From assembly GCF_900116515.1 (NCBI RefSeq), contig NZ_FPBA01000005.1, positions 124,001-188,000 of the forward strand: 64,000 nt of DNA. Direction: 5' to 3'. The DNA is from Geodermatophilus amargosae. Its GTDB lineage: Bacteria; Actinomycetota; Actinomycetes; Mycobacteriales; Geodermatophilaceae. The notes beneath the pieces were generated by a model. It did no database searches, was not told where the DNA came from, and worked only from the letters and a program-made list of their open reading frames with translations. This document shows positions 1-64,000 of this stretch, in pieces. How positions within the stretch are numbered: position 1 is the stretch's first letter; the number at the start of each line of letters is the position of its first letter. The position numbers and the translations under genes were made by a program.

Positions 1-2
1 CC

Positions 3-500
3 GGGTTGCTGCTCGGGATCAACTCGATCGTCGTCATCCCGGTCAACGCCGTCGTCCCGTCGCTGACCGTCCGGCAACGCTGGCAGCGGCCGCTGCTGCT
101 CGGGTTCATGGCCTGCTACGCCGTGGGCTGGACCGGGCTGTGGCTGGCCCCGCGCACGCTGCCCTGGCTGTGGATGAGCGTGCTCGCCGTCGGCATGGGG
201 ACCTTCAGCATGGTGCTGGCGCTGATCGGCCTGCGCGCCCGCACGCCGGAGACGGTCGCCGCGCTCTCCACGGTCACGCAGGGCTGGGGCTACGTGCTGG
301 CCGGCACCGGCCCGCTGCTGGTCGGCGTGCTGCGCGGGGCGACCGGCGGCTACACCGGGATGTTCGTGCTCATCGCCGTGGCCACGGTGGGGCTCACGGT
401 CACCGGCTGGCTGGCCACCCGCGACCGCTTCGTCGACGACGAGGTGCCCGGCTGGTCGCCCGCGGCGGTCAGCCCTGCTCCCGCGTCTCCGCGCGGGTGA
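3..500 (+). CDS. MFS transporter, CynX/NimT-like, 3' part only
   Basis: This is the last ~165 residues of a major facilitator permease; the gene begins before the window, so its start and substrate-defining N-terminal half are missing. Hydrophobic helices separated by short basic loops are visible, for example around [30 protein letters not shown] and [19 protein letters not shown], followed by a short hydrophilic tail. The pattern with [20 protein letters not shown] before the last two helices resembles the CynX/NimT (cyanate/nitroimidazole) branch of MFS. The final 32 bases overlap the 3' end of the convergent dcd gene. Substrate cannot be assigned from this fragment. Confidence 0.75.
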
Positions 501-1056
501 AGTTGCGGAACGACCGCGACGGCGTCGGCCCGCGCTGGTCCTGGTAGCGGGAGCCGTAGACCTCCGACCCGTAGGGGTGCTCGGCCGCCGTGGTGAGCCG
601 GAACAGGCACAGCTGCCCGATCTTCATCCCCGGCCACAGCGTGATCGGCAGGTTCGCCACGTTGGACAGCTCCAGCGTGATGTGGCCGGAGAAGCCGGGG
701 TCGACGAAGCCCGCCGTCGAGTGCGTGAGCAATCCGAGACGCCCTAGACTCGATTTGCCCTCCAAGCGGGCTGCGAGGTCGTCGGGGATCGAGACGACCT
801 CGAGCGTGGAGCCCAGGACGAACTCCCCGGGGTGCAGCACGAACGGCTCGTCGCCGTCGGGCTCGACCAGGGTGGTCAGGTCGTCCTGCTGCTGCGCCGG
901 GTCGATGTGGGTGTAGCGGGCGTTGTTGAAGACCCGGAAGAAGCGGTCGAGCCGGACGTCGATGCTCGAGGGCTGCACCAGGCCCGCGTCGTGCGGCTCG
1001 ATGCCGAGACGCCCCTCGGCGATCGCGGCGCGGATGTCGCGGTCGGACAGCAGCAT
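469..1056 (-). CDS. dcd: dCTP deaminase
   Basis: The 195-residue product deaminates dCTP to supply dUTP/dUMP for thymidylate synthesis in the cytosol. It starts [12 protein letters not shown], typical of the family, and carries the signature [20 protein letters not shown] followed by [10 protein letters not shown], which contains the catalytic glutamate and the arginine/serine residues used by Dcd. Length matches actinobacterial Dcd (about 190 residues); the M. tuberculosis homologue is bifunctional, releasing dUMP, and that may apply here by homology only. I chose the ATG at 1056 because it matches the conserved N-terminus; an upstream extension is not family-like. Its 3' end overlaps the convergent transporter by 32 bases. 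Confidence 0.95.
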
Positions 1057-1214
1057 GGCGCGGAGTCTAGGGAGCACGCCGTCTCCCCCCATCGGGTCAC
1101 CGCCGCGGGCCCCGGCTGCAGGCCCGCCGCCGGGACGCCGAGGTCCCCGTGCCGGCCCATCGGAGGACCGGTCGCCGGCCGGGTACGGGCCCCGGGCCGG
1201 GGAGGAGCACAGAC

Positions 1215-3890
1215 GTGGCGACCCTGAGCAGGCGCACACAGGCGGTCGTGCTGGTCACGGCCGCGGCCACCGGCTTCGCCGGAGCGGCCACGGTGGTGGC
1301 GCTGGCCGCCCCCTCCGTCGCCGTGGCGGACGGCTGGGGCCCCGGTGACGGCCTGGACCGCTACGTGGTCACCGCCGACGCCGCCGACGCCTCGACGCTC
1401 CTGGCCCCGCTGGCAGCGCTGGACGGCGTCGCGAGCGCCCAGCAGCTCAGCGACGGCCGCGCGCTGGTGGCCACCGACGGGCTCACCGCCGACGACCTGG
1501 CCGCCGTCGACGGCGTCGCATCCGTCGGGGTCTCGCCCCAGGTGCCCGTGCTCGGGACCGTCAGTGACCCCTACGTCCCGTCCTACGGCTGGAACCTGGT
1601 CAACACCGGCACCAACGCGCCCGGGCAGAGCGCGGTCGCCGACGCCGACACCGACGCTCCCGACGGGTGGGCCGGCGGCACCGGGTCCGGCGTCGTCGTG
1701 GCCGTCGTCGACACCGGCTACGACAGCGACCACGAGGACCTCGCCGGTGCGCTGTGGACCAACCCGGCCGAGCCCTGCGGCACCCGCGACACCGACGGCA
1801 ACGGCAAGGCCGGCGACTGCCACGGCTGGAACTTCACGACCAACTCGCCCGACGTCGACAACGGCGCGGGGGGCGAGCACGGCGCGGGCGTGTCCGGCGC
1901 GGTCGGCGCCCGGACCGGGAACAACCGCGGCACCGCGGGCATCGCGCCCGACGTGACGATCATGCCGCTGGTCATCGGCAGCGGCGGTGGCGTCGACGTG
2001 ATCCTGGGCGCCGAGGCCATCCGCTACGCCGCCGACCACGGAGCCGACGTCGTCAACGCCTCCTGGGGCGGCTCGATGAGCGGCGCGGCGCTGGAGTACC
2101 TGCGCTCGGCCATCGCCTACGCCGGCAGCAAGGGCGTCGTCGTGGTGGCGGCCGCCGGCAACGACGCCGCCGACCGCGACCGCGTCCCGGTCTACCCGGC
2201 GGCCTACGCCGAGCTCAACCTGCTGACCGTCGGCGCGAGCACCGCGGCCGACACGGTCAGCTCCTTCTCCGCGTACGGCGCCACCACTGTCGACCTGTTC
2301 GCGCCGGGCACCCAGGTCTTCACCACCGCCAACAGCGGCGGCTACGAGCTGGTCAGCGGCACCTCGATCGCCGCGCCCCAGGTCGCCGGCGCGGTCGCGC
2401 TCTACCGGGCGGCCTTCCCCGACCTCAGCGCGGCCGCCCTGCGCTCCGCGCTGCTCGCCGACGTCGACCCGGTCGCCGCCTTCCGCGGCCGGTCGGTCAG
2501 CGGCGGCCGGCTGACGGTGTCGGGCCTGGCCACGGCCGGTGTCGGTGCCGTCGAGTACGCCTTCACGTCCATGACCGCCGCGCCCGGTACCGCCACCCCG
2601 CGGGTGGCCGTCAGCGGCACGGTGGCGCCGGGCTCCTTCGCCGTCACCCTCGGCCTGGGCATGCAGCACCAGGGCAGTACCTGGGCCGTCGCCGACGTCC
2701 CGGTCGTCCTCGGCGGCGCGACCGTGACCACCGACGACGACGGGCAGGCCACCTTCTCCCTCGGCGCCCGCACCTCGCTCGCCGGGCTGGTCCTGGCGCC
2801 GTCGATGCCGCTCGGTGAGGGCCGCTACGTCCTCACCGTCCAGCTCACCCGCGACGGCGCGCCGGTGGGCGGGACCCGTGCGGCTCCACTCGTCGTGGGC
2901 GCGCCGGCCCCGGCCGGCGGTGGGTCCGGCGGGACGCCGACGCCGGGCACGGCCAACCCGGGCACCAGGAACCCGGGGACCAGCGACCCGGGGACCAGCA
3001 ACCCCGGCACCACCACGCCCCGGACCCCGACCCCCGGGACCACGACGCCGGGCGCCCCGACCCCGGGCACCACCACACCCGGCACCCCGGACCCGGGGAG
3101 CAGCACGCCGGGCACGACCGACCCGGGGACCAGCAACCCCGGCACCACCACGCCCCGGACCCCGACCCCCGGGACGACCACGCCGGGCGCCCCGACCCCG
3201 GGCGCCCCGACCCCGGGCACCCCGACCCCGGACACCACGACCCCCGGCACCCCGGACCCGGGGAGCAGCACGCCGGGCACGACCGACCCGGGCACCAGCA
3301 ACCCCGGCACCGGCAACCCCGGCACCGGCAACCCCGGCACCTCGACGCCGGCCCCGGCCGACGGCGGGCAGCAGACCTACCCGGGCACCGGCACCTTCCG
3401 CATCACCTCGATCAGCCCGGTGCGCGTCTCGGTGGCCGGTGGCACCGAGGTCCGCGTGACCGGCCTGGCGCTCCCGGCGGGGGCGCGGGTGCTCGTCGGC
3501 TCGTCCGGCGCGGCCACGGTGGTCCGCTCCAGCACCACCGAGGTCGTGTTCCGGGCCCCTGCCCGCGTCGCAGGGCGGTACGACGTCACGGTCTTCGCCC
3601 CCGACGGCCGGTCCGAGGTGCTCCGGAGCGTCCTGGAGTACGTCGCGGCAGCCGCCGGCGGCGGGACCACGCCCACCCCGGGCGGCGGCGGCACGACGCC
3701 TCCGCCCGGCGCCGGCAGCACCCCCGCCCCGGGCGGCGGGAGCGGCGGGGCGGCTCCGACCGCGCCGTCCGAGGTGACCGGTCCGGGGGGCCTGCGGCTG
3801 GTCCGCTCGGCCCGGTGGGCCGCGATGCCGGCATCGGTCTGGTCGCTGGACTGCTCGTCGTCCTGCCGCGGTGTGGTGCTGCGCGCCTGA
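1215..3890 (+). CDS. Secreted subtilisin-family (S8) serine protease with PGT-repeat stalk and IPT/TIG domain
   Basis: An 891-residue exported subtilase. GTG 1215 is preferred because GGGAGGAG lies just upstream and the product then opens with a signal peptide (SRR followed by a hydrophobic segment ending APSVAVA). Next comes a propeptide-like segment, then the catalytic domain with Asp166 (VVDTG), His222 (EHGAGVSG) and Ser384 ([13 protein letters not shown]). After ~residue 575 follows a low-complexity Pro-Gly-Thr stalk, then an IPT/TIG-type beta domain (about residues 727-812, [19 protein letters not shown]) and a Gly/Pro-rich tail. No sortase motif is seen. Likely acts outside the cell on proteins; the stalk probably spaces the protease from the envelope. 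Substrate unknown. Confidence 0.9.
2939..3350 (+). repeat. Pro-Gly-Thr coding repeats inside the subtilase
   Basis: About 45 imperfect copies of a three-residue PGT/PGx motif form the stalk of the subtilase. Larger duplicated blocks are visible: one starting at 2985 recurs at 3120 (135 bases, 45 codons later) and one starting at 3078 recurs at 3243 (165 bases later). All spacings are multiples of three, so expansion or contraction keeps the frame. Confidence 0.9.
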
Positions 3891-3901
3891 GGTGCCCACC
3901 C

Positions 3902-3943
3902 GGACCCGCCGGGCCGGGACCTGGGTCCCGGCCCGGCGGGTCC
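3902..3943 (+). terminator. Perfect 20-bp hairpin after the subtilase
   Basis: Two exactly complementary 20-base arms (3902-3921 and 3924-3943) are separated by only two bases and lie 11 bases after the subtilase stop. There is no T-run, as is usual in GC-rich actinobacteria. It most likely ends subtilase transcription before the PAS/chemoreceptor operon. Confidence 0.8.
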
Positions 3944-4010
3944 GGCTCATCCCGGCTCCTGATCGGCCGATACCCGGGGCGCGACCCACGGAGCCCAGGA
4001 GGACACCCGC

Positions 4011-4585
4011 GTGCTCGACACCCACCCGCGGACGGCGGCGCGTGCCGCCCGGACGGCCGTGCGGCCCACCGGCGAGGAGCGGACCTTCGCGGCCGACGAG
4101 CTCATCGTCTCCAGGACCGACCCGCGCGGGGTGATCACCTACGCCAACGACGTCTTCCTGCGGGTGGGCGCCTACTCCCTCGACGAGGTGATCGGGCAGC
4201 CGCACGACCTGATCCGCCACCCGACATGCCGCGCGCGGTCTTCGCGCTGCTGTGGGAGACCCTGACCGCCCGCCGGGAGCTGTTCGCGTACATCCAGAAC
4301 CTCGTCGCCGACGGCCCGTCCTACTGGGTGCTCGCCCACGTGACGCCGTCCTACGGCGCCGACGGCTCGGCCGTGGGCTACCACTCCAACCGCCGCCGGC
4401 CCTCCCGCCGCGCGGTGGAGCGCGTCCGGACCCTCTACGAGCGCCTCCTGGCCGAGGAGCGGCGCCACCCGAGCGCCCGCGCGGCCGTCGCGGCGTCGTC
4501 GGAGCTGTTCCAGCGGCTGGTCGCCGAGCAGGCCGCGTCCTACGAGGAGCTCGTGTGGTCGGTCATCGGCGAGGAGGAGGACTGA
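4011..4585 (+). pseudogene. Aer-type PAS sensor protein, frameshifted
   Basis: GTG 4011 follows AGGAGGA with 7-base spacing. The first part encodes a PAS domain (TDPRGVITYANDVFLRVGAY, then GQPHDLIRHP). At 4221-4224 the frame is lost: the family motif RHPDMP needs one more base, and reading in the neighbouring frame restores [32 protein letters not shown] and a helical tail to the TGA at 4583-4585. With one base added the product would be 191 residues. The domain matches the PAS of Aer/Aer2 aerotaxis receptors, which bind FAD or heme; ligand here is unknown. The stop is one base before the chemoreceptor start, so the two form a sensor/signalling pair. The break may be a real mutation or a sequence error. 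Confidence 0.85.
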
Positions 4586-4586
4586 G

Positions 4587-5537
4587 ATGGCGCGCTTCCG
4601 CAACCGCTCCGCCGCCGCGGAGCTCGAGGTCCACCGCGCGTTCGTGCGGCGCCTGACCGAGACCTGCGAGGCGGCTGCGCGCGGTGACCTCGAGGCCCGC
4701 GCCGTGCCGGTGCCCGGCTCGGACGCCGTCCCAGAGCTGGTCACCCTGCAGCACGGGGTCAACCGCGCGCTGGACGTCAGCGACGCCTTCGTCCGCGAGT
4801 CGCGCGCCGCGCTGGCCTCGGCCGCCGAGGGCCGCCACCACCGCAAGGTGCTGCGCACCGGGCTGCAGGGCGCCTACCGGCACGCGGCCACCGACGTCAA
4901 CACCGCCCGCGACGCCATGCGCGAGACGGCCGGCCGGGTCACCGAGGCCCAGACCTCGCGACTGCGCCTGGCCGACCAGTTCGAGCCGGTCGTGCTGGCC
5001 ATGAGCATGCAGGTGGCGACGGCGGCCACGGAGATGAGTGCGTCGGCGGCGGGGCTGACCAGCGCGGCGTCCGCAGCGTCGGCCGAGGTGGGCAACGCCA
5101 CCGGGACGCTGGGGTCACTGACCCGCACCTCCGCCGAGATCCGCGAGGTCATCGCCCTCATCGAGTCGGTGGCCGCGCAGACCCGGCTCCTCGCGCTCAA
5201 CGCCACGATCGAGGCCGCCCGCGCCGGGGAGGCCGGCAAGGGCTTCGCCGTCGTCGCCTCCGAGGTCAAGGACCTCGCCGACCAGACGGCGCAGGCCACC
5301 GAGCGGGTGACCGAGCAGGTCGAGGCCATCCGCGCGGCCTGCGACGACGTCACCGCCGTCATCGGCTCGGTGGGCGACACGGTGACCGAGATGAACGGCC
5401 TCGTCGACGGGATCGCCGCGGCCGTCGACGGCACGGCGTCCCTGGGCACGGCCGACACCGACGTCACCGGGCTGTCCCGGATGGCCGAACGGCTGCGCTC
5501 GGAGGCCACCGGCTTCCTCGCCGTCATGCGCCGGTGA
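4587..5537 (+). CDS. Soluble methyl-accepting chemotaxis-like signalling protein
   Basis: A 316-residue cytoplasmic protein without membrane helices. The N-terminal part ([13 protein letters not shown] and a second helical segment near residues 70-110) looks like HAMP/poly-HAMP linker, and the C-terminal half is a long coiled coil with the receptor hairpin tip (near residues 200-235: [20 protein letters not shown] then [13 protein letters not shown]), which docks CheA/CheW in chemoreceptors. It lacks a ligand domain of its own; the PAS partner encoded one base upstream would supply sensing, so the pair looks like a split version of an Aer2-like receptor. No che genes lie in this window, so its kinase partner must be encoded elsewhere. 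GAGGAGGA before the ATG supports the start. Confidence 0.9.
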
Positions 5538-5580
5538 GGCCCCTCCCGGCGAGCCTCCGGACGGGGCCGGAGCCGCCCGG
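5535..5580 (+). repeat. Short relative of the stop-codon-abutting structured repeat
   Basis: Directly after the chemoreceptor TGA, arms 5538-5543 and 5563-5568 can pair. Bases 5551-5570 are identical over 20 bases to the reverse complement of 56112-56131, which belongs to the full-length element near 56.1 kb. It lacks the conserved central block of the other copies. It probably acts as the 3' terminator of the PAS/chemoreceptor operon. Confidence 0.55.
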
Positions 5581-5687
5581 AGTGCGCATGTACGGTGCAG
5601 GCAACGTGGAGCCGCTGCGGCTCCCGAGTCCCTGACGCCAGGGTGGGAGTCCACCCGGCGTCCGCACGTGTGTGCCTGGAGGTGTGC

Positions 5688-8381
5688 GTGGCACCGGATC
5701 CCGTCGCGGGGACCGGGCTCCAGGACGTCGCACCCGGCCCCGGCACGGAGGACGTCTTCGCCGGCGGCAGTGGCAACGGGCGCCTGATGGCGGCCTTCGA
5801 CTGGTCGACGACGCCGATCGGGCCGGTGGAGACCTGGCCGGCGAGCCTGCGCTACGCCGTCCGCACCGTGCTGGCCTCGCGGTTCCCGATGATCCTGACC
5901 TGGGGTCGGGAGTACACGCAGTTCTACAACGACGCCTACGCCGAGCTCATCGGCGCGAAGCACCCCGGCGCCATCGGCGACGACCTGCGGATCACGCTGG
6001 CGGAGGGCTGGGCGGCGCTGCAGCAGCCGGTCGAGCACGCGATGGCCACCCGCGAGGCCTCGTGGATCCCTCAGCTGCTCCTGCTGCTGGAGCGCGCCGG
6101 GTACCGCGAGGAGACCTACTTCACCGTCTCGCACGCCCCCGCGTTCGGCGACGACGGCGAGGTCGCCGGGATGCACGCGGTCTGTACCGAGGTCACCCGG
6201 CAGGTGGTGGCCGAGCGCAGGCAGCGGCTGCTGCACGAGGTGTCCACCGCCGCCGGGCGTCGTGAGGACGAGCGCGACCTCGCCGCGCAGGTGTGCGGCG
6301 CGCTGGCCGGTGACCTGCTCGACGTGCCGTTCGCCGCCGTCTACCTCACCGGCGACGGCGCGCGGCTGCACCAGGTGGCCACCGTCGGCGTCGACGCCGC
6401 CGCGCTGCCCGCGACGGCGGAGCGGGCCGCCGAGCTCGGGGACGTCGACGTCGTGGCGCTGCACGTGCCCGGCGGGCCGTTCGGCGACGAGGTGGGCGAG
6501 GCCGTGGCCCTGCCGCTGTCGGGCGGCGCCGGTCGCGAGCCGGTCGGGGCGCTGCTGGTCGGCGTCAGCCCCAACCGCGCGCTGGACGAGGAGTACCGGA
6601 CCTTCCACCAGCTGCTGGCCGGGCAGGTCGCCGCCGCCGTCACCGACGCACGCGCCTACGCCGCCGAGCGTGCCCGCGCCGAGGCGCTCGCCGAGCTGGA
6701 CCAGGCCAAGACCACCTTCTTCTCCGACGTCAGCCACGAGCTGCGGACGCCGCTGACCCTGCTGCTGGGCCCGATCACCGACGCCCTCGCCGAGTCCGGC
6801 GGGCAGCTGCCGGCGCCGGTCCGCGAGCAGCTCACCCTCGCCCTGCGCAACGGCCAGCGGCTCAAGCGCCTGGTCGACGACCTGCTGGAGTTCGTCAGCA
6901 TCGAGGCCGGGCGCACGGCGGCGGTGCGGGTGGCCACCGACCTGGCGGTCACTACCGCCGAGCTGGCCGGCGTGCTGCGCGCCGCCGCCGAGCGGGCCGG
7001 GCTGACCCTCACGGTCGACTGCCCGCCGCTGCCCCGCCCCGCCGCGGTGGACCCGCGGATGTGGGAGAAGATCGTCCTCAACCTCGTCGCCAACGCGGTC
7101 AAGTACACCTTCGTCGGCAGCATCGCCGTCTCCCTGCGCGCGGACGGCGACGAGGTCGTGCTGCGGGTCTCCGACACCGGCGTGGGCATCCCCGCCGCCG
7201 AGCTGCCGGCGCTGTTCGAGCGGTTCCACCGGGTCGCCGACTCCCCCGCGCGCAGCCGCGAGGGCACCGGGCTGGGCCTGGCGATGGTCCGCGAGCTGGT
7301 CGGGCTGCACGGCGGCACCGTGTCGGTCGAGAGCGAGCCCGGCACCGGGAGCACGTTCACCGTCCGGGTGCCCTTCGGCGAACCCGACACCGACACCGCG
7401 CCGCCCGCGTCACCGGCCGAGGTCCGCGGCGCCGCGCTGACCCCCTGGGACGACGACCTGGCCTGGCAGGGCCGCTCCGCCGACCCGCTGGGCACCGTCC
7501 TCGTGGTCGACGACAACGCCGACATGCGCGCCTACCTGACCCGGCTGCTGTCGCCGTCGTGGACGGTGCGGACGGCGTCCGACGGCGAGCAGGCCCTGCA
7601 CGACGTCGCGCGGGTGTGCCCCGACGTGGTGCTGACCGACGTGATGATGCCGGGCCTCGACGGGTTCGGGCTGCTCAGGGCCCTGCGCGCCGATCCGGCC
7701 ACGCAGGCGGTCCCGGTGGTCATGCTCACCGCGCGGGCCGGGCAGGAGGCCGCCGTCGAGGGCTTCGACGCCGGCGTCGACGACTACCTGCCCAAGCCCT
7801 TCGAGTCCGCGGAACTGCTCGGCCGGCTCCGCGCGGTGTTCGAGCGCTCGCGCGGACGGCGGGAGCCCGTGCTCCCGGCGGCGCTCCCGGCGGCCGCGTC
7901 GGCCGCGCCCGCTCCGCCGCCGCGACCGCGCGCGGCCGGCTCCGTGACAGCCGGCACCGTGACAGCCACCGCCGCGCCGCCGCAGGCCCCCGTCGGCCGG
8001 CCGGACAGCACGACGACCTGGCGGTTCCCCTCGCGCGCGTCGTCGATCCCGGCGCTGCGCCGCCGGCTGCGGGCACTGCTCGACGGCGCCGGCCTGGACG
8101 GGGACCGCGTCTACGACCTCGTGCTGGCCGCCTGCGAGGCCGCCACGAACGCCGTCGAGCACGCGCAGGACCCCGGCGAGCCCGTCGTCGACGTCCGGGT
8201 GACCCTCGACGACGGCGCCGTGGAGATCGCGGTGCGCGACCACGGGCAGTGGAAGGAGCGGACGTCGAGCATGGACCGCGGTCGCGGCTCGATGCTGATG
8301 AGCGCCTTCGCCGAGATCACGGCCGTGCCGGGCCCGGCGGGGACCACGGTGACCATCCGCAGCCCCCGGCCGGCGGCCTGA
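5688..8381 (+). CDS. Hybrid histidine kinase: PAS-GAF-HisKA-HATPase-REC plus C-terminal RsbW-like ATPase
   Basis: The 897-residue product combines a PAS-like input domain (about 35-160), a GAF-like domain (about 180-330), a dimerisation domain with the phospho-acceptor His in FFSDVSHELRTPLTLLLGP (near 349), a HATPase domain (NLVANAVKYT, then DTGVGIP and GTGLGLAMV), a receiver domain (VLVVDDNADMRAYL, Asp in TDVMMPGLDG, Lys in PKPFES), a Pro/Ala linker, and a last ~120 residues resembling RsbW-type anti-sigma kinases (LVLAACEAATNAVEHAQ). There are no membrane segments. I chose GTG 5688 because GGAGGT lies just upstream; longer starts add a non-conserved stretch. The terminal module suggests that phosphorelay output is passed to an anti-anti-sigma protein, coupling two-component sensing to a stress sigma switch; this is inference. 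Confidence 0.9.
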   Translation: MAPDPVAGTGLQDVAPGPGTEDVFAGGSGNGRLMAAFDWSTTPIGPVETWPASLRYAVRTVLASRFPMILTWGREYTQFYNDAYAELIGAKHPGAIGDDLRITLAEGWAALQQPVEHAMATREASWIPQLLLLLERAGYREETYFTVSHAPAFGDDGEVAGMHAVCTEVTRQVVAERRQRLLHEVSTAAGRREDERDLAAQVCGALAGDLLDVPFAAVYLTGDGARLHQVATVGVDAAALPATAERAAELGDVDVVALHVPGGPFGDEVGEAVALPLSGGAGREPVGALLVGVSPNRALDEEYRTFHQLLAGQVAAAVTDARAYAAERARAEALAELDQAKTTFFSDVSHELRTPLTLLLGPITDALAESGGQLPAPVREQLTLALRNGQRLKRLVDDLLEFVSIEAGRTAAVRVATDLAVTTAELAGVLRAAAERAGLTLTVDCPPLPRPAAVDPRMWEKIVLNLVANAVKYTFVGSIAVSLRADGDEVVLRVSDTGVGIPAAELPALFERFHRVADSPARSREGTGLGLAMVRELVGLHGGTVSVESEPGTGSTFTVRVPFGEPDTDTAPPASPAEVRGAALTPWDDDLAWQGRSADPLGTVLVVDDNADMRAYLTRLLSPSWTVRTASDGEQALHDVARVCPDVVLTDVMMPGLDGFGLLRALRADPATQAVPVVMLTARAGQEAAVEGFDAGVDDYLPKPFESAELLGRLRAVFERSRGRREPVLPAALPAAASAAPAPPPRPRAAGSVTAGTVTATAAPPQAPVGRPDSTTTWRFPSRASSIPALRRRLRALLDGAGLDGDRVYDLVLAACEAATNAVEHAQDPGEPVVDVRVTLDDGAVEIAVRDHGQWKERTSSMDRGRGSMLMSAFAEITAVPGPAGTTVTIRSPRPAA

Positions 8382-8391
8382 GCCGCGGCGC

Positions 8392-9546
8392 TCAGCCCCG
8401 CCGTCCCGCGTTGAGCCGGGCGGCCTGCCGGGTGAGGTGGTCGCGTTCGGCCAGGTTCGGCGCCGCCCGGGCGGCCTCGGCGTAGAGCCGGGCCGCGGTG
8501 ACCGGGTCCCCGTCCCGCTCGTGCAGGTACGCCGCGACGGCGGTGTGCCGGGGCAGGGCGGGGTCGAGACCGGCCAGGGCGGCCAGGCCGGCCCGGGGAC
8601 CGTCGGCCTCGCCGACCGCGACGGCCCGGTTGAGACGGGCCACCGGACTGCCGGTGAGCCGCACCAGCTCGTCGTACCACTCGACGATCTGCACCCAGTC
8701 GGTCTCCGCTGCCGTGCGGGCGTCGGCGTGCAGGGCGGCGATGGCGGCCTGCGCCTGGAACTCCCCCAGCCGGTCGCGGCCGAGGGCGGCCTGGAGCAGG
8801 TCGACGCCCTCGGCGATCAGCCGCGTGTCCCACAGGCCCCGGTCCTGCTCCGCGAGGGGCACGAGGCTGCCGTCGGGGCGGGTCCGGGCAGGGCGCCTCG
8901 CGGAGTGCAGCAGCATCAGCGCGAGCAGCCCGGTCACCTCCTCGTGGTCGATCGCGGCGGCCAGCTGGCGGGTGAGCCGGATCGCCTCGGCGGCGAGGTC
9001 GACGTCGCCGGAGTAGCCCTCGTTGAAGACCAGGTACAGCACCCGCAGCACCGTGGCGACGTCGCCGGGCCGGTCGAGCCGGACGCCCGAGACGGTCCGC
9101 TTGGACCGGCTGATGCGCTGGGCCATGGTGGCCTCCGGCACGAGGTAGGCCTGCGCGATCTGCCGCGTGGTCAGGCCGCCGACCGCGCGCAGCGTGAGCG
9201 CGACGGCCGAGGCCGGGGTCAGGGACGGGTGGGCGCACAGGAAGTACAGCTGCAGCGTGTCGTCCCGCGTCTCGGCCGGCCCGGGCGCCGGTTCGTCGTC
9301 GACGAGCTCCTCGCGACGCCGTCGGGAGGTGTCGGCGCGGACGGCGTCGAGGAACCTGCGCCACGCGACGGCCACCAGCCAGGCCCTCGGGTCCCGCGGC
9401 GGGTCGTCCGGCCACACGCGCACCGCCTCGACGAGCGCTTCCTGGACGGCGTCCTCGGCCGCCGCGAAGTCGGCTCCGCGGCGGCCGAGGACCCTGATCA
9501 CGGTGGGGACGATCGCCCGCAGCAGGGCCTCGTCCACCGGCGTCAC
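8392..9546 (-). CDS. ECF sigma factor of the ECF42 type with C-terminal extension
   Basis: A 384-residue sigma factor. Region 2 is visible near the N-terminus (DFAAAEDAVQEALVEA), a linker carries DTLQLYFLCAHPSL, and region 4 reads LTTRQIAQAYLVPEATMAQR. The remaining ~200 residues form a helical, TPR-like extension ending in VARLNRAVAVGEADG and AAYLHERDGDPVTAARLYAEAAR, typical of the ECF42/DUF6596 group, which has no anti-sigma factor. GTG 9546 overlaps the stop of the upstream YCII gene as GTGA, so the two are translationally coupled. ECF42 genes are characteristically paired with DGPF/YCII genes, which is exactly the context here. Target promoters are unknown. Confidence 0.9.
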   Translation of the reverse strand: MTPVDEALLRAIVPTVIRVLGRRGADFAAAEDAVQEALVEAVRVWPDDPPRDPRAWLVAVAWRRFLDAVRADTSRRRREELVDDEPAPGPAETRDDTLQLYFLCAHPSLTPASAVALTLRAVGGLTTRQIAQAYLVPEATMAQRISRSKRTVSGVRLDRPGDVATVLRVLYLVFNEGYSGDVDLAAEAIRLTRQLAAAIDHEEVTGLLALMLLHSARRPARTRPDGSLVPLAEQDRGLWDTRLIAEGVDLLQAALGRDRLGEFQAQAAIAALHADARTAAETDWVQIVEWYDELVRLTGSPVARLNRAVAVGEADGPRAGLAALAGLDPALPRHTAVAAYLHERDGDPVTAARLYAEAARAAPNLAERDHLTRQAARLNAGRRG

Positions 9547-9950
9547 TCCGTGACGGTCGGCGCGGCGCCGAGGAACGGGCGCACCTCGAGCCACTCGTGG
9601 ATCGGCTTCCCGCCCGCACCCGGGGCCGCGGACAGCTCACCGGCCAGCTCGAGCGCCCGCTCGTGGGTGTCGACGTCGATCACCATCCAGCCGGCGATGA
9701 GGTCCTTGGTCTCCGCGAACGGGCCGTCGGTGACCGGCGGGCGGCCCTCGCCGTCGTAGCGGACCCACGTGCCCTCCGGGGAGAGCGCCTGACCGTCGAC
9801 GAACTCGCCGCTGCCCTCGAGCCGGGCGGCGAAGTCCTCCATGTACTGCACGTGCGCCGAGACCTCCTCCGGCGTCCACCGGTCCATCGGCACGTCGTTG
9901 ACCGGCGTCGGCGCGCCGCGGTAGTGCTTGAGCAGCAGGTACTTGGCCAT
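9543..9950 (-). CDS. YCII/DGPF-domain protein
   Basis: A 135-residue cytosolic protein of the YCII-related fold. It begins MAKYLLLKHYRG and contains the family hallmark TDGPFAETKDLIAGWMVID followed by the helix DTHERALELAGEL. The enzymatic role of DGPF proteins is not settled, but they are the standard partner of ECF42 sigma factors and are usually activated by them. GGGAGA precedes the ATG. The stop codon overlaps the sigma factor start by four bases. It lies just downstream of a broken RibD-like reductase on the same strand. Confidence 0.92.
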   Translation of the reverse strand: MAKYLLLKHYRGAPTPVNDVPMDRWTPEEVSAHVQYMEDFAARLEGSGEFVDGQALSPEGTWVRYDGEGRPPVTDGPFAETKDLIAGWMVIDVDTHERALELAGELSAAPGAGGKPIHEWLEVRPFLGAAPTVTE

Positions 9951-10101
9951 GGTGTTCTCCCTCGGAAGGTGCGGCCCATCCTGGCCGCGTCCACCCCGGG
10001 GACGGAGCCGGGGGCGGGTTCTCGACATCCCCCCGCGGATCTTCCTCGCGGAGACCGACGACGGGTCGTCGGTCAGCGCCGGACCCGGGTGGCCGGAGCG
10101 C

Positions 10102-10672
10102 TCACGGGCCACCGACCCCGGGCGGCCCGTCGAGCACGGTGGGGCCGTACTCGAGCAGCTGGAGCCGGCCGTCGAACGTGCGGCTCCCGACCAGGTCGAG
10201 GGCGACGTCGGGGGCCACCCGTCGACGATGCGCTCCCTCCCGGTGACCCCGGTGACGACCGGGAGGACGACCACCCGGAAGCGGTCCACCACGCCGGCTC
10301 CGAGCAGCGACCGGCACAGGGTGAGGCTGCCGACCGTGCGCAGGTCCCGGGCGCCGCGCCGCTTCACGTCCCGCACGGCCTCGACCGCGTCCCCGCTGAC
10401 CAGCTCGGTGCCGGCCCACGCGAGCGGCTCCTCCAGGGTCGAGGAGAACACCACCTCGGGCATCGCGGTCAGGGCGGCGAATCCCGGCTCGTCGGGCATC
10501 TCGGCGGCGAACCCGGACATCAGCCGGTACGTCGTCGCACCCATGAGGACGGTGTGCTCGTCCTCCGCGTCCTCACCGGTCCAGGCGAGGTACTCGGGTC
10601 CCTCCAGGCCCGGTAGCCGGGCCATCCCTCCGCGGACGCGTGTCCGTCGAGAGAGACGATGACGTCCACCAT
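10102..10672 (-). pseudogene. RibD C-terminal-like (dihydrofolate reductase fold) protein with two frameshifts
   Basis: Three segments in two alternating frames together make one RibD-C protein. The start at ATG 10672 gives MVDVIVSLDGHASAEGWPGY; after a lost base in the run at 10609-10611 it continues GLEGPEYLAWTGEDAEDEHT, LMGATTYRLMSGFA, LVSGDAVEAVRDVKRRG and RTVGSLTLCRSLL. After a second lost base in the G run at 10210-10214 it ends DVALDLVGSRTFDGRLQLLE. Restoring both bases gives exactly 190 residues. This family acts as NADPH-dependent reductases of pterin or flavin-pathway compounds, or of unknown substrates. Both breaks are one-base losses in homopolymers, so either the gene is newly inactivated or the sequence is wrong here. 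Confidence 0.82.
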
Positions 10673-10700
10673 CAGGCTCGCCGTCGGGCTCTCCTCCCGC

Positions 10701-10742
10701 GTGCCGACGTGCTCGTGCCGACGTGCTCGTGCCGACGTGCTC
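10701..10742. repeat. Three exact tandem copies of a 14-bp unit
   Basis: The unit GTGCCGACGTGCTC is repeated three times head to tail, followed by a partial fourth. It lies 29 bases upstream of the RibD-like start, where a promoter would be expected. It may be a regulator binding array or simple slippage. Confidence 0.8.
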
Positions 10743-10968
10743 GTGCCAGTGGTGACCCGTCCCGGGACGGGATTTCATCATCGCGGGCGGTCCGGGCGGT
10801 CGCTGCGGAGGTGACCCGGGGCGGCGGCGGGCCGCGCGGGGCTGCGCGGTGGTGGTCGTCCAGCGGTCCGGCGGCCACCCCGGGCTGGGTCACGCCGCCC
10901 GTCCCGTGTAGTCTCTGCGCTGGAGCTCGACCCGTGGGGACGGCGGTGTCCTCGCAGGTCACGGCGTC
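10743..10968. other. Gene-poor stretch before tRNA-Gly
   Basis: No supportable gene is present on either strand. It should contain the divergent promoters for the RibD-like gene and the tRNA. I could not identify convincing -35/-10 boxes. An antisense open frame running leftward through the tRNA is spurious. Confidence 0.5.
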
Positions 10969-11039
10969 GCGGGTGTAGTTCAATGGTAGAACATCAGCTT
11001 CCCAAGCTGACAGTGCGAGTTCGATTCTCGTCACCCGCT
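10969..11039 (+). tRNA. tRNA-Gly (anticodon CCC)
   Basis: A complete cloverleaf can be drawn. The acceptor stem is GCGGGTG with CACCCGC, the D arm is GTTC...GAAC, and the anticodon stem is TCAGC/GCTGA around the loop TTCCCAA, giving anticodon CCC. The T arm is GCGAG-TTCGATT-CTCGT and the discriminator base is T. CCA is not encoded. It reads GGG glycine codons, which are common in this GC-rich genome. Confidence 0.97.
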
Positions 11040-11103
11040 CTCTTCCTCCCCCGACCGGCGAACCCGGTCGCCTGACCGCCCCTCCGCGTGGGACGGTCCG
11101 CGC

Positions 11104-11658
11104 GTGGCCGCATCCGCGCAGCCCGAGCCCGCCCTCCGGGCTGTGCTGCTCGTCGAGGGGGTCAGCGACCGCGAGGCCGTGCTGGCGGCCGCACGGGGCC
11201 AGGGACGCGACCTGGCCGCCGACGGGGTGCACGTCGTCCCGATGGGCGGTGCCACCGCGATCCGGCGGCACCTCGCGCTGGTGGCCGCGCGCCATCCCGG
11301 CGTCCGCGTCGCCGGCGTGTACGACCTCGCCGAGGAGGAGTTCTTCCGCCGCGCGCTCGGGAGCCGCGACCCGGCGACGGCGCACTTCTTCGCCTGCGTG
11401 GCCGACCTCGAGGAGGAGCTCGTCCGGGCGGCGGGGATCGCCGGGGTGGAGGCGGCCGTCGCGGAGCACGGCGAGTCCGTCGCGCTGACGACCTTCCGGC
11501 GGCAGCCGGCGCAGCGCGGCCGGTCACCCGAGGCACAACTGCACCGGTTCCTGGGCACCACCAGCGGGCGCAAGGCCCGCTACGCCCGAGCCCTGGTCGA
11601 ACGGCTCGAGCCCCCGGCGGTCCCCGCGCCGCTGCGGTCCGTGCTCGCGTGCGTCTGA
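11104..11658 (+). CDS. TOPRIM-domain protein, OLD-nuclease-like, unknown function
   Basis: A 184-residue cytosolic protein. The N-terminus has a TOPRIM-like core: the hydrophobic strand and acidic turn AVLLVEGVSDREAVLAAA, then HVVPMGGATAIRRHL and a second strand RVAGVYDLAEE, corresponding to the E...DxD metal site of TOPRIM nucleases and primases, though the DxD is only partly kept (YDLAEE). The C-terminal half is helical and charged (QLHRFLGTTSGRKARYARALVERL), as in TOPRIM domains at the end of OLD-family proteins. No ATPase domain is attached. It starts 64 bases after tRNA-Gly. A nuclease or nucleotidyl-transfer role is possible but unproven. Confidence 0.65.
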   Translation: MAASAQPEPALRAVLLVEGVSDREAVLAAARGQGRDLAADGVHVVPMGGATAIRRHLALVAARHPGVRVAGVYDLAEEEFFRRALGSRDPATAHFFACVADLEEELVRAAGIAGVEAAVAEHGESVALTTFRRQPAQRGRSPEAQLHRFLGTTSGRKARYARALVERLEPPAVPAPLRSVLACV

Positions 11659-11687
11659 CGCCGGGCACGGCTGGCAGCCTGGGGAGC

Positions 11688-12584
11688 GTGCCGTCCTCCA
11701 CTCCCGACGCCCTCGTGGCGCGGCTGCGCGCCGCCGGGTGCGTCTTCGCCGAGGACGAGGCGCGCCTGCTCACCACCGCCGCCACCACGCCCGCCGAGCT
11801 CGAGGAGCTGGCCGGACGGCGCGTGGCCGGCGAGCCGCTCGAGCACCTGCTCGGCGCGGTCGAGTTCCGCGGCCTGCGGATCGCCGTCGGCCCGGGGGTC
11901 TTCGTGCCCCGCCAGCGCACCGCGACCCTGGTCGCGCGGGCGGCCGAGGAAGCGCGCGCGCTCCGGGAGGAGACCGGGCGGGCGCCGGTCGCCGTCGACC
12001 TGTGCTGCGGCTGCGGCGCGGTCGGGCTGGCCCTGGCCACCGCTGTCGACCTGGCCGAGCTGCACGCCGCCGACGTCGACCCCGCGGCCCTCCCGTACGC
12101 GCGGCGCAACCTCGCCCCGGTGGGCGGGCGGGTGCACGGCGGCGACCTGTTCGACGCGCTGCCCACGGACCTGCGGGGGCGGGTCGACGTCCTGGTGGTC
12201 AACGCGCCCTACGTCCCCACCGGCGCGCTGTCCCTGCTGCCGCCCGAGGCCCGGCTGCACGAGCCCCGGGTCGCCCTCGACGGCGGCGGGGACGGGCTCG
12301 ACGTCCACCGCCGGGTGGCCGCGGGAGCGCCGGCCTGGCTCGCCCCGGGCGGGGTGGCGCTGGCCGAGGTCGGCGAGGAGCAGGCACCCGTCCTGGCCGC
12401 CGTGCTCGCCGCCGCGGGACTGCACCCGCACGTGCACGGGCCCGAGGAGGACGGCACCACGGTGGTCACCGGGACCCGGCCCGCGACCCGAGCGACACCC
12501 GGGCACCGCCCTGACCGGGGCGGATCCGTGACGCCGGGTCCTTGGTCCCTGTCCGAACGGGCGGGGTGTCGTCAGGATCACTAG
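11688..12584 (+). CDS. HemK/PrmC-like putative protein N5-glutamine methyltransferase
   Basis: A 298-residue Rossmann methyltransferase. The N-terminal helical part includes RRVAGEPLEHLLGAVEFRGL and FVPRQRT, which in PrmC-type enzymes positions the substrate; motif I is AVDLCCGCGAVGLALA and the catalytic motif is NAPYVP, a variant of NPPY. In PrmC the substrate is the GGQ glutamine of release factors; many actinobacteria carry this second, NAPY-type paralogue, so its target is uncertain. GTG 11688 has GGGGAG a few bases upstream. The last ~30 residues, Pro/Arg-rich, run past the usual domain end. It is 29 bases after the TOPRIM gene and one base before the stress-protein gene. Confidence 0.85.
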   Translation: MPSSTPDALVARLRAAGCVFAEDEARLLTTAATTPAELEELAGRRVAGEPLEHLLGAVEFRGLRIAVGPGVFVPRQRTATLVARAAEEARALREETGRAPVAVDLCCGCGAVGLALATAVDLAELHAADVDPAALPYARRNLAPVGGRVHGGDLFDALPTDLRGRVDVLVVNAPYVPTGALSLLPPEARLHEPRVALDGGGDGLDVHRRVAAGAPAWLAPGGVALAEVGEEQAPVLAAVLAAAGLHPHVHGPEEDGTTVVTGTRPATRATPGHRPDRGGSVTPGPWSLSERAGCRQDH

Positions 12585-14780
<2,196 letters not shown>

Positions 14781-14786
14781 CCTCCC

Positions 14787-15428
14787 TCAGGAGGGCCGGC
14801 GGCCGCGCATCTCGGTGGCCAGGATGGCGGCCTGGGTGCGCCGCTCGAGGCCCAGCTTGGCGAGCAGGTGGCTGGTGTAGTTCTTCACCGTCTTCTCGGC
14901 CAGCCCCATCCGCTCACCGATCTGCCGGTTGGTCAGGCCCTCGCCGATCAGCGTGAGCACGGTGCGCTCCTGCTCGGTGAGCGAGGCCAGTCGCCGGTCG
15001 CCGTCGCCGGTCGCACCCGGCCGCCGCCCGGGCCAGCCGGGCAGCGTCCCGCCGGCCGCCACCGTGCGGACCGCCGAGACGAGGTCCGCGCCGCGCACCT
15101 GCTTGACCAGGTAGCCGGCCGCGCCCGCCGCCGCGGCCGCCGCGACCGCGGCCTCGTCGGCGTAGCTGGACAGCACCAGGCAGCGCACCCCCGGCAGCCG
15201 CTCACCCAGCCGGCGGACGACCTCGGCGCCGTCCCCGTCGGGCAGCCGCATGTCCACCACGACGACGTCGGGCCGGACCGCCGGGCCGCGCGCGAGCGCC
15301 TCGGCGAGGCTCCCGGCCTCGCCCACCACCATCAGCGCGGGGTCGTCCTCGAGCACCTCGGCGACGCCGCGGCGCACCACCTCGTGGTCGTCCACCAGGA
15401 ACACCCGGACGGACCCACCGGTGGCCAT
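14787..15428 (-). CDS. NarL/DevR-type response regulator
   Basis: A 213-residue regulator: receiver domain with VFLVDDHEVVRRG, Asp in VVVDMRLPDGDG and Lys in GYLVKQV, then a LuxR-type helix-turn-helix (LTEQERTVLTLIGEGLTNRQ, IGERMGLAEKTVKNYTSHLL). The HTH sequence is very close to DevR/DosR. It is encoded convergently with the DevS-like kinase, with only 6 bases between stops, rather than in the usual devRS operon order. An ATG start is used. It probably activates dormancy or hypoxia genes, possibly including the universal-stress gene next to the kinase. Confidence 0.9.
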   Translation of the reverse strand: MATGGSVRVFLVDDHEVVRRGVAEVLEDDPALMVVGEAGSLAEALARGPAVRPDVVVVDMRLPDGDGAEVVRRLGERLPGVRCLVLSSYADEAAVAAAAAAGAAGYLVKQVRGADLVSAVRTVAAGGTLPGWPGRRPGATGDGDRRLASLTEQERTVLTLIGEGLTNRQIGERMGLAEKTVKNYTSHLLAKLGLERRTQAAILATEMRGRRPS

Positions 15429-15497
15429 GGGCGACTCCCCTCGCGGATCGTGATCGCGATCACAGAGGGTAGTGCCCCGCCCAGCCCTCGCGCGAGG

Positions 15498-16526
15498 TCA
15501 GGCAGGCATCAGTAGCGCTGCGTACAGGGTCAACCCCGGACCGAAGGCCATGGCGACGACGGGACCGTCGACGTCGGCGAGCTCCTGCAGCACGAGCAGC
15601 ACCGTGGCCGACGAGCAGTTGCCGTGCTCGGCCAGCACCCGCCGCGAGGCCGCGACCTGTGCCTCGGCGAGCCCCAACTCGTCCCGGACGACGTCGAGGA
15701 TGCGCGGCCCGCCGGGGTGCACCGCCCAGCCGGCGACGTCCTCGACCCGCAGGCCGGCGCCGTCGAGCAACTCGGCGACGACGTCGCCCACGTGCCGGGA
15801 CAGGACGTCGGGCACCCGCGGCGACAGGCCCATGCGGAAGCCCAGGTCGGTGACGTCCCAGGTCATGTGGTCGGCCGTCGACGGGTCGGTGCGCGCGACC
15901 ACGCCTGCCAGCCGCCGTCCGCGGCCGGCACCGGGCTCGACGACGACGGCCGCCGCGGCGTCGGAGAACAGCGCGTGCGCGACCACCTGGTCGAGGTCCC
16001 GCACCGCCGGCTGGACGTGCAGGCTGGTCAGCTCGCAGCACAGCAGCACCGCTGGGCGCGAGCGGGCGGTGACGAAGTCGCCGACGGCGGCCAGCCCGGG
16101 GATCGCCGCGTAGCAGCCCATGTGCCCGACCAGCAGCCGCTGCAGGCCCGGCGGCATGCCCAGGTCGCTGGCCAGCCGGATGTCCAAGCCGGGCGTGGCG
16201 TACCCGGTGCAGGTGGCGACGGCGAACAGGCCGACGTCGCCGGGCGCGAGGCCCGCGACGTCGAGCGCGCCCGCGACCGCCTGCTTGCCCAGGGGCAGCG
16301 CCTCCTGGACGTAGCGCGCCATGCGCGCGCCGGTCCCCCACTGGCTCAGGTCCTCGTCGACCGGGTTGGCCACCGCGTGCCGCGTCCGCACGCCGGCACC
16401 GGCCCAGATGCGGTGGGCGGCGCGGACACCCTCGTAGTGGCGGGCGAAGAAGCCCTCCCACGCGGCGTCCTGGTCGAGGGTGGCCGGCAGGGCGGCGCCG
16501 GCGCCGGTCAGCACGGCGGCGCTCAC
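15498..16526 (-). CDS. Type III polyketide synthase
   Basis: A 342-residue chalcone-synthase-fold enzyme. The catalytic triad is visible as Cys138 (LLVGHMGCYAAIPG), His270 (AVHPGG) and Asn303 (HGNCSSAT), and the fold-specific MAFGPGLTLYAALL closes the protein. It condenses an acyl-CoA starter with malonyl-CoA units; product class (alkylresorcinol, pyrone or naphthalene) cannot be read from sequence by eye. GTG 16526 was chosen because longer starts would run into the upstream methyltransferase gene and add non-family residues. It is the last gene of the DUF3140-methyltransferase-PKS operon, so the polyketide is probably methylated. Confidence in family is high, in product low. Confidence 0.93.
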   Translation of the reverse strand: MSAAVLTGAGAALPATLDQDAAWEGFFARHYEGVRAAHRIWAGAGVRTRHAVANPVDEDLSQWGTGARMARYVQEALPLGKQAVAGALDVAGLAPGDVGLFAVATCTGYATPGLDIRLASDLGMPPGLQRLLVGHMGCYAAIPGLAAVGDFVTARSRPAVLLCCELTSLHVQPAVRDLDQVVAHALFSDAAAAVVVEPGAGRGRRLAGVVARTDPSTADHMTWDVTDLGFRMGLSPRVPDVLSRHVGDVVAELLDGAGLRVEDVAGWAVHPGGPRILDVVRDELGLAEAQVAASRRVLAEHGNCSSATVLLVLQELADVDGPVVAMAFGPGLTLYAALLMPA

Positions 16527-16566
16527 CCGCGGGACTCCGCGGGGAACGCGCTGCTCAGCGAGGCGG

Positions 16567-17349
16567 TCACTCCCCGACGGTACGTGCGGGAGCGGTCGCA
16601 CGCTCCCCGGGTCGCGGGACGCTCCCCGGCGGACGCGGAACGTCGCGCTTGCGCCCGTAGCCGGCGAACAGCACCGCCGTCGTCGGCAGCTCCCGCATCC
16701 GGACGACGTCGCGCCGCCCGCGCCGCCAGGCGACGACGTCGCGCAGCGAAGGCCGCAGCCCCACCAGCCGCAGGTCCAGGTCCAGCCGGTCGGCGGCGGC
16801 CAGCAGCCTGCGGCGGTCGACGAAGAGGGCGGGGTCGTGGATGCCCGGCGGCGGCCCGCCCGGCAGCCGCTCGGCGATCCGGACGGCGACGACCTCGGCC
16901 AGCCGGGTGGCGGCGATGGCGTCGACGACGATCGTCCCGCCGGGCCTCAGCAACCGGGCGGCCTCGGCGAGCACCGCGACGTCGTCCTCGACGTGCTCGA
17001 GGACCTCGCCGGCCACCACGACGTCGGCGCACCCGTCGCGCAGCGGGACGGCGAGCACCGAGCCGCGCACCGCGGCCACGCCGTGCCGGGCGGCGACCGC
17101 GAGGCCCGCGGCGTTCAGGTCGACGCCGACGTGCCGGTAGCCCAGACGCGCCGCGTGCGGCGCCATCAGCCCGCCGCCGCAGGCGAGGTCGACCAGCAGC
17201 GCCCCGGGGTCAGGGGCCGGCGGGATGTGCCCGGCGCGCGAGGCGGCCAGCCAGTGCAGCATCGCGAACCCGCCCGAGGCCTCCCACCACTGGTCGGCCA
17301 GGCCGTCGTACTGGGCGGGGTCGTTGCGGCGCGGGTCGTCGAGGCGCAC
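16567..17349 (-). CDS. Class I SAM-dependent methyltransferase, UbiG-like
   Basis: A 260-residue enzyme with Methyltransf_11/UbiG features: YDGLADQWWEASGGFAMLHW at the N-terminus, SAM-binding motif I LLVDLACGGGLMAPHAARLG, acidic motif II VGVDLN, and VVAGEVLEHVEDDVAVLAEA followed by LLRPGGTIVVD. UbiG-type enzymes O-methylate phenolic rings, which fits a neighbour making phenolic type III polyketides. It is encoded 40 bases upstream of the PKS and 9 bases downstream of the DUF3140 gene on the same strand. The C-terminal tail is Pro/Arg-rich. Target hydroxyl and exact product are unknown. Confidence 0.88.
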   Translation of the reverse strand: MRLDDPRRNDPAQYDGLADQWWEASGGFAMLHWLAASRAGHIPPAPDPGALLVDLACGGGLMAPHAARLGYRHVGVDLNAAGLAVAARHGVAAVRGSVLAVPLRDGCADVVVAGEVLEHVEDDVAVLAEAARLLRPGGTIVVDAIAATRLAEVVAVRIAERLPGGPPPGIHDPALFVDRRRLLAAADRLDLDLRLVGLRPSLRDVVAWRRGRRDVVRMRELPTTAVLFAGYGRKRDVPRPPGSVPRPGERATAPARTVGE

Positions 17350-17358
17350 CGGTGGCCG

Positions 17359-17703
17359 CTACTTCTTCTTCAGCGGGTCGTGACCCCAGTTCATGAGCGA
17401 GTACCGCCACCTCGAGGTCTCAACGTCCTCCTTGGCCGGCTCCTGGGCCAGGTGCCGCTGGACGTAGCCGTGGACCTTCCGCATGTGCGCGAGGTCGTCG
17501 TCGGTCAGGTCGTCCTTCGCCTTGTGCAGGATCTCCACGATCCGCCGCCCCGACTCGTGCCCGGTCGACTCCCCCGAGCCGCCGCTCTTCTGCCCGACGG
17601 CCTGGGACTCGTCGGTCTGCAGCCACTCCTGCAGCTCCGAGGCGCTCATGTTCACCGCCTCGCGGAACTCCGCGCGGATGGTGTCCCTGTCGTCGTCGGC
17701 CAC
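17359..17703 (-). CDS. DUF3140 protein
   Basis: A 114-residue small cytosolic protein of the DUF3140 family. It has the N-terminal helix EFREAVNMSASELQEWLQT, a polar GQKSGGSGESTGHESGRR loop, and the helices RIVEILHKAKDDLTDDDLAHMRKVHGYVQRH, ending in a lysine tail. GTG 17703 is preceded by GGAGG. Family members are DNA- or RNA-binding candidates without defined function. It is the first gene of an apparent operon with the methyltransferase and type III PKS, and is divergent from the DUF6328-like gene. Confidence 0.85.
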   Translation of the reverse strand: MADDDRDTIRAEFREAVNMSASELQEWLQTDESQAVGQKSGGSGESTGHESGRRIVEILHKAKDDLTDDDLAHMRKVHGYVQRHLAQEPAKEDVETSRWRYSLMNWGHDPLKKK

Positions 17704-17791
17704 GGCCCCTCCTCGGTCGGTCCTCCCGGGGCGGTACCGCGCCGCCGACCTCGGGAAACGGGTGTCGCGACGACACCCCGCCGGGTACGCC

Positions 17792-18364
17792 GTGCCCGTG
17801 GACGCGGCGCGGGCGGGGACGAGGCGGCGGCGGGCCGGCCGGCCGGACCGCTCGGCCGCCCTCCGCACCGCGCAGGCCCGCGGCGAGACGCTCGACCAGG
17901 TGCTCGACCGCAACCTCGCCGAGCTCCTGCAGGAGCTGCGGGTGGCCATCACCGGCGTGCAGGTGCTCTTCGCCTTCCTGCTCGGCCTGGCCTTCACCCA
18001 GCGCTTCACCGAGCTCGACGACTTCGAGCTCACGGTCTACACGGTGACGCTGCTGGCCACGGCCCTGGCGACGGTGGTGCTCATCGCGCCGGTGTCGTTC
18101 CACCGGCTGGTCTTCCGGCGACGGCGCAAGGCGGTGCTCATCGCGGTGGCCGACCGGCTGCTGCTGGTGGGCCTCGCGCTGCTCGTGCTGGCGATCAGCG
18201 GCGGCGTGCTGCTCATCCTCGGCGTCGTCCTGGGTCGCGGGCCGGGTGTGGCCGGCGGGGCGTCCGTGCTGCTCGTCGGCGTGCTGACCTGGTACGGGCT
18301 GCCGCTCTGGGCGCGCGGGGTGCAGCCCGACCCGGACGACGACGACGACCGCCCCGCAGACTGA
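17792..18364 (+). CDS. DUF6328-like four-helix membrane protein
   Basis: A 190-residue inner-membrane protein. After a basic N-terminus it has NLAELLQELRVAITGVQVLF leading into a first helix (AFLLGLAFTQRF), then the helices YTVTLLATALATVVLIAPVS, LLLVGLALLVLAISGGVLLI and GASVLLVGVLTWYGLPLW, and an acidic Asp-rich tail. The pattern with LQELRVAITGVQVLFAFLL is typical of the DUF6328 family of actinobacterial membrane proteins, whose function is unknown. The start is uncertain (GTG 17792 or GTG 17798). It is divergent from DUF3140 and 34 bases upstream of the ribokinase. Confidence 0.75.
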   Translation: MPVDAARAGTRRRRAGRPDRSAALRTAQARGETLDQVLDRNLAELLQELRVAITGVQVLFAFLLGLAFTQRFTELDDFELTVYTVTLLATALATVVLIAPVSFHRLVFRRRRKAVLIAVADRLLLVGLALLVLAISGGVLLILGVVLGRGPGVAGGASVLLVGVLTWYGLPLWARGVQPDPDDDDDRPAD

Positions 18365-18398
18365 GCGCCGTCGTCGCCGCGCTCCCCGGAGGTCGCCC

Positions 18399-19367
18399 GT
18401 GTCCGTCACCGTCGTCGGCAGCCTGAACGAGGACGTGCTGGTCGCGGTCGGGCGGCTGCCGGGCCGCGGCGAGACCGTCGTCGGCCGGGCGGCGGTGCTC
18501 GCGCCGGGCGGCAAGGGCGCCAACCAGGCCGCGGCCGCCGGGCGGCTGGCGGGGACGGGGGTCGCGATGGTCGGCCGGGTGGGCGACGACCCGGCCGGGG
18601 AGCGGCAGCGGGGAGCGCTGGCCGACGCCGGCGTGGACACCGCGCTGGTCCTGGCCACGCCCGGGCACCCGACCGGCTCGGCGACCATCCCCGTCGAGGA
18701 CGGCAGCGGGGAGAACCTCATCGTCGTCGTGCCGGGCGCCAACGCCGCGCTCGCGCCGGACGACGTCGACGTCCCGGCCGTGCGGGGCGCCGCGGTGGTG
18801 CTGCTGCAGCTGGAGGTGCCGCTGGCCACCGTGCGGGCGGCGGCCGGCGCGGCGTCGGGGACCGTCGTGCTCACCCCGGCACCGCCGCAGCCGCTGCCGC
18901 CGGAGCTGCTGCAGCGGGTGACGGTCCTGGTGCCCAACGAGCACGAACTGGTGCAGCTGGCCGGCGCGGACCCGGCACCGCGGACCCCGGCGGAGCTCGC
19001 CGCCCTCGCCCGCACCCTCGGCGCGGCGGCCACGGTGGTGACCCTCGGCGCCCGCGGCGCGCTGGTGGTGCCGGAGGACGGGCCCGTGCTGCTGCAGGCG
19101 CCCCCGCCGGTCGACGCCCTGGACACCACCGGTGCGGGCGACTGCTTCTCCGGCGCGCTCGGCACCGCCCTGGCGCGGGGGGCGGACCTGGCCGGCGCGG
19201 TGCGCGAGGCGGTCGCGGCCGCGGCGCTGTCGACCACCGGGCCCGGCGCCCGGGGTGCCCTGCCCGACGCCGCCGCCGTCGCGGAGGTGCTGCCGCGGGT
19301 GCCCGCGGCCACGCGCGTGCACGGAGCCGCGGTTCGGCGGCGCGCAGGTGGGCAAGGCCGTCGGTGA
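18399..19367 (+). CDS. rbsK: Ribokinase, PfkB family
   Basis: A 322-residue sugar kinase that phosphorylates ribose (or deoxyribose) at O5 with ATP. It shows the N-terminal PfkB start VTVVGSLNEDVLVAVGRLP, the substrate motif APGGKGANQAAAAGRL, PNEHELVQLAG, and the C-terminal signature DTTGAGDCFSGALG with the catalytic Asp. GGAGGT lies upstream of GTG 18399. No ribose transporter is adjacent, so it may serve nucleoside salvage. The protein ends in a basic tail beyond the core. A small acidic protein gene follows after 29 bases. Confidence 0.88.
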   Translation: MSVTVVGSLNEDVLVAVGRLPGRGETVVGRAAVLAPGGKGANQAAAAGRLAGTGVAMVGRVGDDPAGERQRGALADAGVDTALVLATPGHPTGSATIPVEDGSGENLIVVVPGANAALAPDDVDVPAVRGAAVVLLQLEVPLATVRAAAGAASGTVVLTPAPPQPLPPELLQRVTVLVPNEHELVQLAGADPAPRTPAELAALARTLGAAATVVTLGARGALVVPEDGPVLLQAPPPVDALDTTGAGDCFSGALGTALARGADLAGAVREAVAAAALSTTGPGARGALPDAAAVAEVLPRVPAATRVHGAAVRRRAGGQGRR

Positions 19368-19396
19368 CCACACCGCCGGATCCCGAGGAGGACGCC

Positions 19397-19549
19397 GTGA
19401 CCGAGCCAGAACGGCCGCCGCGCAGCCCTGAGCGCGCGGAGGGCGACCCGCCCGGCGAGGAGTCCGACGCCGGCCGCACCCCGCGCTCCGAGGACCCCGC
19501 CGAGGGCCGGCCGACGGGCGACGGCCCCGCCGACACACCCGACGTCTGA
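19397..19549 (+). CDS. Small acidic disordered protein (50 aa)
   Basis: A 50-residue Pro/Glu/Asp/Arg-rich protein (TEPERPPRSPERAEGDPPGE) with no hydrophobic core, expected to be disordered. A strong GAGGAGGA lies about 6 bases before GTG 19397, so translation is plausible. A longer start at 19364 would overlap rbsK. Several similar small proteins are scattered through 19-24.5 kb. Function unknown. Confidence 0.6.
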   Translation: MTEPERPPRSPERAEGDPPGEESDAGRTPRSEDPAEGRPTGDGPADTPDV

Positions 19550-19552
19550 GAC

Positions 19553-19568
19553 GGGACGGACCCGTCCC
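19553..19568 (+). terminator. Short GC hairpin after the small acidic gene
   Basis: Arms 19553-19559 (GGGACGG) and 19562-19568 (CCGTCCC) pair around two bases just after the stop codon at 19549. It is likely the terminator of the ribokinase operon. The following ~185 bases hold no clear gene; two imperfect copies of a ~20-base block occur near 19621-19663. Confidence 0.6.
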
Positions 19569-19754
19569 GGCCGGGGCGCGGCACCATCAGGTGAGCTGGT
19601 CGTGCCGTGTCCCGGCTCGGCGTCGGCGGTGACCCAGGACGCGCGGCGGTGAGCCAGGACGCGGGCGAGGGTGGTGCAGCTCTCACCGCCCGGGAGGGTG
19701 GAACGCCCGCCCGGAGCCGTCCCCGCAGGCCGGGGGCGGGGCAGGCTGGTGGGC

Positions 19755-19895
19755 ATGGAGGACGCGCAGCGCGACGACCACACGGACGACCACACCCCCG
19801 GCGCGCCGCCGGCCGAGGACCCCGGCTCGCCGCACGCCGTGGCCGAGCGCGTCGCCCGCCTCCTGGCCAACCCCCGCCGCATCCGCCGCTCCTGA
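19755..19895 (+). CDS. Small hypothetical protein (46 aa)
   Basis: A 46-residue polar protein, MEDAQRDDHTDDHTPGAPP followed by a short amphipathic helix HAVAERVARLLANPRRIRRS. The acidic, His-rich first half and basic end give a charge-polarised molecule. The start is supported only weakly (GGCTGGTGGGC upstream). I do not recognise a family. It could be a real small gene or chance; the helix with regular Leu/Val/Ala spacing favours a real one. Confidence 0.45.
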   Translation: MEDAQRDDHTDDHTPGAPPAEDPGSPHAVAERVARLLANPRRIRRS

Positions 19896-20043
19896 GCCGG
19901 GTGGGCCGTCGTCACAGCGGTCCCACCCTCCCCCGCCGCCCCGACCTGCGCGTTCGTCCCTCTGCACCCGGGAGCGAGCAGCCGTGCCGGGCGCCCGGCG
20001 TGCCGCGAACTGATCCGTCACGGCAGGCGGCACCATCCCCCGT

Positions 20044-20706
20044 GTGACCGCCGCCGCCCTCTCCTTCGCCGACGCCGACGCCGACGCCGACAGCCCCTCC
20101 CCGGTCCGCCGCAGCCGCGCGGAGCGGGAGGCGATCGTCCTCGACACCGCGGAGCGGCTGTTCTCCGCCCGCAGCTCGCGCAGCGTGGGCATGGACGAGC
20201 TCGTCCGCGAGACCGGCCTGGGCAAGATGACCGTCTACCGGCTCTTCAAGAGCAAGGACGAGCTCGTGGGCGCCTACCTCGCGCGCAAGGCAGCCACGGT
20301 GCTGGGTCACATCGACGAGATCCTGGTGCTGCTCGAGGGCGACCCGCGCGCCGCGCTGCTCGCCGTCGTCGAGTACGTGGAGGGCGACGTGACCCGCGCG
20401 GGCTTCCGCGGCTGCCCGTTCACCAACGTGAGCAGCGAGTACGACGACCCGGAGCACCCGGCGCGCAGCGCGGCCGCCGACTACAAGTTCGAGCTGCACG
20501 CCCGCCTCGAGCGGCTGGCCGAGCAGGTGGCGCCCGGCAGGGGCGAGGACCTCGCCGCGCAGGTGCACCTGATCATGGACGGCATGTACCTCTCCGGCGG
20601 GCTGCTCGGCCCCGACGGCCCGGCCGCGCACGGGCGCGAGCTGGCCGGGCGCCTGGTCGACCTCGCGGTCGCGGAGTCCGCGGCGGGCCGGGTCTTCCCC
20701 GCCTGA
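20044..20706 (+). CDS. TetR-family transcriptional regulator
   Basis: A 220-residue repressor. The N-terminal helix-turn-helix reads IVLDTAERLFSARSSRSVGM, DELVRETGLGKMTVYRLFKS, KDELVGAYLARK, the standard TetR DNA-binding domain. The C-terminal ligand domain includes TRAGFRGCPFTNVSSEY, a segment common in TetR members related to LfrR/YcdC-like groups. A run of Asp-Ala repeats (ADADADAD) precedes the HTH. The ligand is unknown. An inverted repeat of the type TetR proteins bind lies 1.2 kb downstream at the fadE promoter, but a link is only a possibility. Confidence 0.9.
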   Translation: MTAAALSFADADADADSPSPVRRSRAEREAIVLDTAERLFSARSSRSVGMDELVRETGLGKMTVYRLFKSKDELVGAYLARKAATVLGHIDEILVLLEGDPRAALLAVVEYVEGDVTRAGFRGCPFTNVSSEYDDPEHPARSAAADYKFELHARLERLAEQVAPGRGEDLAAQVHLIMDGMYLSGGLLGPDGPAAHGRELAGRLVDLAVAESAAGRVFPA

Positions 20707-20768
20707 CCGGCTCCCCGGCCCCCGTCGCTCGGCGGGCAGCCCCGGTCCCCCGACCCCAGGATGGGCCG

Positions 20769-21194
20769 GTGACCGTCGACCGCAGCCGCCCCGACCTGGA
20801 CGACACGACCGTCGAGGGCCTGGGCAGGCTCTCCGAGGCCCTGGAGACGATGGAGCAGGCCCGCGGCCAGCTCTACGGCTTCCACCAGCACTCCGGCAAG
20901 GCCGACCGGCTCGTGCAGGAGGCCGTGGAGCTCTTCCGGGAGGCGGGGCACTCGCAGCTCGCCGACGACCTCGACCGCGACCTGGTGGGCCGCAACGTCA
21001 TCGCCGACCGGTGGACCTTCCAGGTCGTCGAGGACTTCGACGACAACTACTGGTCGGTCTTCCGCGCCTTCGACGAGCGGGCCCGCACCGAGCTGTCCGG
21101 CGGCGACCGGCACGTGCTCGAGGCACGCATGAAGCAGCGGGAGCGCACCGCCGGGCACCCCGCGCACGAGGCGGGCCCCGCGCTCTCGGAGTGA
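20769..21194 (+). CDS. Conserved actinobacterial hypothetical protein (141 aa)
   Basis: A 141-residue soluble, mostly helical protein: LGRLSEALETMEQARGQLYG, FHQHSGKADRLVQEAVELFR, LADDLDRDLVGRNVIADRWT, FQVVEDFDDNYWSVFRAFDE. The regular amphipathic helices and conserved aromatic VVEDFDDNYW look like a real domain that recurs in actinobacteria, but I cannot attach a name or function. It starts with GTG 20769, 62 bases after the TetR gene on the same strand. Confidence 0.7.
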   Translation: MTVDRSRPDLDDTTVEGLGRLSEALETMEQARGQLYGFHQHSGKADRLVQEAVELFREAGHSQLADDLDRDLVGRNVIADRWTFQVVEDFDDNYWSVFRAFDERARTELSGGDRHVLEARMKQRERTAGHPAHEAGPALSE

Positions 21195-21240
21195 CCTCCC
21201 CCGGTCGCCGGGCGGGCGGCCGGGACGCAGACTCGGTGCG

Positions 21241-21426
21241 GTGAGCACCCGCGAGCAGAAGATGCCCGAGCCGGACGAGCCGCGCTCGGTCGGCCCCCTC
21301 GGCAGCGCCACCTCGGAGCCGCCGGCGCCCGACTCCGACGGCCCCGAGGCGACCGGTCCGGCCGACGGCGCGGCCGGCCCCTCCTGGCCCCCCGCGGAGA
21401 CGGAGCCGGCCGCCCACCGCGACTGA
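21241..21426 (+). CDS. Small Pro/Glu-rich disordered protein (61 aa)
   Basis: A 61-residue protein starting MSTREQKMPEPDEPRSVGPL, rich in Pro, Glu, Ser and Gly with no predicted core. It lies between two conserved genes on the same strand, 46 bases after one and 52 before the next. Composition matches the other small acidic proteins at 19.4, 24.1 and 24.35 kb. Function unknown; could be a stress-related disordered protein. Confidence 0.5.
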   Translation: MSTREQKMPEPDEPRSVGPLGSATSEPPAPDSDGPEATGPADGAAGPSWPPAETEPAAHRD

Positions 21427-21478
21427 CCGGTCGCGCACGGCCGGTTTGAGCACCACGCCAGGCGGACAGACCTCCTGT

Positions 21479-21853
21479 GTGACCGCTCCCGGAACGCCTA
21501 GCGAGCCCCGGCCCTCCGCGCCGGGCACCGACCCGTTCGCGACCGGCGCCGCCCCGTACGGGACGGGTGCGCCGGCCTCGCCGCCGCCCGCCACGACCCG
21601 CCCCGCGAACCCGTCCCGGGCGCGGGCGGCCGGTCGCACCGCCGGCCTGGGCCTGGCGCTGGCCCTCCTGATCGCCGTCACGGTGATCCTGGTGCTGTTC
21701 GTCGTGTTCAACGGGCAGACCGTGCAGATCAGCCTCGTCTTCGCCGACGTCGACGCGCCCCTGGTGCTGGCGCTGGTCATCGCCGCGGTGCTCGGGGCGA
21801 CGATCGCCTCGCTCGCCGGTGCGGTGATGCGCGCCCGCCGGCGCAACCGCTGA
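21479..21853 (+). CDS. LapA-domain (DUF1049) membrane protein
   Basis: A 124-residue inner-membrane protein. A disordered Pro/Thr-rich N-terminus (about 50 residues) is followed by two membrane helices, GLGLALALLIAVTVILVLFV and LVLALVIAAVLGATIASLAG, separated by FNGQTVQISLVFADVDAP. The spacing and the Q-T-V-x-I-S-x-x-F motif identify the LapA/DUF1049 family, which in other bacteria helps lipopolysaccharide or envelope assembly; in actinobacteria the role is undefined. The start is ambiguous (TTG 21446 or GTG 21479). Confidence 0.8.
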   Translation: MTAPGTPSEPRPSAPGTDPFATGAAPYGTGAPASPPPATTRPANPSRARAAGRTAGLGLALALLIAVTVILVLFVVFNGQTVQISLVFADVDAPLVLALVIAAVLGATIASLAGAVMRARRRNR

Positions 21854-21935
21854 CCGCACCCCGCCGCACCCGGCGCCCCCGGCGGCCCGGGACCGCGCCG
21901 CACTGACCCCTGCGAGCGTGTCCCGGGTTGCACCC

Positions 21936-21982
21936 TTGCTCCTGGTTACCCGTCGGTAATATCGTTTGTTACCGACGAGTAC
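21936..21982 (+). promoter_or_regulatory. fadE promoter with TetR-type inverted-repeat operator
   Basis: A candidate promoter has TTGCTC at 21936-21941 and TAATAT at 21957-21962 (15-base spacing). Overlapping the -10 box is an inverted repeat: 21945-21959 against 21969-21982, agreeing at 12 of 13 positions in the core TAC(C/T)CGTCGGTAA, with a 9-base spacer. A repressor bound here would block the promoter. It is unusually AT-rich for the window. The fadE ATG lies 64 bases further on. Confidence 0.7.
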
Positions 21983-22025
21983 GGACCTCCCGTCCACCGG
22001 TACGGAGCAACGGAGCCAGCGCCCC

Positions 22026-23870
22026 ATGAGCCACTACACCGCGAACCTGCGCGACCTCGAGTTCAACCTGTTCGAGTTCCTCGACACCAAGGACCGGTTC
22101 GGCACCGGACCGTTCGAGCAGATGGACACCGAGACCGCCCGCGGGGTGCTGGCCGAGATCCGCCGGCTGGCCGAGGGCCCGATCGCCGAGAGCTTCGTCG
22201 ACGCCGACCGCAACCCGCCGGTGTTCGACCCGGCGACCCACTCCGTGACGCTGCCCGAGAGCTTCAAGCGGTCCGTGCGCGCCGTCGAGGACGGCGAGTG
22301 GTACCGCCTCGACCTGCCCGAGCACCTCGGCGGCTTCGGGGCGCCGCACGTGCTGACCTGGGGCGCCTTCGAGATGATCCTCGGCGCCAACCCGGCCGTC
22401 TTCATGTACGGCTCGGGCGCCGCGTTCGCCGCGATCCTCGACGAGCTGGGCACCCCGGACCAGAAGCGCATGGCCGAGCTGATGCTCGAGCACAAGTGGG
22501 GCGCCACGATGGTGCTCACCGAGCCCGACGCGGGCTCCGACGTCGGCGCGGGCACGACCAAGGCCGTGCGGCAGCCCGACGGCTCGTGGCACGTCCACGG
22601 GGTCAAACGGTTCATCACGTCGGCCGAGCACGACCTCAGCGACAACATCGTCCACCTGGTGCTGGCCCGCCCCGAGGGCGCGAAGGCCGGCACGAAGGGC
22701 CTGTCGCTGTTCGTCGTCCCCAAGTTCCACGTCGACCTCGAGACCGGGGCGCTCGGCGAGCGCAACGGCGTCTACGTCACCAACGTCGAGAAGAAGATGG
22801 GCCTCAAGGTCTCCACGACCTGCGAGGTGACCTTCGGCGACGGCCCCGTGCCGGCGCAGGGCTGGCTGGTGGGCGAGGTGCACGACGGCATCGCGCAGAT
22901 GTTCAAGGTCATCGAGCACGCCCGCATGTTCGTGGGCGCCAAGGCGATCGCCACGCTGTCGGCCGGTTACCAGGTCGCCCTCGACTACGCGAAGACCCGC
23001 GTCCAGGGCGCCGACCTCACGTCGACCTCCAAGGACGCCCCGCGGGTCACCATCACCCACCACCCCGACGTGCGCCGCTCGCTCATGCTCCAGAAGTCCT
23101 ACGCCGAGGGGATGCGCGCCCTGTACCTGTACGCGGCGAGCTTCCGCGACCAGGTCACCGAGGCCGAGGCCGCCGGGGAGGGCGACGGCGAGCGCGCCAG
23201 GCTCGCCGCCCGCGTCAACGACCTGCTGCTGCCGATCGTGAAGGGCTTCGGCTCCGAACGGGCCACCCAGCTGCTCACCCAGGAGTCGCTGCAGACCCTG
23301 GGCGGCTCGGGCTACCTGCAGGACTACCCGATCGAGCAGTACATCCGCGACTCCAAGATCGACACCCTCTACGAGGGCACGACGGCGATCCAGGGTCAGG
23401 ACTTCTTCTTCCGCAAGATCGTCAAGGACGGCGGCGTCGCGCTGACCTGGCTGGCCGAGCAGATCCAGGCCACGATCGACACCGAGGCGGGCAACGGGCG
23501 TCTCAAGGAGGAGCGGGCGCTGCTGGCGAACGCCCTGCAGGACGTGCAGGGGATGCTGGCCGCGATGTTCGGCCACCTGACCGCTGCGCAGGAGGACGTG
23601 ACCTCGCTCTACAAGGTCGCGCAGAACACCAGCCGTCTCCTGCTGGCTGCCGGTGACCTCGTCACCGGCTGGCTGCTGATCCGCCAGTCCGAGGTGGCGC
23701 TGGCCGCGCTGGCCGGCGAGGTCGGCGAGAAGGACCGCCTGTTCTACGAGGGCAAGCTCGCCGCCACCCGCTTCTTCACCACCCAGGTGCTGCCGCGCCT
23801 GGCCGGCGAGCGGGCCGTCGTCGAGGCGACCGACAACGCGCTGATGGAGGTCCCCGAGGGCGCCTTCTGA
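22026..23870 (+). CDS. Acyl-CoA dehydrogenase, FadE5-like
   Basis: A 614-residue flavoprotein that catalyses the first step of fatty-acid beta-oxidation, forming trans-2-enoyl-CoA. Features: [20 protein letters not shown] at the N-terminus (typical of the long FadE5/DmdC-type class), FAD/substrate loop [39 protein letters not shown], and [20 protein letters not shown] with the catalytic base Glu. The length near 610 fits FadE5 of mycobacteria, which accepts a broad range of chain lengths. ATG 22026 gives the conserved start; upstream TTG would extend into the operator. It is monocistronic and appears controlled by the inverted repeat over its promoter. Confidence 0.93.
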
Positions 23871-23889
23871 GCCTCGCGACCCGCGTCCG

Positions 23890-23921
23890 GCGGCCGTCGT
23901 CCCCCGTGGGGCGGCGGCCGC
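23890..23921 (+). terminator. GC-rich hairpin after fadE
   Basis: Arms 23890-23904 and 23908-23921 pair with one mismatch or bulge around a three-base loop, 20 bases after the fadE stop. No T-run follows. The remaining bases to 24093 hold no gene I can support. Confidence 0.6.
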
Positions 23922-24093
23922 CGTCGTCCGTCCGGGCGTGACGGCGACGGGCCCCACCTCGCGGTGGCCGTCCTCGCGCTGCGGGGTGGGGACGGGCACC
24001 GCGCGGTGAGGACGGTGGCGCGCCGCCGCCGGTCGTTTTCCGGACCGGGCCCACGGGCATGGCCCCTCCGACAGCGTCGGACAGGAGGCCACG

Positions 24094-24330
24094 GTGAGCG
24101 ACCCCCAGGGCAGCGACCGCATCCAGCAGGACATCCCGACCGCGTCGGCCACCGGTGACAACAGCAGCACCGGGTCCTCGTTCGACGACGTGCCGCTCAC
24201 CGCCGACGAGGCGATCGAGCGGGACGCCGCCCACGACGACGACCTGCCCGCTCGCGCCGACAGCGACGTCGCCCGCGCCCGGGGTGCGGGTGCGTCCGGC
24301 GAGGTCGACGGCCCCACCCCCGGTTCCTGA
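24094..24330 (+). CDS. Small acidic disordered protein (78 aa)
   Basis: A 78-residue acidic protein starting SDPQGSDRIQQDIPTASATG and containing FDDVPLTADEAIERDAAHDD. AGGAGG precedes GTG 24094. No hydrophobic segment is present. The DDVPLTADEAIERDA stretch resembles NDVTLTTDEDAQRDD in the next gene, so the two may be diverged paralogues arranged in tandem with a 14-base gap. Function unknown. Confidence 0.65.
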   Translation: MSDPQGSDRIQQDIPTASATGDNSSTGSSFDDVPLTADEAIERDAAHDDDLPARADSDVARARGAGASGEVDGPTPGS

Positions 24331-24344
24331 GGAGCAGCAGACCG

Positions 24345-24536
24345 ATGAGCGAGACCGACGACAGCGGCTACGGCGAGTCCCCCGACACCTCCGACGGACC
24401 GACGAGCAGCAACATGGTCGACGGCGTCCCCGGCGAGGACCGTTCCGACGGCGGCGAGAACGACGTCACCCTGACCACCGACGAGGACGCCCAGCGCGAC
24501 GACTCCGTGGTGCGCGGCGGCAACGAGGCCAGCTAG
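24345..24536 (+). CDS. Small acidic disordered protein (63 aa), paralogue of the preceding gene
   Basis: A 63-residue acidic, Ser/Asp-rich protein starting MSETDDSGYGESPDTSDGPT with the core NDVTLTTDEDAQRDD. GAGGAG lies upstream of the ATG. It forms a two-gene unit with the preceding small gene. Its TAG stop lies inside the tetranucleotide CTAG at 24533-24536, which is also the stop of the convergent response-regulator gene. Function unknown. Confidence 0.65.
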   Translation: MSETDDSGYGESPDTSDGPTSSNMVDGVPGEDRSDGGENDVTLTTDEDAQRDDSVVRGGNEAS

Positions 24537-25138
24537 ATCCAGCCGTGGCGGCGGGCGACCTCCACCGCGGCGTGCCGGTTGGCCGCGCCGAGCTTGCCCG
24601 CGGCCGACGACAGGTGGTTGCGCACCGTCCCCGGTGACAGGTGCGCGCGGGCGGCGATCTCCTCGACGGGGGCGCCACCCGCGGCCAGCTCCAGGACGTC
24701 GGCCTCGCGCGGCGTCAGCGGGCTGTCGCCGGCGCTGATCGCCTCGGCAGCCAGTTCGGGGTCGACGTAGCGGCCGCCGCGCGCCACGGTCCGGACGACG
24801 TCGGTGAGGACCGGCGCCGCCACGGTCTTGGGCAGGAACCCGCGCACGCCCGCCGCGAGCGCCCGCTTGAGGTGCCCCGCGCGGCCGTGCCCGGTGACGA
24901 TGACGACCGCGCAGCCGGGCACCAGCGACCCGAGCTGGGCGGCGACGGTGATGCCGTCGAGGTCGGGCATCTGCAGGTCGAGGACGGCGACGTCAGGGGT
25001 GTGCGCCCGCGCCATGGCCAGCGCCTCGTTGCCGGAGGCCGCCTCGGCGACCACCTCGAGATCGTCCTCGAGCGCCAGGAGCGCGACCAGCGCCGAGCGG
25101 ATCAGGTTCTCGTCGTCGGCGAGCAGGACCCGGATCAC
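24533..25138 (-). CDS. NarL-family response regulator of the ABC-exporter operon
   Basis: A 201-residue regulator with a receiver domain (VIRVLLADDENLIRSALVAL, Asp in AVLDLQMPDLDG, Lys in GFLPKTV) and a LuxR helix-turn-helix (LTPREADVLELAAGGAPVEE, AHLSPGTVRNHLSSA). The GTG at 25138 overlaps the kinase stop as GTGA. It closes a four-gene operon of ABC ATPase, permease, kinase and regulator, an arrangement like DesKR/LiaSR-type drug or lipid exporters. It probably activates its own operon. Convergent with a small acidic gene, sharing the CTAG stop. Confidence 0.92.
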   Translation of the reverse strand: MIRVLLADDENLIRSALVALLALEDDLEVVAEAASGNEALAMARAHTPDVAVLDLQMPDLDGITVAAQLGSLVPGCAVVIVTGHGRAGHLKRALAAGVRGFLPKTVAAPVLTDVVRTVARGGRYVDPELAAEAISAGDSPLTPREADVLELAAGGAPVEEIAARAHLSPGTVRNHLSSAAGKLGAANRHAAVEVARRHGWI

Positions 25139-26391
25139 CGCACCTCCTCCACCGCGCGCACGGGCACGCGCGCCACGACGACGAACCGGTCGCCCTCCCG
25201 CTCCGCGGACAGCTGCCCGGAGGCGGCCGCGAGCCGCTCCGACAGCCCGCGCAGGCCGTTGCCGCGGCCCCCGCCGCCGGGACCGACGCCGTCGTTCTCG
25301 ACGCGCAGCTGCACCGGGTCCCCCGCGGTCAGCGTCACCGTGCACTCCGCCGCCGAGCTGTGCCGCAGCACGTTGGTGACCGCCTCGCGGACCACCCAGC
25401 CCAGCGCCACCTGCACCGGCTCGGGCAGCCCGGCACCGACCTCCTCGCCGGTCACGGTGCAGGCGATGCCGGCCGCGCGCAGCACCGAGCGGGCGCCGGC
25501 GAGCTCCCCGGCCAGGTCGGTGGTCCGGTAGCCGCGGACGACGTCGCGGACCTCGCGCAGCGACTGCTCGGCGACGCGGCTGATGTCGGCGAGCTCGTCG
25601 GCCGCACCCGGGTGCCCGCGGCGGACCAGCTCGCCGGCCAGCTGGCTCTTGACCGCGATCACGGAGAGGTCGCGGCCCAGGACGTCGTGCAGGTCGCGGG
25701 CGAAGCGCAGCCGCTCCTCGGCGACGGCCAGCCGGGCCGCCACGCCCCGGCTGCGGTCCATCTCGACGACGACGTCGAGCACCCACACCGAGAACCGGAA
25801 GGCCAGGGCCAGCCCGGTCACCGCGGCCCCGAGGACGACGGCGAGGACGGCTGCGGTCCCGAACGGGGTCTCCGCGGCGAGGACGACGATCGCCGTCGCT
25901 CCGCCGATGCCGAAGCCCCACCGCGCGATCGTGCGGGTCGGCCAGACCGGCGTCGTGGCGGTCAGCACCATGGCCAGCGGCATCGCCACCCCCCAGGACA
26001 GGGCCGGCGTGCGGTCCGCCTGGCCGGCGAACGCCAGCACGCCCAGCGCCGCGGTCACCAGGCCGGCGAGAGCGGCGGCGACCAGCGGCGCCCGCGCGGG
26101 AGGGCGGTCCTCCCGGCGCGCGGCGAGCCATGCCCGCGCCAGGAGGAGCGTGGTGACCGCGACGGCGACCGACCCGCCGACGAACGCGGCGACCCGGGCT
26201 CCGGGGGCCGGGTCCTCGGCCGACCCGGCGACCATCAGGGCGAGCAGCGGCGACAGCCCCAGCCAGCCGTAGAACGACCAGCGCGTGTAGAGGTCCAGGC
26301 GCTGCGGGTCGGAGCGGTCCCGCCACCAGCGCGCGACGGTCGGCACGGCGCCCATGCTGCCGTACCGACCGCCGCGGGTCGTACCGCTCAC
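25135..26391 (-). CDS. DesK-like sensor histidine kinase
   Basis: A 418-residue membrane kinase. The N-terminal ~200 residues contain about six hydrophobic helices (for example FYGWLGLSPLLALMVAG and GTAAVLAVVLGAAVTGLALA), followed by the HisKA_3 motif RFARDLHDVLGRDLSVIAVK with the phospho-accepting His, and a HATPase (VVREAVTNVLRHSS, NGLRGLSERL). The GTG at 26391 is chosen because it overlaps the permease stop as GTGA; an ATG at 26355 is the alternative. The stop in turn overlaps the regulator start. It probably senses membrane stress or the exporter's load. Confidence 0.9.
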   Translation of the reverse strand: MSGTTRGGRYGSMGAVPTVARWWRDRSDPQRLDLYTRWSFYGWLGLSPLLALMVAGSAEDPAPGARVAAFVGGSVAVAVTTLLLARAWLAARREDRPPARAPLVAAALAGLVTAALGVLAFAGQADRTPALSWGVAMPLAMVLTATTPVWPTRTIARWGFGIGGATAIVVLAAETPFGTAAVLAVVLGAAVTGLALAFRFSVWVLDVVVEMDRSRGVAARLAVAEERLRFARDLHDVLGRDLSVIAVKSQLAGELVRRGHPGAADELADISRVAEQSLREVRDVVRGYRTTDLAGELAGARSVLRAAGIACTVTGEEVGAGLPEPVQVALGWVVREAVTNVLRHSSAAECTVTLTAGDPVQLRVENDGVGPGGGGRGNGLRGLSERLAAASGQLSAEREGDRFVVVARVPVRAVEEVR

Positions 26392-27194
26392 CGGCGGGGC
26401 GCCCACCGGAACACCCGGGGCGCCACGACGGCGGCGACGGCGATCCAGGCCGCGAGGACCAGCAGCGGCTGCGGCGCGGCCGCCCAGGCGCCGGCCCAGT
26501 CGACCGACCGGCCGTCCCAGGTCTGCCCGACCAGGCCCAGCCGGGCGAGCTCGACGATCGGCTCGATGGGCGTCAGCCGCATGGCCTGCGCGACCTGGTC
26601 GGGGAAGGAGGCCAGCGGCACGACCACGCCGGAGGTGACCGAGGCCAGCACCACCAGCGGCAGGGTGGTGATCTGCGCGCTCTCGGCGGTGCGGGTGAAC
26701 GACGTGCTCGCCGCGGCCAGCAGCGTCATGAGCACCATCCCGCCGACCAGGGCCACCAGGGGCAGGACGACGTCGGCCGGCGCCGACCACTCCCCGATGA
26801 CGGCGGTGCCGGCGAGGACCAGGAGGACCTGCGCGACCGTGACGAGCAGCGTCGGGGTGGCGGTGCCCAGCAGCACCTCGCCGGGGGTGAGCTCGCCGCT
26901 GCGCATCCGCTGCAGGACCAGCTCCTCGCGGCGGGCGACGTAGGTGGTCACCAGGTTGTAGTAGGTGAGGAAGACCAGCGTCACGGCGAACGCGGCGACG
27001 GCGATGCGCGGGCCGACCGGGCCGTCGCCGCCGAGCCCGGCGACGGGCACGAACGCGACGAGCAACAGCGGCAGCAGCACCGAGTTGACGACGGCGGTGC
27101 GGTTGCGCAGCAGCAGCCGGGTCTCGGCGCCGGCCAGGGCGAGCGTGCGGCGCAGCCGGGTGGGCGCGGCCGCCGGGGCGGTCAGGGTGGTCAT
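26388..27194 (-). CDS. ABC-2 type transporter permease
   Basis: A 268-residue integral membrane protein with six predicted helices, e.g. VVNSVLLPLLLVAFVPVAGL, TPTLLVTVAQVLLVLAGTAV, LVALVGGMVLMTLLAAASTS and LLVLAAWIAVAAVVAPRVF. The pattern of an N-terminal cytosolic segment (RRTLALAGAETRLLLRNR) before the first helix and the ARREELVLQRMRSGELTPGE loop is typical of DrrB/ABC-2 exporters. Together with the ATPase encoded 31 bases upstream it would form an efflux pump for a hydrophobic compound. Its stop overlaps the kinase start by four bases. Confidence 0.9.
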   Translation of the reverse strand: MTTLTAPAAAPTRLRRTLALAGAETRLLLRNRTAVVNSVLLPLLLVAFVPVAGLGGDGPVGPRIAVAAFAVTLVFLTYYNLVTTYVARREELVLQRMRSGELTPGEVLLGTATPTLLVTVAQVLLVLAGTAVIGEWSAPADVVLPLVALVGGMVLMTLLAAASTSFTRTAESAQITTLPLVVLASVTSGVVVPLASFPDQVAQAMRLTPIEPIVELARLGLVGQTWDGRSVDWAGAWAAAPQPLLVLAAWIAVAAVVAPRVFRWAPRR

Positions 27195-27225
27195 GGCGGA
27201 GCTCCTCGCTCTCGGGAGGGGTGGG

Positions 27226-28176
27226 TCAGGACGGGTCGGCGCCGTCGGCGACGGCGAGGAAGGCCTGCTCGAGGGACGCGGCGCGGGCCTGCAGCCCGCC
27301 GAGCTCGAGCCCGTGCGCGTCGGCCCAGGCCAGCAGCCGGGTCAGCACCGGCTGCAGCGCGCGGGTGTGCAGCACCACGCGCGGCGCCGCGGTCACGACC
27401 TCGGCACCCGGCACGGCGGGCAGTGCCGGCGCCCCGGCGGGCATCGTGAAGCGGATCGTGGCGGGCTGGGTGGCGGCGATCTCGGCCGCGGTCCCGGAGA
27501 GGACGATCCGGCCGGCCCGCATGACCGCGATCCGGTCGGCGAGCTCCTCGGCCTCCTCGAGGTGGTGGGTGGTGAGGACGACGGCGGCCCCCTCGGCCAC
27601 CCGCCGCCGGACCAGCCCCCACACCGTCCGCCGGCTCTCGGGGTCCAGGCCGGTGGTGGGCTCGTCGAGGACGACGACCCGCGGGGAGCCGAGCAGCGCC
27701 AGGGTGAGGTCGAGCCGGCGCCGCTCGCCGCCGGAGAGGCTGCGCACGCGCACGTCGGCGCGGCCGGTCAGGTCGACCTGGGCGAGCGCCTCGTCCTCGG
27801 GGCGGGCGCCGGTGAGGGTGGCGCCCCACAGGCGGACCGTCTCGCGCACGGTGAGGTCGGCGGGCAGGCCGCTGGACTGCAGGAGCACGCCGAGGTGCGG
27901 GCGGACGGCGGCGCGGTCGGCCACGGGGTCGGCGCCGAGCACGCGGACGGTGCCGCCGGACGCCGGGGCCAGCCCCTCGAGCACCTCCAGCGCGGAGGTC
28001 TTGCCGGCGCCGTTGACGCCGAGCAGCGCGAAGACCTCGCCGGGGTGGACCTCGAAGCTGATGCCGCGGACGGCCTCGACGTCGCCGTAGCGGCGCCGCA
28101 GGTCGGTGACCTCGACGGCGGGGCTGCCGACGTCGCCGCGGGGGCGGACGTCGGTGCGCGGGCGGGTGAGCTGCAC
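27226..28176 (-). CDS. ABC transporter ATP-binding protein, DrrA-like
   Basis: A 316-residue ATPase. Walker A is LLGVNGAGKTS, the Q-loop LGVLLQSSGLP, the ABC signature LSGGERRRLDL, Walker B RVVVLDEPTTGLD and the H-loop VVLTTHHLEEAEEL. The ~80 C-terminal residues are the extra domain seen in DrrA-type exporter ATPases. GTG 28176 has GAGGAGG upstream. It is the first gene of the exporter/two-component operon. A perfect 32-bp palindrome lies 124 bases upstream and could be a terminator of the preceding gene or an operator. Confidence 0.92.
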   Translation of the reverse strand: MQLTRPRTDVRPRGDVGSPAVEVTDLRRRYGDVEAVRGISFEVHPGEVFALLGVNGAGKTSALEVLEGLAPASGGTVRVLGADPVADRAAVRPHLGVLLQSSGLPADLTVRETVRLWGATLTGARPEDEALAQVDLTGRADVRVRSLSGGERRRLDLTLALLGSPRVVVLDEPTTGLDPESRRTVWGLVRRRVAEGAAVVLTTHHLEEAEELADRIAVMRAGRIVLSGTAAEIAATQPATIRFTMPAGAPALPAVPGAEVVTAAPRVVLHTRALQPVLTRLLAWADAHGLELGGLQARAASLEQAFLAVADGADPS

Positions 28177-28300
28177 GGGGCCTCCTCCTCGTGCCCCGCC
28201 GGCCCGAGGTGGGCCGGTCCTCCGGGGCACGTCCCCACGCTCCCGCCGGACCGGGCCCGGCACAGGTGCCGTCCCTCACGACCTGCCCGGACCTGCGCAC

Positions 28301-28332
28301 GGGGCACCCCTGACACGTGTCAGGGGTGCCCC
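28301..28332. terminator. Perfect 32-bp palindrome between transporter gene and ABC operon
   Basis: Bases 28301-28332 are exactly self-complementary around ACACGTGT, extending to 34 bases with the flanking C and G. It lies 23 bases past the stop of the MHS transporter (minus strand), so a terminator is likely, but its exact dyad symmetry could also serve as an operator for the ABC operon starting at 28176. Confidence 0.7.
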
Positions 28333-28354
28333 GGGACGTGCCGGCGGCGTGCCG

Positions 28355-29727
28355 CTAGACGCGCTCGGCGCTCCTGCCGGTCCGCTGCGCGGGGACCGCG
28401 TGGTCGGCGGCGAGGTCACGGGTGCGCGTCTCGCCGTAGGTGGACACCGCGACGAGCGTGATCGCGGCGCAGACGACCAGGTACAGGGCCACGAGCCCTG
28501 GCCGCGGCTCGTCGAAGCTGCCCAGGAGGGCGATCGCGATCAGGGGCGCGGGCGCGCCGGCGACGAGCGACGCCAGCTGGGCGCCCACCGAGACGCCGGT
28601 GTACCGGGCCTTGGTGCCGAACAGCTCGGCGAAGAACGCCGCCTGCGGCCCGTACATGGCGCCGTGGAAGAGCAGGCCGATCGTGATGGCGAGGACCGTC
28701 AGCCCGAAGTCGTCGCTGTCCAGCATGCGGAACAGCGCGAACGCCCACACGCCGATGCCGGCGGCACCGAGGAGGTACACCGGGCGCCGGCCGACCCGGT
28801 CCGACAGCGCCCCCACATCGGGATGGTCACCAGGTGCACGGCCGAGGCGATGAGGACGGCGTTGAGCGCGAACGAGGCCTCCAGGCCGCGCACGTCGCGG
28901 ATGTACACGAGCGTGAACGCGGTGAGGACGTAGAAGGACACGTCCTCGGCGATCCGCGCGCCCATCGCGACGAGGACCTCCCGCTTGTACCGCGACAGGA
29001 TCGTGACGATCGGAGCCTTCTCCTGCACGCCCGTGCGGGCGGCGGTCTCGGCGGCGGCCCGCTGCGCCTCGAGGAAGACCGGCGACTCGGAGACGGCGAG
29101 CCGGACGAACAGGCCCACGACGATCAGCACGGCCGAGAGCAGGAAGGGGATCCGCCAGCCCCAGCTGAGGAAGGCCTCGTCGGACTGGAAGGCGGCGAGC
29201 AGGGCGAGGACGCCGGTGGCCAGCAGGTTGCCCGCGGGAGCGCCGGCCTGGGGCCAGGAGGACCAGAACCCGCGGTTCTCGGGCCGGCCGTGCTCGGAGA
29301 CGATCAGGACCGCGCCGCCCCACTCACCGCCGAGCGCGAAGCCCTGCACCAGGCGCAGGACGACGAGCAGCACGGGGGCGAGCACGCCGACCGTCGCGTA
29401 GGTGGGCAGCAGGCCGATCAGGAACGTGGCCCCGCCCATCATCAGCAGCGGGACGACCAGCAGCTTCTTGCGGCCGATCCGGTCGCCGAAGTGCCCGAAG
29501 ACGAGCGCGCCGACGGGCCGGGCGAAGAAGCCGACGGCGTACGTGGCGAAGGCCGCCAGGGTCCCGACGAAGTCGTCCTGCTCGGGGAAGAACAGGTCGC
29601 TGAACACGAGCGCGGCGGCCGAGCCGTAGAGGAAGAAGTCGTACCACTCGACGGTGGTGCCGATGATGCTCGCGCCGACGACACGGCCGAAGCTCCGCCT
29701 CTGCGGCGTCTGGCTGGGTGCGGACAT
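28355..29727 (-). pseudogene. MHS-family MFS symporter, frameshifted (probable 3-hydroxybutyrate uptake)
   Basis: ATG 29727 with GAGGAG upstream opens a metabolite:H+ symporter: VVGASIIGTTVEWYDFFLYG is the MHS-family N-terminus, with GHFGDRIGRKKLLVVPLLMM as the loop 2-3 motif and LRLVQGFALGGEWGGAVLIV. After VHLVTIPMWG the frame is lost at the five-C run 28810-28814; the next frame continues ALSDRVGRRPVYLLGAAGIG, the repeat of the MFS loop motif, to the stop at 28355. Adding one base gives 457 residues, a normal MHS length. It is divergent from a 3-hydroxybutyrate dehydrogenase and its activator, suggesting this substrate. Either a recent loss of function or a sequencing error. Confidence 0.88.
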
Positions 29728-29966
29728 GCGGGTCTCCTCGGTGGACGGGTCCGTTCCGCCCCGACGCCAGGAAGATCCGGCGGGACCGCCCATGTGGCCG
29801 AGGCCAGTGTCGTGAGCGGGCTCATGTGGTCCGCCTCCATGTCCAGCGGGGAGACGGTGGCCGGTCGACGACCGGGGCGCGGTGTGGTCAGCGCCCACCC
29901 CGGCCGTGCCAGCTGTGTGGGCCGGAGCCGTGACAGCCACCGCCACCGCGGCCTACCGTCCCGGCC
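29728..29966. promoter_or_regulatory. Divergent promoter region with a 15-bp palindrome
   Basis: The 239 bases between the MHS transporter and the dehydrogenase hold no gene. Bases 29861-29875 (CCGGTCGACGACCGG) form a perfect dyad around a central A, a candidate binding site for the GAF/PucR-like regulator encoded downstream. The motif CATGTGG also occurs twice, near 29792 and 29823. Promoter boxes are not obvious. Confidence 0.5.
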
Positions 29967-30719
29967 ATGGGCGCAGACGACCTCCAGGGGCGGCGGGCGA
30001 TGGTGACCGGCGGGGGCTCGGGCATCGGGCGGGCGGTCGCGTCCCGGCTGGCCGAGGCCGGCGCCGAGGTGGTCGTCGTCGACCGGGACGGCGCGTCGGC
30101 GGAGGAGGTCGCCCGCACCGTCGGGGGCCGCGCGGTCGCCGTCGACCTGTCCGACCTGGCCGCCGTCGACGCGCTCGACCTCGACGTCGACGTCCTGGTC
30201 AACAACGCGGGGTTCCAGCACGTCGCGCCGCTGCACGAGTTCCCGGTCGAGGTCTTCTCGACCATCCAACGGCTGATGGTCGAGGCGCCGTTCCGGCTGG
30301 TGCGTGGCGCGCTGCCGCACATGTACCGGCGGGGCTGGGGACGGGTGGTCAACGTCAGCTCGGTGCACGGGCACCGGGCGTCGCCGTTCAAGTCCGCGTA
30401 CGTGACGGCCAAGCACGCGCTCGAGGGGCTGTCGAAGGTCATCGCGCTCGAGGGCGCCCCGCACGGCGTGACGTCGAACTGCGTGGCCCCGGCCTACGTG
30501 CGCACGCCACTGGTGGAGGGACAGATCGCCGACCAGGCGCGCACCCACGGGATCTCCGAGGACGAGGTGGTCGCGCAGGTCATGCTGGCGCCCGCGGCGC
30601 TCAAGCGGCTGATCGAGCCCGCCGAGGTCGCCGACGCCGTCGCCTGGCTCTGCTCCCCCGCCGCGACCTCGGTCACCGGCACGTCGCTGCGGATGGACGG
30701 CGGGTGGACCGCCCACTGA
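29967..30719 (+). CDS. 3-hydroxybutyrate dehydrogenase, SDR family
   Basis: A 250-residue short-chain dehydrogenase. The NAD-binding motif is MVTGGGSGIGRAVASRLAEA, with VLVNNAGFQHVAPLHEFPVE, catalytic Ser in VVNVSSVHGHRAS and the YxxxK pair in SAYVTAKHALEGLSK. The NAGFQHVAPLHEFP segment and the ending SVTGTSLRMDGGWTAH are characteristic of D-3-hydroxybutyrate dehydrogenases, which oxidise hydroxybutyrate to acetoacetate. Divergent from a carboxylate symporter and followed by a sensor-activator gene, so the three form a catabolic locus for external hydroxybutyrate. Confidence 0.85.
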   Translation: MGADDLQGRRAMVTGGGSGIGRAVASRLAEAGAEVVVVDRDGASAEEVARTVGGRAVAVDLSDLAAVDALDLDVDVLVNNAGFQHVAPLHEFPVEVFSTIQRLMVEAPFRLVRGALPHMYRRGWGRVVNVSSVHGHRASPFKSAYVTAKHALEGLSKVIALEGAPHGVTSNCVAPAYVRTPLVEGQIADQARTHGISEDEVVAQVMLAPAALKRLIEPAEVADAVAWLCSPAATSVTGTSLRMDGGWTAH

Positions 30720-30742
30720 TGCGGCCGGGGAGGATGCCGGTC

Positions 30743-32674
30743 GTGACCCGGACCGCGCCGCTGCCCGCCGACGGTCCCGGACGCGCGCCACGCGTCCCCT
30801 CGGCCGCCGCCGAGTACCTGCAGCTCGTCCTCGACGACGCCGCGGCCATCGAGTACGAGGGCCCGCTGGTGCGCGCCCGGGCCGGCGGCGCCGACCCCGA
30901 CACCCTCGCCGAGGTCGAGCGGGTGCGGTTGCTGGCGCTCCAGGTGCGCGCCGCCTTCGCCGCCCGCCGGCGCCGCGAGTCGGAGCTGTCGGCGCTGTTC
31001 GACACGGCGAGCGACCTGGCCACGCTACGCGGTGTCGACTCGGTCCTGACCGCGATCGTCCGCCGCGCGCGCCAGCTGCTGGGCACCGACGTCTCCTACC
31101 TGACGCTCAACGACGACGCCCACGGCGACACCTACATGCGGGTCACCGACGGCTCGGTCTCGGCCCGGTTCCAGGCGCTGCGGCTGCCCATGGGCGAGGG
31201 CCTGGGCGGGCTGGTCGCCCAGACGGCCGCGCCGTACGCGACGGCGAGCTACTTCACCGACGCCCGGTTCCACCACACCGACGACATCAACAGCGGCGTC
31301 CGCGAGGAGGGCCTGGTCGCCATCCTCGGCGTGCCGCTGATCCGCGGGTCGCAGGTCATCGGCGTCCTCTACGCCGCCGACCGCACCGAGCGGACCTTCG
31401 ACCGCTCGGAGGTGGCGCTGCTCGGGTCGCTGGCCGCGCACGCCGCGATCGCCATCGACAACGCCCGGCTGCTCGAGGAGACCCGCACGGCGCTCGACGA
31501 GCTGTCGGCGGCGACCCGGGAGCTGCGGGCGCACACCGAGTCGGTCGAGCGGGCCGCCGGGGCGCACGACCGGTTCATCGACGTCGTGCTGCGCGGCGGC
31601 GGCGTCGAGGGCGTGGCGGCCGCGGTGACCGAGGCCCTCGGCGGGCGGATCACCGTGCTCGACGAGGAGGGCCGGCCCACGCCCGCCGAGGTCCCCGGGA
31701 GCGCCCTGCCCCCCGACCCGGCCGGCGCGCTGGGCCTGGCCCGGTCGACCGGCCGCACCGTGGGCGACGGCGAGTGGTGGACCGCGGCGGTGACCGTGGG
31801 CAACGACCTGCTCGGTGGCCTGGTGCTGCAGCGCGCCGGCGACCTGTCCGACGCCGACCAGCGCATCCTCGAACGGGCGGCGCTGGTCACCGCTCTGCTG
31901 CTGCTCATCCGGCGCACCGCCGGCGAGGCCGAGGGCCGGGTGCGCGGCGAGCTGCTCGACGAGCTGCTGACCGGACCGCTGCGCGACCCCGACGGCCTGC
32001 GGGAGCGGGCCCGCCGGCTGGGCGCCGACCTCGACCGGCCGCAGGCGGTGGTCGTCGTCCGGGTGGAGGAGCGCTGCCGCGGGCGGGCGCTGGCCGCCGC
32101 GGCCCACCTGGCCGCCACCCGCGCCGGGCTGGCCGGGGTGCGCGACGGCCGCGTCGTCCTGTGCCTGCCGGACCTCGCTCCCGGTGCCGCCGCGGCGCTG
32201 GTGTGCAAGGAGGTCGCCGCCGCGGTCGGGCGGGCGGTCACCGCCGGCGGCGCGGGCCCCGCGCACGGTCCGGCGGCGGTCGCCGGTGCGGAGGCCGAGG
32301 CCCGGCGGTGCGCCTCGACGCTGGAGGCGCTGGGACGGGGCGGCCAGTCGGCCAGCGCCGACGAGCTGGGCTTCGTCGGCCTGCTGGTGGGTGAGGGGCG
32401 GGACGTGCCGGGGTTCGTCACGGCCACGCTGGCGCCGGTGCTCGACTACGACGCGCGCCGCGGCACCGACCTGGTCACCACGCTGCGGGCGTGGTTCGAC
32501 ACCGGCGGTTCCCCCGCCCGCGCCGCCGAGACGCTCAACGTGCACGTCAACACCGTCACCCAGCGGCTGGACCGGGTCGCCCGGCTGCTGGGCAGGGACT
32601 GGTCGGCGCCCGAGCGGGCGCTGGAGGTCCAGCTGGCTCTGCGGCTGCACCGGCTCACCTCTGCCGACGACTGA
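30743..32674 (+). CDS. GAF and PucR/CdaR-type helix-turn-helix transcriptional activator
   Basis: A 643-residue regulator. A helical N-terminus is followed by a GAF domain (about 90-240, including MGEGLGGLVAQTAAPYATA and LVAILGVPLIRGSQVIGVLY), a coiled linker (TRTALDELSAATRELRAHTE), a second input region, and a C-terminal PucR-type HTH: VLDYDARRGTDLVTTLRAWF, PARAAETLNVHVNTVTQRLD. I chose GTG 30743, which has GGGGAGG ten bases upstream; ATG 30719, overlapping the dehydrogenase stop, is the alternative. It presumably senses hydroxybutyrate or a redox cue and activates both divergent promoters of the locus. Confidence 0.87.
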   Translation: MTRTAPLPADGPGRAPRVPSAAAEYLQLVLDDAAAIEYEGPLVRARAGGADPDTLAEVERVRLLALQVRAAFAARRRRESELSALFDTASDLATLRGVDSVLTAIVRRARQLLGTDVSYLTLNDDAHGDTYMRVTDGSVSARFQALRLPMGEGLGGLVAQTAAPYATASYFTDARFHHTDDINSGVREEGLVAILGVPLIRGSQVIGVLYAADRTERTFDRSEVALLGSLAAHAAIAIDNARLLEETRTALDELSAATRELRAHTESVERAAGAHDRFIDVVLRGGGVEGVAAAVTEALGGRITVLDEEGRPTPAEVPGSALPPDPAGALGLARSTGRTVGDGEWWTAAVTVGNDLLGGLVLQRAGDLSDADQRILERAALVTALLLLIRRTAGEAEGRVRGELLDELLTGPLRDPDGLRERARRLGADLDRPQAVVVVRVEERCRGRALAAAAHLAATRAGLAGVRDGRVVLCLPDLAPGAAAALVCKEVAAAVGRAVTAGGAGPAHGPAAVAGAEAEARRCASTLEALGRGGQSASADELGFVGLLVGEGRDVPGFVTATLAPVLDYDARRGTDLVTTLRAWFDTGGSPARAAETLNVHVNTVTQRLDRVARLLGRDWSAPERALEVQLALRLHRLTSADD

Positions 32675-32679
32675 GCGCC

Positions 32680-32734
32680 GGTGGTGTGCGCCTGCGCACT
32701 CCGGCTCCGGGACGCGCCGGGAGCGCACACCACC
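32680..32734. terminator. Inverted repeat after the PucR-like gene
   Basis: Exact 12-base arms at 32680-32691 and 32723-32734 flank a 31-base spacer, starting 6 bases after the stop codon. It may terminate the dehydrogenase/regulator operon or act in the promoter of the next gene, which starts 60 bases later. Confidence 0.55.
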
Positions 32735-32793
32735 TCCGCGGGAGGGACCGCGCCACCGCCGGCGAGTCCCGAGGACCCTCCTACCCTGGTCCG

Positions 32794-33669
32794 GTGACCG
32801 CCCTCCTGCCCTGCCTGCCGGCGGGCGAGTGGGCGGCGCGGGCGGCCGCGCACGAGGCGCGGGTGGAGCGGTGGACGGCACCGCACCGCGAGCGGCGGCG
32901 CCGCGGCGAGAGCCACCCGGTGCTCGACTTCCTGTTCACCTACTACTCCGAGACGCCGTCGCGGCTGCGCCGCTGGCACCCGGGCCCCGGCGTCGCGCTG
33001 GCGCCGTCGGCGGACGGCCCGGCCCCCCACGCCGGGTGGCGCTGGTACGCGACCGGCGACGACGGGACGGTGCGGCTCGACGTCGACGGCTACCTGGCCG
33101 ACCGCGCGCCCACCGTGCGGTTCGTGCGCGACCTGCTGGTGGCCACCGCGTCGCGGCCGGCGCACACCGGGTGCTTCGGTCTGCACGAGTGGGCGATGGT
33201 GCACCGCGCCGACGAGCGGCGGCACGCGGTCCCGCTGCGGCTGGGGCAGGCGGGCACCGACGCCGTCGTGGAGTCGCACCCGATCCGGTGCAGCCACTTC
33301 GACGCGTTCCGTTTCTTCACGCCGTCGGCGGTGGGGCTCAACCGGCTGCGGCCGACGCGGGAGACGCAGGTCGCGATGGAGCAGCCGGGCTGCCTGCACG
33401 CCACGATGGACCTCTACAAGTGGGCCTACAAGCTCTCCCCCGCGGTGCCCGGCGAGCTCGTGGCCGACTGCTTCGCGCTCGCCGTCGAGGTGCGCGAGCT
33501 GGACATGCGCGCCTCGCCCTACGACCTGCGCGACCGCGGCTACGAGCCGGTGCCGGTCGAGACGCCGGAGGGCAAGGCGGCGTACGTCGTCGCCCAGCGG
33601 GGGTTCGCCGAGCGCGCCGCCCCGCTGCGGCAGCGGCTGGTCGACGTCTGCGACGCCCTGCTGGGCTAG
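32794..33669 (+). CDS. Conserved actinobacterial protein, often labelled 3-methyladenine DNA glycosylase
   Basis: A 291-residue cytosolic protein with motifs HPVLDFLFTYYSETPSRLRRW, GCFGLHEWAMVHR, SHPIRCSHFDAFRFFTPSAV and EQPGCLHATMDLYKWAYKLS. I recognise this as a widespread actinobacterial family that databases often label 3-methyladenine DNA glycosylase, but I see no helix-hairpin-helix or AlkA-type catalytic Asp and treat that label as unproven. Many conserved His, Cys and Asp residues (GLHEW, RCSHFD, GCLHATMD) suggest a metal site. Its TAG stop shares CTAG 33666-33669 with the convergent LivM remnant. Confidence 0.75.
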   Translation: MTALLPCLPAGEWAARAAAHEARVERWTAPHRERRRRGESHPVLDFLFTYYSETPSRLRRWHPGPGVALAPSADGPAPHAGWRWYATGDDGTVRLDVDGYLADRAPTVRFVRDLLVATASRPAHTGCFGLHEWAMVHRADERRHAVPLRLGQAGTDAVVESHPIRCSHFDAFRFFTPSAVGLNRLRPTRETQVAMEQPGCLHATMDLYKWAYKLSPAVPGELVADCFALAVEVRELDMRASPYDLRDRGYEPVPVETPEGKAAYVVAQRGFAERAAPLRQRLVDVCDALLG

Positions 33670-34130
33670 ACGCCGTCGCGGGGGCCGCCGGCGCCGACGC
33701 CCACCCCGCGCGACGCCGTCTCCCGCAGCTGCTCCACCACCCGGCCGGGCGGCGGCGTGGCGCCTCCGGTCGGTGCGGCCGGACGCCGGCCGAGGCGCCG
33801 CTCGCGCAGCCGGGCGGCCAGGCCCGCGATGCCGACCGGGACGAAGAAGACGACCAGGACGAACAGCGACCCGAGCAGGAACAGCGGCTCCGACAGCGGG
33901 ACCCGCCGCCACGCCGGCAGGTCCTGCACCACGGCCGAGGACGCCAGGTCGGTGAGCCGGCTGTCGAGGTGGGTGTAGAGGACGCCGCCGAGCACCGCGC
34001 CCACCGGCTGCCCGTCCCGCCGAGCACGACCCTCACCAGCAGGCCGAGGGTGAAGTCGGCGGTCGTCGTGCGGGGCGTGGAGCCACCGACCACACGGGGA
34101 CTCGCGCCGTCCGTCGCGACCGCCGGTCAC
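33666..34130 (-). pseudogene. Remnant of a LivM-type branched-chain amino-acid ABC permease
   Basis: Only the last ~140 residues of a LivM-like permease survive, in two frames. One frame encodes ADFTLGLLVRVVLGGTGS, the typical LivM motif; after a lost base in the run at 34000-34002 the other frame continues GAVLGGVLYTHLDSRLTDLA and the last helix FLLGSLFVLVVFFVPVGIAG, then a basic tail. The upstream part of the gene is absent; the promoter of the phosphatase gene lies there instead. No livH, livG, livF or binding-protein genes are nearby, so this is a decayed relic. Confidence 0.82.
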
Positions 34131-34174
34131 CGTCCCGTCGCCTCCCGGTCGTGCGCGCGCCGTACCGTCGGGGC

Positions 34175-35017
34175 GTGACCTCGACCTCCCCCGATGACCT
34201 GCGCACCGGCCGCTGGCTGCGACTCGACGGGACGACCAACACGCGCGACCTGGGCGGCCTGCCGACCAGTGACGGCGGCACCACGGCGTTCGGCCGCGTC
34301 CTGCGCAGCGACAACCTGCAGACCCTCAGCGACGACGACGTCCGCCGCCTGGTGGAGGACCTGCGCCTGCGCGACGTCATCGACCTGCGCACGACGGCCG
34401 AGGTGCTGCTCGAGGGGCGCGGGCCCCTGCGCGGGGTCGAGGGCGTCACGCACCTCCACTTCAGCCTGCTGCCCGAGCGGGGGCACCACACCGACGTCTT
34501 CGCCGCCGAGGAGGACGAGCTCCCCGAACTGCCAGCCGGCTGGGCCGAGACGGTGCTCCCGCGGCAGACCACCGAGGCCGACGAGGTCGAGCCGCCGGCG
34601 GTGCGCTCCTACCTCGGCTACCTGCACCACCGGCCCGACAACGTGCTGGCCGCGCTGCGGGCGGTCGCGGCCGGGGACGGCGCGGTGGTCGTCCACTGCG
34701 CGGCGGGCAAGGACCGCACCGGCGTCGTCGCGATGTTCACGCTGGCCGCGGCCGGCGTGCCCGACGAGGAGATCGTCGCCGACTACGCCATGACCGCCGA
34801 CGTCATCGACGCCCTGGTGGCCAAGCTGCGGCAGTCCCCGACCTACGCCGAGGACATGACCCGCCGCGAGGTCGCCGTCCACACGCCCCGGGCGGAGACC
34901 ATGCGCCGGCTGCTGGAGATCCTCCGCCAGCGGCACGGCGGGCCGCTGGGGTGGCTGGAGGAGAACGGCTTCGGGGCCCGCGAGCAGGCCGCCCTGCGCG
35001 CCCGCCTCCGCGACTGA
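34175..35017 (+). CDS. PtpB-like tyrosine/phosphoinositide phosphatase
   Basis: A 280-residue phosphatase. The P-loop HCAAGKDRTGVVAMF (about residues 174-188) is the signature of the MptpB/Siw14-like atypical phosphatases, with Cys as nucleophile. The N-terminus LRLDGTTNTRDLGGLPTSDG and VIDLRTTAEV are the other conserved parts. The M. tuberculosis homologue is secreted and acts on host phosphoinositides; here no signal peptide is present and a free-living role in protein or inositol-phosphate dephosphorylation is more likely. GTG 34175 is the family-like start. A hairpin follows its stop. Confidence 0.9.
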   Translation: MTSTSPDDLRTGRWLRLDGTTNTRDLGGLPTSDGGTTAFGRVLRSDNLQTLSDDDVRRLVEDLRLRDVIDLRTTAEVLLEGRGPLRGVEGVTHLHFSLLPERGHHTDVFAAEEDELPELPAGWAETVLPRQTTEADEVEPPAVRSYLGYLHHRPDNVLAALRAVAAGDGAVVVHCAAGKDRTGVVAMFTLAAAGVPDEEIVADYAMTADVIDALVAKLRQSPTYAEDMTRREVAVHTPRAETMRRLLEILRQRHGGPLGWLEENGFGAREQAALRARLRD

Positions 35018-35020
35018 CGC

Positions 35021-35039
35021 GCGCGTGATCACCACGCGC
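35021..35039 (+). terminator. Small hairpin after the phosphatase
   Basis: Arms GCGCGTG (35021-35027) and CACGCGC (35033-35039) around a five-base loop start 3 bases after the phosphatase stop. A terminator is likely. Confidence 0.6.
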
Positions 35040-35099
35040 TGACGGTCGTCCCCGGGGCCGGGAGGACCGCCGTGGACGCGCTCTCGTCTCGAGCGGGCG

Positions 35100-37199
35100 C
35101 TACTCCGGCAGGCGGGGAGCCCGGGCCAGCGGGCGGTCGCGGTGCTTGTGGCGGTACATCGCGGCGTCGGCCTCGCGCAGCAGCCGCTCGGCCGTCGCGG
35201 ACGGGTCCTCGCCGGGACCGGTGTGCACGGCGACGCCGGTGCTCGTCCCCACGGGCACCGGGAGGCCGTCGAGCCGGAACGGCTCGGTGAAGGCCGCCGC
35301 CACCCGGCCCACGACCGCCTGGGCGTCCGACGGGGAGCCCAGCCGCGGCAGCAGCACCCCGAACTCGTCCCCGCTGAGCCGCGCGACGGTGTCGCCGGGG
35401 CGGACGGCGGCGCGCAGCCGCGCCGACACCTGCCGCAGCAGCTCGTCGCCGGCGGCGTGACCGAGCGTGTCGTTGACCGCCTTGAACCGGTCGAGGTCGC
35501 AGAACAGCACGCCCACGGACCCGGACGGGGCGACGGCGGCGAGCGCGTCGACCAGCCGCTCGCGGAACAGCCGGCGGTTGGGCAGGCCGGTCAGGGCGTC
35601 GTGGCTGGCCTGGTGCCGGACGGTCTCCAGCAGCCGGGCCTTCTGCAGCGCCGTGGAGGCCTGGTCGCCGACGCCGCGCAGCCGGGCGAGGACGTCGGCG
35701 TCGAGGGCGTGGCTGACCTCGCCGTCGGCCCAGCTCGCGGTGAGCACGCCGAGGAAAGTCGTGCCGGCGAGGAGTGGGACGGCCACGACGTCGGTCAGCA
35801 GCAGGGCGGCGAGCAGGTCGCGCATCGGGGCGCTGGCACCGGTCGCGCTGATGACGCGCGGCTCGCGATCGGTGAGGATGCCGAAGACCTCCGGGACGTC
35901 CCCGGCCCGCAGGGTCGCCGCCCGCAGCACCGCCTCCTGCTCCGGGGGCAGGCCGGCGCAGGCCGACGCGCGCAGGACCGCGTCGGCGGGGTCCCAGAGC
36001 AGCACGCCGGAACTGCCGCAGCCGACGATGCCCGGCAGGGCCCCCGCCACCACGGCGCAGACCTCCGGCGCCCCGGCCGCCGAGGCCAGTTCGTGGGCGA
36101 GGTCGAGCAGGGCGCCGGCCCGGCGGGCCTCCGCCCGGCTGTCCTCGAGGGCGAGGACGAGGTCGAGGGCCGCGGCCGCGTGGTCGGCGTAGGCGGCGAG
36201 CATCGCCCGCTCGTCGCCGAGCCCTCCCTCGCCCGGACGGCGCAGCGCGGCCAGGCGGCCGTGGGTCCGGCGGGCGGAGGCGACGTCGACGGTCACCGCT
36301 CCCGGCCCCAGGTCGTCGCCGGCCAGCAGCCGGGCGACCAGCAGCGGCACCTCGTGGGGGTCCAGGCCGGAGCTGTGCACGAGCGGCGCGCCGCCGTGCG
36401 GGGCGGAGACGGCGAGCAGGTAGGCGGGGGCGAGGACGGCGGAGGCCGCGCGGTCGACGATGCGGCGCAGGACGGTCCCGAGGTCCCCGCCGTCGACGAG
36501 GTCGGTGGCCGCTTCCTGCAGGCTCCGGACCTGCGCACGGAGGGCGGTCAGCTCCGGGTCGGCCGAGGGCGCGTTGCCGCGGCGGCGCGACCACCGGCTG
36601 CGGCGGTCCCAGGAGAGCAGGTAGACGCAGGCCGGGGCGCCGGAGGACTCGCACTCCTCGTGGACGACGCGGGCGGGGGGCAGGCCGAAGACGGTCGGGA
36701 CCATGCTGATCAGCCCGCGCGCGTAGTCGCAGTCCAGTCGCGAGTGGGCGTAGCCCTCGTGCAGTCGGTAGCGCAGCGTCGCCGAGGTGGCGTCGGACCG
36801 GAGCACCTCCATGGTGGAGGTGGTGGTGAAGTTGGCGACCGCGCGCGGCAGCCGGGCGTACACCTGGCGCGGTGAGCCCATGGCCCGCACGAGGACGACG
36901 ACGGAGGCGTTCATGCCCGTGCGCAGCGAGTCGGCGCCGATGCGGAACATGGCGCCGGGGTCGCCCAGGACCTCGGTGGCCGCGGTGAACAGGCGGATCC
37001 GCGTGTCGTAGCTGGTCCAGGTCGAGGGCCGCGACAGCTCGGCGGCGGTGAACGGCACGCCGGACCGGCGGAGGGTCTCCTCGACCGCCGCCTCACCGGC
37101 GTGCTGGCGGACGAACTCCAGGACGAGGGCCGTCGTCGCGCCCGACGTCTCCCGCGCCTCCGCCTGGGGTGCCGGGTCCGCCGGTCGCGCTGCGCTCAC
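35100..37199 (-). CDS. Diguanylate cyclase with V4R/heme-NO-like and GAF sensory domains
   Basis: A 699-residue cytosolic protein. The N-terminal ~190 residues look like a V4R/HNOB-related sensor (VLEFVRQHAGEAAVEETLRR, YARGLISMVPTVFGLPPARV, ECESSGAPACVYLLSW); then two GAF-like regions, and a GGDEF domain at the C-terminus (HDALTGLPNRRLFRERLVDA, FCDLDRFKAVNDTLGHAAGD, RLSGDEFGVLL near residue 610). SGDEF in place of GGDEF is a common active variant, so cyclic-di-GMP synthesis is expected. No EAL domain is present. GTG 37199 is preferred because a GAAGG lies upstream and an earlier start adds non-conserved sequence. Confidence 0.88.
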   Translation of the reverse strand: MSAARPADPAPQAEARETSGATTALVLEFVRQHAGEAAVEETLRRSGVPFTAAELSRPSTWTSYDTRIRLFTAATEVLGDPGAMFRIGADSLRTGMNASVVVLVRAMGSPRQVYARLPRAVANFTTTSTMEVLRSDATSATLRYRLHEGYAHSRLDCDYARGLISMVPTVFGLPPARVVHEECESSGAPACVYLLSWDRRSRWSRRRGNAPSADPELTALRAQVRSLQEAATDLVDGGDLGTVLRRIVDRAASAVLAPAYLLAVSAPHGGAPLVHSSGLDPHEVPLLVARLLAGDDLGPGAVTVDVASARRTHGRLAALRRPGEGGLGDERAMLAAYADHAAAALDLVLALEDSRAEARRAGALLDLAHELASAAGAPEVCAVVAGALPGIVGCGSSGVLLWDPADAVLRASACAGLPPEQEAVLRAATLRAGDVPEVFGILTDREPRVISATGASAPMRDLLAALLLTDVVAVPLLAGTTFLGVLTASWADGEVSHALDADVLARLRGVGDQASTALQKARLLETVRHQASHDALTGLPNRRLFRERLVDALAAVAPSGSVGVLFCDLDRFKAVNDTLGHAAGDELLRQVSARLRAAVRPGDTVARLSGDEFGVLLPRLGSPSDAQAVVGRVAAAFTEPFRLDGLPVPVGTSTGVAVHTGPGEDPSATAERLLREADAAMYRHKHRDRPLARAPRLPE

Positions 37200-37365
37200 C
37201 TCGGCACCTTCGGCACGGGCCTGGCCCGGGTTGAGTGCGCCGGCCCGTGCGGGCGGCCCGCTCCCCCGCACGGGGGACCTGCCCCGGACAGCAGTCGGCC
37301 CCGGGCTGCGGGTGCAGACCGGGGCCGTGCGGATCGGGCGCCGTCACCGGCGCCGCCTCCCTGCA
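37200..37365. other. Intergenic region with several GC hairpins, no gene seen
   Basis: Arms 37296-37304 and 37319-37327, and a tight CCCCCG/CGGGGG hairpin at 37263-37276, can fold. This region is the leader of the diguanylate cyclase gene (minus strand). It contains no coding potential that I can support. Confidence 0.5.
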
Positions 37366-37415
37366 GGGCCCCGCCGCGAGCGTGCGAGGGGCGGGGGCAG
37401 GGAGGTCCTTCGTCA
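37366..37415 (-). repeat. Structured stop-codon-abutting repeat, copy A
   Basis: Outer arms 37366-37374 and 37397-37405 pair perfectly over nine bases. The centre holds CGAGCGTGCGAGGGG and the right flank reads GGTCCTTCGTCA, whose final TCA is the stop codon of the 50-residue gene. Copies B (43.9 kb) and C (56.1 kb) share centre and flank but have different, still complementary, arms. Confidence 0.8.
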
Positions 37416-37565
37416 GACCTCGCGGGTGAAGAACGCGCTGCTGTTGGCCATGGTGAGCAGCTCGTCGCGCATCGCGGGGCTGCCGGTACGGGCGAGAGCC
37501 CGGTCGATGGCCCGCCGCGTGCGAGCCGCCTGCCGACGCTGGCGCCAAGTGGTCCCGATGGACAT
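37413..37565 (-). CDS. Small basic protein (50 aa)
   Basis: A 50-residue protein, MSIGTTWRQRRQAARTRRAI followed by DRALARTGSPAMRDELLTMA and NSSAFFTREV. A strong GAGGGAG lies upstream of ATG 37565. The Arg-rich first helix and the conserved-looking SPAMRDELLTMAN suggest a real, widely kept actinobacterial small protein, perhaps nucleic-acid binding. Function unknown. An AT-richer stretch upstream (37600-37680) likely holds its promoter. Confidence 0.7.
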   Translation of the reverse strand: MSIGTTWRQRRQAARTRRAIDRALARTGSPAMRDELLTMANSSAFFTREV

Positions 37566-37702
37566 GTCCGTGTCTCCCTCTTCGGTACGTCTTCGTCCTA
37601 CACCCATAGCAAAGCAGGTGTGGACGTCAATATTCCGAAGGATCGCAGGGACTGTCATGTGATGTCCGACGATCGTTCACCCATCGGAGAGGTCATGCCC
37701 CC

Positions 37703-39385
37703 TCACGCGCGGGTCAGCACCCCCCGCGCCGCGGCCCGTGCCGCCCGCGGGTCGTCGGCGGCCAGCGCGGCGGCCGCGGCGTCCCGGCAGGCGGCGAGGT
37801 CGGCGGTGGCCAGCCGCGCACCGACGCCCGCGACGGCCGATCCGGCGCAGGACAGGGAGGTCACGCCGAGACCGACGAGGACACAGGCGAGCAGCGGGTC
37901 GGCCGCGGCCTCGCCGCAGACGCCCACCGGCTTGCCCGCCCTCCGGCCCGCCGCCGCCGTCGTCTCCACCAGCGCCAGCAGGGCCGGCTGCCAGGGGTCG
38001 GTGAGGTCGGCCAGGTCGGCGGAGAGCCGGTCCGCGGCCAGCGCGTACTGCGACAGGTCGTTGGTGCCGATGGACAGGAAGTCGACGTGCCGCAGCATCC
38101 GGTCGGCCAGCAGCGCTGCCGAGGGGACCTCGACCATCACGCCGGGCACCAGCCCCCGCTCCCGCACGCGCGCGGCGAAGTCCGCGGCCTCGCCCTCGGT
38201 GGCCACCATCGGCGCCATCACCCACGGCGCGGTACCGGTACGGCGGGCGGCCTCGGCGACGGCGTCGAGCTGGCGGTCGAGCAGACCGGGGTCGCGGCGG
38301 GCCACCCGCAGGCCGCGGACGCCGAGCGCCGGGTTGGCCTCCTCGGGCGGCGTCGCGAACTCCAGCGGCTTGTCCGACCCGGCGTCGAGGGTGCGCAGGA
38401 CGACCCGCCGGCCGGCCGCTGCCTCGAGGACGTCGGCGTAGCCGCTCGCCTGTTCCTCGACGGTCGGCTCGGAGGCCCGGCCGAGGAAGGCGAGCTCGGT
38501 GCGGAACAGGCCGACCCCCTCGGCGTGCGCGCGCAGGGCGGCCCGTGTGCCGTCGCCGTCCTGGACGTTGGCCAGCACCGGGACCGCGACGCCGTCGCGG
38601 GTGGTGCCCGGCCCGGCGTACCCGGCCAGCGCCTCGGCGGCCCGGCGCGCGGCGGCGAGCTGGCCGGCGGCCGCCTCCGGGTCGGGGTCGACGGTGACCG
38701 CACCCTCCTCGGCGTCGAGGAGGACCGTCGCGCCGGCGGGGACGGCGTCGAGGCCCTCCACCGCGACCACTAGGGGCAGGCCCAGCTGGCGGGCGATGAT
38801 CGCGGTGTGGCTGGTGGTCCCGCCCAGGCGGGTGGCCAGCCCGACGATCCGCGCGGGGTCCAGGCCGGCGGTGTCGGCGGGGGCGAGGTCGTCGGCGAGC
38901 AGGACCGAGGGCTCCGCCGGCGAGGGGACGCCGGGCTCCCCCTGGCCGGTCAGTTCGGCCACCACGCGGTCGCGGACGTCGCGCACGTCGGTCACCCGCT
39001 CGGCCATCACGCCGCCCAGCGAGGTGAAGACGTCGACGAACTGCTGCGCGGCCTGCACGGTCGCCACGGCGGCGGGGACGCCGGCGGTGATCCGCTGCTC
39101 GACCGCGCCCAGCAGCCCGCGGTCGCGCGCCATCCCGGCGGTCGCCGACAGGACCTCGGCGGTCATCCCCGTCGCGGCCGCGGCACGCTCGGCCAGCCGG
39201 CCGGCGACGGCCTCGGCGGCCGCGGTGAACCGCGCCCGCTCCTCCTCCCGGGCCGTCTCCGGCAGCGGGTCGAACGCCTCGGCGGGCAGGATCACCGCGC
39301 CGGACGGGCGGACGACGGGACCGAGGACCACGCCGGGGACGACCGGCGTCCCGGTGAGCACGGTGCGGGCGGCGGTGGTGGACAT
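37703..39385 (-). CDS. ptsI: PTS enzyme I (phosphoenolpyruvate-protein phosphotransferase)
   Basis: A 560-residue cytosolic enzyme that takes phosphate from PEP and passes it to HPr. The phospho-His motif is LGGTTSHTAIIARQLGLPLV; the PEP-binding barrel shows GVGLFRTELAFLGR, LRTLDAGSDKP, VMVEVPSAALLADRMLRHVD, FLSIGTNDLSQYALAADR and the active-site Cys in KPVGVCGEAAADP. The length matches EI. It is divergent from the fruR-fruK-fruA-ptsH operon with 187 bases between starts, so the general PTS components EI and HPr are both embedded in the fructose locus. Confidence 0.96.
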   Translation of the reverse strand: MSTTAARTVLTGTPVVPGVVLGPVVRPSGAVILPAEAFDPLPETAREEERARFTAAAEAVAGRLAERAAAATGMTAEVLSATAGMARDRGLLGAVEQRITAGVPAAVATVQAAQQFVDVFTSLGGVMAERVTDVRDVRDRVVAELTGQGEPGVPSPAEPSVLLADDLAPADTAGLDPARIVGLATRLGGTTSHTAIIARQLGLPLVVAVEGLDAVPAGATVLLDAEEGAVTVDPDPEAAAGQLAAARRAAEALAGYAGPGTTRDGVAVPVLANVQDGDGTRAALRAHAEGVGLFRTELAFLGRASEPTVEEQASGYADVLEAAAGRRVVLRTLDAGSDKPLEFATPPEEANPALGVRGLRVARRDPGLLDRQLDAVAEAARRTGTAPWVMAPMVATEGEAADFAARVRERGLVPGVMVEVPSAALLADRMLRHVDFLSIGTNDLSQYALAADRLSADLADLTDPWQPALLALVETTAAAGRRAGKPVGVCGEAAADPLLACVLVGLGVTSLSCAGSAVAGVGARLATADLAACRDAAAAALAADDPRAARAAARGVLTRA

Positions 39386-39457
39386 GCGGACCTCACGTCG
39401 GTCGGAGGGATGGCGGGCGCCGGACCTCGTCGTCCGTGACCAGCCTCACCACTTGGT

Positions 39458-39487
39458 GTTGACTTGTCAACGTAATCCACGTAGAAC
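39458..39487 (+). promoter_or_regulatory. fru operon promoter with GTTGAC/GTCAAC palindrome
   Basis: TTGACT at 39459-39464 and TAGAAC at 39482-39487 are 17 bases apart, a good promoter for the fru operon. The -35 box lies inside the perfect 14-base dyad 39458-39471 (GTTGACTTGTCAAC), a likely operator for the DeoR-type regulator, whose family often binds TGTCAA-like sites. The region also serves the divergent ptsI gene. Confidence 0.7.
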
Positions 39488-39572
39488 AACACAGACACAA
39501 GTCCGGTCCCACACGATCGGGCATCTGCCGAGGCCCCGCCGTGGTCTCGCGCACCGACCGAGGGGATGGACG

Positions 39573-40340
39573 GTGTACGCCGAGGAGCGCCAGCAGGCCA
39601 TCGCCACACTCGTCGTCGAGCAGGGGCGGATCGCGGTCACCGCGGTGGCCGACCAGTTCGGTGTCACCACCGAGACGGTGCGCCGGGACCTCGCCACCCT
39701 CGAGCGGGCGGGTGTCCTGCGGCGCGTGCACGGGGGCGCGGTACCCGCCGCGGCGCTCACCCTCGTGGAGACGGCCCTGGCCGAACGCCACGCCACCCAC
39801 GCCGAGGCGAAGCGCAAGATCGCCGCCGCGGCGCTGGACCTGCTGCCCGGCCGCGGCGGCAGCCTGCTGCTCGACGGCGGGAGCACCACGGCGGCCCTGG
39901 CGGACGTGCTGCCGGCCGACCGGACGCTGTTCGTGGCCACCAACTCGGTGCCGATCGCCGCGCGGCTGGCCAACGCCCCGGGCGTCACCCTGCACGTGCT
40001 GGGCGGCCGGGTCCGCGGGCTGACCCAGTGCGCCGTCGGTGAGACGCCGGTGCGGGCGCTGGCCGACCTCCGGGTCGACGTCGCCTTCCTGGGTACGAAC
40101 GGCATCGCCCCCGGCCACGGTCTGACCACCCCGGACGAGGCCGAGGCCTCGGTCAAGCGGGCCATGGTGCGCGCCGGCCAGCGGGTGGTCGTGCTGGCCG
40201 ACAGCAGCAAGCTCGGACGCGAGCACCTGGTCCGTTTCGCCTCCCTCGACGACGTCGACGTGGTCATCACCGACGGCGGGGCCGAACCGGCCGTCCTCGA
40301 CCACCTGGAGGCCTCGGGCGTCGAGGTCGTGGTCGCGTGA
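39573..40340 (+). CDS. DeoR-family regulator of the fructose PTS
   Basis: A 255-residue repressor. The N-terminal HTH reads VYAEERQQAIATLVVEQGRI, VTAVADQFGVTTETVRRDLA, TLERAGVLRRVHGGAV, and the C-terminal sugar-phosphate domain has LLLDGGSTTAALADVL and VVVLADSSKLGREHLVRFA. DeoR-type FruR proteins typically respond to fructose-1-phosphate, made here by the PTS and consumed by FruK. GTG 39573 sits after GAGGGGATGG. Its stop overlaps fruK by four bases. It probably binds the dyad in its own promoter region and controls both divergent transcripts. Confidence 0.92.
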   Translation: MYAEERQQAIATLVVEQGRIAVTAVADQFGVTTETVRRDLATLERAGVLRRVHGGAVPAAALTLVETALAERHATHAEAKRKIAAAALDLLPGRGGSLLLDGGSTTAALADVLPADRTLFVATNSVPIAARLANAPGVTLHVLGGRVRGLTQCAVGETPVRALADLRVDVAFLGTNGIAPGHGLTTPDEAEASVKRAMVRAGQRVVVLADSSKLGREHLVRFASLDDVDVVITDGGAEPAVLDHLEASGVEVVVA

Positions 40341-41362
40341 CCGGCGGCCGCACGCACGGGGGACGGGTCGTCACGCTGACGGCCAACCCCAGCCTCGACC
40401 GGACGCTGGCCCTCCCCGGCCCGCTGGCCCGTGGCGGGGTGGCCCGCCTGGGCGCCAGCTCGACCGAGCCGGGCGGCAAGGGCGTCAACGTCGCGCGGGC
40501 GCTGGCCGCCGCCGGCGCCGACGTCGTCGCCGTGGTCCCGGCCGACCGGACCGACCCGCTGGTCACCGCACTGACCGCGCTCGGGCTGCCGCTGCTCACC
40601 GTGCCCACCGGCACCCCGGTGCGCACCAACTACTCGCTGACCGAGCCCGACGGCACCACCACCAAGCTCAACGAGCCGGGGACGGCCCTCGACGAGGACA
40701 CCCGGGCCGCGCTCGGGGCCGTGCTGACCGGGGCCGCGGCCGAGGCCCGCTGGGTGGTGCTCTCCGGCTCCCTGCCGCCCGACACGCCCGCGGACTGGTA
40801 CGCCGAGCTGGTCCGGGCGGTCCGGCCCACCGGCGCCCGCGTCGCGGTCGACACCTCCGAGGCGCCGCTGCGCGCACTGCTCGCCGCCGGGCCCGACGCG
40901 GCGCCGGACCTGCTCAAGCCCAACGCCGAGGAGCTCGCCCAGGTCGCCGGCACCACGGAGGCCGCGCTCCTGGCCGACCCGGCCGCACTGCGCGCCGCGG
41001 TCCGGTCGCTGCACGCCGGGGGCGTCGCCGAGGTGCTGCTGACCCTCGGTGGCGACGGCGCCGTGCTGTCCACGGCCGACGGCGTCTGGTCGGCACGCGC
41101 GCCGCGCACCACCGTCCGCAGCACCGTCGGCGCCGGTGACTCGAGCCTGGCCGGCCACCTGCTCGCCGACCTGGCCGGCGCCCCGCCCGCCGAGCGGCTG
41201 CAGCGCGCGGTCGCCACCGGCTCGGCCGCCGCCGCGCTGCCGGGGTCCGCGGTGCCGGTGCCGCACCAGGTCGACCCGGCCGCCGTCGTCGTGGCGCCCG
41301 GCCTGTCCGGGCTCGCGCCCTCCCCCGATCCCGTCGCGGCCGCCGGCCGCGACGTCCCCTGA
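40337..41362 (+). CDS. fruK: 1-phosphofructokinase
   Basis: A 341-residue PfkB-family kinase that converts fructose-1-phosphate to fructose-1,6-bisphosphate. Motifs: VVTLTANPSLDRTLALPGPL, EPGGKGVNVARALAAAGADV, LSGSLPPDTPADWY, and the C-terminal STVGAGDSSLAGHLLA with the catalytic Asp. TANPxLD and GGKGxNVA distinguish FruK from ribokinases. The GTG overlaps the regulator stop (GTGA). It is followed after 18 bases by fruA. Confidence 0.94.
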   Translation: MTGGRTHGGRVVTLTANPSLDRTLALPGPLARGGVARLGASSTEPGGKGVNVARALAAAGADVVAVVPADRTDPLVTALTALGLPLLTVPTGTPVRTNYSLTEPDGTTTKLNEPGTALDEDTRAALGAVLTGAAAEARWVVLSGSLPPDTPADWYAELVRAVRPTGARVAVDTSEAPLRALLAAGPDAAPDLLKPNAEELAQVAGTTEAALLADPAALRAAVRSLHAGGVAEVLLTLGGDGAVLSTADGVWSARAPRTTVRSTVGAGDSSLAGHLLADLAGAPPAERLQRAVATGSAAAALPGSAVPVPHQVDPAAVVVAPGLSGLAPSPDPVAAAGRDVP

Positions 41363-41380
41363 CGCCCCGGAAGGTCCGTC

Positions 41381-43513
41381 ATGACCGCACTCATCTCCCC
41401 CGAGCTGGTCGTCCTCGACGCCGACCTGGGCTCCGACAAGGCCGCGGTGGTCCGCCGGCTGGCGGGCCTGGTCGCCGACGCGGGCCGTGCCACGGGCGCC
41501 GATGCCCTGGCCGGTGACGCGCTGGCCCGTGAGGCCCAGGCCGCCACCGGCCTGCCCGGCGGCATCGCGATCCCGCACTGCCGGTCGGCCGCGGTGACGC
41601 AGGCGTCGCTGGCCTTCGCCCGCCTGGAGCCCCGGGTCGACTTCGGCGCTGCCGACGGACCCGCCGACCTGGTCTTCCTCATCGCCGCCCCCGCGGCCGG
41701 CGACGCCGACCACCTCACGCTGCTGTCCGCGCTGGCCCGCGCCCTGGTCCGGCCGGACTTCGTCGCCTCGCTGCGGGCCGCGGGCTCGGCGCAGGACGTC
41801 GTCGCACTGGTCGAGGAGGTCGTCTCCCCCAAGCCGGCCACCGGTGCGACCGCGGCGACCTCGGTCCCCTCGCCCGCGAGCTCCCCGGCGGCCGCCGAGC
41901 CCGCGGCCGGATCCGCTGCCGCCGCTCCGGCCCGCCGCCGCCTGATCGCCGTCAGCGCCTGCCCCACCGGCATCGCGCACACCTACATGGCCGCGGACAA
42001 GCTCGCCGCCGCCGCGCAGGCCGAGGGCGTCGACCTCGTCGTCGAGACGCAGGGCTCCTCGGGCTCCACCCCGCTGGACCCGGCGCTCATCCGCGACGCC
42101 GAAGCGGTCATCTTCGCCGTCGACGTGGGTGTCAGGGACCAGGACCGGTTCGCCGGGAAGCCGGTGATCCAGTCGGGGACGAAGCGGGCCATCAACGAGC
42201 CCGAGGTGATGATCCGCGAGGCGCTCGCGGCCGCCGACGACCCCCACTCCCGCAAGGTGGCGGGCAGCGGCGCCGCGGCTGCCGCGTCCACCTCCGGCGG
42301 CGGCGGCAGGCCGGGCACCGGCGCCGAGGTCCGCCGCTGGCTGCTCACCGGCGTCAGCTACATGATCCCGTTCGTCGCGGCGGGCGGCCTGCTCATCGCG
42401 CTGAGCTTCCTGCTGGGCGGCTACCGGATCGTCACCGGCAACCCCGACGTCGAGGGCCAGAACTACGCGCTGAGCTGGGTGCTGAGCAACTCGCTGTTCG
42501 ACCTGCCCAGCGCGCCGGGCATCGAGGGCCTCAACGACGGCCTCCTCGGCTACCTCGGCGCGGTGTGCGCGGTCCTCGGCCAGGCGGCGTTCGGCTTCCT
42601 GGTGCCGGCGCTGGCCGGCTACATCGCCTACGCGATCGCCGACCGTCCGGGCATCGTCCCCGGTTTCGTCGTCGGCGCCGTGTCCGGCAGCGTGGGCGCG
42701 GGCTTCATCGGCGGTCTCGTCGGCGGTGTGATCGCCGGCTTCGCCGCCCGGTGGATCGCCTCCTGGAAGCTGCCGACCGGTGTCCGCGGGCTCCAGCCGG
42801 TCGTGATCATCCCGCTGCTGGCCACCGTCATCTCCAGCGGCCTGATGGCCGTGGTCCTCGGCCGCCCACTGGCCGCGGCGCTCTCGGGGCTGGGCAACTG
42901 GCTCAACGGCCTGACCGGCACCTCGGCGGTGCTGCTCGGGATCATCCTCGGCCTGATGATGTGCTTCGACCTCGGCGGCCCGGTGAACAAGGCGGCCTAC
43001 GTCTTCGCCACCACGGGCCTGGCCGCGGGCAGCGGCGCCCCGCTGGTCATCATGGCCACGGTCATGGCCGCGGGCATGGTCCCGCCGCTGGCGATGGCGC
43101 TGAGCACCGCCGTCCGGCCCCGGCTCTACACCCCGGCCGAGCGGGACCAGGGCAAGGCGGCCTGGCTGCTCGGTGCCTCGTTCATCTCCGAGGGGGCCAT
43201 CCCGTTCGCCGCGGCCGACCCGTTCCGCGTCATCCCCTCGATGATGCTCGGCGGGGCCACCACCGGCGCGATCGTCGCGGCCAGCGGCGTCGAACTGCGG
43301 GCCCCGCACGGCGGCATCTTCGTGCTCTTCGCGATGAACGGGGTGCTGATGTTCCTCGTCGCCCTGCTCGTCGGCACGGTCGTCGGCGCGCTCGCGGTCA
43401 CCGTCGCCAAGAGCATCGGCCGGAAGAAGGCCGACGAGGTGCCCGAGGACGCCGTCGACCTCGCCCACGCCCACAACCCGGCTCCCGCCGTCAGCGCGCC
43501 CGCGCGCGTCTGA
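41381..43513 (+). CDS. fruA: Fructose-specific PTS enzyme II, EIIA-EIIB-EIIC fusion
   Basis: A 710-residue membrane transporter that imports fructose and releases fructose-1-phosphate. Order: EIIA (residues 1-150, phospho-His in GGIAIPHCRS near 65), Ala/Pro linker, EIIB (about 185-290, phospho-Cys in AVSACPTGIAHTYMAADKLA), linker, then EIIC with about nine membrane segments, including SYMIPFVAAGGLLIALSFLL and LGIILGLMMCFDLGGPVNKA. The A-B-C order and GGxYR motif match FruA of actinobacteria. It takes phosphate from HPr, encoded 51 bases downstream. Confidence 0.96.
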   Translation: MTALISPELVVLDADLGSDKAAVVRRLAGLVADAGRATGADALAGDALAREAQAATGLPGGIAIPHCRSAAVTQASLAFARLEPRVDFGAADGPADLVFLIAAPAAGDADHLTLLSALARALVRPDFVASLRAAGSAQDVVALVEEVVSPKPATGATAATSVPSPASSPAAAEPAAGSAAAAPARRRLIAVSACPTGIAHTYMAADKLAAAAQAEGVDLVVETQGSSGSTPLDPALIRDAEAVIFAVDVGVRDQDRFAGKPVIQSGTKRAINEPEVMIREALAAADDPHSRKVAGSGAAAAASTSGGGGRPGTGAEVRRWLLTGVSYMIPFVAAGGLLIALSFLLGGYRIVTGNPDVEGQNYALSWVLSNSLFDLPSAPGIEGLNDGLLGYLGAVCAVLGQAAFGFLVPALAGYIAYAIADRPGIVPGFVVGAVSGSVGAGFIGGLVGGVIAGFAARWIASWKLPTGVRGLQPVVIIPLLATVISSGLMAVVLGRPLAAALSGLGNWLNGLTGTSAVLLGIILGLMMCFDLGGPVNKAAYVFATTGLAAGSGAPLVIMATVMAAGMVPPLAMALSTAVRPRLYTPAERDQGKAAWLLGASFISEGAIPFAAADPFRVIPSMMLGGATTGAIVAASGVELRAPHGGIFVLFAMNGVLMFLVALLVGTVVGALAVTVAKSIGRKKADEVPEDAVDLAHAHNPAPAVSAPARV

Positions 43514-43564
43514 CACGGCAGGCTCGACCCCGTCCACCCACCCCGAGCAGCGAGGACACCGCCC

Positions 43565-43825
43565 ATGCCCACTCAGACCGTCACCGTCGGCTCCCGGGTC
43601 GGCCTGCACGCCCGCCCGGCCGCGCTCATCGCCGAGGCCGTGGGCAAGGCCGGCGTCCCGGTCACCCTGGCCACGCCCGGCGGCAACCCCGTCGACGCCG
43701 GCTCGCCGCTGATGATCATGACGCTCGGTGCCCAAAAGGGCGCCGAGGTCACCGTCACCAGTGACGACGCCGCCGTGGTCGAGCAGATCGCGGGCCTGGT
43801 GGCCGCCGACCTCGACGCGGAGTAG
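43565..43825 (+). CDS. ptsH: Phosphocarrier protein HPr
   Basis: An 86-residue cytosolic phosphocarrier. The active site is His15 in SRVGLHARPAALIAEAV. The Ser46-type regulatory region reads NPVDAGSPLMIMTLGAQKG, but the position of the regulatory serine used by HPr kinase in Firmicutes is not clearly kept, as expected for actinobacteria. It shuttles phosphate from EI (ptsI, divergent) to FruA EIIA. It is the last gene of the fru operon and is followed by a large palindromic terminator. Confidence 0.96.
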   Translation: MPTQTVTVGSRVGLHARPAALIAEAVGKAGVPVTLATPGGNPVDAGSPLMIMTLGAQKGAEVTVTSDDAAVVEQIAGLVAADLDAE

Positions 43826-43831
43826 CACCCG

Positions 43832-43863
43832 CAGGCGGCAGAGACGCCCGTTCCTGCCGCCTG
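43832..43863 (+). terminator. First hairpin after ptsH
   Basis: Arms CAGGCGGCA (43832-43840) and TGCCGCCTG (43855-43863) around a 14-base loop lie 7 bases after the ptsH stop. It precedes a much larger palindrome. Confidence 0.7.
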
Positions 43864-43867
43864 ACCG

Positions 43868-43923
43868 CACAGACGACGGCGCCCGTCCCCTCCGGCCGGA
43901 GGGGACGGGCGCCGTCGTCTGTG
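43868..43923. terminator. Perfect 56-bp palindrome between ptsH and the convergent SRPBCC gene
   Basis: Bases 43868-43895 are the exact reverse complement of 43896-43923, with no spacer. In RNA this gives a hairpin of over 25 base pairs from either strand, so it can terminate both convergent units. Repeat copy B begins three bases later. Confidence 0.85.
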
Positions 43924-43926
43924 TTC

Positions 43927-43988
43927 GGCCTCGCTGCGGGGACCCGCCCCGAGCTTGCGAGGAGTGGGGGCAGCGAGGTCCTCGCTCA
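43927..43988 (-). repeat. Structured stop-codon-abutting repeat, copy B
   Basis: Arms 43927-43937 and 43970-43980 pair over eleven positions (one G-T). The centre holds CCCGAGCTTGCGAGGAG and the flank GGTCCTCGCTCA ends in the stop codon (TCA) of the SRPBCC gene. It shares centre and flank with copies A and C but not arm sequence. Confidence 0.82.
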
Positions 43989-44453
43989 GGCCTGGTCGGG
44001 GCGCGGGACGTCGCCGCGCCAGGCGCCGGTCTCGGTGCCACGGCTCTCGATGAACTCCTTGAACCGCTTGGCGTCGGCCTTGACCTGGCGGTCGTCGAAG
44101 CCGAGCGCGGCACCGGCCTTCTCGACGAGCCCGGTGGGCTCCCAGTCGATCTGGATCATGACGCGGGTCTTGGTGTCGTCGAGGCGGTGGAAGGTGACGA
44201 CCCCGGCGTGCTTGGCGTCGCCGCCGGTGCTCGTCCAGGCCACCCGCTCCTCGACGTGCTGCTCGGTGATCTCGGCGTCGAACTCACGCTTCACACCGTC
44301 GATGTTGGTGACCCAGTGCGTGTGCGTGTCGTCGATCTGCGTGATGCGCTCGACGCCGCCCATGAACTGGGGGAAGGACTCGAACTGCGTCCACTGGTCG
44401 TAGGCGACCCGGATCGGGACGTCGACGTCGACGGACTGCTGCACGCTCGCCAC
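43986..44453 (-). CDS. SRPBCC-family (polyketide cyclase/START-like) protein
   Basis: A 155-residue protein: ASVQQSVDVDVPIRVAYDQW, TQFESFPQFMGGVERITQID, DTHTHWVTNIDGVKREFDAE and VAWTSTGGDAKHAGVVTFHR fit the SRPBCC hydrophobic-cavity fold (Polyketide_cyc2 group). These small proteins bind lipids or hydrophobic ligands; no enzymatic function can be assigned. GTG 44453 is preceded by AGAGGAG. It follows the AGE epimerase gene by 79 bases on the same strand and its stop is embedded in repeat copy B. Confidence 0.85.
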   Translation of the reverse strand: MASVQQSVDVDVPIRVAYDQWTQFESFPQFMGGVERITQIDDTHTHWVTNIDGVKREFDAEITEQHVEERVAWTSTGGDAKHAGVVTFHRLDDTKTRVMIQIDWEPTGLVEKAGAALGFDDRQVKADAKRFKEFIESRGTETGAWRGDVPRPDQA

Positions 44454-44532
44454 GGGAACGCTCCTCTTGGCTCGGGGTGTCGTTGCGGTCCTCGCGCCCC
44501 TACCCCGGGTCGCTGGAGGGGACACACCCGGG

Positions 44533-45714
44533 TCAGCGCAGCGCCAGGGCCACGCTCCCCCGCACCGGCGCGCTCTCCAGCAGCAGCATCTGCGCCAGGT
44601 GGTAGGCGTCGGGCTGCCCGGCCCACGTGCCGGTGGCCACCTCGCCCGACGGCGTCAGCTCGTGGTGCCAGCTGCCGGTGGAGGGGTCGGCGAAGCGCTC
44701 CTCGCCGTGTGCCCGCCAGGCCGCGGCCAGGTCGGCGTAGCGGTCCTCGCCGGTGACCGCGCCGAGCACGGCGGCCGCCGCGACCGCCTCGCACAGCACC
44801 CAGTGCATCCGCGCCGTCACCACGGGACGGTCGTCCCAGTCGAGCGTGTACGGGAAGCCCGGCGTCCCGTCGGCCGCCCACCCGCGCCCGGCCGCGGCGT
44901 CAAACAGCCCGACGGCGTCGTCGAGCAGCCAGCCGGGTGCGGCGTCGCCGAGCGCGGCGCGCAGGTGCAGGCACAGGCGGGCCCACTCGAACTGGTGCCC
45001 GACGGTGACGCCGTAGGGCCGGAACGGGTCGGCCGGCCGGTCGCGGTTGTGCTCGGGCAGCGGCGTCCACGCGGCGTCGAAGTGCTCGGGCAGCCGCCAG
45101 TCCCGCTCCCGGGCCCAGCCGTGCACGATCCGCTCGGTGCTGCGCAGCGCGTGCCGCCGCAGCCGGACGGCGTCCTCCTCGGCGCCGCCGGCCAGGGACA
45201 GGGCGTCGGCCGCGGCCAGCGTGGCCTCGACGCCGTGCATGTTGGCGTTGGCGCCGCGGTAGTCCGACAGCCGCGACCAGTCCGCGCTCCACTCTTCCAC
45301 GGCGAGGCCCTCGGCGTCGTCCCAGAAGTGCGCGTCCCACACGGCCAGCGCCTCGTCCAGCAGCGCCCGCCCGCCCGGGACACCCGCCACCGTCGTCGTC
45401 GCCCCGGCGAGGACGGCGAACGCGTGCACGTACGCGCTCTTGGTGTCGTCGTCCTCGGCCGCGCGCCAGCCGCCGGAGACGCCGTCGTGCAGCGGCCCCT
45501 CCCGCAGGGCGGCGACGCCGGAACGGGCCAGCTCGTCCGCCCCCGGCCGGCCCACCAGCTGCGCCAGCGCGAAGACGTGCGTCATCCGGGCGACGATCCA
45601 GGTCTCCTGCGGCCGGTCCGGCAGCACCGCGCCGTCGGCGCCGAGGTAGCCGAAGCCGCCGCCGGGTACCCAGGAGCGCTCGGCGAACGTGAGCAGCCGG
45701 TCGAGGTCGGTCAT
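44533..45714 (-). CDS. AGE-family N-acylglucosamine 2-epimerase / mannose isomerase
   Basis: A 393-residue (alpha/alpha)6-barrel sugar isomerase. Family motifs: RPQETWIVARMTHVFALAQL, ALAVWDAHFWDDAEGLAVEE, GANANMHGVEATLAAADA, YGVTVGHQFEWARLCLHLR with a catalytic His, and SWHHELTPSGE. The absence of an obvious nucleotide site and the aromatic-rich cavity fit mannose/fructose isomerase (YihS/ManI type) rather than N-acylglucosamine epimerase. It starts 4 bases after the response-regulator stop, so it is co-transcribed with the two-component pair. The link to fructose metabolism nearby is suggestive only. Confidence 0.87.
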   Translation of the reverse strand: MTDLDRLLTFAERSWVPGGGFGYLGADGAVLPDRPQETWIVARMTHVFALAQLVGRPGADELARSGVAALREGPLHDGVSGGWRAAEDDDTKSAYVHAFAVLAGATTTVAGVPGGRALLDEALAVWDAHFWDDAEGLAVEEWSADWSRLSDYRGANANMHGVEATLAAADALSLAGGAEEDAVRLRRHALRSTERIVHGWARERDWRLPEHFDAAWTPLPEHNRDRPADPFRPYGVTVGHQFEWARLCLHLRAALGDAAPGWLLDDAVGLFDAAAGRGWAADGTPGFPYTLDWDDRPVVTARMHWVLCEAVAAAAVLGAVTGEDRYADLAAAWRAHGEERFADPSTGSWHHELTPSGEVATGTWAGQPDAYHLAQMLLLESAPVRGSVALALR

Positions 45715-45718
45715 GCGG

Positions 45719-46390
45719 TCATCCTGCTCGCCCGGGACGCACCAGGCCGGTCTCGTAGGCGCGCACGACCGCCTGCACCCGGTCCCGCACGCCGAGCTTG
45801 GCCAGCAGGCGGGTGACGTGCGCCTTGACCGTGGCCTCGGTGACCACGAGCGTGCCGGCGATCTCGGCGTTGGACAGCCCCTGCGCGACGAGCAGCCACA
45901 CCTCGCGCTCCCGCGGGCTGAGGTCGGCGGCGGGATCCGGCCCGGTGGCGGGCGCCGGCGCGCGGAGGTGGCGCTCCACGAGCCGCCGGGTGACCGCGGG
46001 TGCGAGCAGCGCGTCGCCGTCGGCGACGGTGCGCACCGCGTCGACCAGCCGGCCCGGCGGCGCGTCCTTGAGCAGGAACCCGGCGGCCCCCGCCTCCAGC
46101 GCCCGGAACACGTACTCGTCGAGGTCGAAGGTGGTGAGCACCAGCACCTGGGGGCCACCCGGCTCCCGGCGCAGCCGGCGGGTCGCCTCGATGCCGTCCA
46201 GGCGCGGCATGCGGACGTCCATCACCACCACGTCGGGCCGCAGCCGCAGTGCCACCTCGACCGCCTCCACGCCGTCGGCGGCCTCCCCGACCACCTCGAC
46301 GTCGCCGGCCTCGAGCAGGCCGGTGATGCCCGAGCGGACCAGCGCGTGGTCGTCGGCCACGACGACCCGCAAGCGCCGCGCCGCCGTCAC
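45719..46390 (-). CDS. LuxR/NarL-type response regulator
   Basis: A 223-residue regulator: receiver domain LRVVVADDHALVRSGITGLL, Asp in VVMDVRMPRLDG, Lys in GFLLKDAPPG; LuxR HTH LSPREREVWLLVAQGLSNAE, GTLVVTEATVKAHVTRLLAK. The GTG at 46390 overlaps the kinase stop (GTGA). It is followed after 4 bases by the AGE epimerase gene. A dyad at 47634-47647 upstream of the kinase is a candidate target. Partner kinase is the adjacent upstream gene. Confidence 0.93.
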   Translation of the reverse strand: MTAARRLRVVVADDHALVRSGITGLLEAGDVEVVGEAADGVEAVEVALRLRPDVVVMDVRMPRLDGIEATRRLRREPGGPQVLVLTTFDLDEYVFRALEAGAAGFLLKDAPPGRLVDAVRTVADGDALLAPAVTRRLVERHLRAPAPATGPDPAADLSPREREVWLLVAQGLSNAEIAGTLVVTEATVKAHVTRLLAKLGVRDRVQAVVRAYETGLVRPGRAG

Positions 46391-47574
46391 GACGACCCGA
46401 CCGGGAGGACCGCTCGGACCAGCCAGCCGCCGTCGGGCTCCGGGCCCACGGCCAGCGACCCGCCGTACACGCGGACACGCTCGCGCATCCCCGGGATGCC
46501 GTAGCCCCCCGAGCTCAGGCCGGACGGCGCCGGGTGCGTGCCCCCCGGATGGGTGCGGCGGCCGTGGTCGCGGACCTCCACGGTGAGCTCGCCTCCGGCG
46601 CGGCCGACGGCCACGGTGGTCCGGGCGCCCGGCGCGTGCCGCAGGACGTTGGTGAGGGACTCCTGCACGATCCGGTACACCGCCAGGGAGGGTCCGTCCG
46701 GCACGGACTCGGCGACGTCCACGGCGAGCGTCACGTCCAGACCGGCCCCCCGCGCCTCGTCGACCAGGTCCGGCAGGCGCTCGATGCCCGGCTGCGGCAG
46801 GTAGACGGCCTCCCCCTCCCGCAGCACGTCGAGCAGGTGGCGCATCTCCGCCATGGCCTCCGTCGCAGTGCGGCGCGCCATGCCGATGTGGCCGCGCGCG
46901 CGGTCGGGGTCGCGGCCGACGAACTGCTCCGCCGCGCCGGTCTGCAGCACGACCACCGACACCGCGTGCGCGACGACGTCGTGCAGCTCCCGGGCGATGC
47001 GGGCCCGCTCCTGGGCCACGGCCCGGTCCGCCGCGGCGGCCGACCCCTCCTCGGCCCGCAGGGCCGCCAGCGCCCGGTGGTGGACGACGCGACCGCCGGT
47101 CCAGGCGCCGGCGACGAAGAAGAACAGGAGGACGAGGGCACGCGGCCGGGCGGCCTCGACGCCGAAGTAGCCCAGCTGCCCGGCCACCCCCATGGCGGCC
47201 ACGGGCAGCGCGCCCAGGCCCAGGGCCGCCGGCAGGGAGCGCACGTGCACCGCGACGGTGAAGGCGGCCAGCAGCAGGCTCGGGAAGGGCGTGAAGGTCG
47301 CCGCCGCCTCCGCGGTCGCCGCGTGCACGACGAGGGCGGCCGCGACCACGGCGGTGACCCATCCGGGGAACCGGCGGCGCAGCGCCAGCGGGAGGGTCGC
47401 GACCAGCACGAACAGCGTGCCCGGGACCGGGGCCAGGTCGGGTGAGAGGACGACCTCGACCAGCCCCCACACCGCGAGCCCGACGGCGACCGCGAGGTCC
47501 AGCCCGCTGGTCCAGCGGGGCACCGACGCGGCCGCGACGGCGGGGTGCCGGGCGGCCTCCGCGGTCGTCGTCAC
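46387..47574 (-). CDS. HisKA_3 sensor histidine kinase
   Basis: A 395-residue membrane kinase. About five N-terminal helices (SGLDLAVAVGLAVWGLVEVV, GTLFVLVATLPLAL, PSLLLAAFTVAVHV, ALVLLFFFVAGAWTGG) precede ARIARELHDVVAHAVSVVVL with the phospho-His and a HATPase (AVYRIVQESLTNVLRHAPGA, GYGIPGMRERVRVYGG). It phosphorylates the coupled LuxR-type regulator. GTG 47574 is chosen as the start; a longer start at 47628 is possible but has no better ribosome site. The stimulus is unknown; short extracytoplasmic loops suggest membrane-state sensing. Confidence 0.9.
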   Translation of the reverse strand: MTTTAEAARHPAVAAASVPRWTSGLDLAVAVGLAVWGLVEVVLSPDLAPVPGTLFVLVATLPLALRRRFPGWVTAVVAAALVVHAATAEAAATFTPFPSLLLAAFTVAVHVRSLPAALGLGALPVAAMGVAGQLGYFGVEAARPRALVLLFFFVAGAWTGGRVVHHRALAALRAEEGSAAAADRAVAQERARIARELHDVVAHAVSVVVLQTGAAEQFVGRDPDRARGHIGMARRTATEAMAEMRHLLDVLREGEAVYLPQPGIERLPDLVDEARGAGLDVTLAVDVAESVPDGPSLAVYRIVQESLTNVLRHAPGARTTVAVGRAGGELTVEVRDHGRRTHPGGTHPAPSGLSSGGYGIPGMRERVRVYGGSLAVGPEPDGGWLVRAVLPVGSS

Positions 47575-47633
47575 GGAGGTGAACCTAAGGGGCACCGGCC
47601 CGGCAGCGCGTCCACCTGAGGGCGACACGGGGT

Positions 47634-47647
47634 TCGACCATGGTCGA
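47634..47647. promoter_or_regulatory. 14-bp palindrome in a divergent promoter region
   Basis: TCGACCATGGTCGA is a perfect dyad between the kinase operon and the divergent membrane-protein gene. It is a plausible binding site for the LuxR-type regulator of the kinase operon, linking both directions. No direct evidence. Confidence 0.5.
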
Positions 47648-47770
47648 CACCGCGGTCGCGACCCGCCGCCGCGGACTGTGGACCGCAGACCGATGCCGGC
47701 CGCCCCCGGCCGTTCCTAGCTTTCTCGGCGACCGCCTGACCAGGCGCTCCCACCGACCCGAGGAGCTCTC

Positions 47771-48334
47771 GTGACGACCACGCTTCCCACCCCTGCCACT
47801 GCCCCGACCCGACAGCGGTCCGATTCCCGGGCCGGCGCCGCCGCGCTCGTCGCCGCGGGCATCTCGATCGCCGTCGGCGTCACCCAGGTCCTGCACCCCC
47901 AGGACACCGACCCGGCGATCGAGCCGCGGACGGCGGCTCTCCTGGTCGGCACCAGCGTGATGCTGTGGGCGCTGCCGGTGCTCTACCTGCGGCTCGCCGC
48001 GCTGGCCGGCGCGCGGTGGACGGCGGGCGTCGCCACGGCCGGGACCGTGCTGCTCAGCGGCGGCATGCTGTCCAGCGCGATCAACGGCGAGGACCTGTCC
48101 TTCTTCCCCGCCGTGGCGCTGGTGGCCAACGCGCTGTGGTTCCTCGGCTCGCTCGCCCTGGCGGTCGCGCTGTGGCGCTCGCGGCGGGTGTCCCGGCCGC
48201 TGGTCGCGCTGCTGCCCCTGGTGACGCCGGTCTTCCTGTTCCTGTCCCAGTCGGGCGGCGGCGTGCCGGTGGGGGCGTACCTGGCCGTCCTCGGCTGGCT
48301 GCTGCTGCGCGGGCAGCTCGACCGGCGGGCCTGA
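47771..48334 (+). CDS. Hypothetical membrane protein (187 aa), six helices
   Basis: A 187-residue integral membrane protein with helices near AAALVAAGISIAVGVTQVLH, AALLVGTSVMLWALPVLYLR, GVATAGTVLLSGGMLSSA, ALVANALWFLGSLALAVALW, PLVALLPLVTPVFLFLSQSG and GAYLAVLGWLLLRGQL. GAGGAG lies upstream of GTG 47771. It is divergent from the two-component operon and may be its regulated target, in the manner of many actinobacterial LuxR/kinase pairs next to a small membrane protein. No family name recognised. Confidence 0.75.
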   Translation: MTTTLPTPATAPTRQRSDSRAGAAALVAAGISIAVGVTQVLHPQDTDPAIEPRTAALLVGTSVMLWALPVLYLRLAALAGARWTAGVATAGTVLLSGGMLSSAINGEDLSFFPAVALVANALWFLGSLALAVALWRSRRVSRPLVALLPLVTPVFLFLSQSGGGVPVGAYLAVLGWLLLRGQLDRRA

Positions 48335-48344
48335 GCCCCCGGAC

Positions 48345-48378
48345 GGAGGGCCTGCCGACGTCGGTCGGCAGGCCCTCC
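48345..48378. terminator. Bidirectional terminator, 15-bp perfect arms
   Basis: Arms 48345-48359 and 48364-48378 are exactly complementary around a four-base loop, placed between the stops of the membrane protein and the convergent bkdC. It can end both transcripts. Confidence 0.88.
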
Positions 48379-48393
48379 ACCCGTGCGCGGGAC

Positions 48394-49878
48394 TCAGAAC
48401 GTGAGGGCGAGCCCGGGGTCGGACAGCAGCGCGCCGACGTCGGCGAGGAACCTGCTGCCCAGCTCGCCGTCGATGATCCGGTGGTCGAACGACAGCGCCA
48501 GCTGCGTCACCTGCCGGACGGCGATCCGCCCCTTGTGCACCCACGGCATCTCGCGGACGGCGCCGAAGGCCAGGATCGCCGACTCGCCGGGGTTGAGGAT
48601 CGGCGTCCCGGTGTCGACGCCGAACACGCCGACGTTGGTGATCGTGATCGTGCCGCCGGCCATGTCCGCCGGCGCCGTCCGTCCCGCCCGCGCCGTCTCG
48701 GTGAGCTCGGTGAGCGCGCCGGCCAGCTCGGCCAGCGAGAGCCGGCCGGCGTCCTTGACGTTGGGCACGACCAGCCCGCGCGGCGTGGCCGCGGCGATCC
48801 CGAGGTTGACCTGCCCGTGGACGACGATCTCCTGGGCCGCCTCGTCCCAGGAGCTGTTGACCATCGGGTGCCGGCGGGCGGCCAGCAGCAGCGCCCGCGC
48901 CACGAACAGCAGCGGGCTGACCTTCACCCCGGCGAACTCGGGCCGGGCGGCGACCCGCGACCGCAGCTTCATCATCCGCGTGACGTCGACGGTCAGGAAC
49001 TCCGTGACGTGCGGCGCCGTGAACGCGCTGGCCACCATCGCCGCCGCCGTCGCCTTGCGGACGCCCTTGACCGGGATCCGCTGCTCACCGCCGGTGGCGG
49101 CGACCGCGGCGGGAGCGGGAGCCGCCGGGGCGACGGCCGGTGCCGACGCCGCGGCGGTCACGTCCTCGCGGGTGATGACCCCGCCGGCGCCGCTGCCGGT
49201 GAGCGCGGTGAGGTCCACGCCCAGGTCGCGGGCGAGCTTGCGCACCGGCGGCTTGGCCAGCGGGCGCGCCGAGCCGCGGCCCGGCGAGACCGGCCGGGAC
49301 GGGGCGGCCGCCTCGGTGCGGGCGTGCGCCTCGGCCTGCCGGCCGACCTCGAGTCCACCGTGGCGCATCGGCTTGACCGTGGCGTCGGGGGCGGTGGCCA
49401 GCAGCGGCGGCCGCTCGGCACCCCCCGACCCGTAGTCCGCCCCCGGGACCGCCGCGGCCGCCGGGGCACTCGGGGCCGCCTCGGACGCCGTCCGGCGCGG
49501 GCGCCGGCGGGCCTCGGTGGTACGCGGCCCGTAGCCCACCAGCACCGCCGTCCGCCCGCCGGGCGCCGCACCGCCGATCAGCCCGGCGGCCGGCTCGGCA
49601 CCGTCCCCGGACGACGCCGGCGCGGGCGCGTCGCCGCCCACGTCGATGGTGATGATCGGCGTGCCGACGTCGACGGTCGTGCCCGCCTCGTGCAGCAGCT
49701 CGGTGACCGTGCCGGCGTAGGGCGAGGGCAGCTCGACCGCGGCTTTGGCGGTCTCCACCTCGCACAGCGGCTGGTTGACCGTGACGGTGTCGCCGACGGC
49801 CACGAGCCACTGCAGGATCTCGCCGTCGGTCAGGCCCTCCCCGACGTCGGGGAGCTTGAACTGGCGCAGCTCCCCCAT
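48394..49878 (-). CDS. bkdC: Dihydrolipoyl acyltransferase (E2) of branched-chain keto-acid dehydrogenase
   Basis: A 494-residue E2. An N-terminal lipoyl domain (FKLPDVGEGLTDGEILQWLV, lipoylated Lys in ETAKAAVELPSPYAG) is joined by an Ala/Pro-rich linker to a peripheral subunit-binding domain (KPPVRKLARDLGVDLTALTG), and then the catalytic acyltransferase core (ending SFDHRIIDGELGSRFLADVG with the active His-Asp). The single lipoyl domain matches BkdC. It starts one base after the E1-beta stop. E3 is not encoded nearby and must come from elsewhere. Role: degradation of Leu/Ile/Val keto-acids and supply of branched acyl-CoA starters. Confidence 0.93.
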   Translation of the reverse strand: MGELRQFKLPDVGEGLTDGEILQWLVAVGDTVTVNQPLCEVETAKAAVELPSPYAGTVTELLHEAGTTVDVGTPIITIDVGGDAPAPASSGDGAEPAAGLIGGAAPGGRTAVLVGYGPRTTEARRRPRRTASEAAPSAPAAAAVPGADYGSGGAERPPLLATAPDATVKPMRHGGLEVGRQAEAHARTEAAAPSRPVSPGRGSARPLAKPPVRKLARDLGVDLTALTGSGAGGVITREDVTAAASAPAVAPAAPAPAAVAATGGEQRIPVKGVRKATAAAMVASAFTAPHVTEFLTVDVTRMMKLRSRVAARPEFAGVKVSPLLFVARALLLAARRHPMVNSSWDEAAQEIVVHGQVNLGIAAATPRGLVVPNVKDAGRLSLAELAGALTELTETARAGRTAPADMAGGTITITNVGVFGVDTGTPILNPGESAILAFGAVREMPWVHKGRIAVRQVTQLALSFDHRIIDGELGSRFLADVGALLSDPGLALTF

Positions 49879-49879
49879 C

Positions 49880-50860
49880 TCAGAAGCCCATCGAGCGGTC
49901 GACGGCGTCGAGCACGCGGTCGAGGTCGGGGAGGTACTCCTCCTCGAGCTTCGACGGCGGGTACGGGGTGTCGTAGCCGCCCACGCGCAGCACCGGCGCC
50001 TCCAGCGAGTGGAAGCAGGTCTCGGTGACCCGGGCGGCGATCTCCGCGCCGAGGCCGAGGGTCACCGCCGCCTCGTGGACGACGACGCACCGCCCCGTTC
50101 GGCGGACGGAGTCGAACACCGGGTCGAGGTCCAGCGGCGAGAGCGTCCGCAGGTCGACGACCTCGATCGAGCGGCCCTCCTCGGCCGCGGCCTCGGCGGC
50201 CTGCAGCGCCGTCTTCACCATCGGGCCGTAGGCGAGCAGCGTGACGTCGTCGCCGCCGCGCAGCACCCGCGAGGCGAACAGCGGGCCGGGCGTCGCGTCG
50301 GTGTCGACCTCGGCCTTCTCCCAGTACCGCCGCTTGGGCTCGAGGAAGACGATCGGGTCGGGGTGGGCGATGGCCTGCTGGATGCCCCAGTAGGCGTCGA
50401 CCGGGTTGCTGACGGCGACCACCTTCAGGCCCGGGGTGTGCGCGAAGTACGCCTCGGGGCTCTCGCTGTGGTGCTCGACGGCGCCGATGCCGCCGCCGAA
50501 GGGGATCCGGATGACGATCGGCATCGGCAGGCGGCCGCGGGAGCGGGCGTGGATCTTGGCGACCTGCGTGACGATCTGGTTGTAGGCCGGGAAGACGAAG
50601 CCGTCGAACTGGATCTCACAGACCGGCCGGTAGCCGCGCATGGCCAGACCGACGGCGGTGCCGAGGATGCCGGCCTCGGCCAGCGGGGTGTCGACGACGC
50701 GGTCCTCGCCGAAGTCCTTCTGCAGGCCGTCGGTGATCCGGAAGACCCCGCCGAGACGGCCGATGTCCTCGCCCATGAGCACGACCTTGGCGTCGTCCTC
50801 CATGGCCCGGCGCAGGCCCAGGTTGAGGGCCTTGCCGATGGTGAGCGTCTCGGTGCTCAT
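49880..50860 (-). CDS. bkdB: Branched-chain keto-acid dehydrogenase E1 beta subunit
   Basis: A 326-residue subunit, the usual length. Motifs: LTIGKALNLGLRRAMEDDAK, VVLMGEDIGRLGGVFRITDG, DTPLAEAGILGTAVGLAMRG, RPVCEIQFDGFVFPAYNQIV, MPIVIRIPFGGGIGAVEHHS, IVFLEPKRRYW. The PFGGGIGAVEHHSES segment carries the active-site His of the E1 heterotetramer. Its ATG overlaps the stop of the 27-codon bridge ORF (ATGA), and its stop is one base before bkdC. Confidence 0.94.
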   Translation of the reverse strand: MSTETLTIGKALNLGLRRAMEDDAKVVLMGEDIGRLGGVFRITDGLQKDFGEDRVVDTPLAEAGILGTAVGLAMRGYRPVCEIQFDGFVFPAYNQIVTQVAKIHARSRGRLPMPIVIRIPFGGGIGAVEHHSESPEAYFAHTPGLKVVAVSNPVDAYWGIQQAIAHPDPIVFLEPKRRYWEKAEVDTDATPGPLFASRVLRGGDDVTLLAYGPMVKTALQAAEAAAEEGRSIEVVDLRTLSPLDLDPVFDSVRRTGRCVVVHEAAVTLGLGAEIAARVTETCFHSLEAPVLRVGGYDTPYPPSKLEEEYLPDLDRVLDAVDRSMGF

Positions 50861-50940
50861 GACTCGACCCCGCCCTCGTTCCGCTCCTCGGTCGCCGGCG
50901 CTCCCTGCGATGCCCGCTCGGGCGTCGTCCTCGCGTCCAT
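50857..50940 (-). CDS. 27-codon open frame bridging bkdA and bkdB
   Basis: Between bkdA and bkdB a 27-codon frame begins at the ATG overlapping the bkdA stop (TGATG) and ends in a TGA that overlaps the bkdB ATG (ATGA). The peptide is MDARTTPERASQGAPATEER followed by NEGGVES, hydrophilic and without a family. A ribosome could pass from bkdA to bkdB through it without a gap, so it may function only as a translational bridge. Whether the peptide is made or conserved is unknown. Confidence 0.55.
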   Translation of the reverse strand: MDARTTPERASQGAPATEERNEGGVES

Positions 50941-52109
50941 CAGTGCCCGGCCCCCTCGAACGACGCCTGGTACGCCTCGAACTCCGCCTGCTGCGCGGCC
51001 AGGTGCGGCGTCTGCTCCGCGTACACCCGGTCGAACATCGCCGTGCCCGGTGGATCGGCCATGTCGACCGTGCCGGACCGGATCCGCTTGGCCAGCTCGT
51101 CACCCTCGGCCTCGACGGCGTCGAAGAAGGCGGCGTCGGCCACACCGGTCCGCGACAGGTACGCCTTGACCCGGGCGATGGGGTCGCGCAGCTTCCACTC
51201 CTCGAGCTCGCTGGCCAGGCGGTAGCGGGTGGGGTCGTCGGAGGTGGTGTGCGCGCCCATCCGGTAGGTGAAGGCCTCGATGAACGTCGGCCCCTGGCCC
51301 TCGCGGGCGGCGGCCAGTGCCGCGCGCGTCACGGCGAGGACGGCCAGGACGTCGTTGCCGTCGACCCGCACACCGGGGAAGCCGAACCCGGCCGCGCGCT
51401 GGTACAGCGGCACCCGGGACTGCCGCTCCAACGGCACGCTGATCGCGTACTGGTTGTTCTGGCAGAAGAACACGACCGGGGCGGAGAAACTGGCCGCCCA
51501 GATCATCGCCTCGTTGACCTCGCCCTGGCTGGTCGCGCCGTCGCCGAGGAAGGCCAGCGCCGCGCTCTCGGCGCCGTCGCGCTGCAGGCCCATGGCGTAG
51601 CCGGTGGCGTGCAGCGTCTGCGCGCCGATCACGACGGTGTAGAGGTTGAAGCCGGTGGCCACCGGGTCCCAGCCGCCGTTGTCCACGCCGCGGAACAGGC
51701 TGATGACGTGCAGCGGGTCGACGCCGCGGGTCCAGGCCACGCCGTGCTCGCGGTAGGTGGGGAAGGCGGTGTCGCCGTCGGCCATCGCCCGGCCGGCGCC
51801 GATCTGGGCGGCCTCCTGGCCCAGCAGGGAGGCCCAGATGCCGAGCTCGCCCTGGCGCTGCAGGGCGGTGGCCTCGACGTCCCAGCGGCGGACCAGCACG
51901 AGGTCGCGGTAGAGGCCGCGCAGCTCCTCGGCGGAGACGTCGATGGAGTAGTCGGGGTGCTCGAGCCGCTCGCCCTCGGGGCTGAGCAGCTGCACCAGGT
52001 CCGGTTGCTGCGGCAGGTGCGGCGCACCCGCTCCCGGTACGGGGTCCACCGCCTCCGTCGTGACGCTCGGCAGGGCCGGGCTGTCCGGTTCGCTCACGAG
52101 CTCGCGCAC
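50940..52109 (-). CDS. bkdA: Branched-chain keto-acid dehydrogenase E1 alpha subunit
   Basis: A 389-residue thiamine-diphosphate enzyme. TPP motif: LAFLGDGATSQGEVNEAMIW then PVVFFCQNNQYAISVP; phosphorylation-loop-like TYRMGAHTTSDDPTRYR; N-terminal YRDLVLVRRWDVEATALQRQ. These and the lack of an E1-homodimer domain identify the alpha subunit of a 2-oxoisovalerate dehydrogenase type. GTG 52109 has GAGGAG upstream. It is the first gene of bkdABC, divergent from an Lrp-type regulator with a two-site operator in the 217-base gap. Confidence 0.93.
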   Translation of the reverse strand: MRELVSEPDSPALPSVTTEAVDPVPGAGAPHLPQQPDLVQLLSPEGERLEHPDYSIDVSAEELRGLYRDLVLVRRWDVEATALQRQGELGIWASLLGQEAAQIGAGRAMADGDTAFPTYREHGVAWTRGVDPLHVISLFRGVDNGGWDPVATGFNLYTVVIGAQTLHATGYAMGLQRDGAESAALAFLGDGATSQGEVNEAMIWAASFSAPVVFFCQNNQYAISVPLERQSRVPLYQRAAGFGFPGVRVDGNDVLAVLAVTRAALAAAREGQGPTFIEAFTYRMGAHTTSDDPTRYRLASELEEWKLRDPIARVKAYLSRTGVADAAFFDAVEAEGDELAKRIRSGTVDMADPPGTAMFDRVYAEQTPHLAAQQAEFEAYQASFEGAGH

Positions 52110-52248
52110 TGCGCTCTCTCCTCGCCGTCGGCCGCGGCTGCCGGGGTCGCCGGCCGGCTGCGGTGCTGGACGTCTGTGGGCGCCGGGGTGTGGCGCCACT
52201 CACACATCGTGGCACGGCCGGCTCGTTCCGGAGCACATCACCCCCCGG

Positions 52249-52286
52249 ACGGATTGCGCAAGGTCGCCACGACGGACTGCGCAGGA
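52249..52286. promoter_or_regulatory. Two-site operator between bkdA and the Lrp-type regulator
   Basis: Two similar blocks, 52249-52263 and 52272-52286, are spaced by 23 bases (about two helical turns). Each contains an 8-base palindrome: TTGCGCAA at 52254-52261 and CTGCGCAG at 52277-52284. Lrp proteins bind as multimers to such phased sites, so this is a likely BkdR operator controlling bkd and itself. Confidence 0.7.
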
Positions 52287-52326
52287 TGACAACTGGTAGG
52301 ACGTCCGAACGTGCCAGACTGAGCAC

Positions 52327-52827
52327 ATGCCGCCCGGTCCGGACCGTCTGGACGCCACCGACGCGCGCCTGGTCCAGGCCCTCACCGAGGACCCCCGCGC
52401 CACGGTGATGGCCCTGTCCCAGCGGCTCGGGCTGGCCCGCAACACCGTGCAGTCGCGGCTGGCCCGGCTGGAGTCCGGCGGGCTGCTCGCCCCCTTCGAG
52501 GCGCGGGTGAGACCGGAGGCCCTCGGCTACCGGCTCGGCGCCTACATGACCGTGCAGGTCGTGCAGCGCAGCCTCGAGGAGGTCGCGTCCGCCCTGGCCG
52601 CGCTGCCCGAGGTGCTCGAGGTGACCGCGCTGTCCGGCGCAGCCGACCTGCTCGTGCGGGTGGTCGCCGTCGATGCCGACGACCTGTGGCGGCTCACCGA
52701 GCAGGTGCTCGCCGTCCGCGGCGTGGAGCGCACCGACACCGCGCTGGCGCTGCGCCGCTACGTCGACCACCGGGTCGCGCCGCTGCTGGAGCGCGCCGCG
52801 GGAGCGGACACGCCCGCCACGGGGTAG
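52327..52827 (+). CDS. Lrp/AsnC-family regulator of the bkd operon
   Basis: A 166-residue regulator: HTH DATDARLVQALTEDPRATVM, ALSQRLGLARNTVQSRLARL, and a RAM ligand domain GAYMTVQVVQRSLEEVASAL, EVTALSGAADLLVRVVAVDA. Its divergent position next to bkdABC and the phased palindromes between them identify it as a BkdR-type regulator, which usually senses branched-chain amino acids or their keto-acids and activates bkd. The ATG start is family-like. Confidence 0.9.
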   Translation: MPPGPDRLDATDARLVQALTEDPRATVMALSQRLGLARNTVQSRLARLESGGLLAPFEARVRPEALGYRLGAYMTVQVVQRSLEEVASALAALPEVLEVTALSGAADLLVRVVAVDADDLWRLTEQVLAVRGVERTDTALALRRYVDHRVAPLLERAAGADTPATG

Positions 52828-52867
52828 CGACGCCCGCGACCCGGCTGCCCGCCGTGTCCCCGGCCGG

Positions 52868-53122
52868 TCAGCGCCCGGCGCGCCGGACCCGCACGGGGCC
52901 GCGGGCGGTGGCGACGTCGACCACCGCGCCGCGCTGGGTCACCTCGACCTCGCCCCGCTGCGCCAGCCGCCCGGCCGCCGCGCGGGCCTGCGGCATGAGG
53001 TCGCGCCAGCCCTCCGGGTCGACGGCGCGGGCCGCCTCGGACGGGCAGATGGTGGCGCCGGGGGCGCGGGCGTCGAGCAGCGCGTCGATCGCGCGCTCGA
53101 GGGCGGGGCCGGCGTCGTCCAC
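52868..53122 (-). CDS. DUF3253 protein
   Basis: An 84-residue winged-helix-like protein, VDDAGPALERAIDALLDARA, PGATICPSEAARAVDPEGWR, DLMPQARAAAGRLAQRGEVE, VTQRGAVVDVATARGPVRVR. This matches DUF3253, small cytosolic proteins of unknown function found in proteobacteria and actinobacteria. GTG 53122 fits the domain; longer starts add unrelated residues. It is convergent with the Lrp gene. Confidence 0.85.
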   Translation of the reverse strand: MDDAGPALERAIDALLDARAPGATICPSEAARAVDPEGWRDLMPQARAAAGRLAQRGEVEVTQRGAVVDVATARGPVRVRRAGR

Positions 53123-53192
53123 GCCCCCAGGATGCACCGACCTCAGGGTGCGCCCGTTTGTCCTGGTGAGCGCGACGGGTACCGCCGGAGGC

Positions 53193-53711
53193 ATGGCGAA
53201 GCGCACCCCGGTCGGGACGATCGGCAAGGGCAAGCGGGGCATCAGCACGCTGGGCTGGGCGGTGCGGGGCGCCGCGGCGGGGGCAGCCGGGACGACGGCC
53301 CTCAACGCCGTCACCTACCTCGACATGACCGTCCGCGGGCGCGGCTCCAGCTCGACGCCGGAGCAGACGGTGGAGGCCCTCGCGCAGAAGGCGCACCTGC
53401 CCATCCCCGGCGACGAGGAGAAGCGGCAGAACCGGATCGAGGGGCTCGGGCCGATGACCGGCCTGGTCGCGGGCATCGGCGTCGGCGTGCTCACCGGGCT
53501 GGCGCGGGCGTCGGGGTTCAGGTCGCAGCCGCTGGTGGGGACGCTGCTCACCACGCTCGGTGTCCTGGTGGCCTCCAACGGCCCGATGACGGCGCTCGGG
53601 ATCACCGATCCGCGGACGTGGTCGGCCACCGACTGGATCAGCGACGTCGTGCCGCACCTGGCCTACGGCGCCGTCCTCAAGACCACGATGGACGCCTTCG
53701 ACAGGCCCTGA
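53193..53711 (+). CDS. Conserved actinobacterial membrane protein (172 aa)
   Basis: A 172-residue protein with a basic N-terminus (AKRTPVGTIGKGKRG), then weakly hydrophobic segments (GWAVRGAAAGAAGTTALNAV, TGLVAGIGVGVLTGLARASG, PLVGTLLTTLGVLVASNGPM) and SATDWISDVVPHLAYGAVLK. GGAGGC precedes ATG 53193. The NAVTYLDMTVRGRGSS motif is one I recognise as recurring in actinobacterial proteins of unknown function. Its TGA lies inside a 63-base palindrome shared with the convergent hydrolase gene. Confidence 0.75.
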   Translation: MAKRTPVGTIGKGKRGISTLGWAVRGAAAGAAGTTALNAVTYLDMTVRGRGSSSTPEQTVEALAQKAHLPIPGDEEKRQNRIEGLGPMTGLVAGIGVGVLTGLARASGFRSQPLVGTLLTTLGVLVASNGPMTALGITDPRTWSATDWISDVVPHLAYGAVLKTTMDAFDRP

Positions 53712-53772
53712 GGCATAGGAAGCTCTCCGCACGTCTCGGCGGCCGAGACGTGCGGAGAGCTTCCTATGCCTC
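53710..53772. terminator. 63-bp perfect palindrome containing both convergent stop codons
   Basis: Arms 53710-53740 and 53742-53772 are exactly complementary over 31 bases around a single base. The TGA of the membrane-protein gene and the TAG of the serine-hydrolase gene both fall within the arms. It is less GC-rich than its surroundings. It should be a very strong bidirectional terminator. Confidence 0.9.
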
Positions 53773-55104
53773 GTCGATCGGGAGGGTCCAGCCGCGGGGG
53801 TCGACGTCGCCGGGCACGGGGGCCGCGGGGTCGTAGGGCTCGCGGGTGAAGACGAACGTGCCCAGGTCCAGGTGGTCCGGGGCGATCCGCAGCGGCTCCC
53901 CGGCGTGGTAGCCGTCCAGGCCCACCCACGTGCCGTCCGCGAGCGGGCGGAAGCGGCTGGCCCGCCCCGACCGGCCGGGCAGCGGCCCGAGCTGCAGCAG
54001 ACCGCCGGCCACCGCGCGCAGCACGTACGGCGCCGGGCCCCAGTACCAGGTACCGAGCTGGTCCAGCGGCACCGACGGCTCCGCCGGCCGCCACGGCTCG
54101 ACCACCCGCGGCTCGGCGGCGCGCAGGTCGGCGAGCAGTCCGGGGACCAGGGCGTCGAGGCCGCTGGTGGTGTTGGCCAGGGAGACACCGCCGGTGCCCT
54201 CCTCGCGGTCGACGAACACCCCGGCGAGGAAGCCGGGCATCGAGCCGCCGTGGCCGGTGAGCGTGCGGCCGTCGACCCGCAGCACCTGCAGGCCCAGCCC
54301 GTACGCCGCCCAGGCCGGTGAGGAGGGGTCGACGCCGGCCGGCACGGCCATCTCCTCCAGCGTCGCCGGGGACAGCACGTCGCCGGTGTCGCCGAGCAGG
54401 AAGGCGGCGAAGCGGGCGAGGTCGGTGAGCGTCGCCCACAGCTGCCCGGCCGCGGCCATCACGCCGGCGTGGTGCTCGGGCTCGGCCAGGACGACGTCGG
54501 CCCACGGGTGGACGGCGTACCCCTGCGCGGCCCGGCCGGACGGGCGCGGCGTCGTCCGGGTCATGCCGAGCGGCGCGAGCACCTCGTCGGCGACGACGTC
54601 GTCCCACGCCCGCCCGCACAGCCGCGCCACGAGCTCGCCGAGCAGGCCGAAGCCGAGGTTCGAGTAGTGGAAGCGCCGGGCCTCCCCCAGCACGGCGTGC
54701 TCGCCGGTCAGCCCCAGGTCGGCGAGCGACCCGCCGGGCACCCGCTCCCACCAGCCGCCCGGACTCTCCGCGGCCGCGCCGGCCAGGTGCGAGAGCAGCT
54801 GCCCGACCGAGCGGTCCCCGAACGGCGTCCCGGGCACGTGGCGGTCCAGCGGGTCGTCCAGGGCGAGCCGGCCCTCGTCGCGCAGCCGCATGACCGCGAC
54901 GGCGGTGACGGTCTTGCTGATCGACCCCAGCCGGTACTGGACGTCGGTGTGCGGCTCGGCGACGTCGCCCCGCCCGGCCGACCAGGCCAGCCCGCCGTCC
55001 CGGACCACGCCGGCGACCAGGCTCGGCGCCCGGCCGTCGCGCTGCACCCGCGCCGTGCGGGCCAGCAGGGTGCGGGCGGTCGAGGGCAGCACGGGCTCGG
55101 GCAT
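53764..55104 (-). CDS. Serine hydrolase, beta-lactamase/D-alanyl-D-alanine carboxypeptidase class C fold
   Basis: A 446-residue protein. The nucleophile motif is YRLGSISKTVTAVAVM (SxxK), with the second motif YSNLGFGLLGELVAR (YxN) and HGGSMPGFLAGV as the third. A ~110-residue C-terminal beta domain follows. No signal peptide is visible, so it is probably a cytosolic esterase or peptidase rather than a secreted penicillin-binding protein. Substrate unknown. It is followed, on the same strand, by nothing before the palindrome; upstream is a DUF3817 gene 15 bases away. Confidence 0.88.
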   Translation of the reverse strand: MPEPVLPSTARTLLARTARVQRDGRAPSLVAGVVRDGGLAWSAGRGDVAEPHTDVQYRLGSISKTVTAVAVMRLRDEGRLALDDPLDRHVPGTPFGDRSVGQLLSHLAGAAAESPGGWWERVPGGSLADLGLTGEHAVLGEARRFHYSNLGFGLLGELVARLCGRAWDDVVADEVLAPLGMTRTTPRPSGRAAQGYAVHPWADVVLAEPEHHAGVMAAAGQLWATLTDLARFAAFLLGDTGDVLSPATLEEMAVPAGVDPSSPAWAAYGLGLQVLRVDGRTLTGHGGSMPGFLAGVFVDREEGTGGVSLANTTSGLDALVPGLLADLRAAEPRVVEPWRPAEPSVPLDQLGTWYWGPAPYVLRAVAGGLLQLGPLPGRSGRASRFRPLADGTWVGLDGYHAGEPLRIAPDHLDLGTFVFTREPYDPAAPVPGDVDPRGWTLPIDEA

Positions 55105-55119
55105 GCCCGGAACGGTAGG

Positions 55120-55437
55120 TCAGGTCCGGGCGGGGACCCCCAGCCGCCCGGTGCGCCCGGCCCAGCGCTCGAACACCACGGTGGCCAGCGGCGGGATCGA
55201 GGCCGCCAGCGCGAGCAGCGTCGTCCCCCGCGACCAGCCGAGCACCCGGGCGGTCACGAGCGACACCGCCACGTAGGCGACGAACACCGCGCCGTGGATC
55301 GGCCCGAACACCTGCACGCCCAGCTCGGAGGTCTCCGGCACGTACTTGACGTACATCCCGGCCAGGAGGCCGACCCAGGACAGGGCCTCGGCGACGGCGA
55401 CGGTGCGGAAGGCCAGGGCGACGGTGCGGGGGTTCAT
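55120..55437 (-). CDS. DUF3817 membrane protein
   Basis: A 105-residue inner-membrane protein with three helices: [40 protein letters not shown] and [20 protein letters not shown]. The family motif EALSWxxLLxGMxxKY and GPIHGxxFVxY define DUF3817 (YdzA-like). Function unknown. It is upstream of the serine hydrolase in the same direction and divergent from the next gene. Confidence 0.9.
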
Positions 55438-55540
55438 CGGTGCGGGGTCTCCTGCGTCGGGGCGGGTCTCGTCGTCTCAACGCGGCGGCGGGTCCGGGTG
55501 TCCCGCCTGCCGGTGTGACCTGGGTGGCAGGGTCGGGCGG

Positions 55541-56074
55541 GTGCGGGGTCTGGCGCGGCGGGAGTTCTGCCTGGTCCTGCTGCGCCGGATGGCCGACCTG
55601 CGGCCCGACCTCGTCGCCGCCGCCCTGCCGCGACTCGGGGCCACCCGCGCGGAGGCGCACGCGGCGCACACCCGCTGGCAGGCGCTGCACCACGCGCCAC
55701 GGGCGCCACGCGGCCTGGCGCTGCGCACCGCCGTCCTGGGGCCGGCCCCGGAGACCGAGGACCGCCGGTTCGGTGACCTCGACCTCGAGGTCCGCCGCTG
55801 GCCGCTGCCGCTGTGGCCGCACCTGCGCTGGGAGGTGCTGTCCGGCCCCGGCGGCAGCGTGCTGCACGAGCACCTGGTGCGGGCCGCCGGCTCCCCGGTC
55901 CCGCCGGCGGCCGACGGGCGGCTGCGGGTGTGGGAGCACGTGGTGGCCGACGTCAGCGGCCTCCCCGGTGCGGTGGAGGTCGACCCCCAGGTGATCACCC
56001 GCTGGGAGGTGCGGCTGCCCTCGGGCGCGACCGCGGCCTTCGTCTGGGGCCTGCTGCAGAGCGTCCGGACGTGA
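55541..56074 (+). CDS. Hypothetical protein (177 aa)
   Basis: A 177-residue soluble protein: [40 protein letters not shown], then [40 protein letters not shown] and [20 protein letters not shown]. Alternating charged helices and beta-like segments suggest a folded enzyme or binding domain, but I do not recognise a family. GTG 55541 is divergent from the DUF3817 gene. A perfect hairpin follows its stop. Confidence 0.6.
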
Positions 56075-56110
56075 CGGAGCCCCGGCACCCGAGTGGGTGC
56101 CGGGGCTCCG
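56075..56110. terminator. 16-bp perfect hairpin after the 177-aa gene
   Basis: Arms 56075-56090 and 56095-56110 are exactly complementary with a four-base loop, starting one base after the stop. It precedes repeat copy C, the same order (palindrome, then repeat) as seen near 43.9 kb. Confidence 0.88.
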
Positions 56111-56113
56111 CCC

Positions 56114-56171
56114 GGCCCCGTCCGGAGGCTCATCCCGAGCCTGCGAGGGACGAGGGGGACGGGGTCCTTCA
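56114..56171 (-). repeat. Structured stop-codon-abutting repeat, copy C
   Basis: Arms 56114-56123 and 56157-56166 pair over ten positions (one G-T). The centre is TCCCGAGCCTGCGAGGGA and the flank GGTCCTTCA ends in the stop codon of the RipA-like gene. Centre and flank match copies A and B; the arms differ but stay complementary. Confidence 0.83.
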
Positions 56172-57323
56172 GCCGATGCGGCGGGCGCCGGCGTAGCCGC
56201 CCATCGAGTCGATGGTCCCGACCTTGACGACGTCGCCCGAGGTCGGCGCGTGCACCATCTGGCCGTTGCCGATGTAGATGCCCACGTGGCTGACCGGGCT
56301 GTAGAAGAACACCAGGTCACCGGGCTGCAGGTTGGCGCGGGAGACCGCGGTGCCCATCTGGGACTGCATCCTGCTGGAGTGCGGGAGGCTGATCCCGGCG
56401 GCGCGGAAGGCGTACTGGGTCAGGCCCGAGCAGTCGAAGGAGCCGGGGCCGCCGGCCGCCCACACGTAGGGCTTGCCGCGCTGGGCCATGGCGGTGGCGA
56501 CGACGGTCCCGGCGACCCCGCTGGCCGGCGCGGCCGCGGCGGCGGGCGCCTCGGCGGCCGACGACGACCCGGACGTCGACCCTGCCGACGGCGACCCGGA
56601 CGTCGACCCCGCCGACGCGGTGTCCTCGCGCTCCTCGTCGCGGCTGGCGCGGGTCTCCTCGGCGGCGTGCGCGGCAGCCGCGGCCTCGAGGGCGGCGCGG
56701 CGCTCCTCGGACCTCAGCCGGGCGAAGTCGCCCTGGTAGTCGGCGATCTGCGACTCGAGCTGGGCCTGCTGGGCGGCGACGGCGTCGTACTGGCGCTGCG
56801 CCTCGGCGGCAGCCTCGGTGGCGGTGGCCTGGGCCGTGGTGGCCGCCTCGGTGGCGGTGACGGCCTGGCCGAGCAGCTCGCCCTGGTAGCCGGCGACGGT
56901 CTGCAGCAGCGTCACGCGGTTGACGAACTCCTCGGCGGTCCCGCTGGTCATCAGCGCCTGCAGCGAGCCCGTGCTCTCGCCGGTGTAGGCGGAGCGGGCG
57001 ATGCCGACGACCTGGCTGCGCGCGGTGTCCACGGCGACCTGGGCGGCGGCCAGCTGCGCGGCGGCGGCGTCGGCGGCCGCCTGCTGCGCGCGCAGGCCCT
57101 CGCGCGCCTCGTTGAACTGCTCGGTGACGACCTCGAGCTCGTGTCCCCGGGCCGCGACGAGCTCCGCAGCCTGCGCGGACGTCGCCGGGTCCTCCGCCAG
57201 CGCGGGCGCCGGAGCGGCGGCGAGCCCGACGCCGAGGGCGCCGACGAGGACGAGGGCGGCGCGGCGGCCGCGCGACCGGCTGGTCGCGGGCATGCCGGGG
57301 ACGGACGTGCGCAGGGACGCCAC
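56169..57323 (-). CDS. RipA-like NlpC/P60 peptidoglycan endopeptidase
   Basis: A 384-residue exported cell-wall hydrolase. A signal peptide (RRAALVLVGALGVGLAAAPA) precedes a long alpha-helical coiled coil (about 45-235), a Ser/Gly/Ala linker, and a C-terminal C40 domain with the catalytic Cys in SFDCSGLTQYAFRAAG, His in VSHVGIYIGNGQMVHAPT and a third polar residue downstream. This order matches RipA/RipC-type DL-endopeptidases that split septal peptidoglycan. GTG 57323 has GGAGAAGGAGAG upstream. A c-di-AMP riboswitch lies in its leader, 23 bases before the start codon. Confidence 0.93.
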   Translation of the reverse strand: MASLRTSVPGMPATSRSRGRRAALVLVGALGVGLAAAPAPALAEDPATSAQAAELVAARGHELEVVTEQFNEAREGLRAQQAAADAAAAQLAAAQVAVDTARSQVVGIARSAYTGESTGSLQALMTSGTAEEFVNRVTLLQTVAGYQGELLGQAVTATEAATTAQATATEAAAEAQRQYDAVAAQQAQLESQIADYQGDFARLRSEERRAALEAAAAAHAAEETRASRDEEREDTASAGSTSGSPSAGSTSGSSSAAEAPAAAAAPASGVAGTVVATAMAQRGKPYVWAAGGPGSFDCSGLTQYAFRAAGISLPHSSRMQSQMGTAVSRANLQPGDLVFFYSPVSHVGIYIGNGQMVHAPTSGDVVKVGTIDSMGGYAGARRIG

Positions 57324-57346
57324 GCGGCTGTCTCTCCTTCTCCCAT

Positions 57347-57470
57347 GCCGCCTACCGGGTTAGCTGACGGGTTCGGGCGTGGAGTCGCCCGGCGCGCACG
57401 AACGCGCTACACCCCAGTGCTCAGGTGGGTCCCCGGCCCGGCCTCCACGGGGGAGGACCGGCTCGACGGC
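57347..57470 (-). promoter_or_regulatory. ydaO/yuaA-type c-di-AMP riboswitch
   Basis: On the minus strand the leader contains the conserved blocks of the ydaO aptamer: GGGGACCCA, CTGGGGTG, then CCCGAACCCGTCAGCTAACC and GGTAGGCGGC closing the basal stem with GCCGTC at the 5' side. These match the consensus known from Bacillus and mycobacteria. The class turns expression off when c-di-AMP is abundant and in actinobacteria often controls cell-wall hydrolases. Only 23 bases separate its 3' end from the GTG, so it sits against the ribosome site. Confidence 0.93.
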
Positions 57471-57652
57471 GTCCACGGGGTGTCACCCAGGCTGGTGACG
57501 GAGCGCCCCGTTGGACACACACAGCGTAAGGGGCGTGACCCGTGCGTGACAATCACCTCGTCGTGATTTCGTCGGTCACTACCGGTGACCCGGGAGGGTC
57601 CGGCCGCCCCCCGCCGGTTTGGCAGGCCCCGGGGACGTGTACCGATGACGGC

Positions 57653-57877
57653 ATGTCCTCCTCCACCCGGATGCGCCTGGCCCGCCCGCTGGTCGTGCTC
57701 GCGATGTTCGGCTCGCTGGTCGCCTGCGGCGACAACACCGACTTCTCGCGCGGCCCGACCAACTGCGACTCCAGCGGCCAGAACGCGAACAACGACGCTG
57801 ACGCCAGCTGCGAGGAAACCGGCCCCAACCCCGGCAACGACGCACCGACGACCGACGACGCCAGCACCGACGACTGA
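57653..57877 (+). CDS. Small lipoprotein (74 aa)
   Basis: A 74-residue lipoprotein. A basic start MSSSTRMRLARP and the hydrophobic LVVLAMFGSLVAC, with lipobox LVAC giving a lipidated Cys, is followed by an acidic, Asn/Asp-rich tail (GPNPGNDAPTTDDASTDD). It would be anchored to the outer face of the membrane. ATG 57653 is preferred over an upstream start because it begins the signal peptide. Function unknown. Confidence 0.72.
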   Translation: MSSSTRMRLARPLVVLAMFGSLVACGDNTDFSRGPTNCDSSGQNANNDADASCEETGPNPGNDAPTTDDASTDD

Positions 57878-57933
57878 CGTCGTCCGAGCCCTCCCGACGG
57901 GCGCGCCGCCGCCCGGGCTGGTGGGCTGAGGGG

Positions 57934-59112
57934 GTGGACCCGGTGCGGAGACGGACGGCGGGCCGGCTGCGGATCGAGTCCCGGGCGCTGCTCGCCGGCA
58001 CCCGCCGGCTGCTGCGCGGCCGCGACCTCGCCCTCATCGGCGCGGGGCTGACCTTCTACGCGGGCATCGCGGTGGTGCCGCTGATCCTGGTCGCCGTGCG
58101 GCTGACCGCGCTGGTCACCTCCTCCGAGGAGGTGCGCACGCTCAGCGGGCGGCTGGCCGAGCTCCTGCCGCCCACCCTGGGCGCTCCCGACGCGGTGGCC
58201 CGGCTGGTCGACGCCGGCGTGCGGCTCGACCTGCTGGGCTTCGTGCTGGCCCTGCTGCCCCTGTCGCTCTACGGCGAGGGCCTGCGGCGGGCGCTGCTGC
58301 GGTTCAGCCAGCGGCGGGAGAGCCTCACCGCCTGGCGGGGCCGGCTGGCCACCCTGCCGCTGGTCGTGGTGACGCCGCTGCTGCTGTACCCACTGCTGCT
58401 GGCCGCCGGGCTCATGGCCGACCTGGCCCGGGAGGGCGGGTTCGGACCCGCGCTCGGCGGTTTCGCCGTCGGCTACTACACCGTGCTGTTCGTGCTGACC
58501 GTGCCGATCCTCTGGGGCTTCGGCGTGGTGGCCGGCGGGCGGCACCGCTGGGGCGCGCTGGTCAGCGGTGCGCTGTTCACCGCGGCGTGCCTGTCGGGGT
58601 TCCTGCAGGGGTTCGTGGTGTTCCTGTCCCTGCCACTGGACCTCGGCGCGCCGTTCGGTGGCCTGGTGGTCGTCGGCGCGATGGTCGCCATCGGGTTCTG
58701 GCTGTTCCTGCTGCACCTCGTGCTGCTCTCGGGGTGGCTGCTCACGCAGTCCCTCGACGAGCGGCTCGGCCTGCGTCAGGCGGTGGGCGGCCAGCCGGGA
58801 GCCGGGAACCCGGGAGCCGGGAACCCGGGAGCCGGGAACCCGGGCGCGGGGGCACCCGGGGCCGGGGCGTCCGGAGCGGGCGGCTCCGGAGCCGGGGCAC
58901 CCGGGGCGGGCACGTCCGGGGCCGGGGTGCCCGGCTCGGGGACGGGCTCCTCGGCCGGCGGCGCAGGCGGCTCGGGAGCGGGGGGCTCGGGGGCGGGGGG
59001 CTCGGGGGCGGGGGGCTCGGGGGCGGGGGGCTCGGGCGCCGGAGGCGGCTCCGGCGCGGGAGCCGGGTCCGGCGCGGGAGCGGCCGGGGGCTCCGGCGCC
59101 GGCTCGGCGTAG
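57934..59112 (+). CDS. YihY/BrkB-like membrane protein with Gly/Ala-rich tail antisense to the PBP gene
   Basis: A 392-residue product. The first ~280 residues are a YihY-type membrane protein with helices LALIGAGLTFYAGIAVVPLI, LLGFVLALLPLSLYGEGLRR, LPLVVVTPLLLYPLLLAAGL, YYTVLFVLTVPILWGFGVVA and GAMVAIGFWLFLLHLVLLSG. After residue ~280 the frame runs through the antisense strand of the penicillin-binding protein's Pro-rich tail, giving Gly-Ala repeats (PGAGNPGAGNPGAG) to the TGA at 59110-59112, an overlap of 337 bases. The family normally ends near where the repeats begin, so the tail is probably an accident of missing stops, though it may be translated. Confidence 0.8.
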   Translation: MDPVRRRTAGRLRIESRALLAGTRRLLRGRDLALIGAGLTFYAGIAVVPLILVAVRLTALVTSSEEVRTLSGRLAELLPPTLGAPDAVARLVDAGVRLDLLGFVLALLPLSLYGEGLRRALLRFSQRRESLTAWRGRLATLPLVVVTPLLLYPLLLAAGLMADLAREGGFGPALGGFAVGYYTVLFVLTVPILWGFGVVAGGRHRWGALVSGALFTAACLSGFLQGFVVFLSLPLDLGAPFGGLVVVGAMVAIGFWLFLLHLVLLSGWLLTQSLDERLGLRQAVGGQPGAGNPGAGNPGAGNPGAGAPGAGASGAGGSGAGAPGAGTSGAGVPGSGTGSSAGGAGGSGAGGSGAGGSGAGGSGAGGSGAGGGSGAGAGSGAGAAGGSGAGSA

Positions 59113-61343
59113 TCGCTGCCGTTGCTGACGAGGATCGACACCACCTGGCCGGGCACCGCTCGGCCGCCGCGCGGCGGGCTGGTGCCCAGCACGGTGCCGG
59201 ACGCCTCGTCGCTGTCCACGCGCACGGTCCGCGGGGAGAAGCCGGCGTCGGTCAGCGCCCGCTCGCAGGACCGGATCCCGGAGCAGCCGGGCACCGGGCG
59301 GGTGTTGCCGTTCTGCACGGTCTCGTCGGCCGGGGGGAACTCGCCGCTGCCGCGGGCGTCGAGGACCGGCGCCATCGCGTCGCGCCAGATGGTGGCGCCC
59401 TTGCCGCCGCCGAAGCCGCCGACGTCCTCGTTCTGCTTGGGGTTGAGGACCATGACGCTGGCGCTGATCTCCGGCGTGTAGCCGACGAAGGCGATCGAGT
59501 AGTTCTCCTGTGAGGTGCCGGTCTTGCCGGCGATCTGGTGCCCGCGGACGTAGGCGCGCGAGCCGGTCTGCCCCGGGTTCCCGGGCTCGACGTCCCGGCG
59601 GAGCATCTGGTTGAGCGTGTTGGCCACCCCGGGCGGGACGGCCTCCGCCGTGCACCGGTCGCCGACCGCGAGCGGCTCGCCGTCGGCCCCGACCGCCGGC
59701 TCCCCCTTCTGGTCGAGGACGGCGGTCACCGGGACGACGTCGCACTGGGTGCCGCTGGCCGCCAGCGTCGAGTAGGCGCTGGCCAGCGCCAGCGGGCTGG
59801 TGGCCTCGGAGCCGAAGGTGAACGACCCCCGGTTCTCGTCGATGATCTGCTGCGGCAGCTCCGGCGGGCTGAACTGGAACAGGCCCATCGCCTCGGCCAT
59901 CCGCACCGGCTCCTCCACGCTGCCGAGGGCGTCCTCCAGCGCGAGGAAGTAGGTGTTGGACGACTGGTAGAGCGCCGTCGTCATGTCCAGCGTGGAGCGG
60001 TAGCCCGACCCGGCGTTGCGCACGCAGTAGCGGCCGTCGGTGTCGCGGCCCTGGCACGGGCCGGAGTAGACCCGGGAGACGTAGGGGTCCGGAGCGGTGA
60101 GCGAGTAGTACGACGAGTAGCCGCGGGCCAGCGCCGCGGCGGCGGTGAACACCTTGTACGTCGAGCCCGAGCCCTGGCTGGGCCAGGTGTTGAGGTTGAA
60201 CGACTCCTGCGTGCGGTCGCCGAGGTCGTAGCCGAACGTGCGGTTGACGCTCAGCGCCAGCAGGTGCCCGGTGCCGGGCTCCACGGCACTGAACATCGCG
60301 GCCAGCGAGTCCTCCCGCGGCAGGGTCGCGAGCACCGCGGCGTCGCCGGAGCGCTGCAGCTCGACGTCCAGGGTGGTGTGGATCGTGTAGCCGCCGTTGT
60401 CCAGCTCCTCCTGGCCGAGCCCGAGCTCCTGGACGACGTGGCGCTGCACGAAGTCGCAGACGAACGGGCCGACGGTGGCCTCGACGCACCCGCGCGGCGG
60501 CGCGGGCCCGGGTGCCAGCCCGAGCGGCTCGGCCGCGGCCGCGGCCGCCTCGTCGGCGGTCACGAGGTCCTGCTCGGCCATCCGCGACAGCACCTCGTCG
60601 CGCCGCGCGGTGGCCGCCTCCGGGTTGGTGAACGGGTCGTCGTTGACCGGGCTCTGCACCAGGCCGGCCAGCAGCGCGGCCTGCGGGAGGGTGAGCGCGG
60701 CGGCGTCGACCCCGAAGAACGCCCGGGCGGCCGGCTGGACGCCGTAGGCGTTCTGCCCGAAGTACACGATGTTGAGGTAGCGGGTGAGGATCTCGTCCTT
60801 GCTGTAGAGGTCCTCCACCGCCAGGGCGAGACGGGCCTCCCGCAGCTTGCGGCCCAGCGTCTGCTCGGTGGCGGCGGTGCGCTCCTCGGGGGTGTCGGCG
60901 GTCTGCAGCAGCGTCTGCTTGACCAGCTGCTGGGTGAGCGTCGAGCCGCCCTCGGCCACCTCCCCCGCGGCGATGTTGGTGGCCAGCGCGCGCAGGGTCC
61001 CCTGCACGTCGAGGCCCCGGTGGCCGTAGAACCGGGAGTCCTCGATGGCCACGAGCGCGTCCTTCATGACGCCCGCGATCTCCTCCGGCGCCACCGGGTC
61101 GCGGTTCTCGTCGTAGAAGTACGTGATCGGCTCGCCGTTCGCGGCCAGCAGGACGGTGTTCCCGGCCGGCGGGTCGTCGGTGAACTCGGTCGGCAGGTCG
61201 CCGAGCAGGCCGGTGGACTGCTGGGCGGCGACCGCCGGGCCCCCGATCCAGGGGAGGAGCAGCCCTGCCACCAGAGCCCCGGCGACCACGATGGTCGCGG
61301 CCAGCCGCAGCAGCGTGCCGGCCCGGCTGTCCTGCCGGTCCAT
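58776..61343 (-). CDS. Class A penicillin-binding protein with PASTA-like domain and Pro-rich tail
   Basis: An 855-residue bifunctional peptidoglycan synthase. A short N-terminal cytosolic part and one membrane helix (TIVVAGALVAGLLLPWIGGP) lead to the transglycosylase domain (VAIEDSRFYGHRGLDVQGTL, GGSTLTQQLVKQ) and the transpeptidase with SxxK in QGSGSTYKVFTA, SxN in YQSSNTYFLAL and KTG in IAGKTGTSQENY. A PASTA-like segment (CERALTDAGFSPRTVRVDSD) precedes a ~100-residue Pro/Ala/Glu tail. GGAGGGGAG precedes ATG 61343. The tail overlaps the convergent YihY gene by 337 bases. Confidence 0.95.
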   Translation of the reverse strand: MDRQDSRAGTLLRLAATIVVAGALVAGLLLPWIGGPAVAAQQSTGLLGDLPTEFTDDPPAGNTVLLAANGEPITYFYDENRDPVAPEEIAGVMKDALVAIEDSRFYGHRGLDVQGTLRALATNIAAGEVAEGGSTLTQQLVKQTLLQTADTPEERTAATEQTLGRKLREARLALAVEDLYSKDEILTRYLNIVYFGQNAYGVQPAARAFFGVDAAALTLPQAALLAGLVQSPVNDDPFTNPEAATARRDEVLSRMAEQDLVTADEAAAAAAEPLGLAPGPAPPRGCVEATVGPFVCDFVQRHVVQELGLGQEELDNGGYTIHTTLDVELQRSGDAAVLATLPREDSLAAMFSAVEPGTGHLLALSVNRTFGYDLGDRTQESFNLNTWPSQGSGSTYKVFTAAAALARGYSSYYSLTAPDPYVSRVYSGPCQGRDTDGRYCVRNAGSGYRSTLDMTTALYQSSNTYFLALEDALGSVEEPVRMAEAMGLFQFSPPELPQQIIDENRGSFTFGSEATSPLALASAYSTLAASGTQCDVVPVTAVLDQKGEPAVGADGEPLAVGDRCTAEAVPPGVANTLNQMLRRDVEPGNPGQTGSRAYVRGHQIAGKTGTSQENYSIAFVGYTPEISASVMVLNPKQNEDVGGFGGGKGATIWRDAMAPVLDARGSGEFPPADETVQNGNTRPVPGCSGIRSCERALTDAGFSPRTVRVDSDEASGTVLGTSPPRGGRAVPGQVVSILVSNGSDYAEPAPEPPAAPAPDPAPAPEPPPAPEPPAPEPPAPEPPAPEPPAPEPPAPPAEEPVPEPGTPAPDVPAPGAPAPEPPAPDAPAPGAPAPGFPAPGFPAPGFPAPGWPPTA
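58797..59040. repeat. 15-bp tandem repeats in the doubly coding region
   Basis: Three copies of a 15-base unit (GGGAGCCGGGAACCC) occupy about 58797-58845, and four copies of another 15-base unit (GGCTCGGGGGCGGGG) about 58970-59035. They encode Pro-Ala-Pro-Gly/Glu repeats of the penicillin-binding protein on one strand and Gly-Ala repeats on the other. The 15-base period keeps both frames open. Confidence 0.85.
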
Positions 61344-61434
61344 GGGCTCCCCTCCTCGGCCGGGCCCATGGAAACGGAGATCACCGTCGGCCACAACCAC
61401 CCGCGCCGTACCGTCCTGCGGTCGGGAGACCACC

Positions 61435-63528
61435 TCAGCCGGCCAGCAGGGCGGGCAGGTCGCCGCGGTGCAGGACGACGAGGGTGCTCACCGCGCGGGT
61501 GAGCACCACGTACAGGCGGGACAGCCCGCGCGGCTCGGCGGCCACGATCGCCGCCGGGTCGGCGACGACGACGGCGTCGAACTCCAGGCCCTTGGCCAGG
61601 GTCGCGGGGACGACGGCGATCCGCGCGGCGGGCGCCCCGTCGTCGGTCAGCACCGCTGCCGGCAGCCCCGCGTCGCCCAGCATCCGCTCGACGTCGGGCA
61701 CGGCGGCGTCGGTGCAGACCACCCCGATCGACCCTGGACCGGCCGCGAGGTCGGCCACCACCCCGGCCAGCGGCCCGGCGAGGTCGGTCACCGGCCGGAC
61801 GGTGAGCGCGCCCGGGTCCCGCCGCACGGCGGTGGCCGCCGTCAGGCCGGGGGCGATCGCCGGCAGCAGCCGGTTGGCGTAGTCGAGGACCTCCCCCGGC
61901 ACCCGGTAGCCGCGGGTCAGCGGGCGGACGGCGGTCCCCGGCCGGCCCAGGCCCGCGAGCGTGGGCGCCCAGTCCGCCGGCGACCAGGGGCTGGTGGCCT
62001 GGGCCAGGTCCCCGAGCACGGTGAGCGACCCGGCGGCCAGCCGGCGGGCCACCGCGCGGCACTGCAGCGGCGAGAGGTCCTGCGCCTCGTCGACGACGAC
62101 GTGCCCGTAGCCCGCGGTCCGCTCGAGCAGCCCGGTCACCTCGTCGACCAGGACGGCGTCGGCCGCGGTCCAGGGCGCGGTGCGGACCGAGCGCGGCGCC
62201 GGCCGGTGCAGCAGCGCCTGCTCCTCCTCGGTGAGCACGCCCCGCGCGGCGCGGGCGAGGACGGCGGGGTCGCCGAGCAGCTCCGCGACCAGGCCGGCGG
62301 GGTCGCGGGCGGGCCAGACGGCGTCGCAGAACGCCCGGACCTCGGGGCTGCGCGCGGCCCGCCGGACCTCCCCGTCGGGAGGGCTGCCGCCGGCCTCCTC
62401 CTTCTGCCGCCGCGCGTCCCCGGCCAGCAGCATCGCCAGCCGCTCGCGGCCGGCGGCGTAGTGCAGGCGCTGCTGGTCGTCGGCGACCCGGCCGCGGCGG
62501 CGCAGGTCGTCGACGTACCGCTTGAGCCGCTCCACCGGCACCCGGTACCGGCGGCCGGCCAGCGGCACCATGACGTCGTCGGCGGGCTTGGCGATCGCGC
62601 CCCACAGCGCCCGCTCGAGCACCTGCGCCATGCGGGCGTCGCCCTTGAGGACGGCGACCTCCGGGGCGTCCTGCGCCCGCACCGGCACCCGGCCGGTGAG
62701 CTCGGCGACCGTCGTCTGGTCGACGTCGACCTCGCCGAGGGTGGGCAGCACCTGCTCGATGTAGCGCAGGAACGCCCGGTTGGGGCCGACGACGAGGACG
62801 CCGGTGCGCGCCAGCTGCCCGCCGTGCGTGTAGAGCAGGTAGGCGGCGCGGTGCAGGCCGACGGCGGTCTTGCCGGTGCCCGGGGCGCCCTGCACGCAGA
62901 CCGACTCGGCCAGCGGGGCGCGGACGATCTCGTCCTGCTCGGGCTGGATCGTGGCGACGATGTCGCGCATGGGGCCGCTGCGCGGGCGTTCGATCTCCTG
63001 GAGCAGGACCCGGCTCGATGTGTCGGCCCGGAGCAGCGTGCCGTCGCCCTCTCCCCCCGCGCCGAGGAGCTCGTCCTCGTAGCTGGTGAGCTCGCCGCCG
63101 GAGAAGCCGAACCGGCGGCGACGGACCAGGCCCTGCGGATCGGCGGTGCTGGCCCGGTAGAACGGCCGGCTCATGGGCGCCCGCCAGTCGATGACCACGG
63201 GGGAGCCGGTGCTGTCCCGGACGTGCCGGCGGCCGATGTGGAAGGTCTCGGCCGTGCCGTCGGGTGCGCCGGCGTCGGTGCCGGCATCGGTGCGGCCGAA
63301 GAAGGCCGGGACGCCGGGGTCGGCGGCCAGGGAGCGCAGCCGCTCGGCGCGGGCGGCACCGAGGCGCTCGGAGGCCCAGGCGTCGACACCGGCGTCGACG
63401 ACGGCGGTGGCGGCGGTGCGCATCTCGGTGAGGCAGTCGTCGGCGAGGGCCAGGTGGGCGCGCTCGGAGGCGAGGACGGGGTCGGTCGCGGTGGCGGTCC
63501 CGGTCGTGTCGGTCGGTGTCGCTGACAC
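61435..63528 (-). CDS. helD: HelD-like superfamily 1 ATPase
   Basis: A 697-residue UvrD-like ATPase. A helical N-terminal arm with VIDWRAPMSRPFYRAS and RRRRFGFSGGELTSYEDEL precedes Walker A VQGAPGTGKTAVGLHRAAYL; later motifs are HVVVDEAQDLSPLQCRAVAR (Walker B), VLGDLAQATSPW, LTRGYRVPGEVLDYANRLLP and KGLEFDAVVVADP. This organisation is that of HelD, which clears stalled RNA polymerase and, in actinobacteria, can contribute to rifampicin tolerance. No helicase activity is implied. GTG 63528 begins the protein. It is divergent from the alcohol dehydrogenase gene. Confidence 0.92.
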   Translation of the reverse strand: MSATPTDTTGTATATDPVLASERAHLALADDCLTEMRTAATAVVDAGVDAWASERLGAARAERLRSLAADPGVPAFFGRTDAGTDAGAPDGTAETFHIGRRHVRDSTGSPVVIDWRAPMSRPFYRASTADPQGLVRRRRFGFSGGELTSYEDELLGAGGEGDGTLLRADTSSRVLLQEIERPRSGPMRDIVATIQPEQDEIVRAPLAESVCVQGAPGTGKTAVGLHRAAYLLYTHGGQLARTGVLVVGPNRAFLRYIEQVLPTLGEVDVDQTTVAELTGRVPVRAQDAPEVAVLKGDARMAQVLERALWGAIAKPADDVMVPLAGRRYRVPVERLKRYVDDLRRRGRVADDQQRLHYAAGRERLAMLLAGDARRQKEEAGGSPPDGEVRRAARSPEVRAFCDAVWPARDPAGLVAELLGDPAVLARAARGVLTEEEQALLHRPAPRSVRTAPWTAADAVLVDEVTGLLERTAGYGHVVVDEAQDLSPLQCRAVARRLAAGSLTVLGDLAQATSPWSPADWAPTLAGLGRPGTAVRPLTRGYRVPGEVLDYANRLLPAIAPGLTAATAVRRDPGALTVRPVTDLAGPLAGVVADLAAGPGSIGVVCTDAAVPDVERMLGDAGLPAAVLTDDGAPAARIAVVPATLAKGLEFDAVVVADPAAIVAAEPRGLSRLYVVLTRAVSTLVVLHRGDLPALLAG

Positions 63529-63621
63529 GGTCGGTGGACGTTACGCCGGACCGTGCCGTGCGTCACCCCCGTTCCCCGGGGCGCCGGTGTGACGCCGGGG
63601 GCCGGTGGGGAGGATCGGGCC

Positions 63622-64000
63622 ATGCCCGACTCGATGCTCGCCGGCCGGCTCAACGTGCGCACCAAGCAGTTCGAGGTGAAGGAGGTGCCGCGCCCGACGC
63701 CCGGCCCCGGCCAGGTCCTCGTCGAGGTGCGCGCCGCGGGCATCTGCCTGTCCGACGTCCACCTGATCGACGGCCAGCTCAACCCGCTGTTCCTGCAGGG
63801 GGACGAGGTCACCCTCGGCCACGAGGTCGCCGGCGTCGTCGCCGAGCTCGGGGAGGGCGTGACCGGCGCGCAGGCCGGGGCGCGGGTCACGCTGCAGGCC
63901 GGCGAGGAGGTCGACGGGTAGATCCACACCCGCGGCGTCGACTACGACGGCGGCTGGGCGCAGTACGCGCTGTCCACCGTGGAGACGCTGGTGCCCATCC
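63622..64000 (+). pseudogene. Zinc-type alcohol dehydrogenase, 5' part, interrupted by in-frame TAG
   Basis: ATG 63622 follows GGGGAGGA. The first 99 residues are a medium-chain dehydrogenase N-terminus: LAGRLNVRTKQFEVKEVPRP, catalytic-zinc Cys in VRAAGICLSDVHLIDG and LGHEVAGVVAELGEGV (GHE motif). At 63919-63921 an in-frame TAG stops translation, yet the same frame continues IHTRGVDYDGGWAQYALSTV to the window edge, which is normal family sequence. The structural-zinc Cys loop is absent, as in one MDR subgroup. The gene is therefore interrupted by a nonsense codon or a base error; the rest lies outside the window. Confidence 0.85.

Follow-up and report, generated by a model that had tools for sequence, protein, structure and literature searches.

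Why would a hairpin stand beside the stop codons of three genes that have nothing else in common? This question was raised by a 64,000-nucleotide stretch of the Geodermatophilus amargosae genome (NCBI RefSeq assembly GCF_900116515.1, contig NZ_FPBA01000005.1, positions 124,001 to 188,000), referred to here as the window. A sequence-only reading had pointed to three copies of a structured element and had considered it either a 3'-end stability or termination element or a miniature mobile repeat that prefers stop codons. The analysis described here indicates that the element is very probably a non-autonomous miniature palindromic mobile DNA of the Geodermatophilaceae, of REP/MITE type in size, abundance, and lifestyle.

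All three related copies are present in the window. The copy A hairpin, identified with a covariance model and by direct reading, lies at 37356..37408 on the plus strand; the interval first proposed for it, 37366-37415, begins inside the element, the left arm CCTCCCTGC being at 37356-37364 (outer arms CCTCCCTGC/GCAGGGAGG). Copy A also has an inner stem, the cap CGAG-CGTG-CGAG, and a bulged T at its base (GGTCC), and its plus strand is the folding strand, with the G.U and G.A features of the family. At 37413..37415 on the minus strand is the TGA stop of an 81-amino-acid open reading frame (ORF; 37413-37658, minus strand), separated by exactly 4 nt from the base GGTCC (TGA|CGAAGGACC). This ORF has no Pfam match, so the gene is less certain than the neighbors of the other two copies. 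Copy B (43927..43981, plus strand; arms CCTCGCTGC/GCAGCGAGG, cap CGAG-CTTG-CGAG) has its base 4 nt from the TGA stop at 43986..43988 of a minus-strand polyketide-cyclase-type gene (43986-44453). Copy C (56114..56167, plus strand; arms CCCCGTCC/GGACGGGG, cap CGAG-CCTG-CGAG) is 1 nt from the TGA stop at 56169..56171 of a minus-strand NlpC/P60 gene (56169-57323; TGA|AGGACC). The flanking genes are thus unrelated, as first described, and the claim that the element ends in the stop codon itself gives way to these short spacers. Genes were called with a custom codon-usage script, and a few stops may be wrong.

Two of the copies also lie close to a native perfect palindrome, neither of which is assigned a strand. 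The palindrome at 43870..43921, a probable bidirectional terminator, is located between an HPr gene (43565-43825, plus strand) and copy B, and by eye it is retained in most orthologous loci whether or not the element is there. The palindrome at 56076..56109, read directly and probably a terminator as well, is located between a plus-strand gene (55541-56074) and copy C. Elsewhere in the window, a weak and possibly decayed fourth match (5495..5574, minus strand; 19.5 bits, E 0.003) overlaps the end of a methyl-accepting chemotaxis gene (4587-5537, plus strand) and is not relied on here. Within the window, the core CGAGCNTGCGAGG occurs exactly at 37377, 43950, and 56136 only. With two mismatches allowed there are 9 more matches, 12 in all where chance alone gives 32 on average, so only the exact matches are meaningful. 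No curated Rfam family was found at the elements, either in the window at the gathering score or at five element loci at E values up to 1, in agreement with the earlier impression that the element belongs to no named family.

Across the host genome, the 13-base core was matched exactly at 30 sites, compared with a single site for a reversed-pattern control, and by eye all 30 carry the whole element. A covariance model trained on these 30 copies, which include copies A, B, and C (76, 66, and 63 bits, respectively), gave at least 148 matches in the host, the weakest with an E value of 0.009, among the best 150 candidates scored. Running it on related genomes, as had been proposed, revealed further copies: three other genomes of the genus have at least 141, 151, and 151 matches, so that all four genomes counted exceed 100 copies. 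In a sample of 298 genomes from the order, all 51 listed Geodermatophilaceae genomes carry the element, and 18 genomes from other families have one or two matches each. Copy number varies within a genus: one genome has a single match, and relatives of it in the same genus have at least 17 candidates. A scan of GTDB returned at least 117 stretches; among the matches listed, all are from Geodermatophilus, Blastococcus, Modestobacter, or Goekera, with the sole exception of one record labeled "Bacillus sp. AZ43." Carriage by phages was rejected, the search pattern having no exact match in IMG/VR. No account of this repeat was found among the titles and abstract openings searched, a coverage that leaves out most subscription journals.

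The unit spans approximately NGAAGGACC to GGCC; counted from GGACC to that end, 54 and 56 nt are the commonest lengths. Its 3' end is less sharp, with a tail, GTTCCAGCACGTCACC, following GGCC in a minority of copies. The hairpin has a T bulge at its base, an outer stem whose sequence is free, and an inner stem in which a G.U(T) wobble is usual, and it is usually closed by CGAG...CGAG, that is, two tandem G.A mismatches around a short loop. The pattern used for GTDB presets the cap, the wobble T, and GGTCCT, and the outer end was located by GGTCC or GGTTC; because of these presets, the bulge T in 116 of 116 copies and most of the G.T pairs in 101 of 124 copies are not independent observations. 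We therefore recounted 112 copies in which the wobble was not preset, comprising the 30 host core copies and 82 found by the model only. The wobble pair was G.T in 75, A-T or G-C in 32, and A.C in 2, and the base was G-T-C, with the bulged T, in 94. Among the 82 model-only copies, CGAGCNTGCGAG is exact in 35, CGAG...CGAG is present in 57, and GGTCC is present in 69. The cap and bulge vary more than one would conclude from the pattern-found copies. The probability that we assign to a mobile element is unchanged, since it does not rest on the non-independent counts. Judged chiefly by the wobble and the cap, the strand that folds better runs antisense to the abutting upstream gene. We also noticed linked columns GAG-CTC-GAG, which might point to an intrastrand triplex; the portion of the intrastrand triplex paper available to us does not name these genera (PMC4666352).

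Folding energies of single copies are only slightly better than those of shuffled sequences (z about -0.5 to -1.4), and the structural evidence is therefore covariation, not energy. In alignments (A2 and A3) fitted to the covariance model, 93.8% of cells are paired, compared with 80.8% and 81.3% in shuffles, and none of 500 shuffles was as high. Cells with double changes numbered 191 and 291, against 51 and 80 in shuffles, and sliding the arms by 1 to 3 columns lowered pairing to 46-58%. The proposal that the arms change while pairing is kept is borne out by these results. Of 142 copies, the stem count used 124 for the inner and 116 for the outer stem, and those 116 have 71 distinct arm pairs. 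Template switching or cruciform "correction" brings the arms of an imperfect palindrome into agreement in the absence of selection. Covariation arising mainly in this way, in copies that are otherwise inert, would fit arms that differ so greatly between copies, and we consider it unlikely but not negligible. Correction should erase departures from the palindrome, yet these tend to persist, with G.T in 75 of the 112 recounted copies and the T bulge in 94; shared descent could also keep both features.

Placement relative to genes was counted for 209 distinct copies from 236 matches, after matches that had no GGACC, lay near an edge, or were duplicates had been dropped. A same-strand stop codon is found within 12 nt in 145 of the 209 copies, versus 4.1% of noncoding positions by chance, and the exact arrangement TGA|N-GAAGGACC behind a TGA stop is found in 74 (chance, 0.27%), with chance taken from the window and loci L031-L147 and L186-L205, which are not quite the loci of the 209 copies. 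The remaining 64 copies are away from stops. "Always abutting" a stop codon, the original description, thus holds for copies A to C and not for the family as a whole. The TGA+4 spacing is almost confined to one stop codon: it occurs in 74 of 108 TGA cases and in 1 of 37 TAG or TAA cases (Fisher, 2.7e-13), and the difference is seen separately in pattern-found copies (49/61 versus 1/22), host core copies (9/16 versus 0/6), and model-only copies (16/31 versus 0/9). A single copy lies at a non-stop TGA, compared with the 74 at stop TGAs, where 440 non-stop TGAs within 100 nt downstream of stops and 1126 stop TGAs were available as targets in the background loci just named. A plain CTGA sequence target was rejected, since it is missing from far copies and from non-stop TGAs. 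That the element brings its own TGA is also unlikely, since far copies have no TGA and, by eye, of the 11 sites next to a TGA that can be read in the relative, 8 have TGA there as well (the other 3 have TAA or TAG, which counts against a TGA target). The near restriction to stop TGAs, with other stops hardly used at that spacing, suggests that TGA might be read as a stop codon. Integration would then be coupled to translation or its termination through an enzyme outside the REP/RAYT, IS200/IS605 Y1, and retroelement classes, a proposal that we regard as quite unlikely.

Presence and absence of the element were compared with a relative of about 92% DNA identity. Thirteen host copies were tested and 10 were resolved (3 unresolved); of these, 2 are shared and 8 are absent from the relative. 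Conversely, the relative has 9 copies, 2 of them shared with the host and 7 absent from it. The cleanest empty sites read GTCTGA|GCAC and TTCTGA|GCCTCG. Few junctions are clean, one of the two best has 7 extra bases after GGCC, and some of the "absent" sites could be deletions. The target site duplication expected of a MITE of a DDE transposon was not found: the clean junctions have none, and flanking direct repeats of at least 5 nt occur in 2 of 197 copies, versus about 5 with flanks dealt anew. Copies also insert into one another: in four places a copy is interrupted by another one, its own arms meeting again at 107, 108, 153, and 165 nt, and an additional nest follows a copy B orthologue. 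Some copies sit in coding DNA, among them an old insertion at the start of PyrE (19 of 26 pyrE loci read; the anchor missed 7).

The precise placement behind stops, the compensatory arm changes, and the many copies between convergent or tandem genes would also suit a 3'-end RNA element, such as a terminator, a stabilizer, or a ribosome-release or -stalling hairpin, selected at a fixed distance from the stop and spread only incidentally. Ribosome stalling is reported for Escherichia coli REPs that lie within 15 nt of a stop (PMC12306157). Most resolved copies, however, are missing at the same gene in the close relative, genes ending in TAG or TAA do not have the TGA spacing, the fold with the wobble belongs to the strand opposite the upstream gene's mRNA, and some copies lie in coding DNA or within each other. 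Moreover, native palindromes still occur downstream at about the usual rate: with versus without the element, they are found in 7/21 versus 73/294 convergent and 7/59 versus 49/498 tandem cases, and in short gaps in 2/32 versus 12/174 and 0/20 versus 13/444. We consider selection as an RNA element very unlikely, and termination, one of the roles first suggested, was rejected as the main role given the retained palindromes and the turnover of copies. A SECIS-like recoding signal was also considered, prompted by a UGA next to a hairpin; the abutting genes are unrelated. Turnover, self-nesting, and native palindromes left in place indicate that the element is most likely a REP-like mobile palindrome and not primarily a terminator. 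The suggestion of a miniature mobile repeat with a preference for stop codons has thus stood up well. More copies exist in relatives, their arms still pair, and stops are preferred, in each case the opposite of what the sequence-only reading had named as speaking against it.

What might move such an element? Palindromy, abundance, 3' location, a bulged base, and the lack of a target duplication all fit a REP moved by a RAYT, an IS200/IS605-type Y1 transposase. Against this, Y1_Tnp was found in 0 of 22 genomes of the family and 0 of 19 of the genus at E 0.001, by a search that detected it in 5 of 14 known genomes. No conserved GTAG/CGTC tag is present within 8 nt of the ends of 197 copies: counts at the two ends are 10 and 1 for GTAG, 1 and 0 for CTAC, 3 and 5 for CGTC, and 22 and 12 for GACG, so that a tag occurs in at most 10 of 197 copies as written and 22 of 197 for the complement of CGTC. 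Replication-strand bias was not significant (65 versus 85, p 0.12; best-scoring 150 copies of three genomes, terminus assumed opposite dnaA), which weighs against a RAYT and led us to reject insertion into lagging-strand single-stranded DNA, for which a bias is expected. For the genomes searched, a RAYT that mobilizes the element today is therefore largely refuted, and we regard such a mover as extremely improbable. The reverse transcriptase domain RVT_1 is present in 13 of 22 family genomes and absent from the host (at least 148 matches) and six other copy-rich genomes (at least 17 candidates); its presence is uncorrelated with copy number, and mobility by reverse transcriptase was rejected. 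An arm-pair search of the fetched loci recognized no autonomous parent, returning 4 nested copies and 4 longer-range pairs taken as chance.

For the mobile palindrome that we favor, a trans-acting enzyme may recognize the folded single strand by its shape, in which case the arms could drift as long as they remain paired. This enzyme would join the hairpin just 3' of a TGA stop, and a landing between the stop and the native terminator might be nearly harmless, allowing copies to accumulate. Small mobile palindromes are widespread, and the enzymes that move them are known chiefly from families linked to RAYTs. With a family-wide set that combines high copy number, high turnover between relatives, a target specific to stop codons, and some clean junctions, and for which no Y1 transposase was found, the spread of transposase-less REP-like repeats becomes directly testable. 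The element is also a good case for shape recognition with free arm sequence, and it provides an old insertion into coding sequence, the one where PyrE begins.

Among known systems, intrinsic terminators resemble the element as GC-rich hairpins just after a stop codon. The element differs from them in its presence/absence polymorphism, the other palindromes still downstream, its largely conserved core, and the lack of a consistent T-tract (its tail is TCCTTC). RPE occurs inside coding genes, as some copies of the element do, and MIRUs have DTGA as their target. Like the element, the MIRUs of mycobacteria are actinobacterial mobile repeats tied to TGA-containing stop/start codons; they are described as inserting at start codons and carrying a coupled ORF, whereas the element is a hairpin 3' of stops with covarying arms (PMC12548453). 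YPAL, ERIC, RUP, and RPE are small mobile repeats to which the element is likened by description only (PMC2229807). YPAL in particular is non-autonomous and palindromic, with filled and empty sites and dyad-symmetric targets, but it is reported to make target duplications of 3-26 bp, and RUP targets TA, in contrast to the TGA-stop target and missing duplication described here (PMC2229807). REPs are likewise short, high-copy palindromes mostly downstream of genes, in convergent or tandem gaps, with some intragenic; the CGTC group also has no dedicated transposase, and some families are reported inserted within palindromes (PMC3733652). The phyla given for tagged REP families in the part of that account available to us do not include Actinobacteria, and untagged REP-like families, which we set beside the element by description and not by sequence, include one in the actinobacterium Mycobacterium tuberculosis (PMC3733652). 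The element, at about 54 nt, is longer than REPs of 20-40 nt (PMC3733652), and it is set apart from them by its two-storey stem, tandem G.A cap, usual G.U, bulged T, and lack of a GTAG/CGTC tag, and by its placement, to the single nucleotide, behind TGA stops.

The three copies proposed by the sequence-only reading, A (37356..37408), B (43927..43981) and C (56114..56167), were all present in the window, and the exact 13-base core at the centre of the element was confined to them. In the 5.87-Mb host genome the core matched 30 times, compared with once for the same pattern read backwards, and inspection by eye found the whole element in the same arrangement at all 30 host matches. A covariance model built from these copies gave at least 148 matches in the host when the best 150 candidates were scored, and at least 141, 151 and 151 in three relatives (best ~150 scored in each). 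A c-di-AMP (ydaO/yuaA) riboswitch (window 57335-57478, minus strand; 63.5 bits) lies just 5' of the NlpC/P60 gene, the one with copy C at its 3' end.

Read in the same direction as the upstream gene, the unit consists of the stop codon, a few nucleotides, GAAGGACC, an arm, an inner stem, CTCGCANGCTCG, the second half of the inner stem, the complementary arm and GGCC. The distance from GGACC to GGCC was 54 nt in 100 of 197 copies and 56 nt in 51. The earlier claim that the arms vary while their pairing is kept was borne out. Standard pairs filled 93.8% of pair cells (94 and 142 distinct copies), versus 80.8% and 81.3% with the 3' letters shuffled, and cells changed on both sides numbered 191 versus 51 after shuffling for the 94 copies and 291 versus 80 for the 142; none of 500 shuffles reached the observed values. 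Because the alignments were fitted to a model of preset structure and kinship inflates shuffle tests, more weight falls on the arms slid by 1 to 3 columns, for which pairing was 46-58%, and on the 71 distinct arm pairs among 116 copies. One orthologous copy that two species have in common carries a T-A to C-G exchange in an arm, as read by eye. Single-copy folding energies were unremarkable. In two alignments of element copies (A1 and A2), the 5' internal loop (GAG or GGG) appears by eye to change together with the inner stem pair (CTC-GAG or CCC-GGG), seemingly a three-way link beyond what a simple hairpin explains.

In detail, the strand complementary to the upstream gene folds better. Because cap, wobble T and GGTCCT were preset in our GTDB search pattern, the constancy of features was judged on copies found otherwise. 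Where the core alone served as the query (30 host copies), the wobble was G.T in 24, A-T in 3, G-C in 2 and A.C in 1, and the hairpin base was G-T-C in 28. For the 82 copies that the covariance model alone recovered, the corresponding counts were G.T 51, G-C 19, A-T 8 and C.A 1 (the remainder other or gapped), with a G-T-C base in 66; 35 of them had the exact cap CGAGCNTGCGAG, and 57 had CGAG...CGAG around some loop. Pooled, G.T stood against A.C at 75 to 2. The gene-strand equivalents are A.C for the wobble and C.T for the G.A mismatches of the cap. We take CGAG/CGAG to form tandem sheared G.A pairs and CNTG to be a tetraloop. A second conserved tail, GTTCCAGCACGTCACC, lies 3' of GGCC in a minority of copies (loci L003, L008, L032, L051, L090, L108, L173, L208 and others), and tandem arrays of this tail plus the 3' half of the hairpin occur, sometimes with different arms. 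In a copy-poor species (G064; loci L217, L219 and L221), the loop is by eye a different one (CACGACGCGCTC or similar), with ends behind stops much like those of the other copies.

Of 298 genomes sampled from the order, 69 had covariance-model matches, and 51 of these were the host and members of its genus or family (best 17 candidates scored per genome). None of 20 genomes listed from the 229 non-matching ones belonged to the host family, of which three copy-poor members carried 1, 5 and 8 copies. The other 18 matching genomes came from other families, with one or two matches each; in the three examined, contamination is the likely explanation, because it is estimated at 2-4% and the matches lie mostly on small contigs. 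All 117 GTDB stretches among the matches listed were from the host family except one doubtfully labelled record, "Bacillus sp. AZ43" (UNVERIFIED_ORG; L080), which carries this family-specific element and is therefore probably mislabelled. IMG/VR held no exact match to the element pattern, and no Rfam family matched the element in the window or at five element loci. On the chromosome of a relative (G307), listed copies were sparse in the replichore fifth farthest from dnaA (7 of 103, versus 23-25 in each other fifth).

The element had been described as always abutting a stop codon. The preference is strong but not absolute: 145 of 209 copies had a same-strand stop no more than 12 nt from GGACC, compared with 4.1% of non-coding positions. 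The exact arrangement TGA-N-N-N-N-GGACC occurred in 74 of 209 copies, versus 0.27% by chance, and accounted for 74 of 108 TGA cases but 1 of 37 TAG or TAA cases (p 2.7e-13), a contrast present in all three subsets split by how copies were found. TAG stops favoured gaps of 2 and 5 nt (11 and 7 of 27) and TAA stops a 0-nt gap (5 of 10); for some of these spacings the stop codon is completed by GAA belonging to the element. The data thus fit neither a rule of any stop at a set distance nor one of any TGA, because the spacing is almost exclusive to TGA and because a TGA not called as a stop precedes only one copy, despite 440 available within 100 nt 3' of stops (versus 1126 stop TGAs). By eye, stop-distant copies frequently lie within other copies or next to promoter-like TAGGGT boxes. 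Such copies sometimes end directly at TAGGGT or a similar box (L037, L053, L066, L112, L120, L185 and upstream of pyrE in several species; by eye), which resembles an actinobacterial -10 element.

Presence and absence were compared between host contig 48 and the syntenic 200 kb of a relative (G170; ~92% identity). Two of 13 host copies were shared, 8 were absent from the relative and 3 could not be called; of 9 copies in the relative, 2 were shared and 7 absent from the host. The two cleanest junctions were these: GTCTGA[CGAAGGACC...GGCC]GCAC filled versus GTCTGA/GCAC empty, and TTCTGA[...]GCCTCGCGAC filled versus TTCTGA/GCCTCGCGAC empty, the latter with 7 extra bases after GGCC at the filled site. 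Eleven TGA-adjacent copies had a counterpart that could be read in the other species; by eye, TGA stood there at 8 of these sites and TAA or TAG at 3. Flanking direct repeats of at least 5 nt, such as target duplication would leave, occurred in 2 of 197 copies, versus ~5 with the flanks dealt out anew. Inspection by eye of 25 orthologues of the copy B gene showed a copy directly behind the stop in ~6, elsewhere within the next 150 nt in ~8 and none in ~11; most kept the native palindrome. Copies also nest within copies, in both orientations, with arms rejoining across the second copy at 107, 108, 153 and 165 nt, and several nests (L126, L136, L154 and L079) lack the loop of the outer copy. For a protein that we take to be PyrE-like (L197:18608-19210, minus strand; orthologues L249-L274), a copy forms the start as an N-terminal extension in 13 of the 19 loci read by eye, with 5 lacking it and 1 partial (19 of the 26 loci from as many genomes searched).

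Turnover, nesting and placement were thus observed directly, as were a few junctions, and the best-supported reading is that the element is a non-autonomous mobile palindrome. In this reading its folded single strand would be recognized and then inserted, with no target duplication, presumably by an enzyme acting on that strand. The Y1/RAYT transposases are the known movers of REPs; a search whose control worked found none in 19 genomes of the genus or 22 of the family. Copy number did not track the presence of reverse transcriptases, and replication-strand bias was not significant (65 versus 85). Perfect palindromes of at least 9 bp were about equally frequent 3' of the element and 3' of element-free stops, so the element does not generally serve as the gene's terminator; a secondary effect on transcripts is possible.

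In its mode of working, the mobile palindrome resembles REPs and small MITEs, and related kinds are described in PMC3733652, PMC2229807, PMC12306157 and PMC12548453. The first of these also mentions REP-like families without a tag, one in M. tuberculosis. The element differs from REPs in failing the RAYT and tag tests and from MITEs in lacking target duplication, and a literature search of titles and abstract openings found no description of the family. We therefore call it, as judged from those titles and openings, an apparently undescribed variant of REP/MITE-like repeats.
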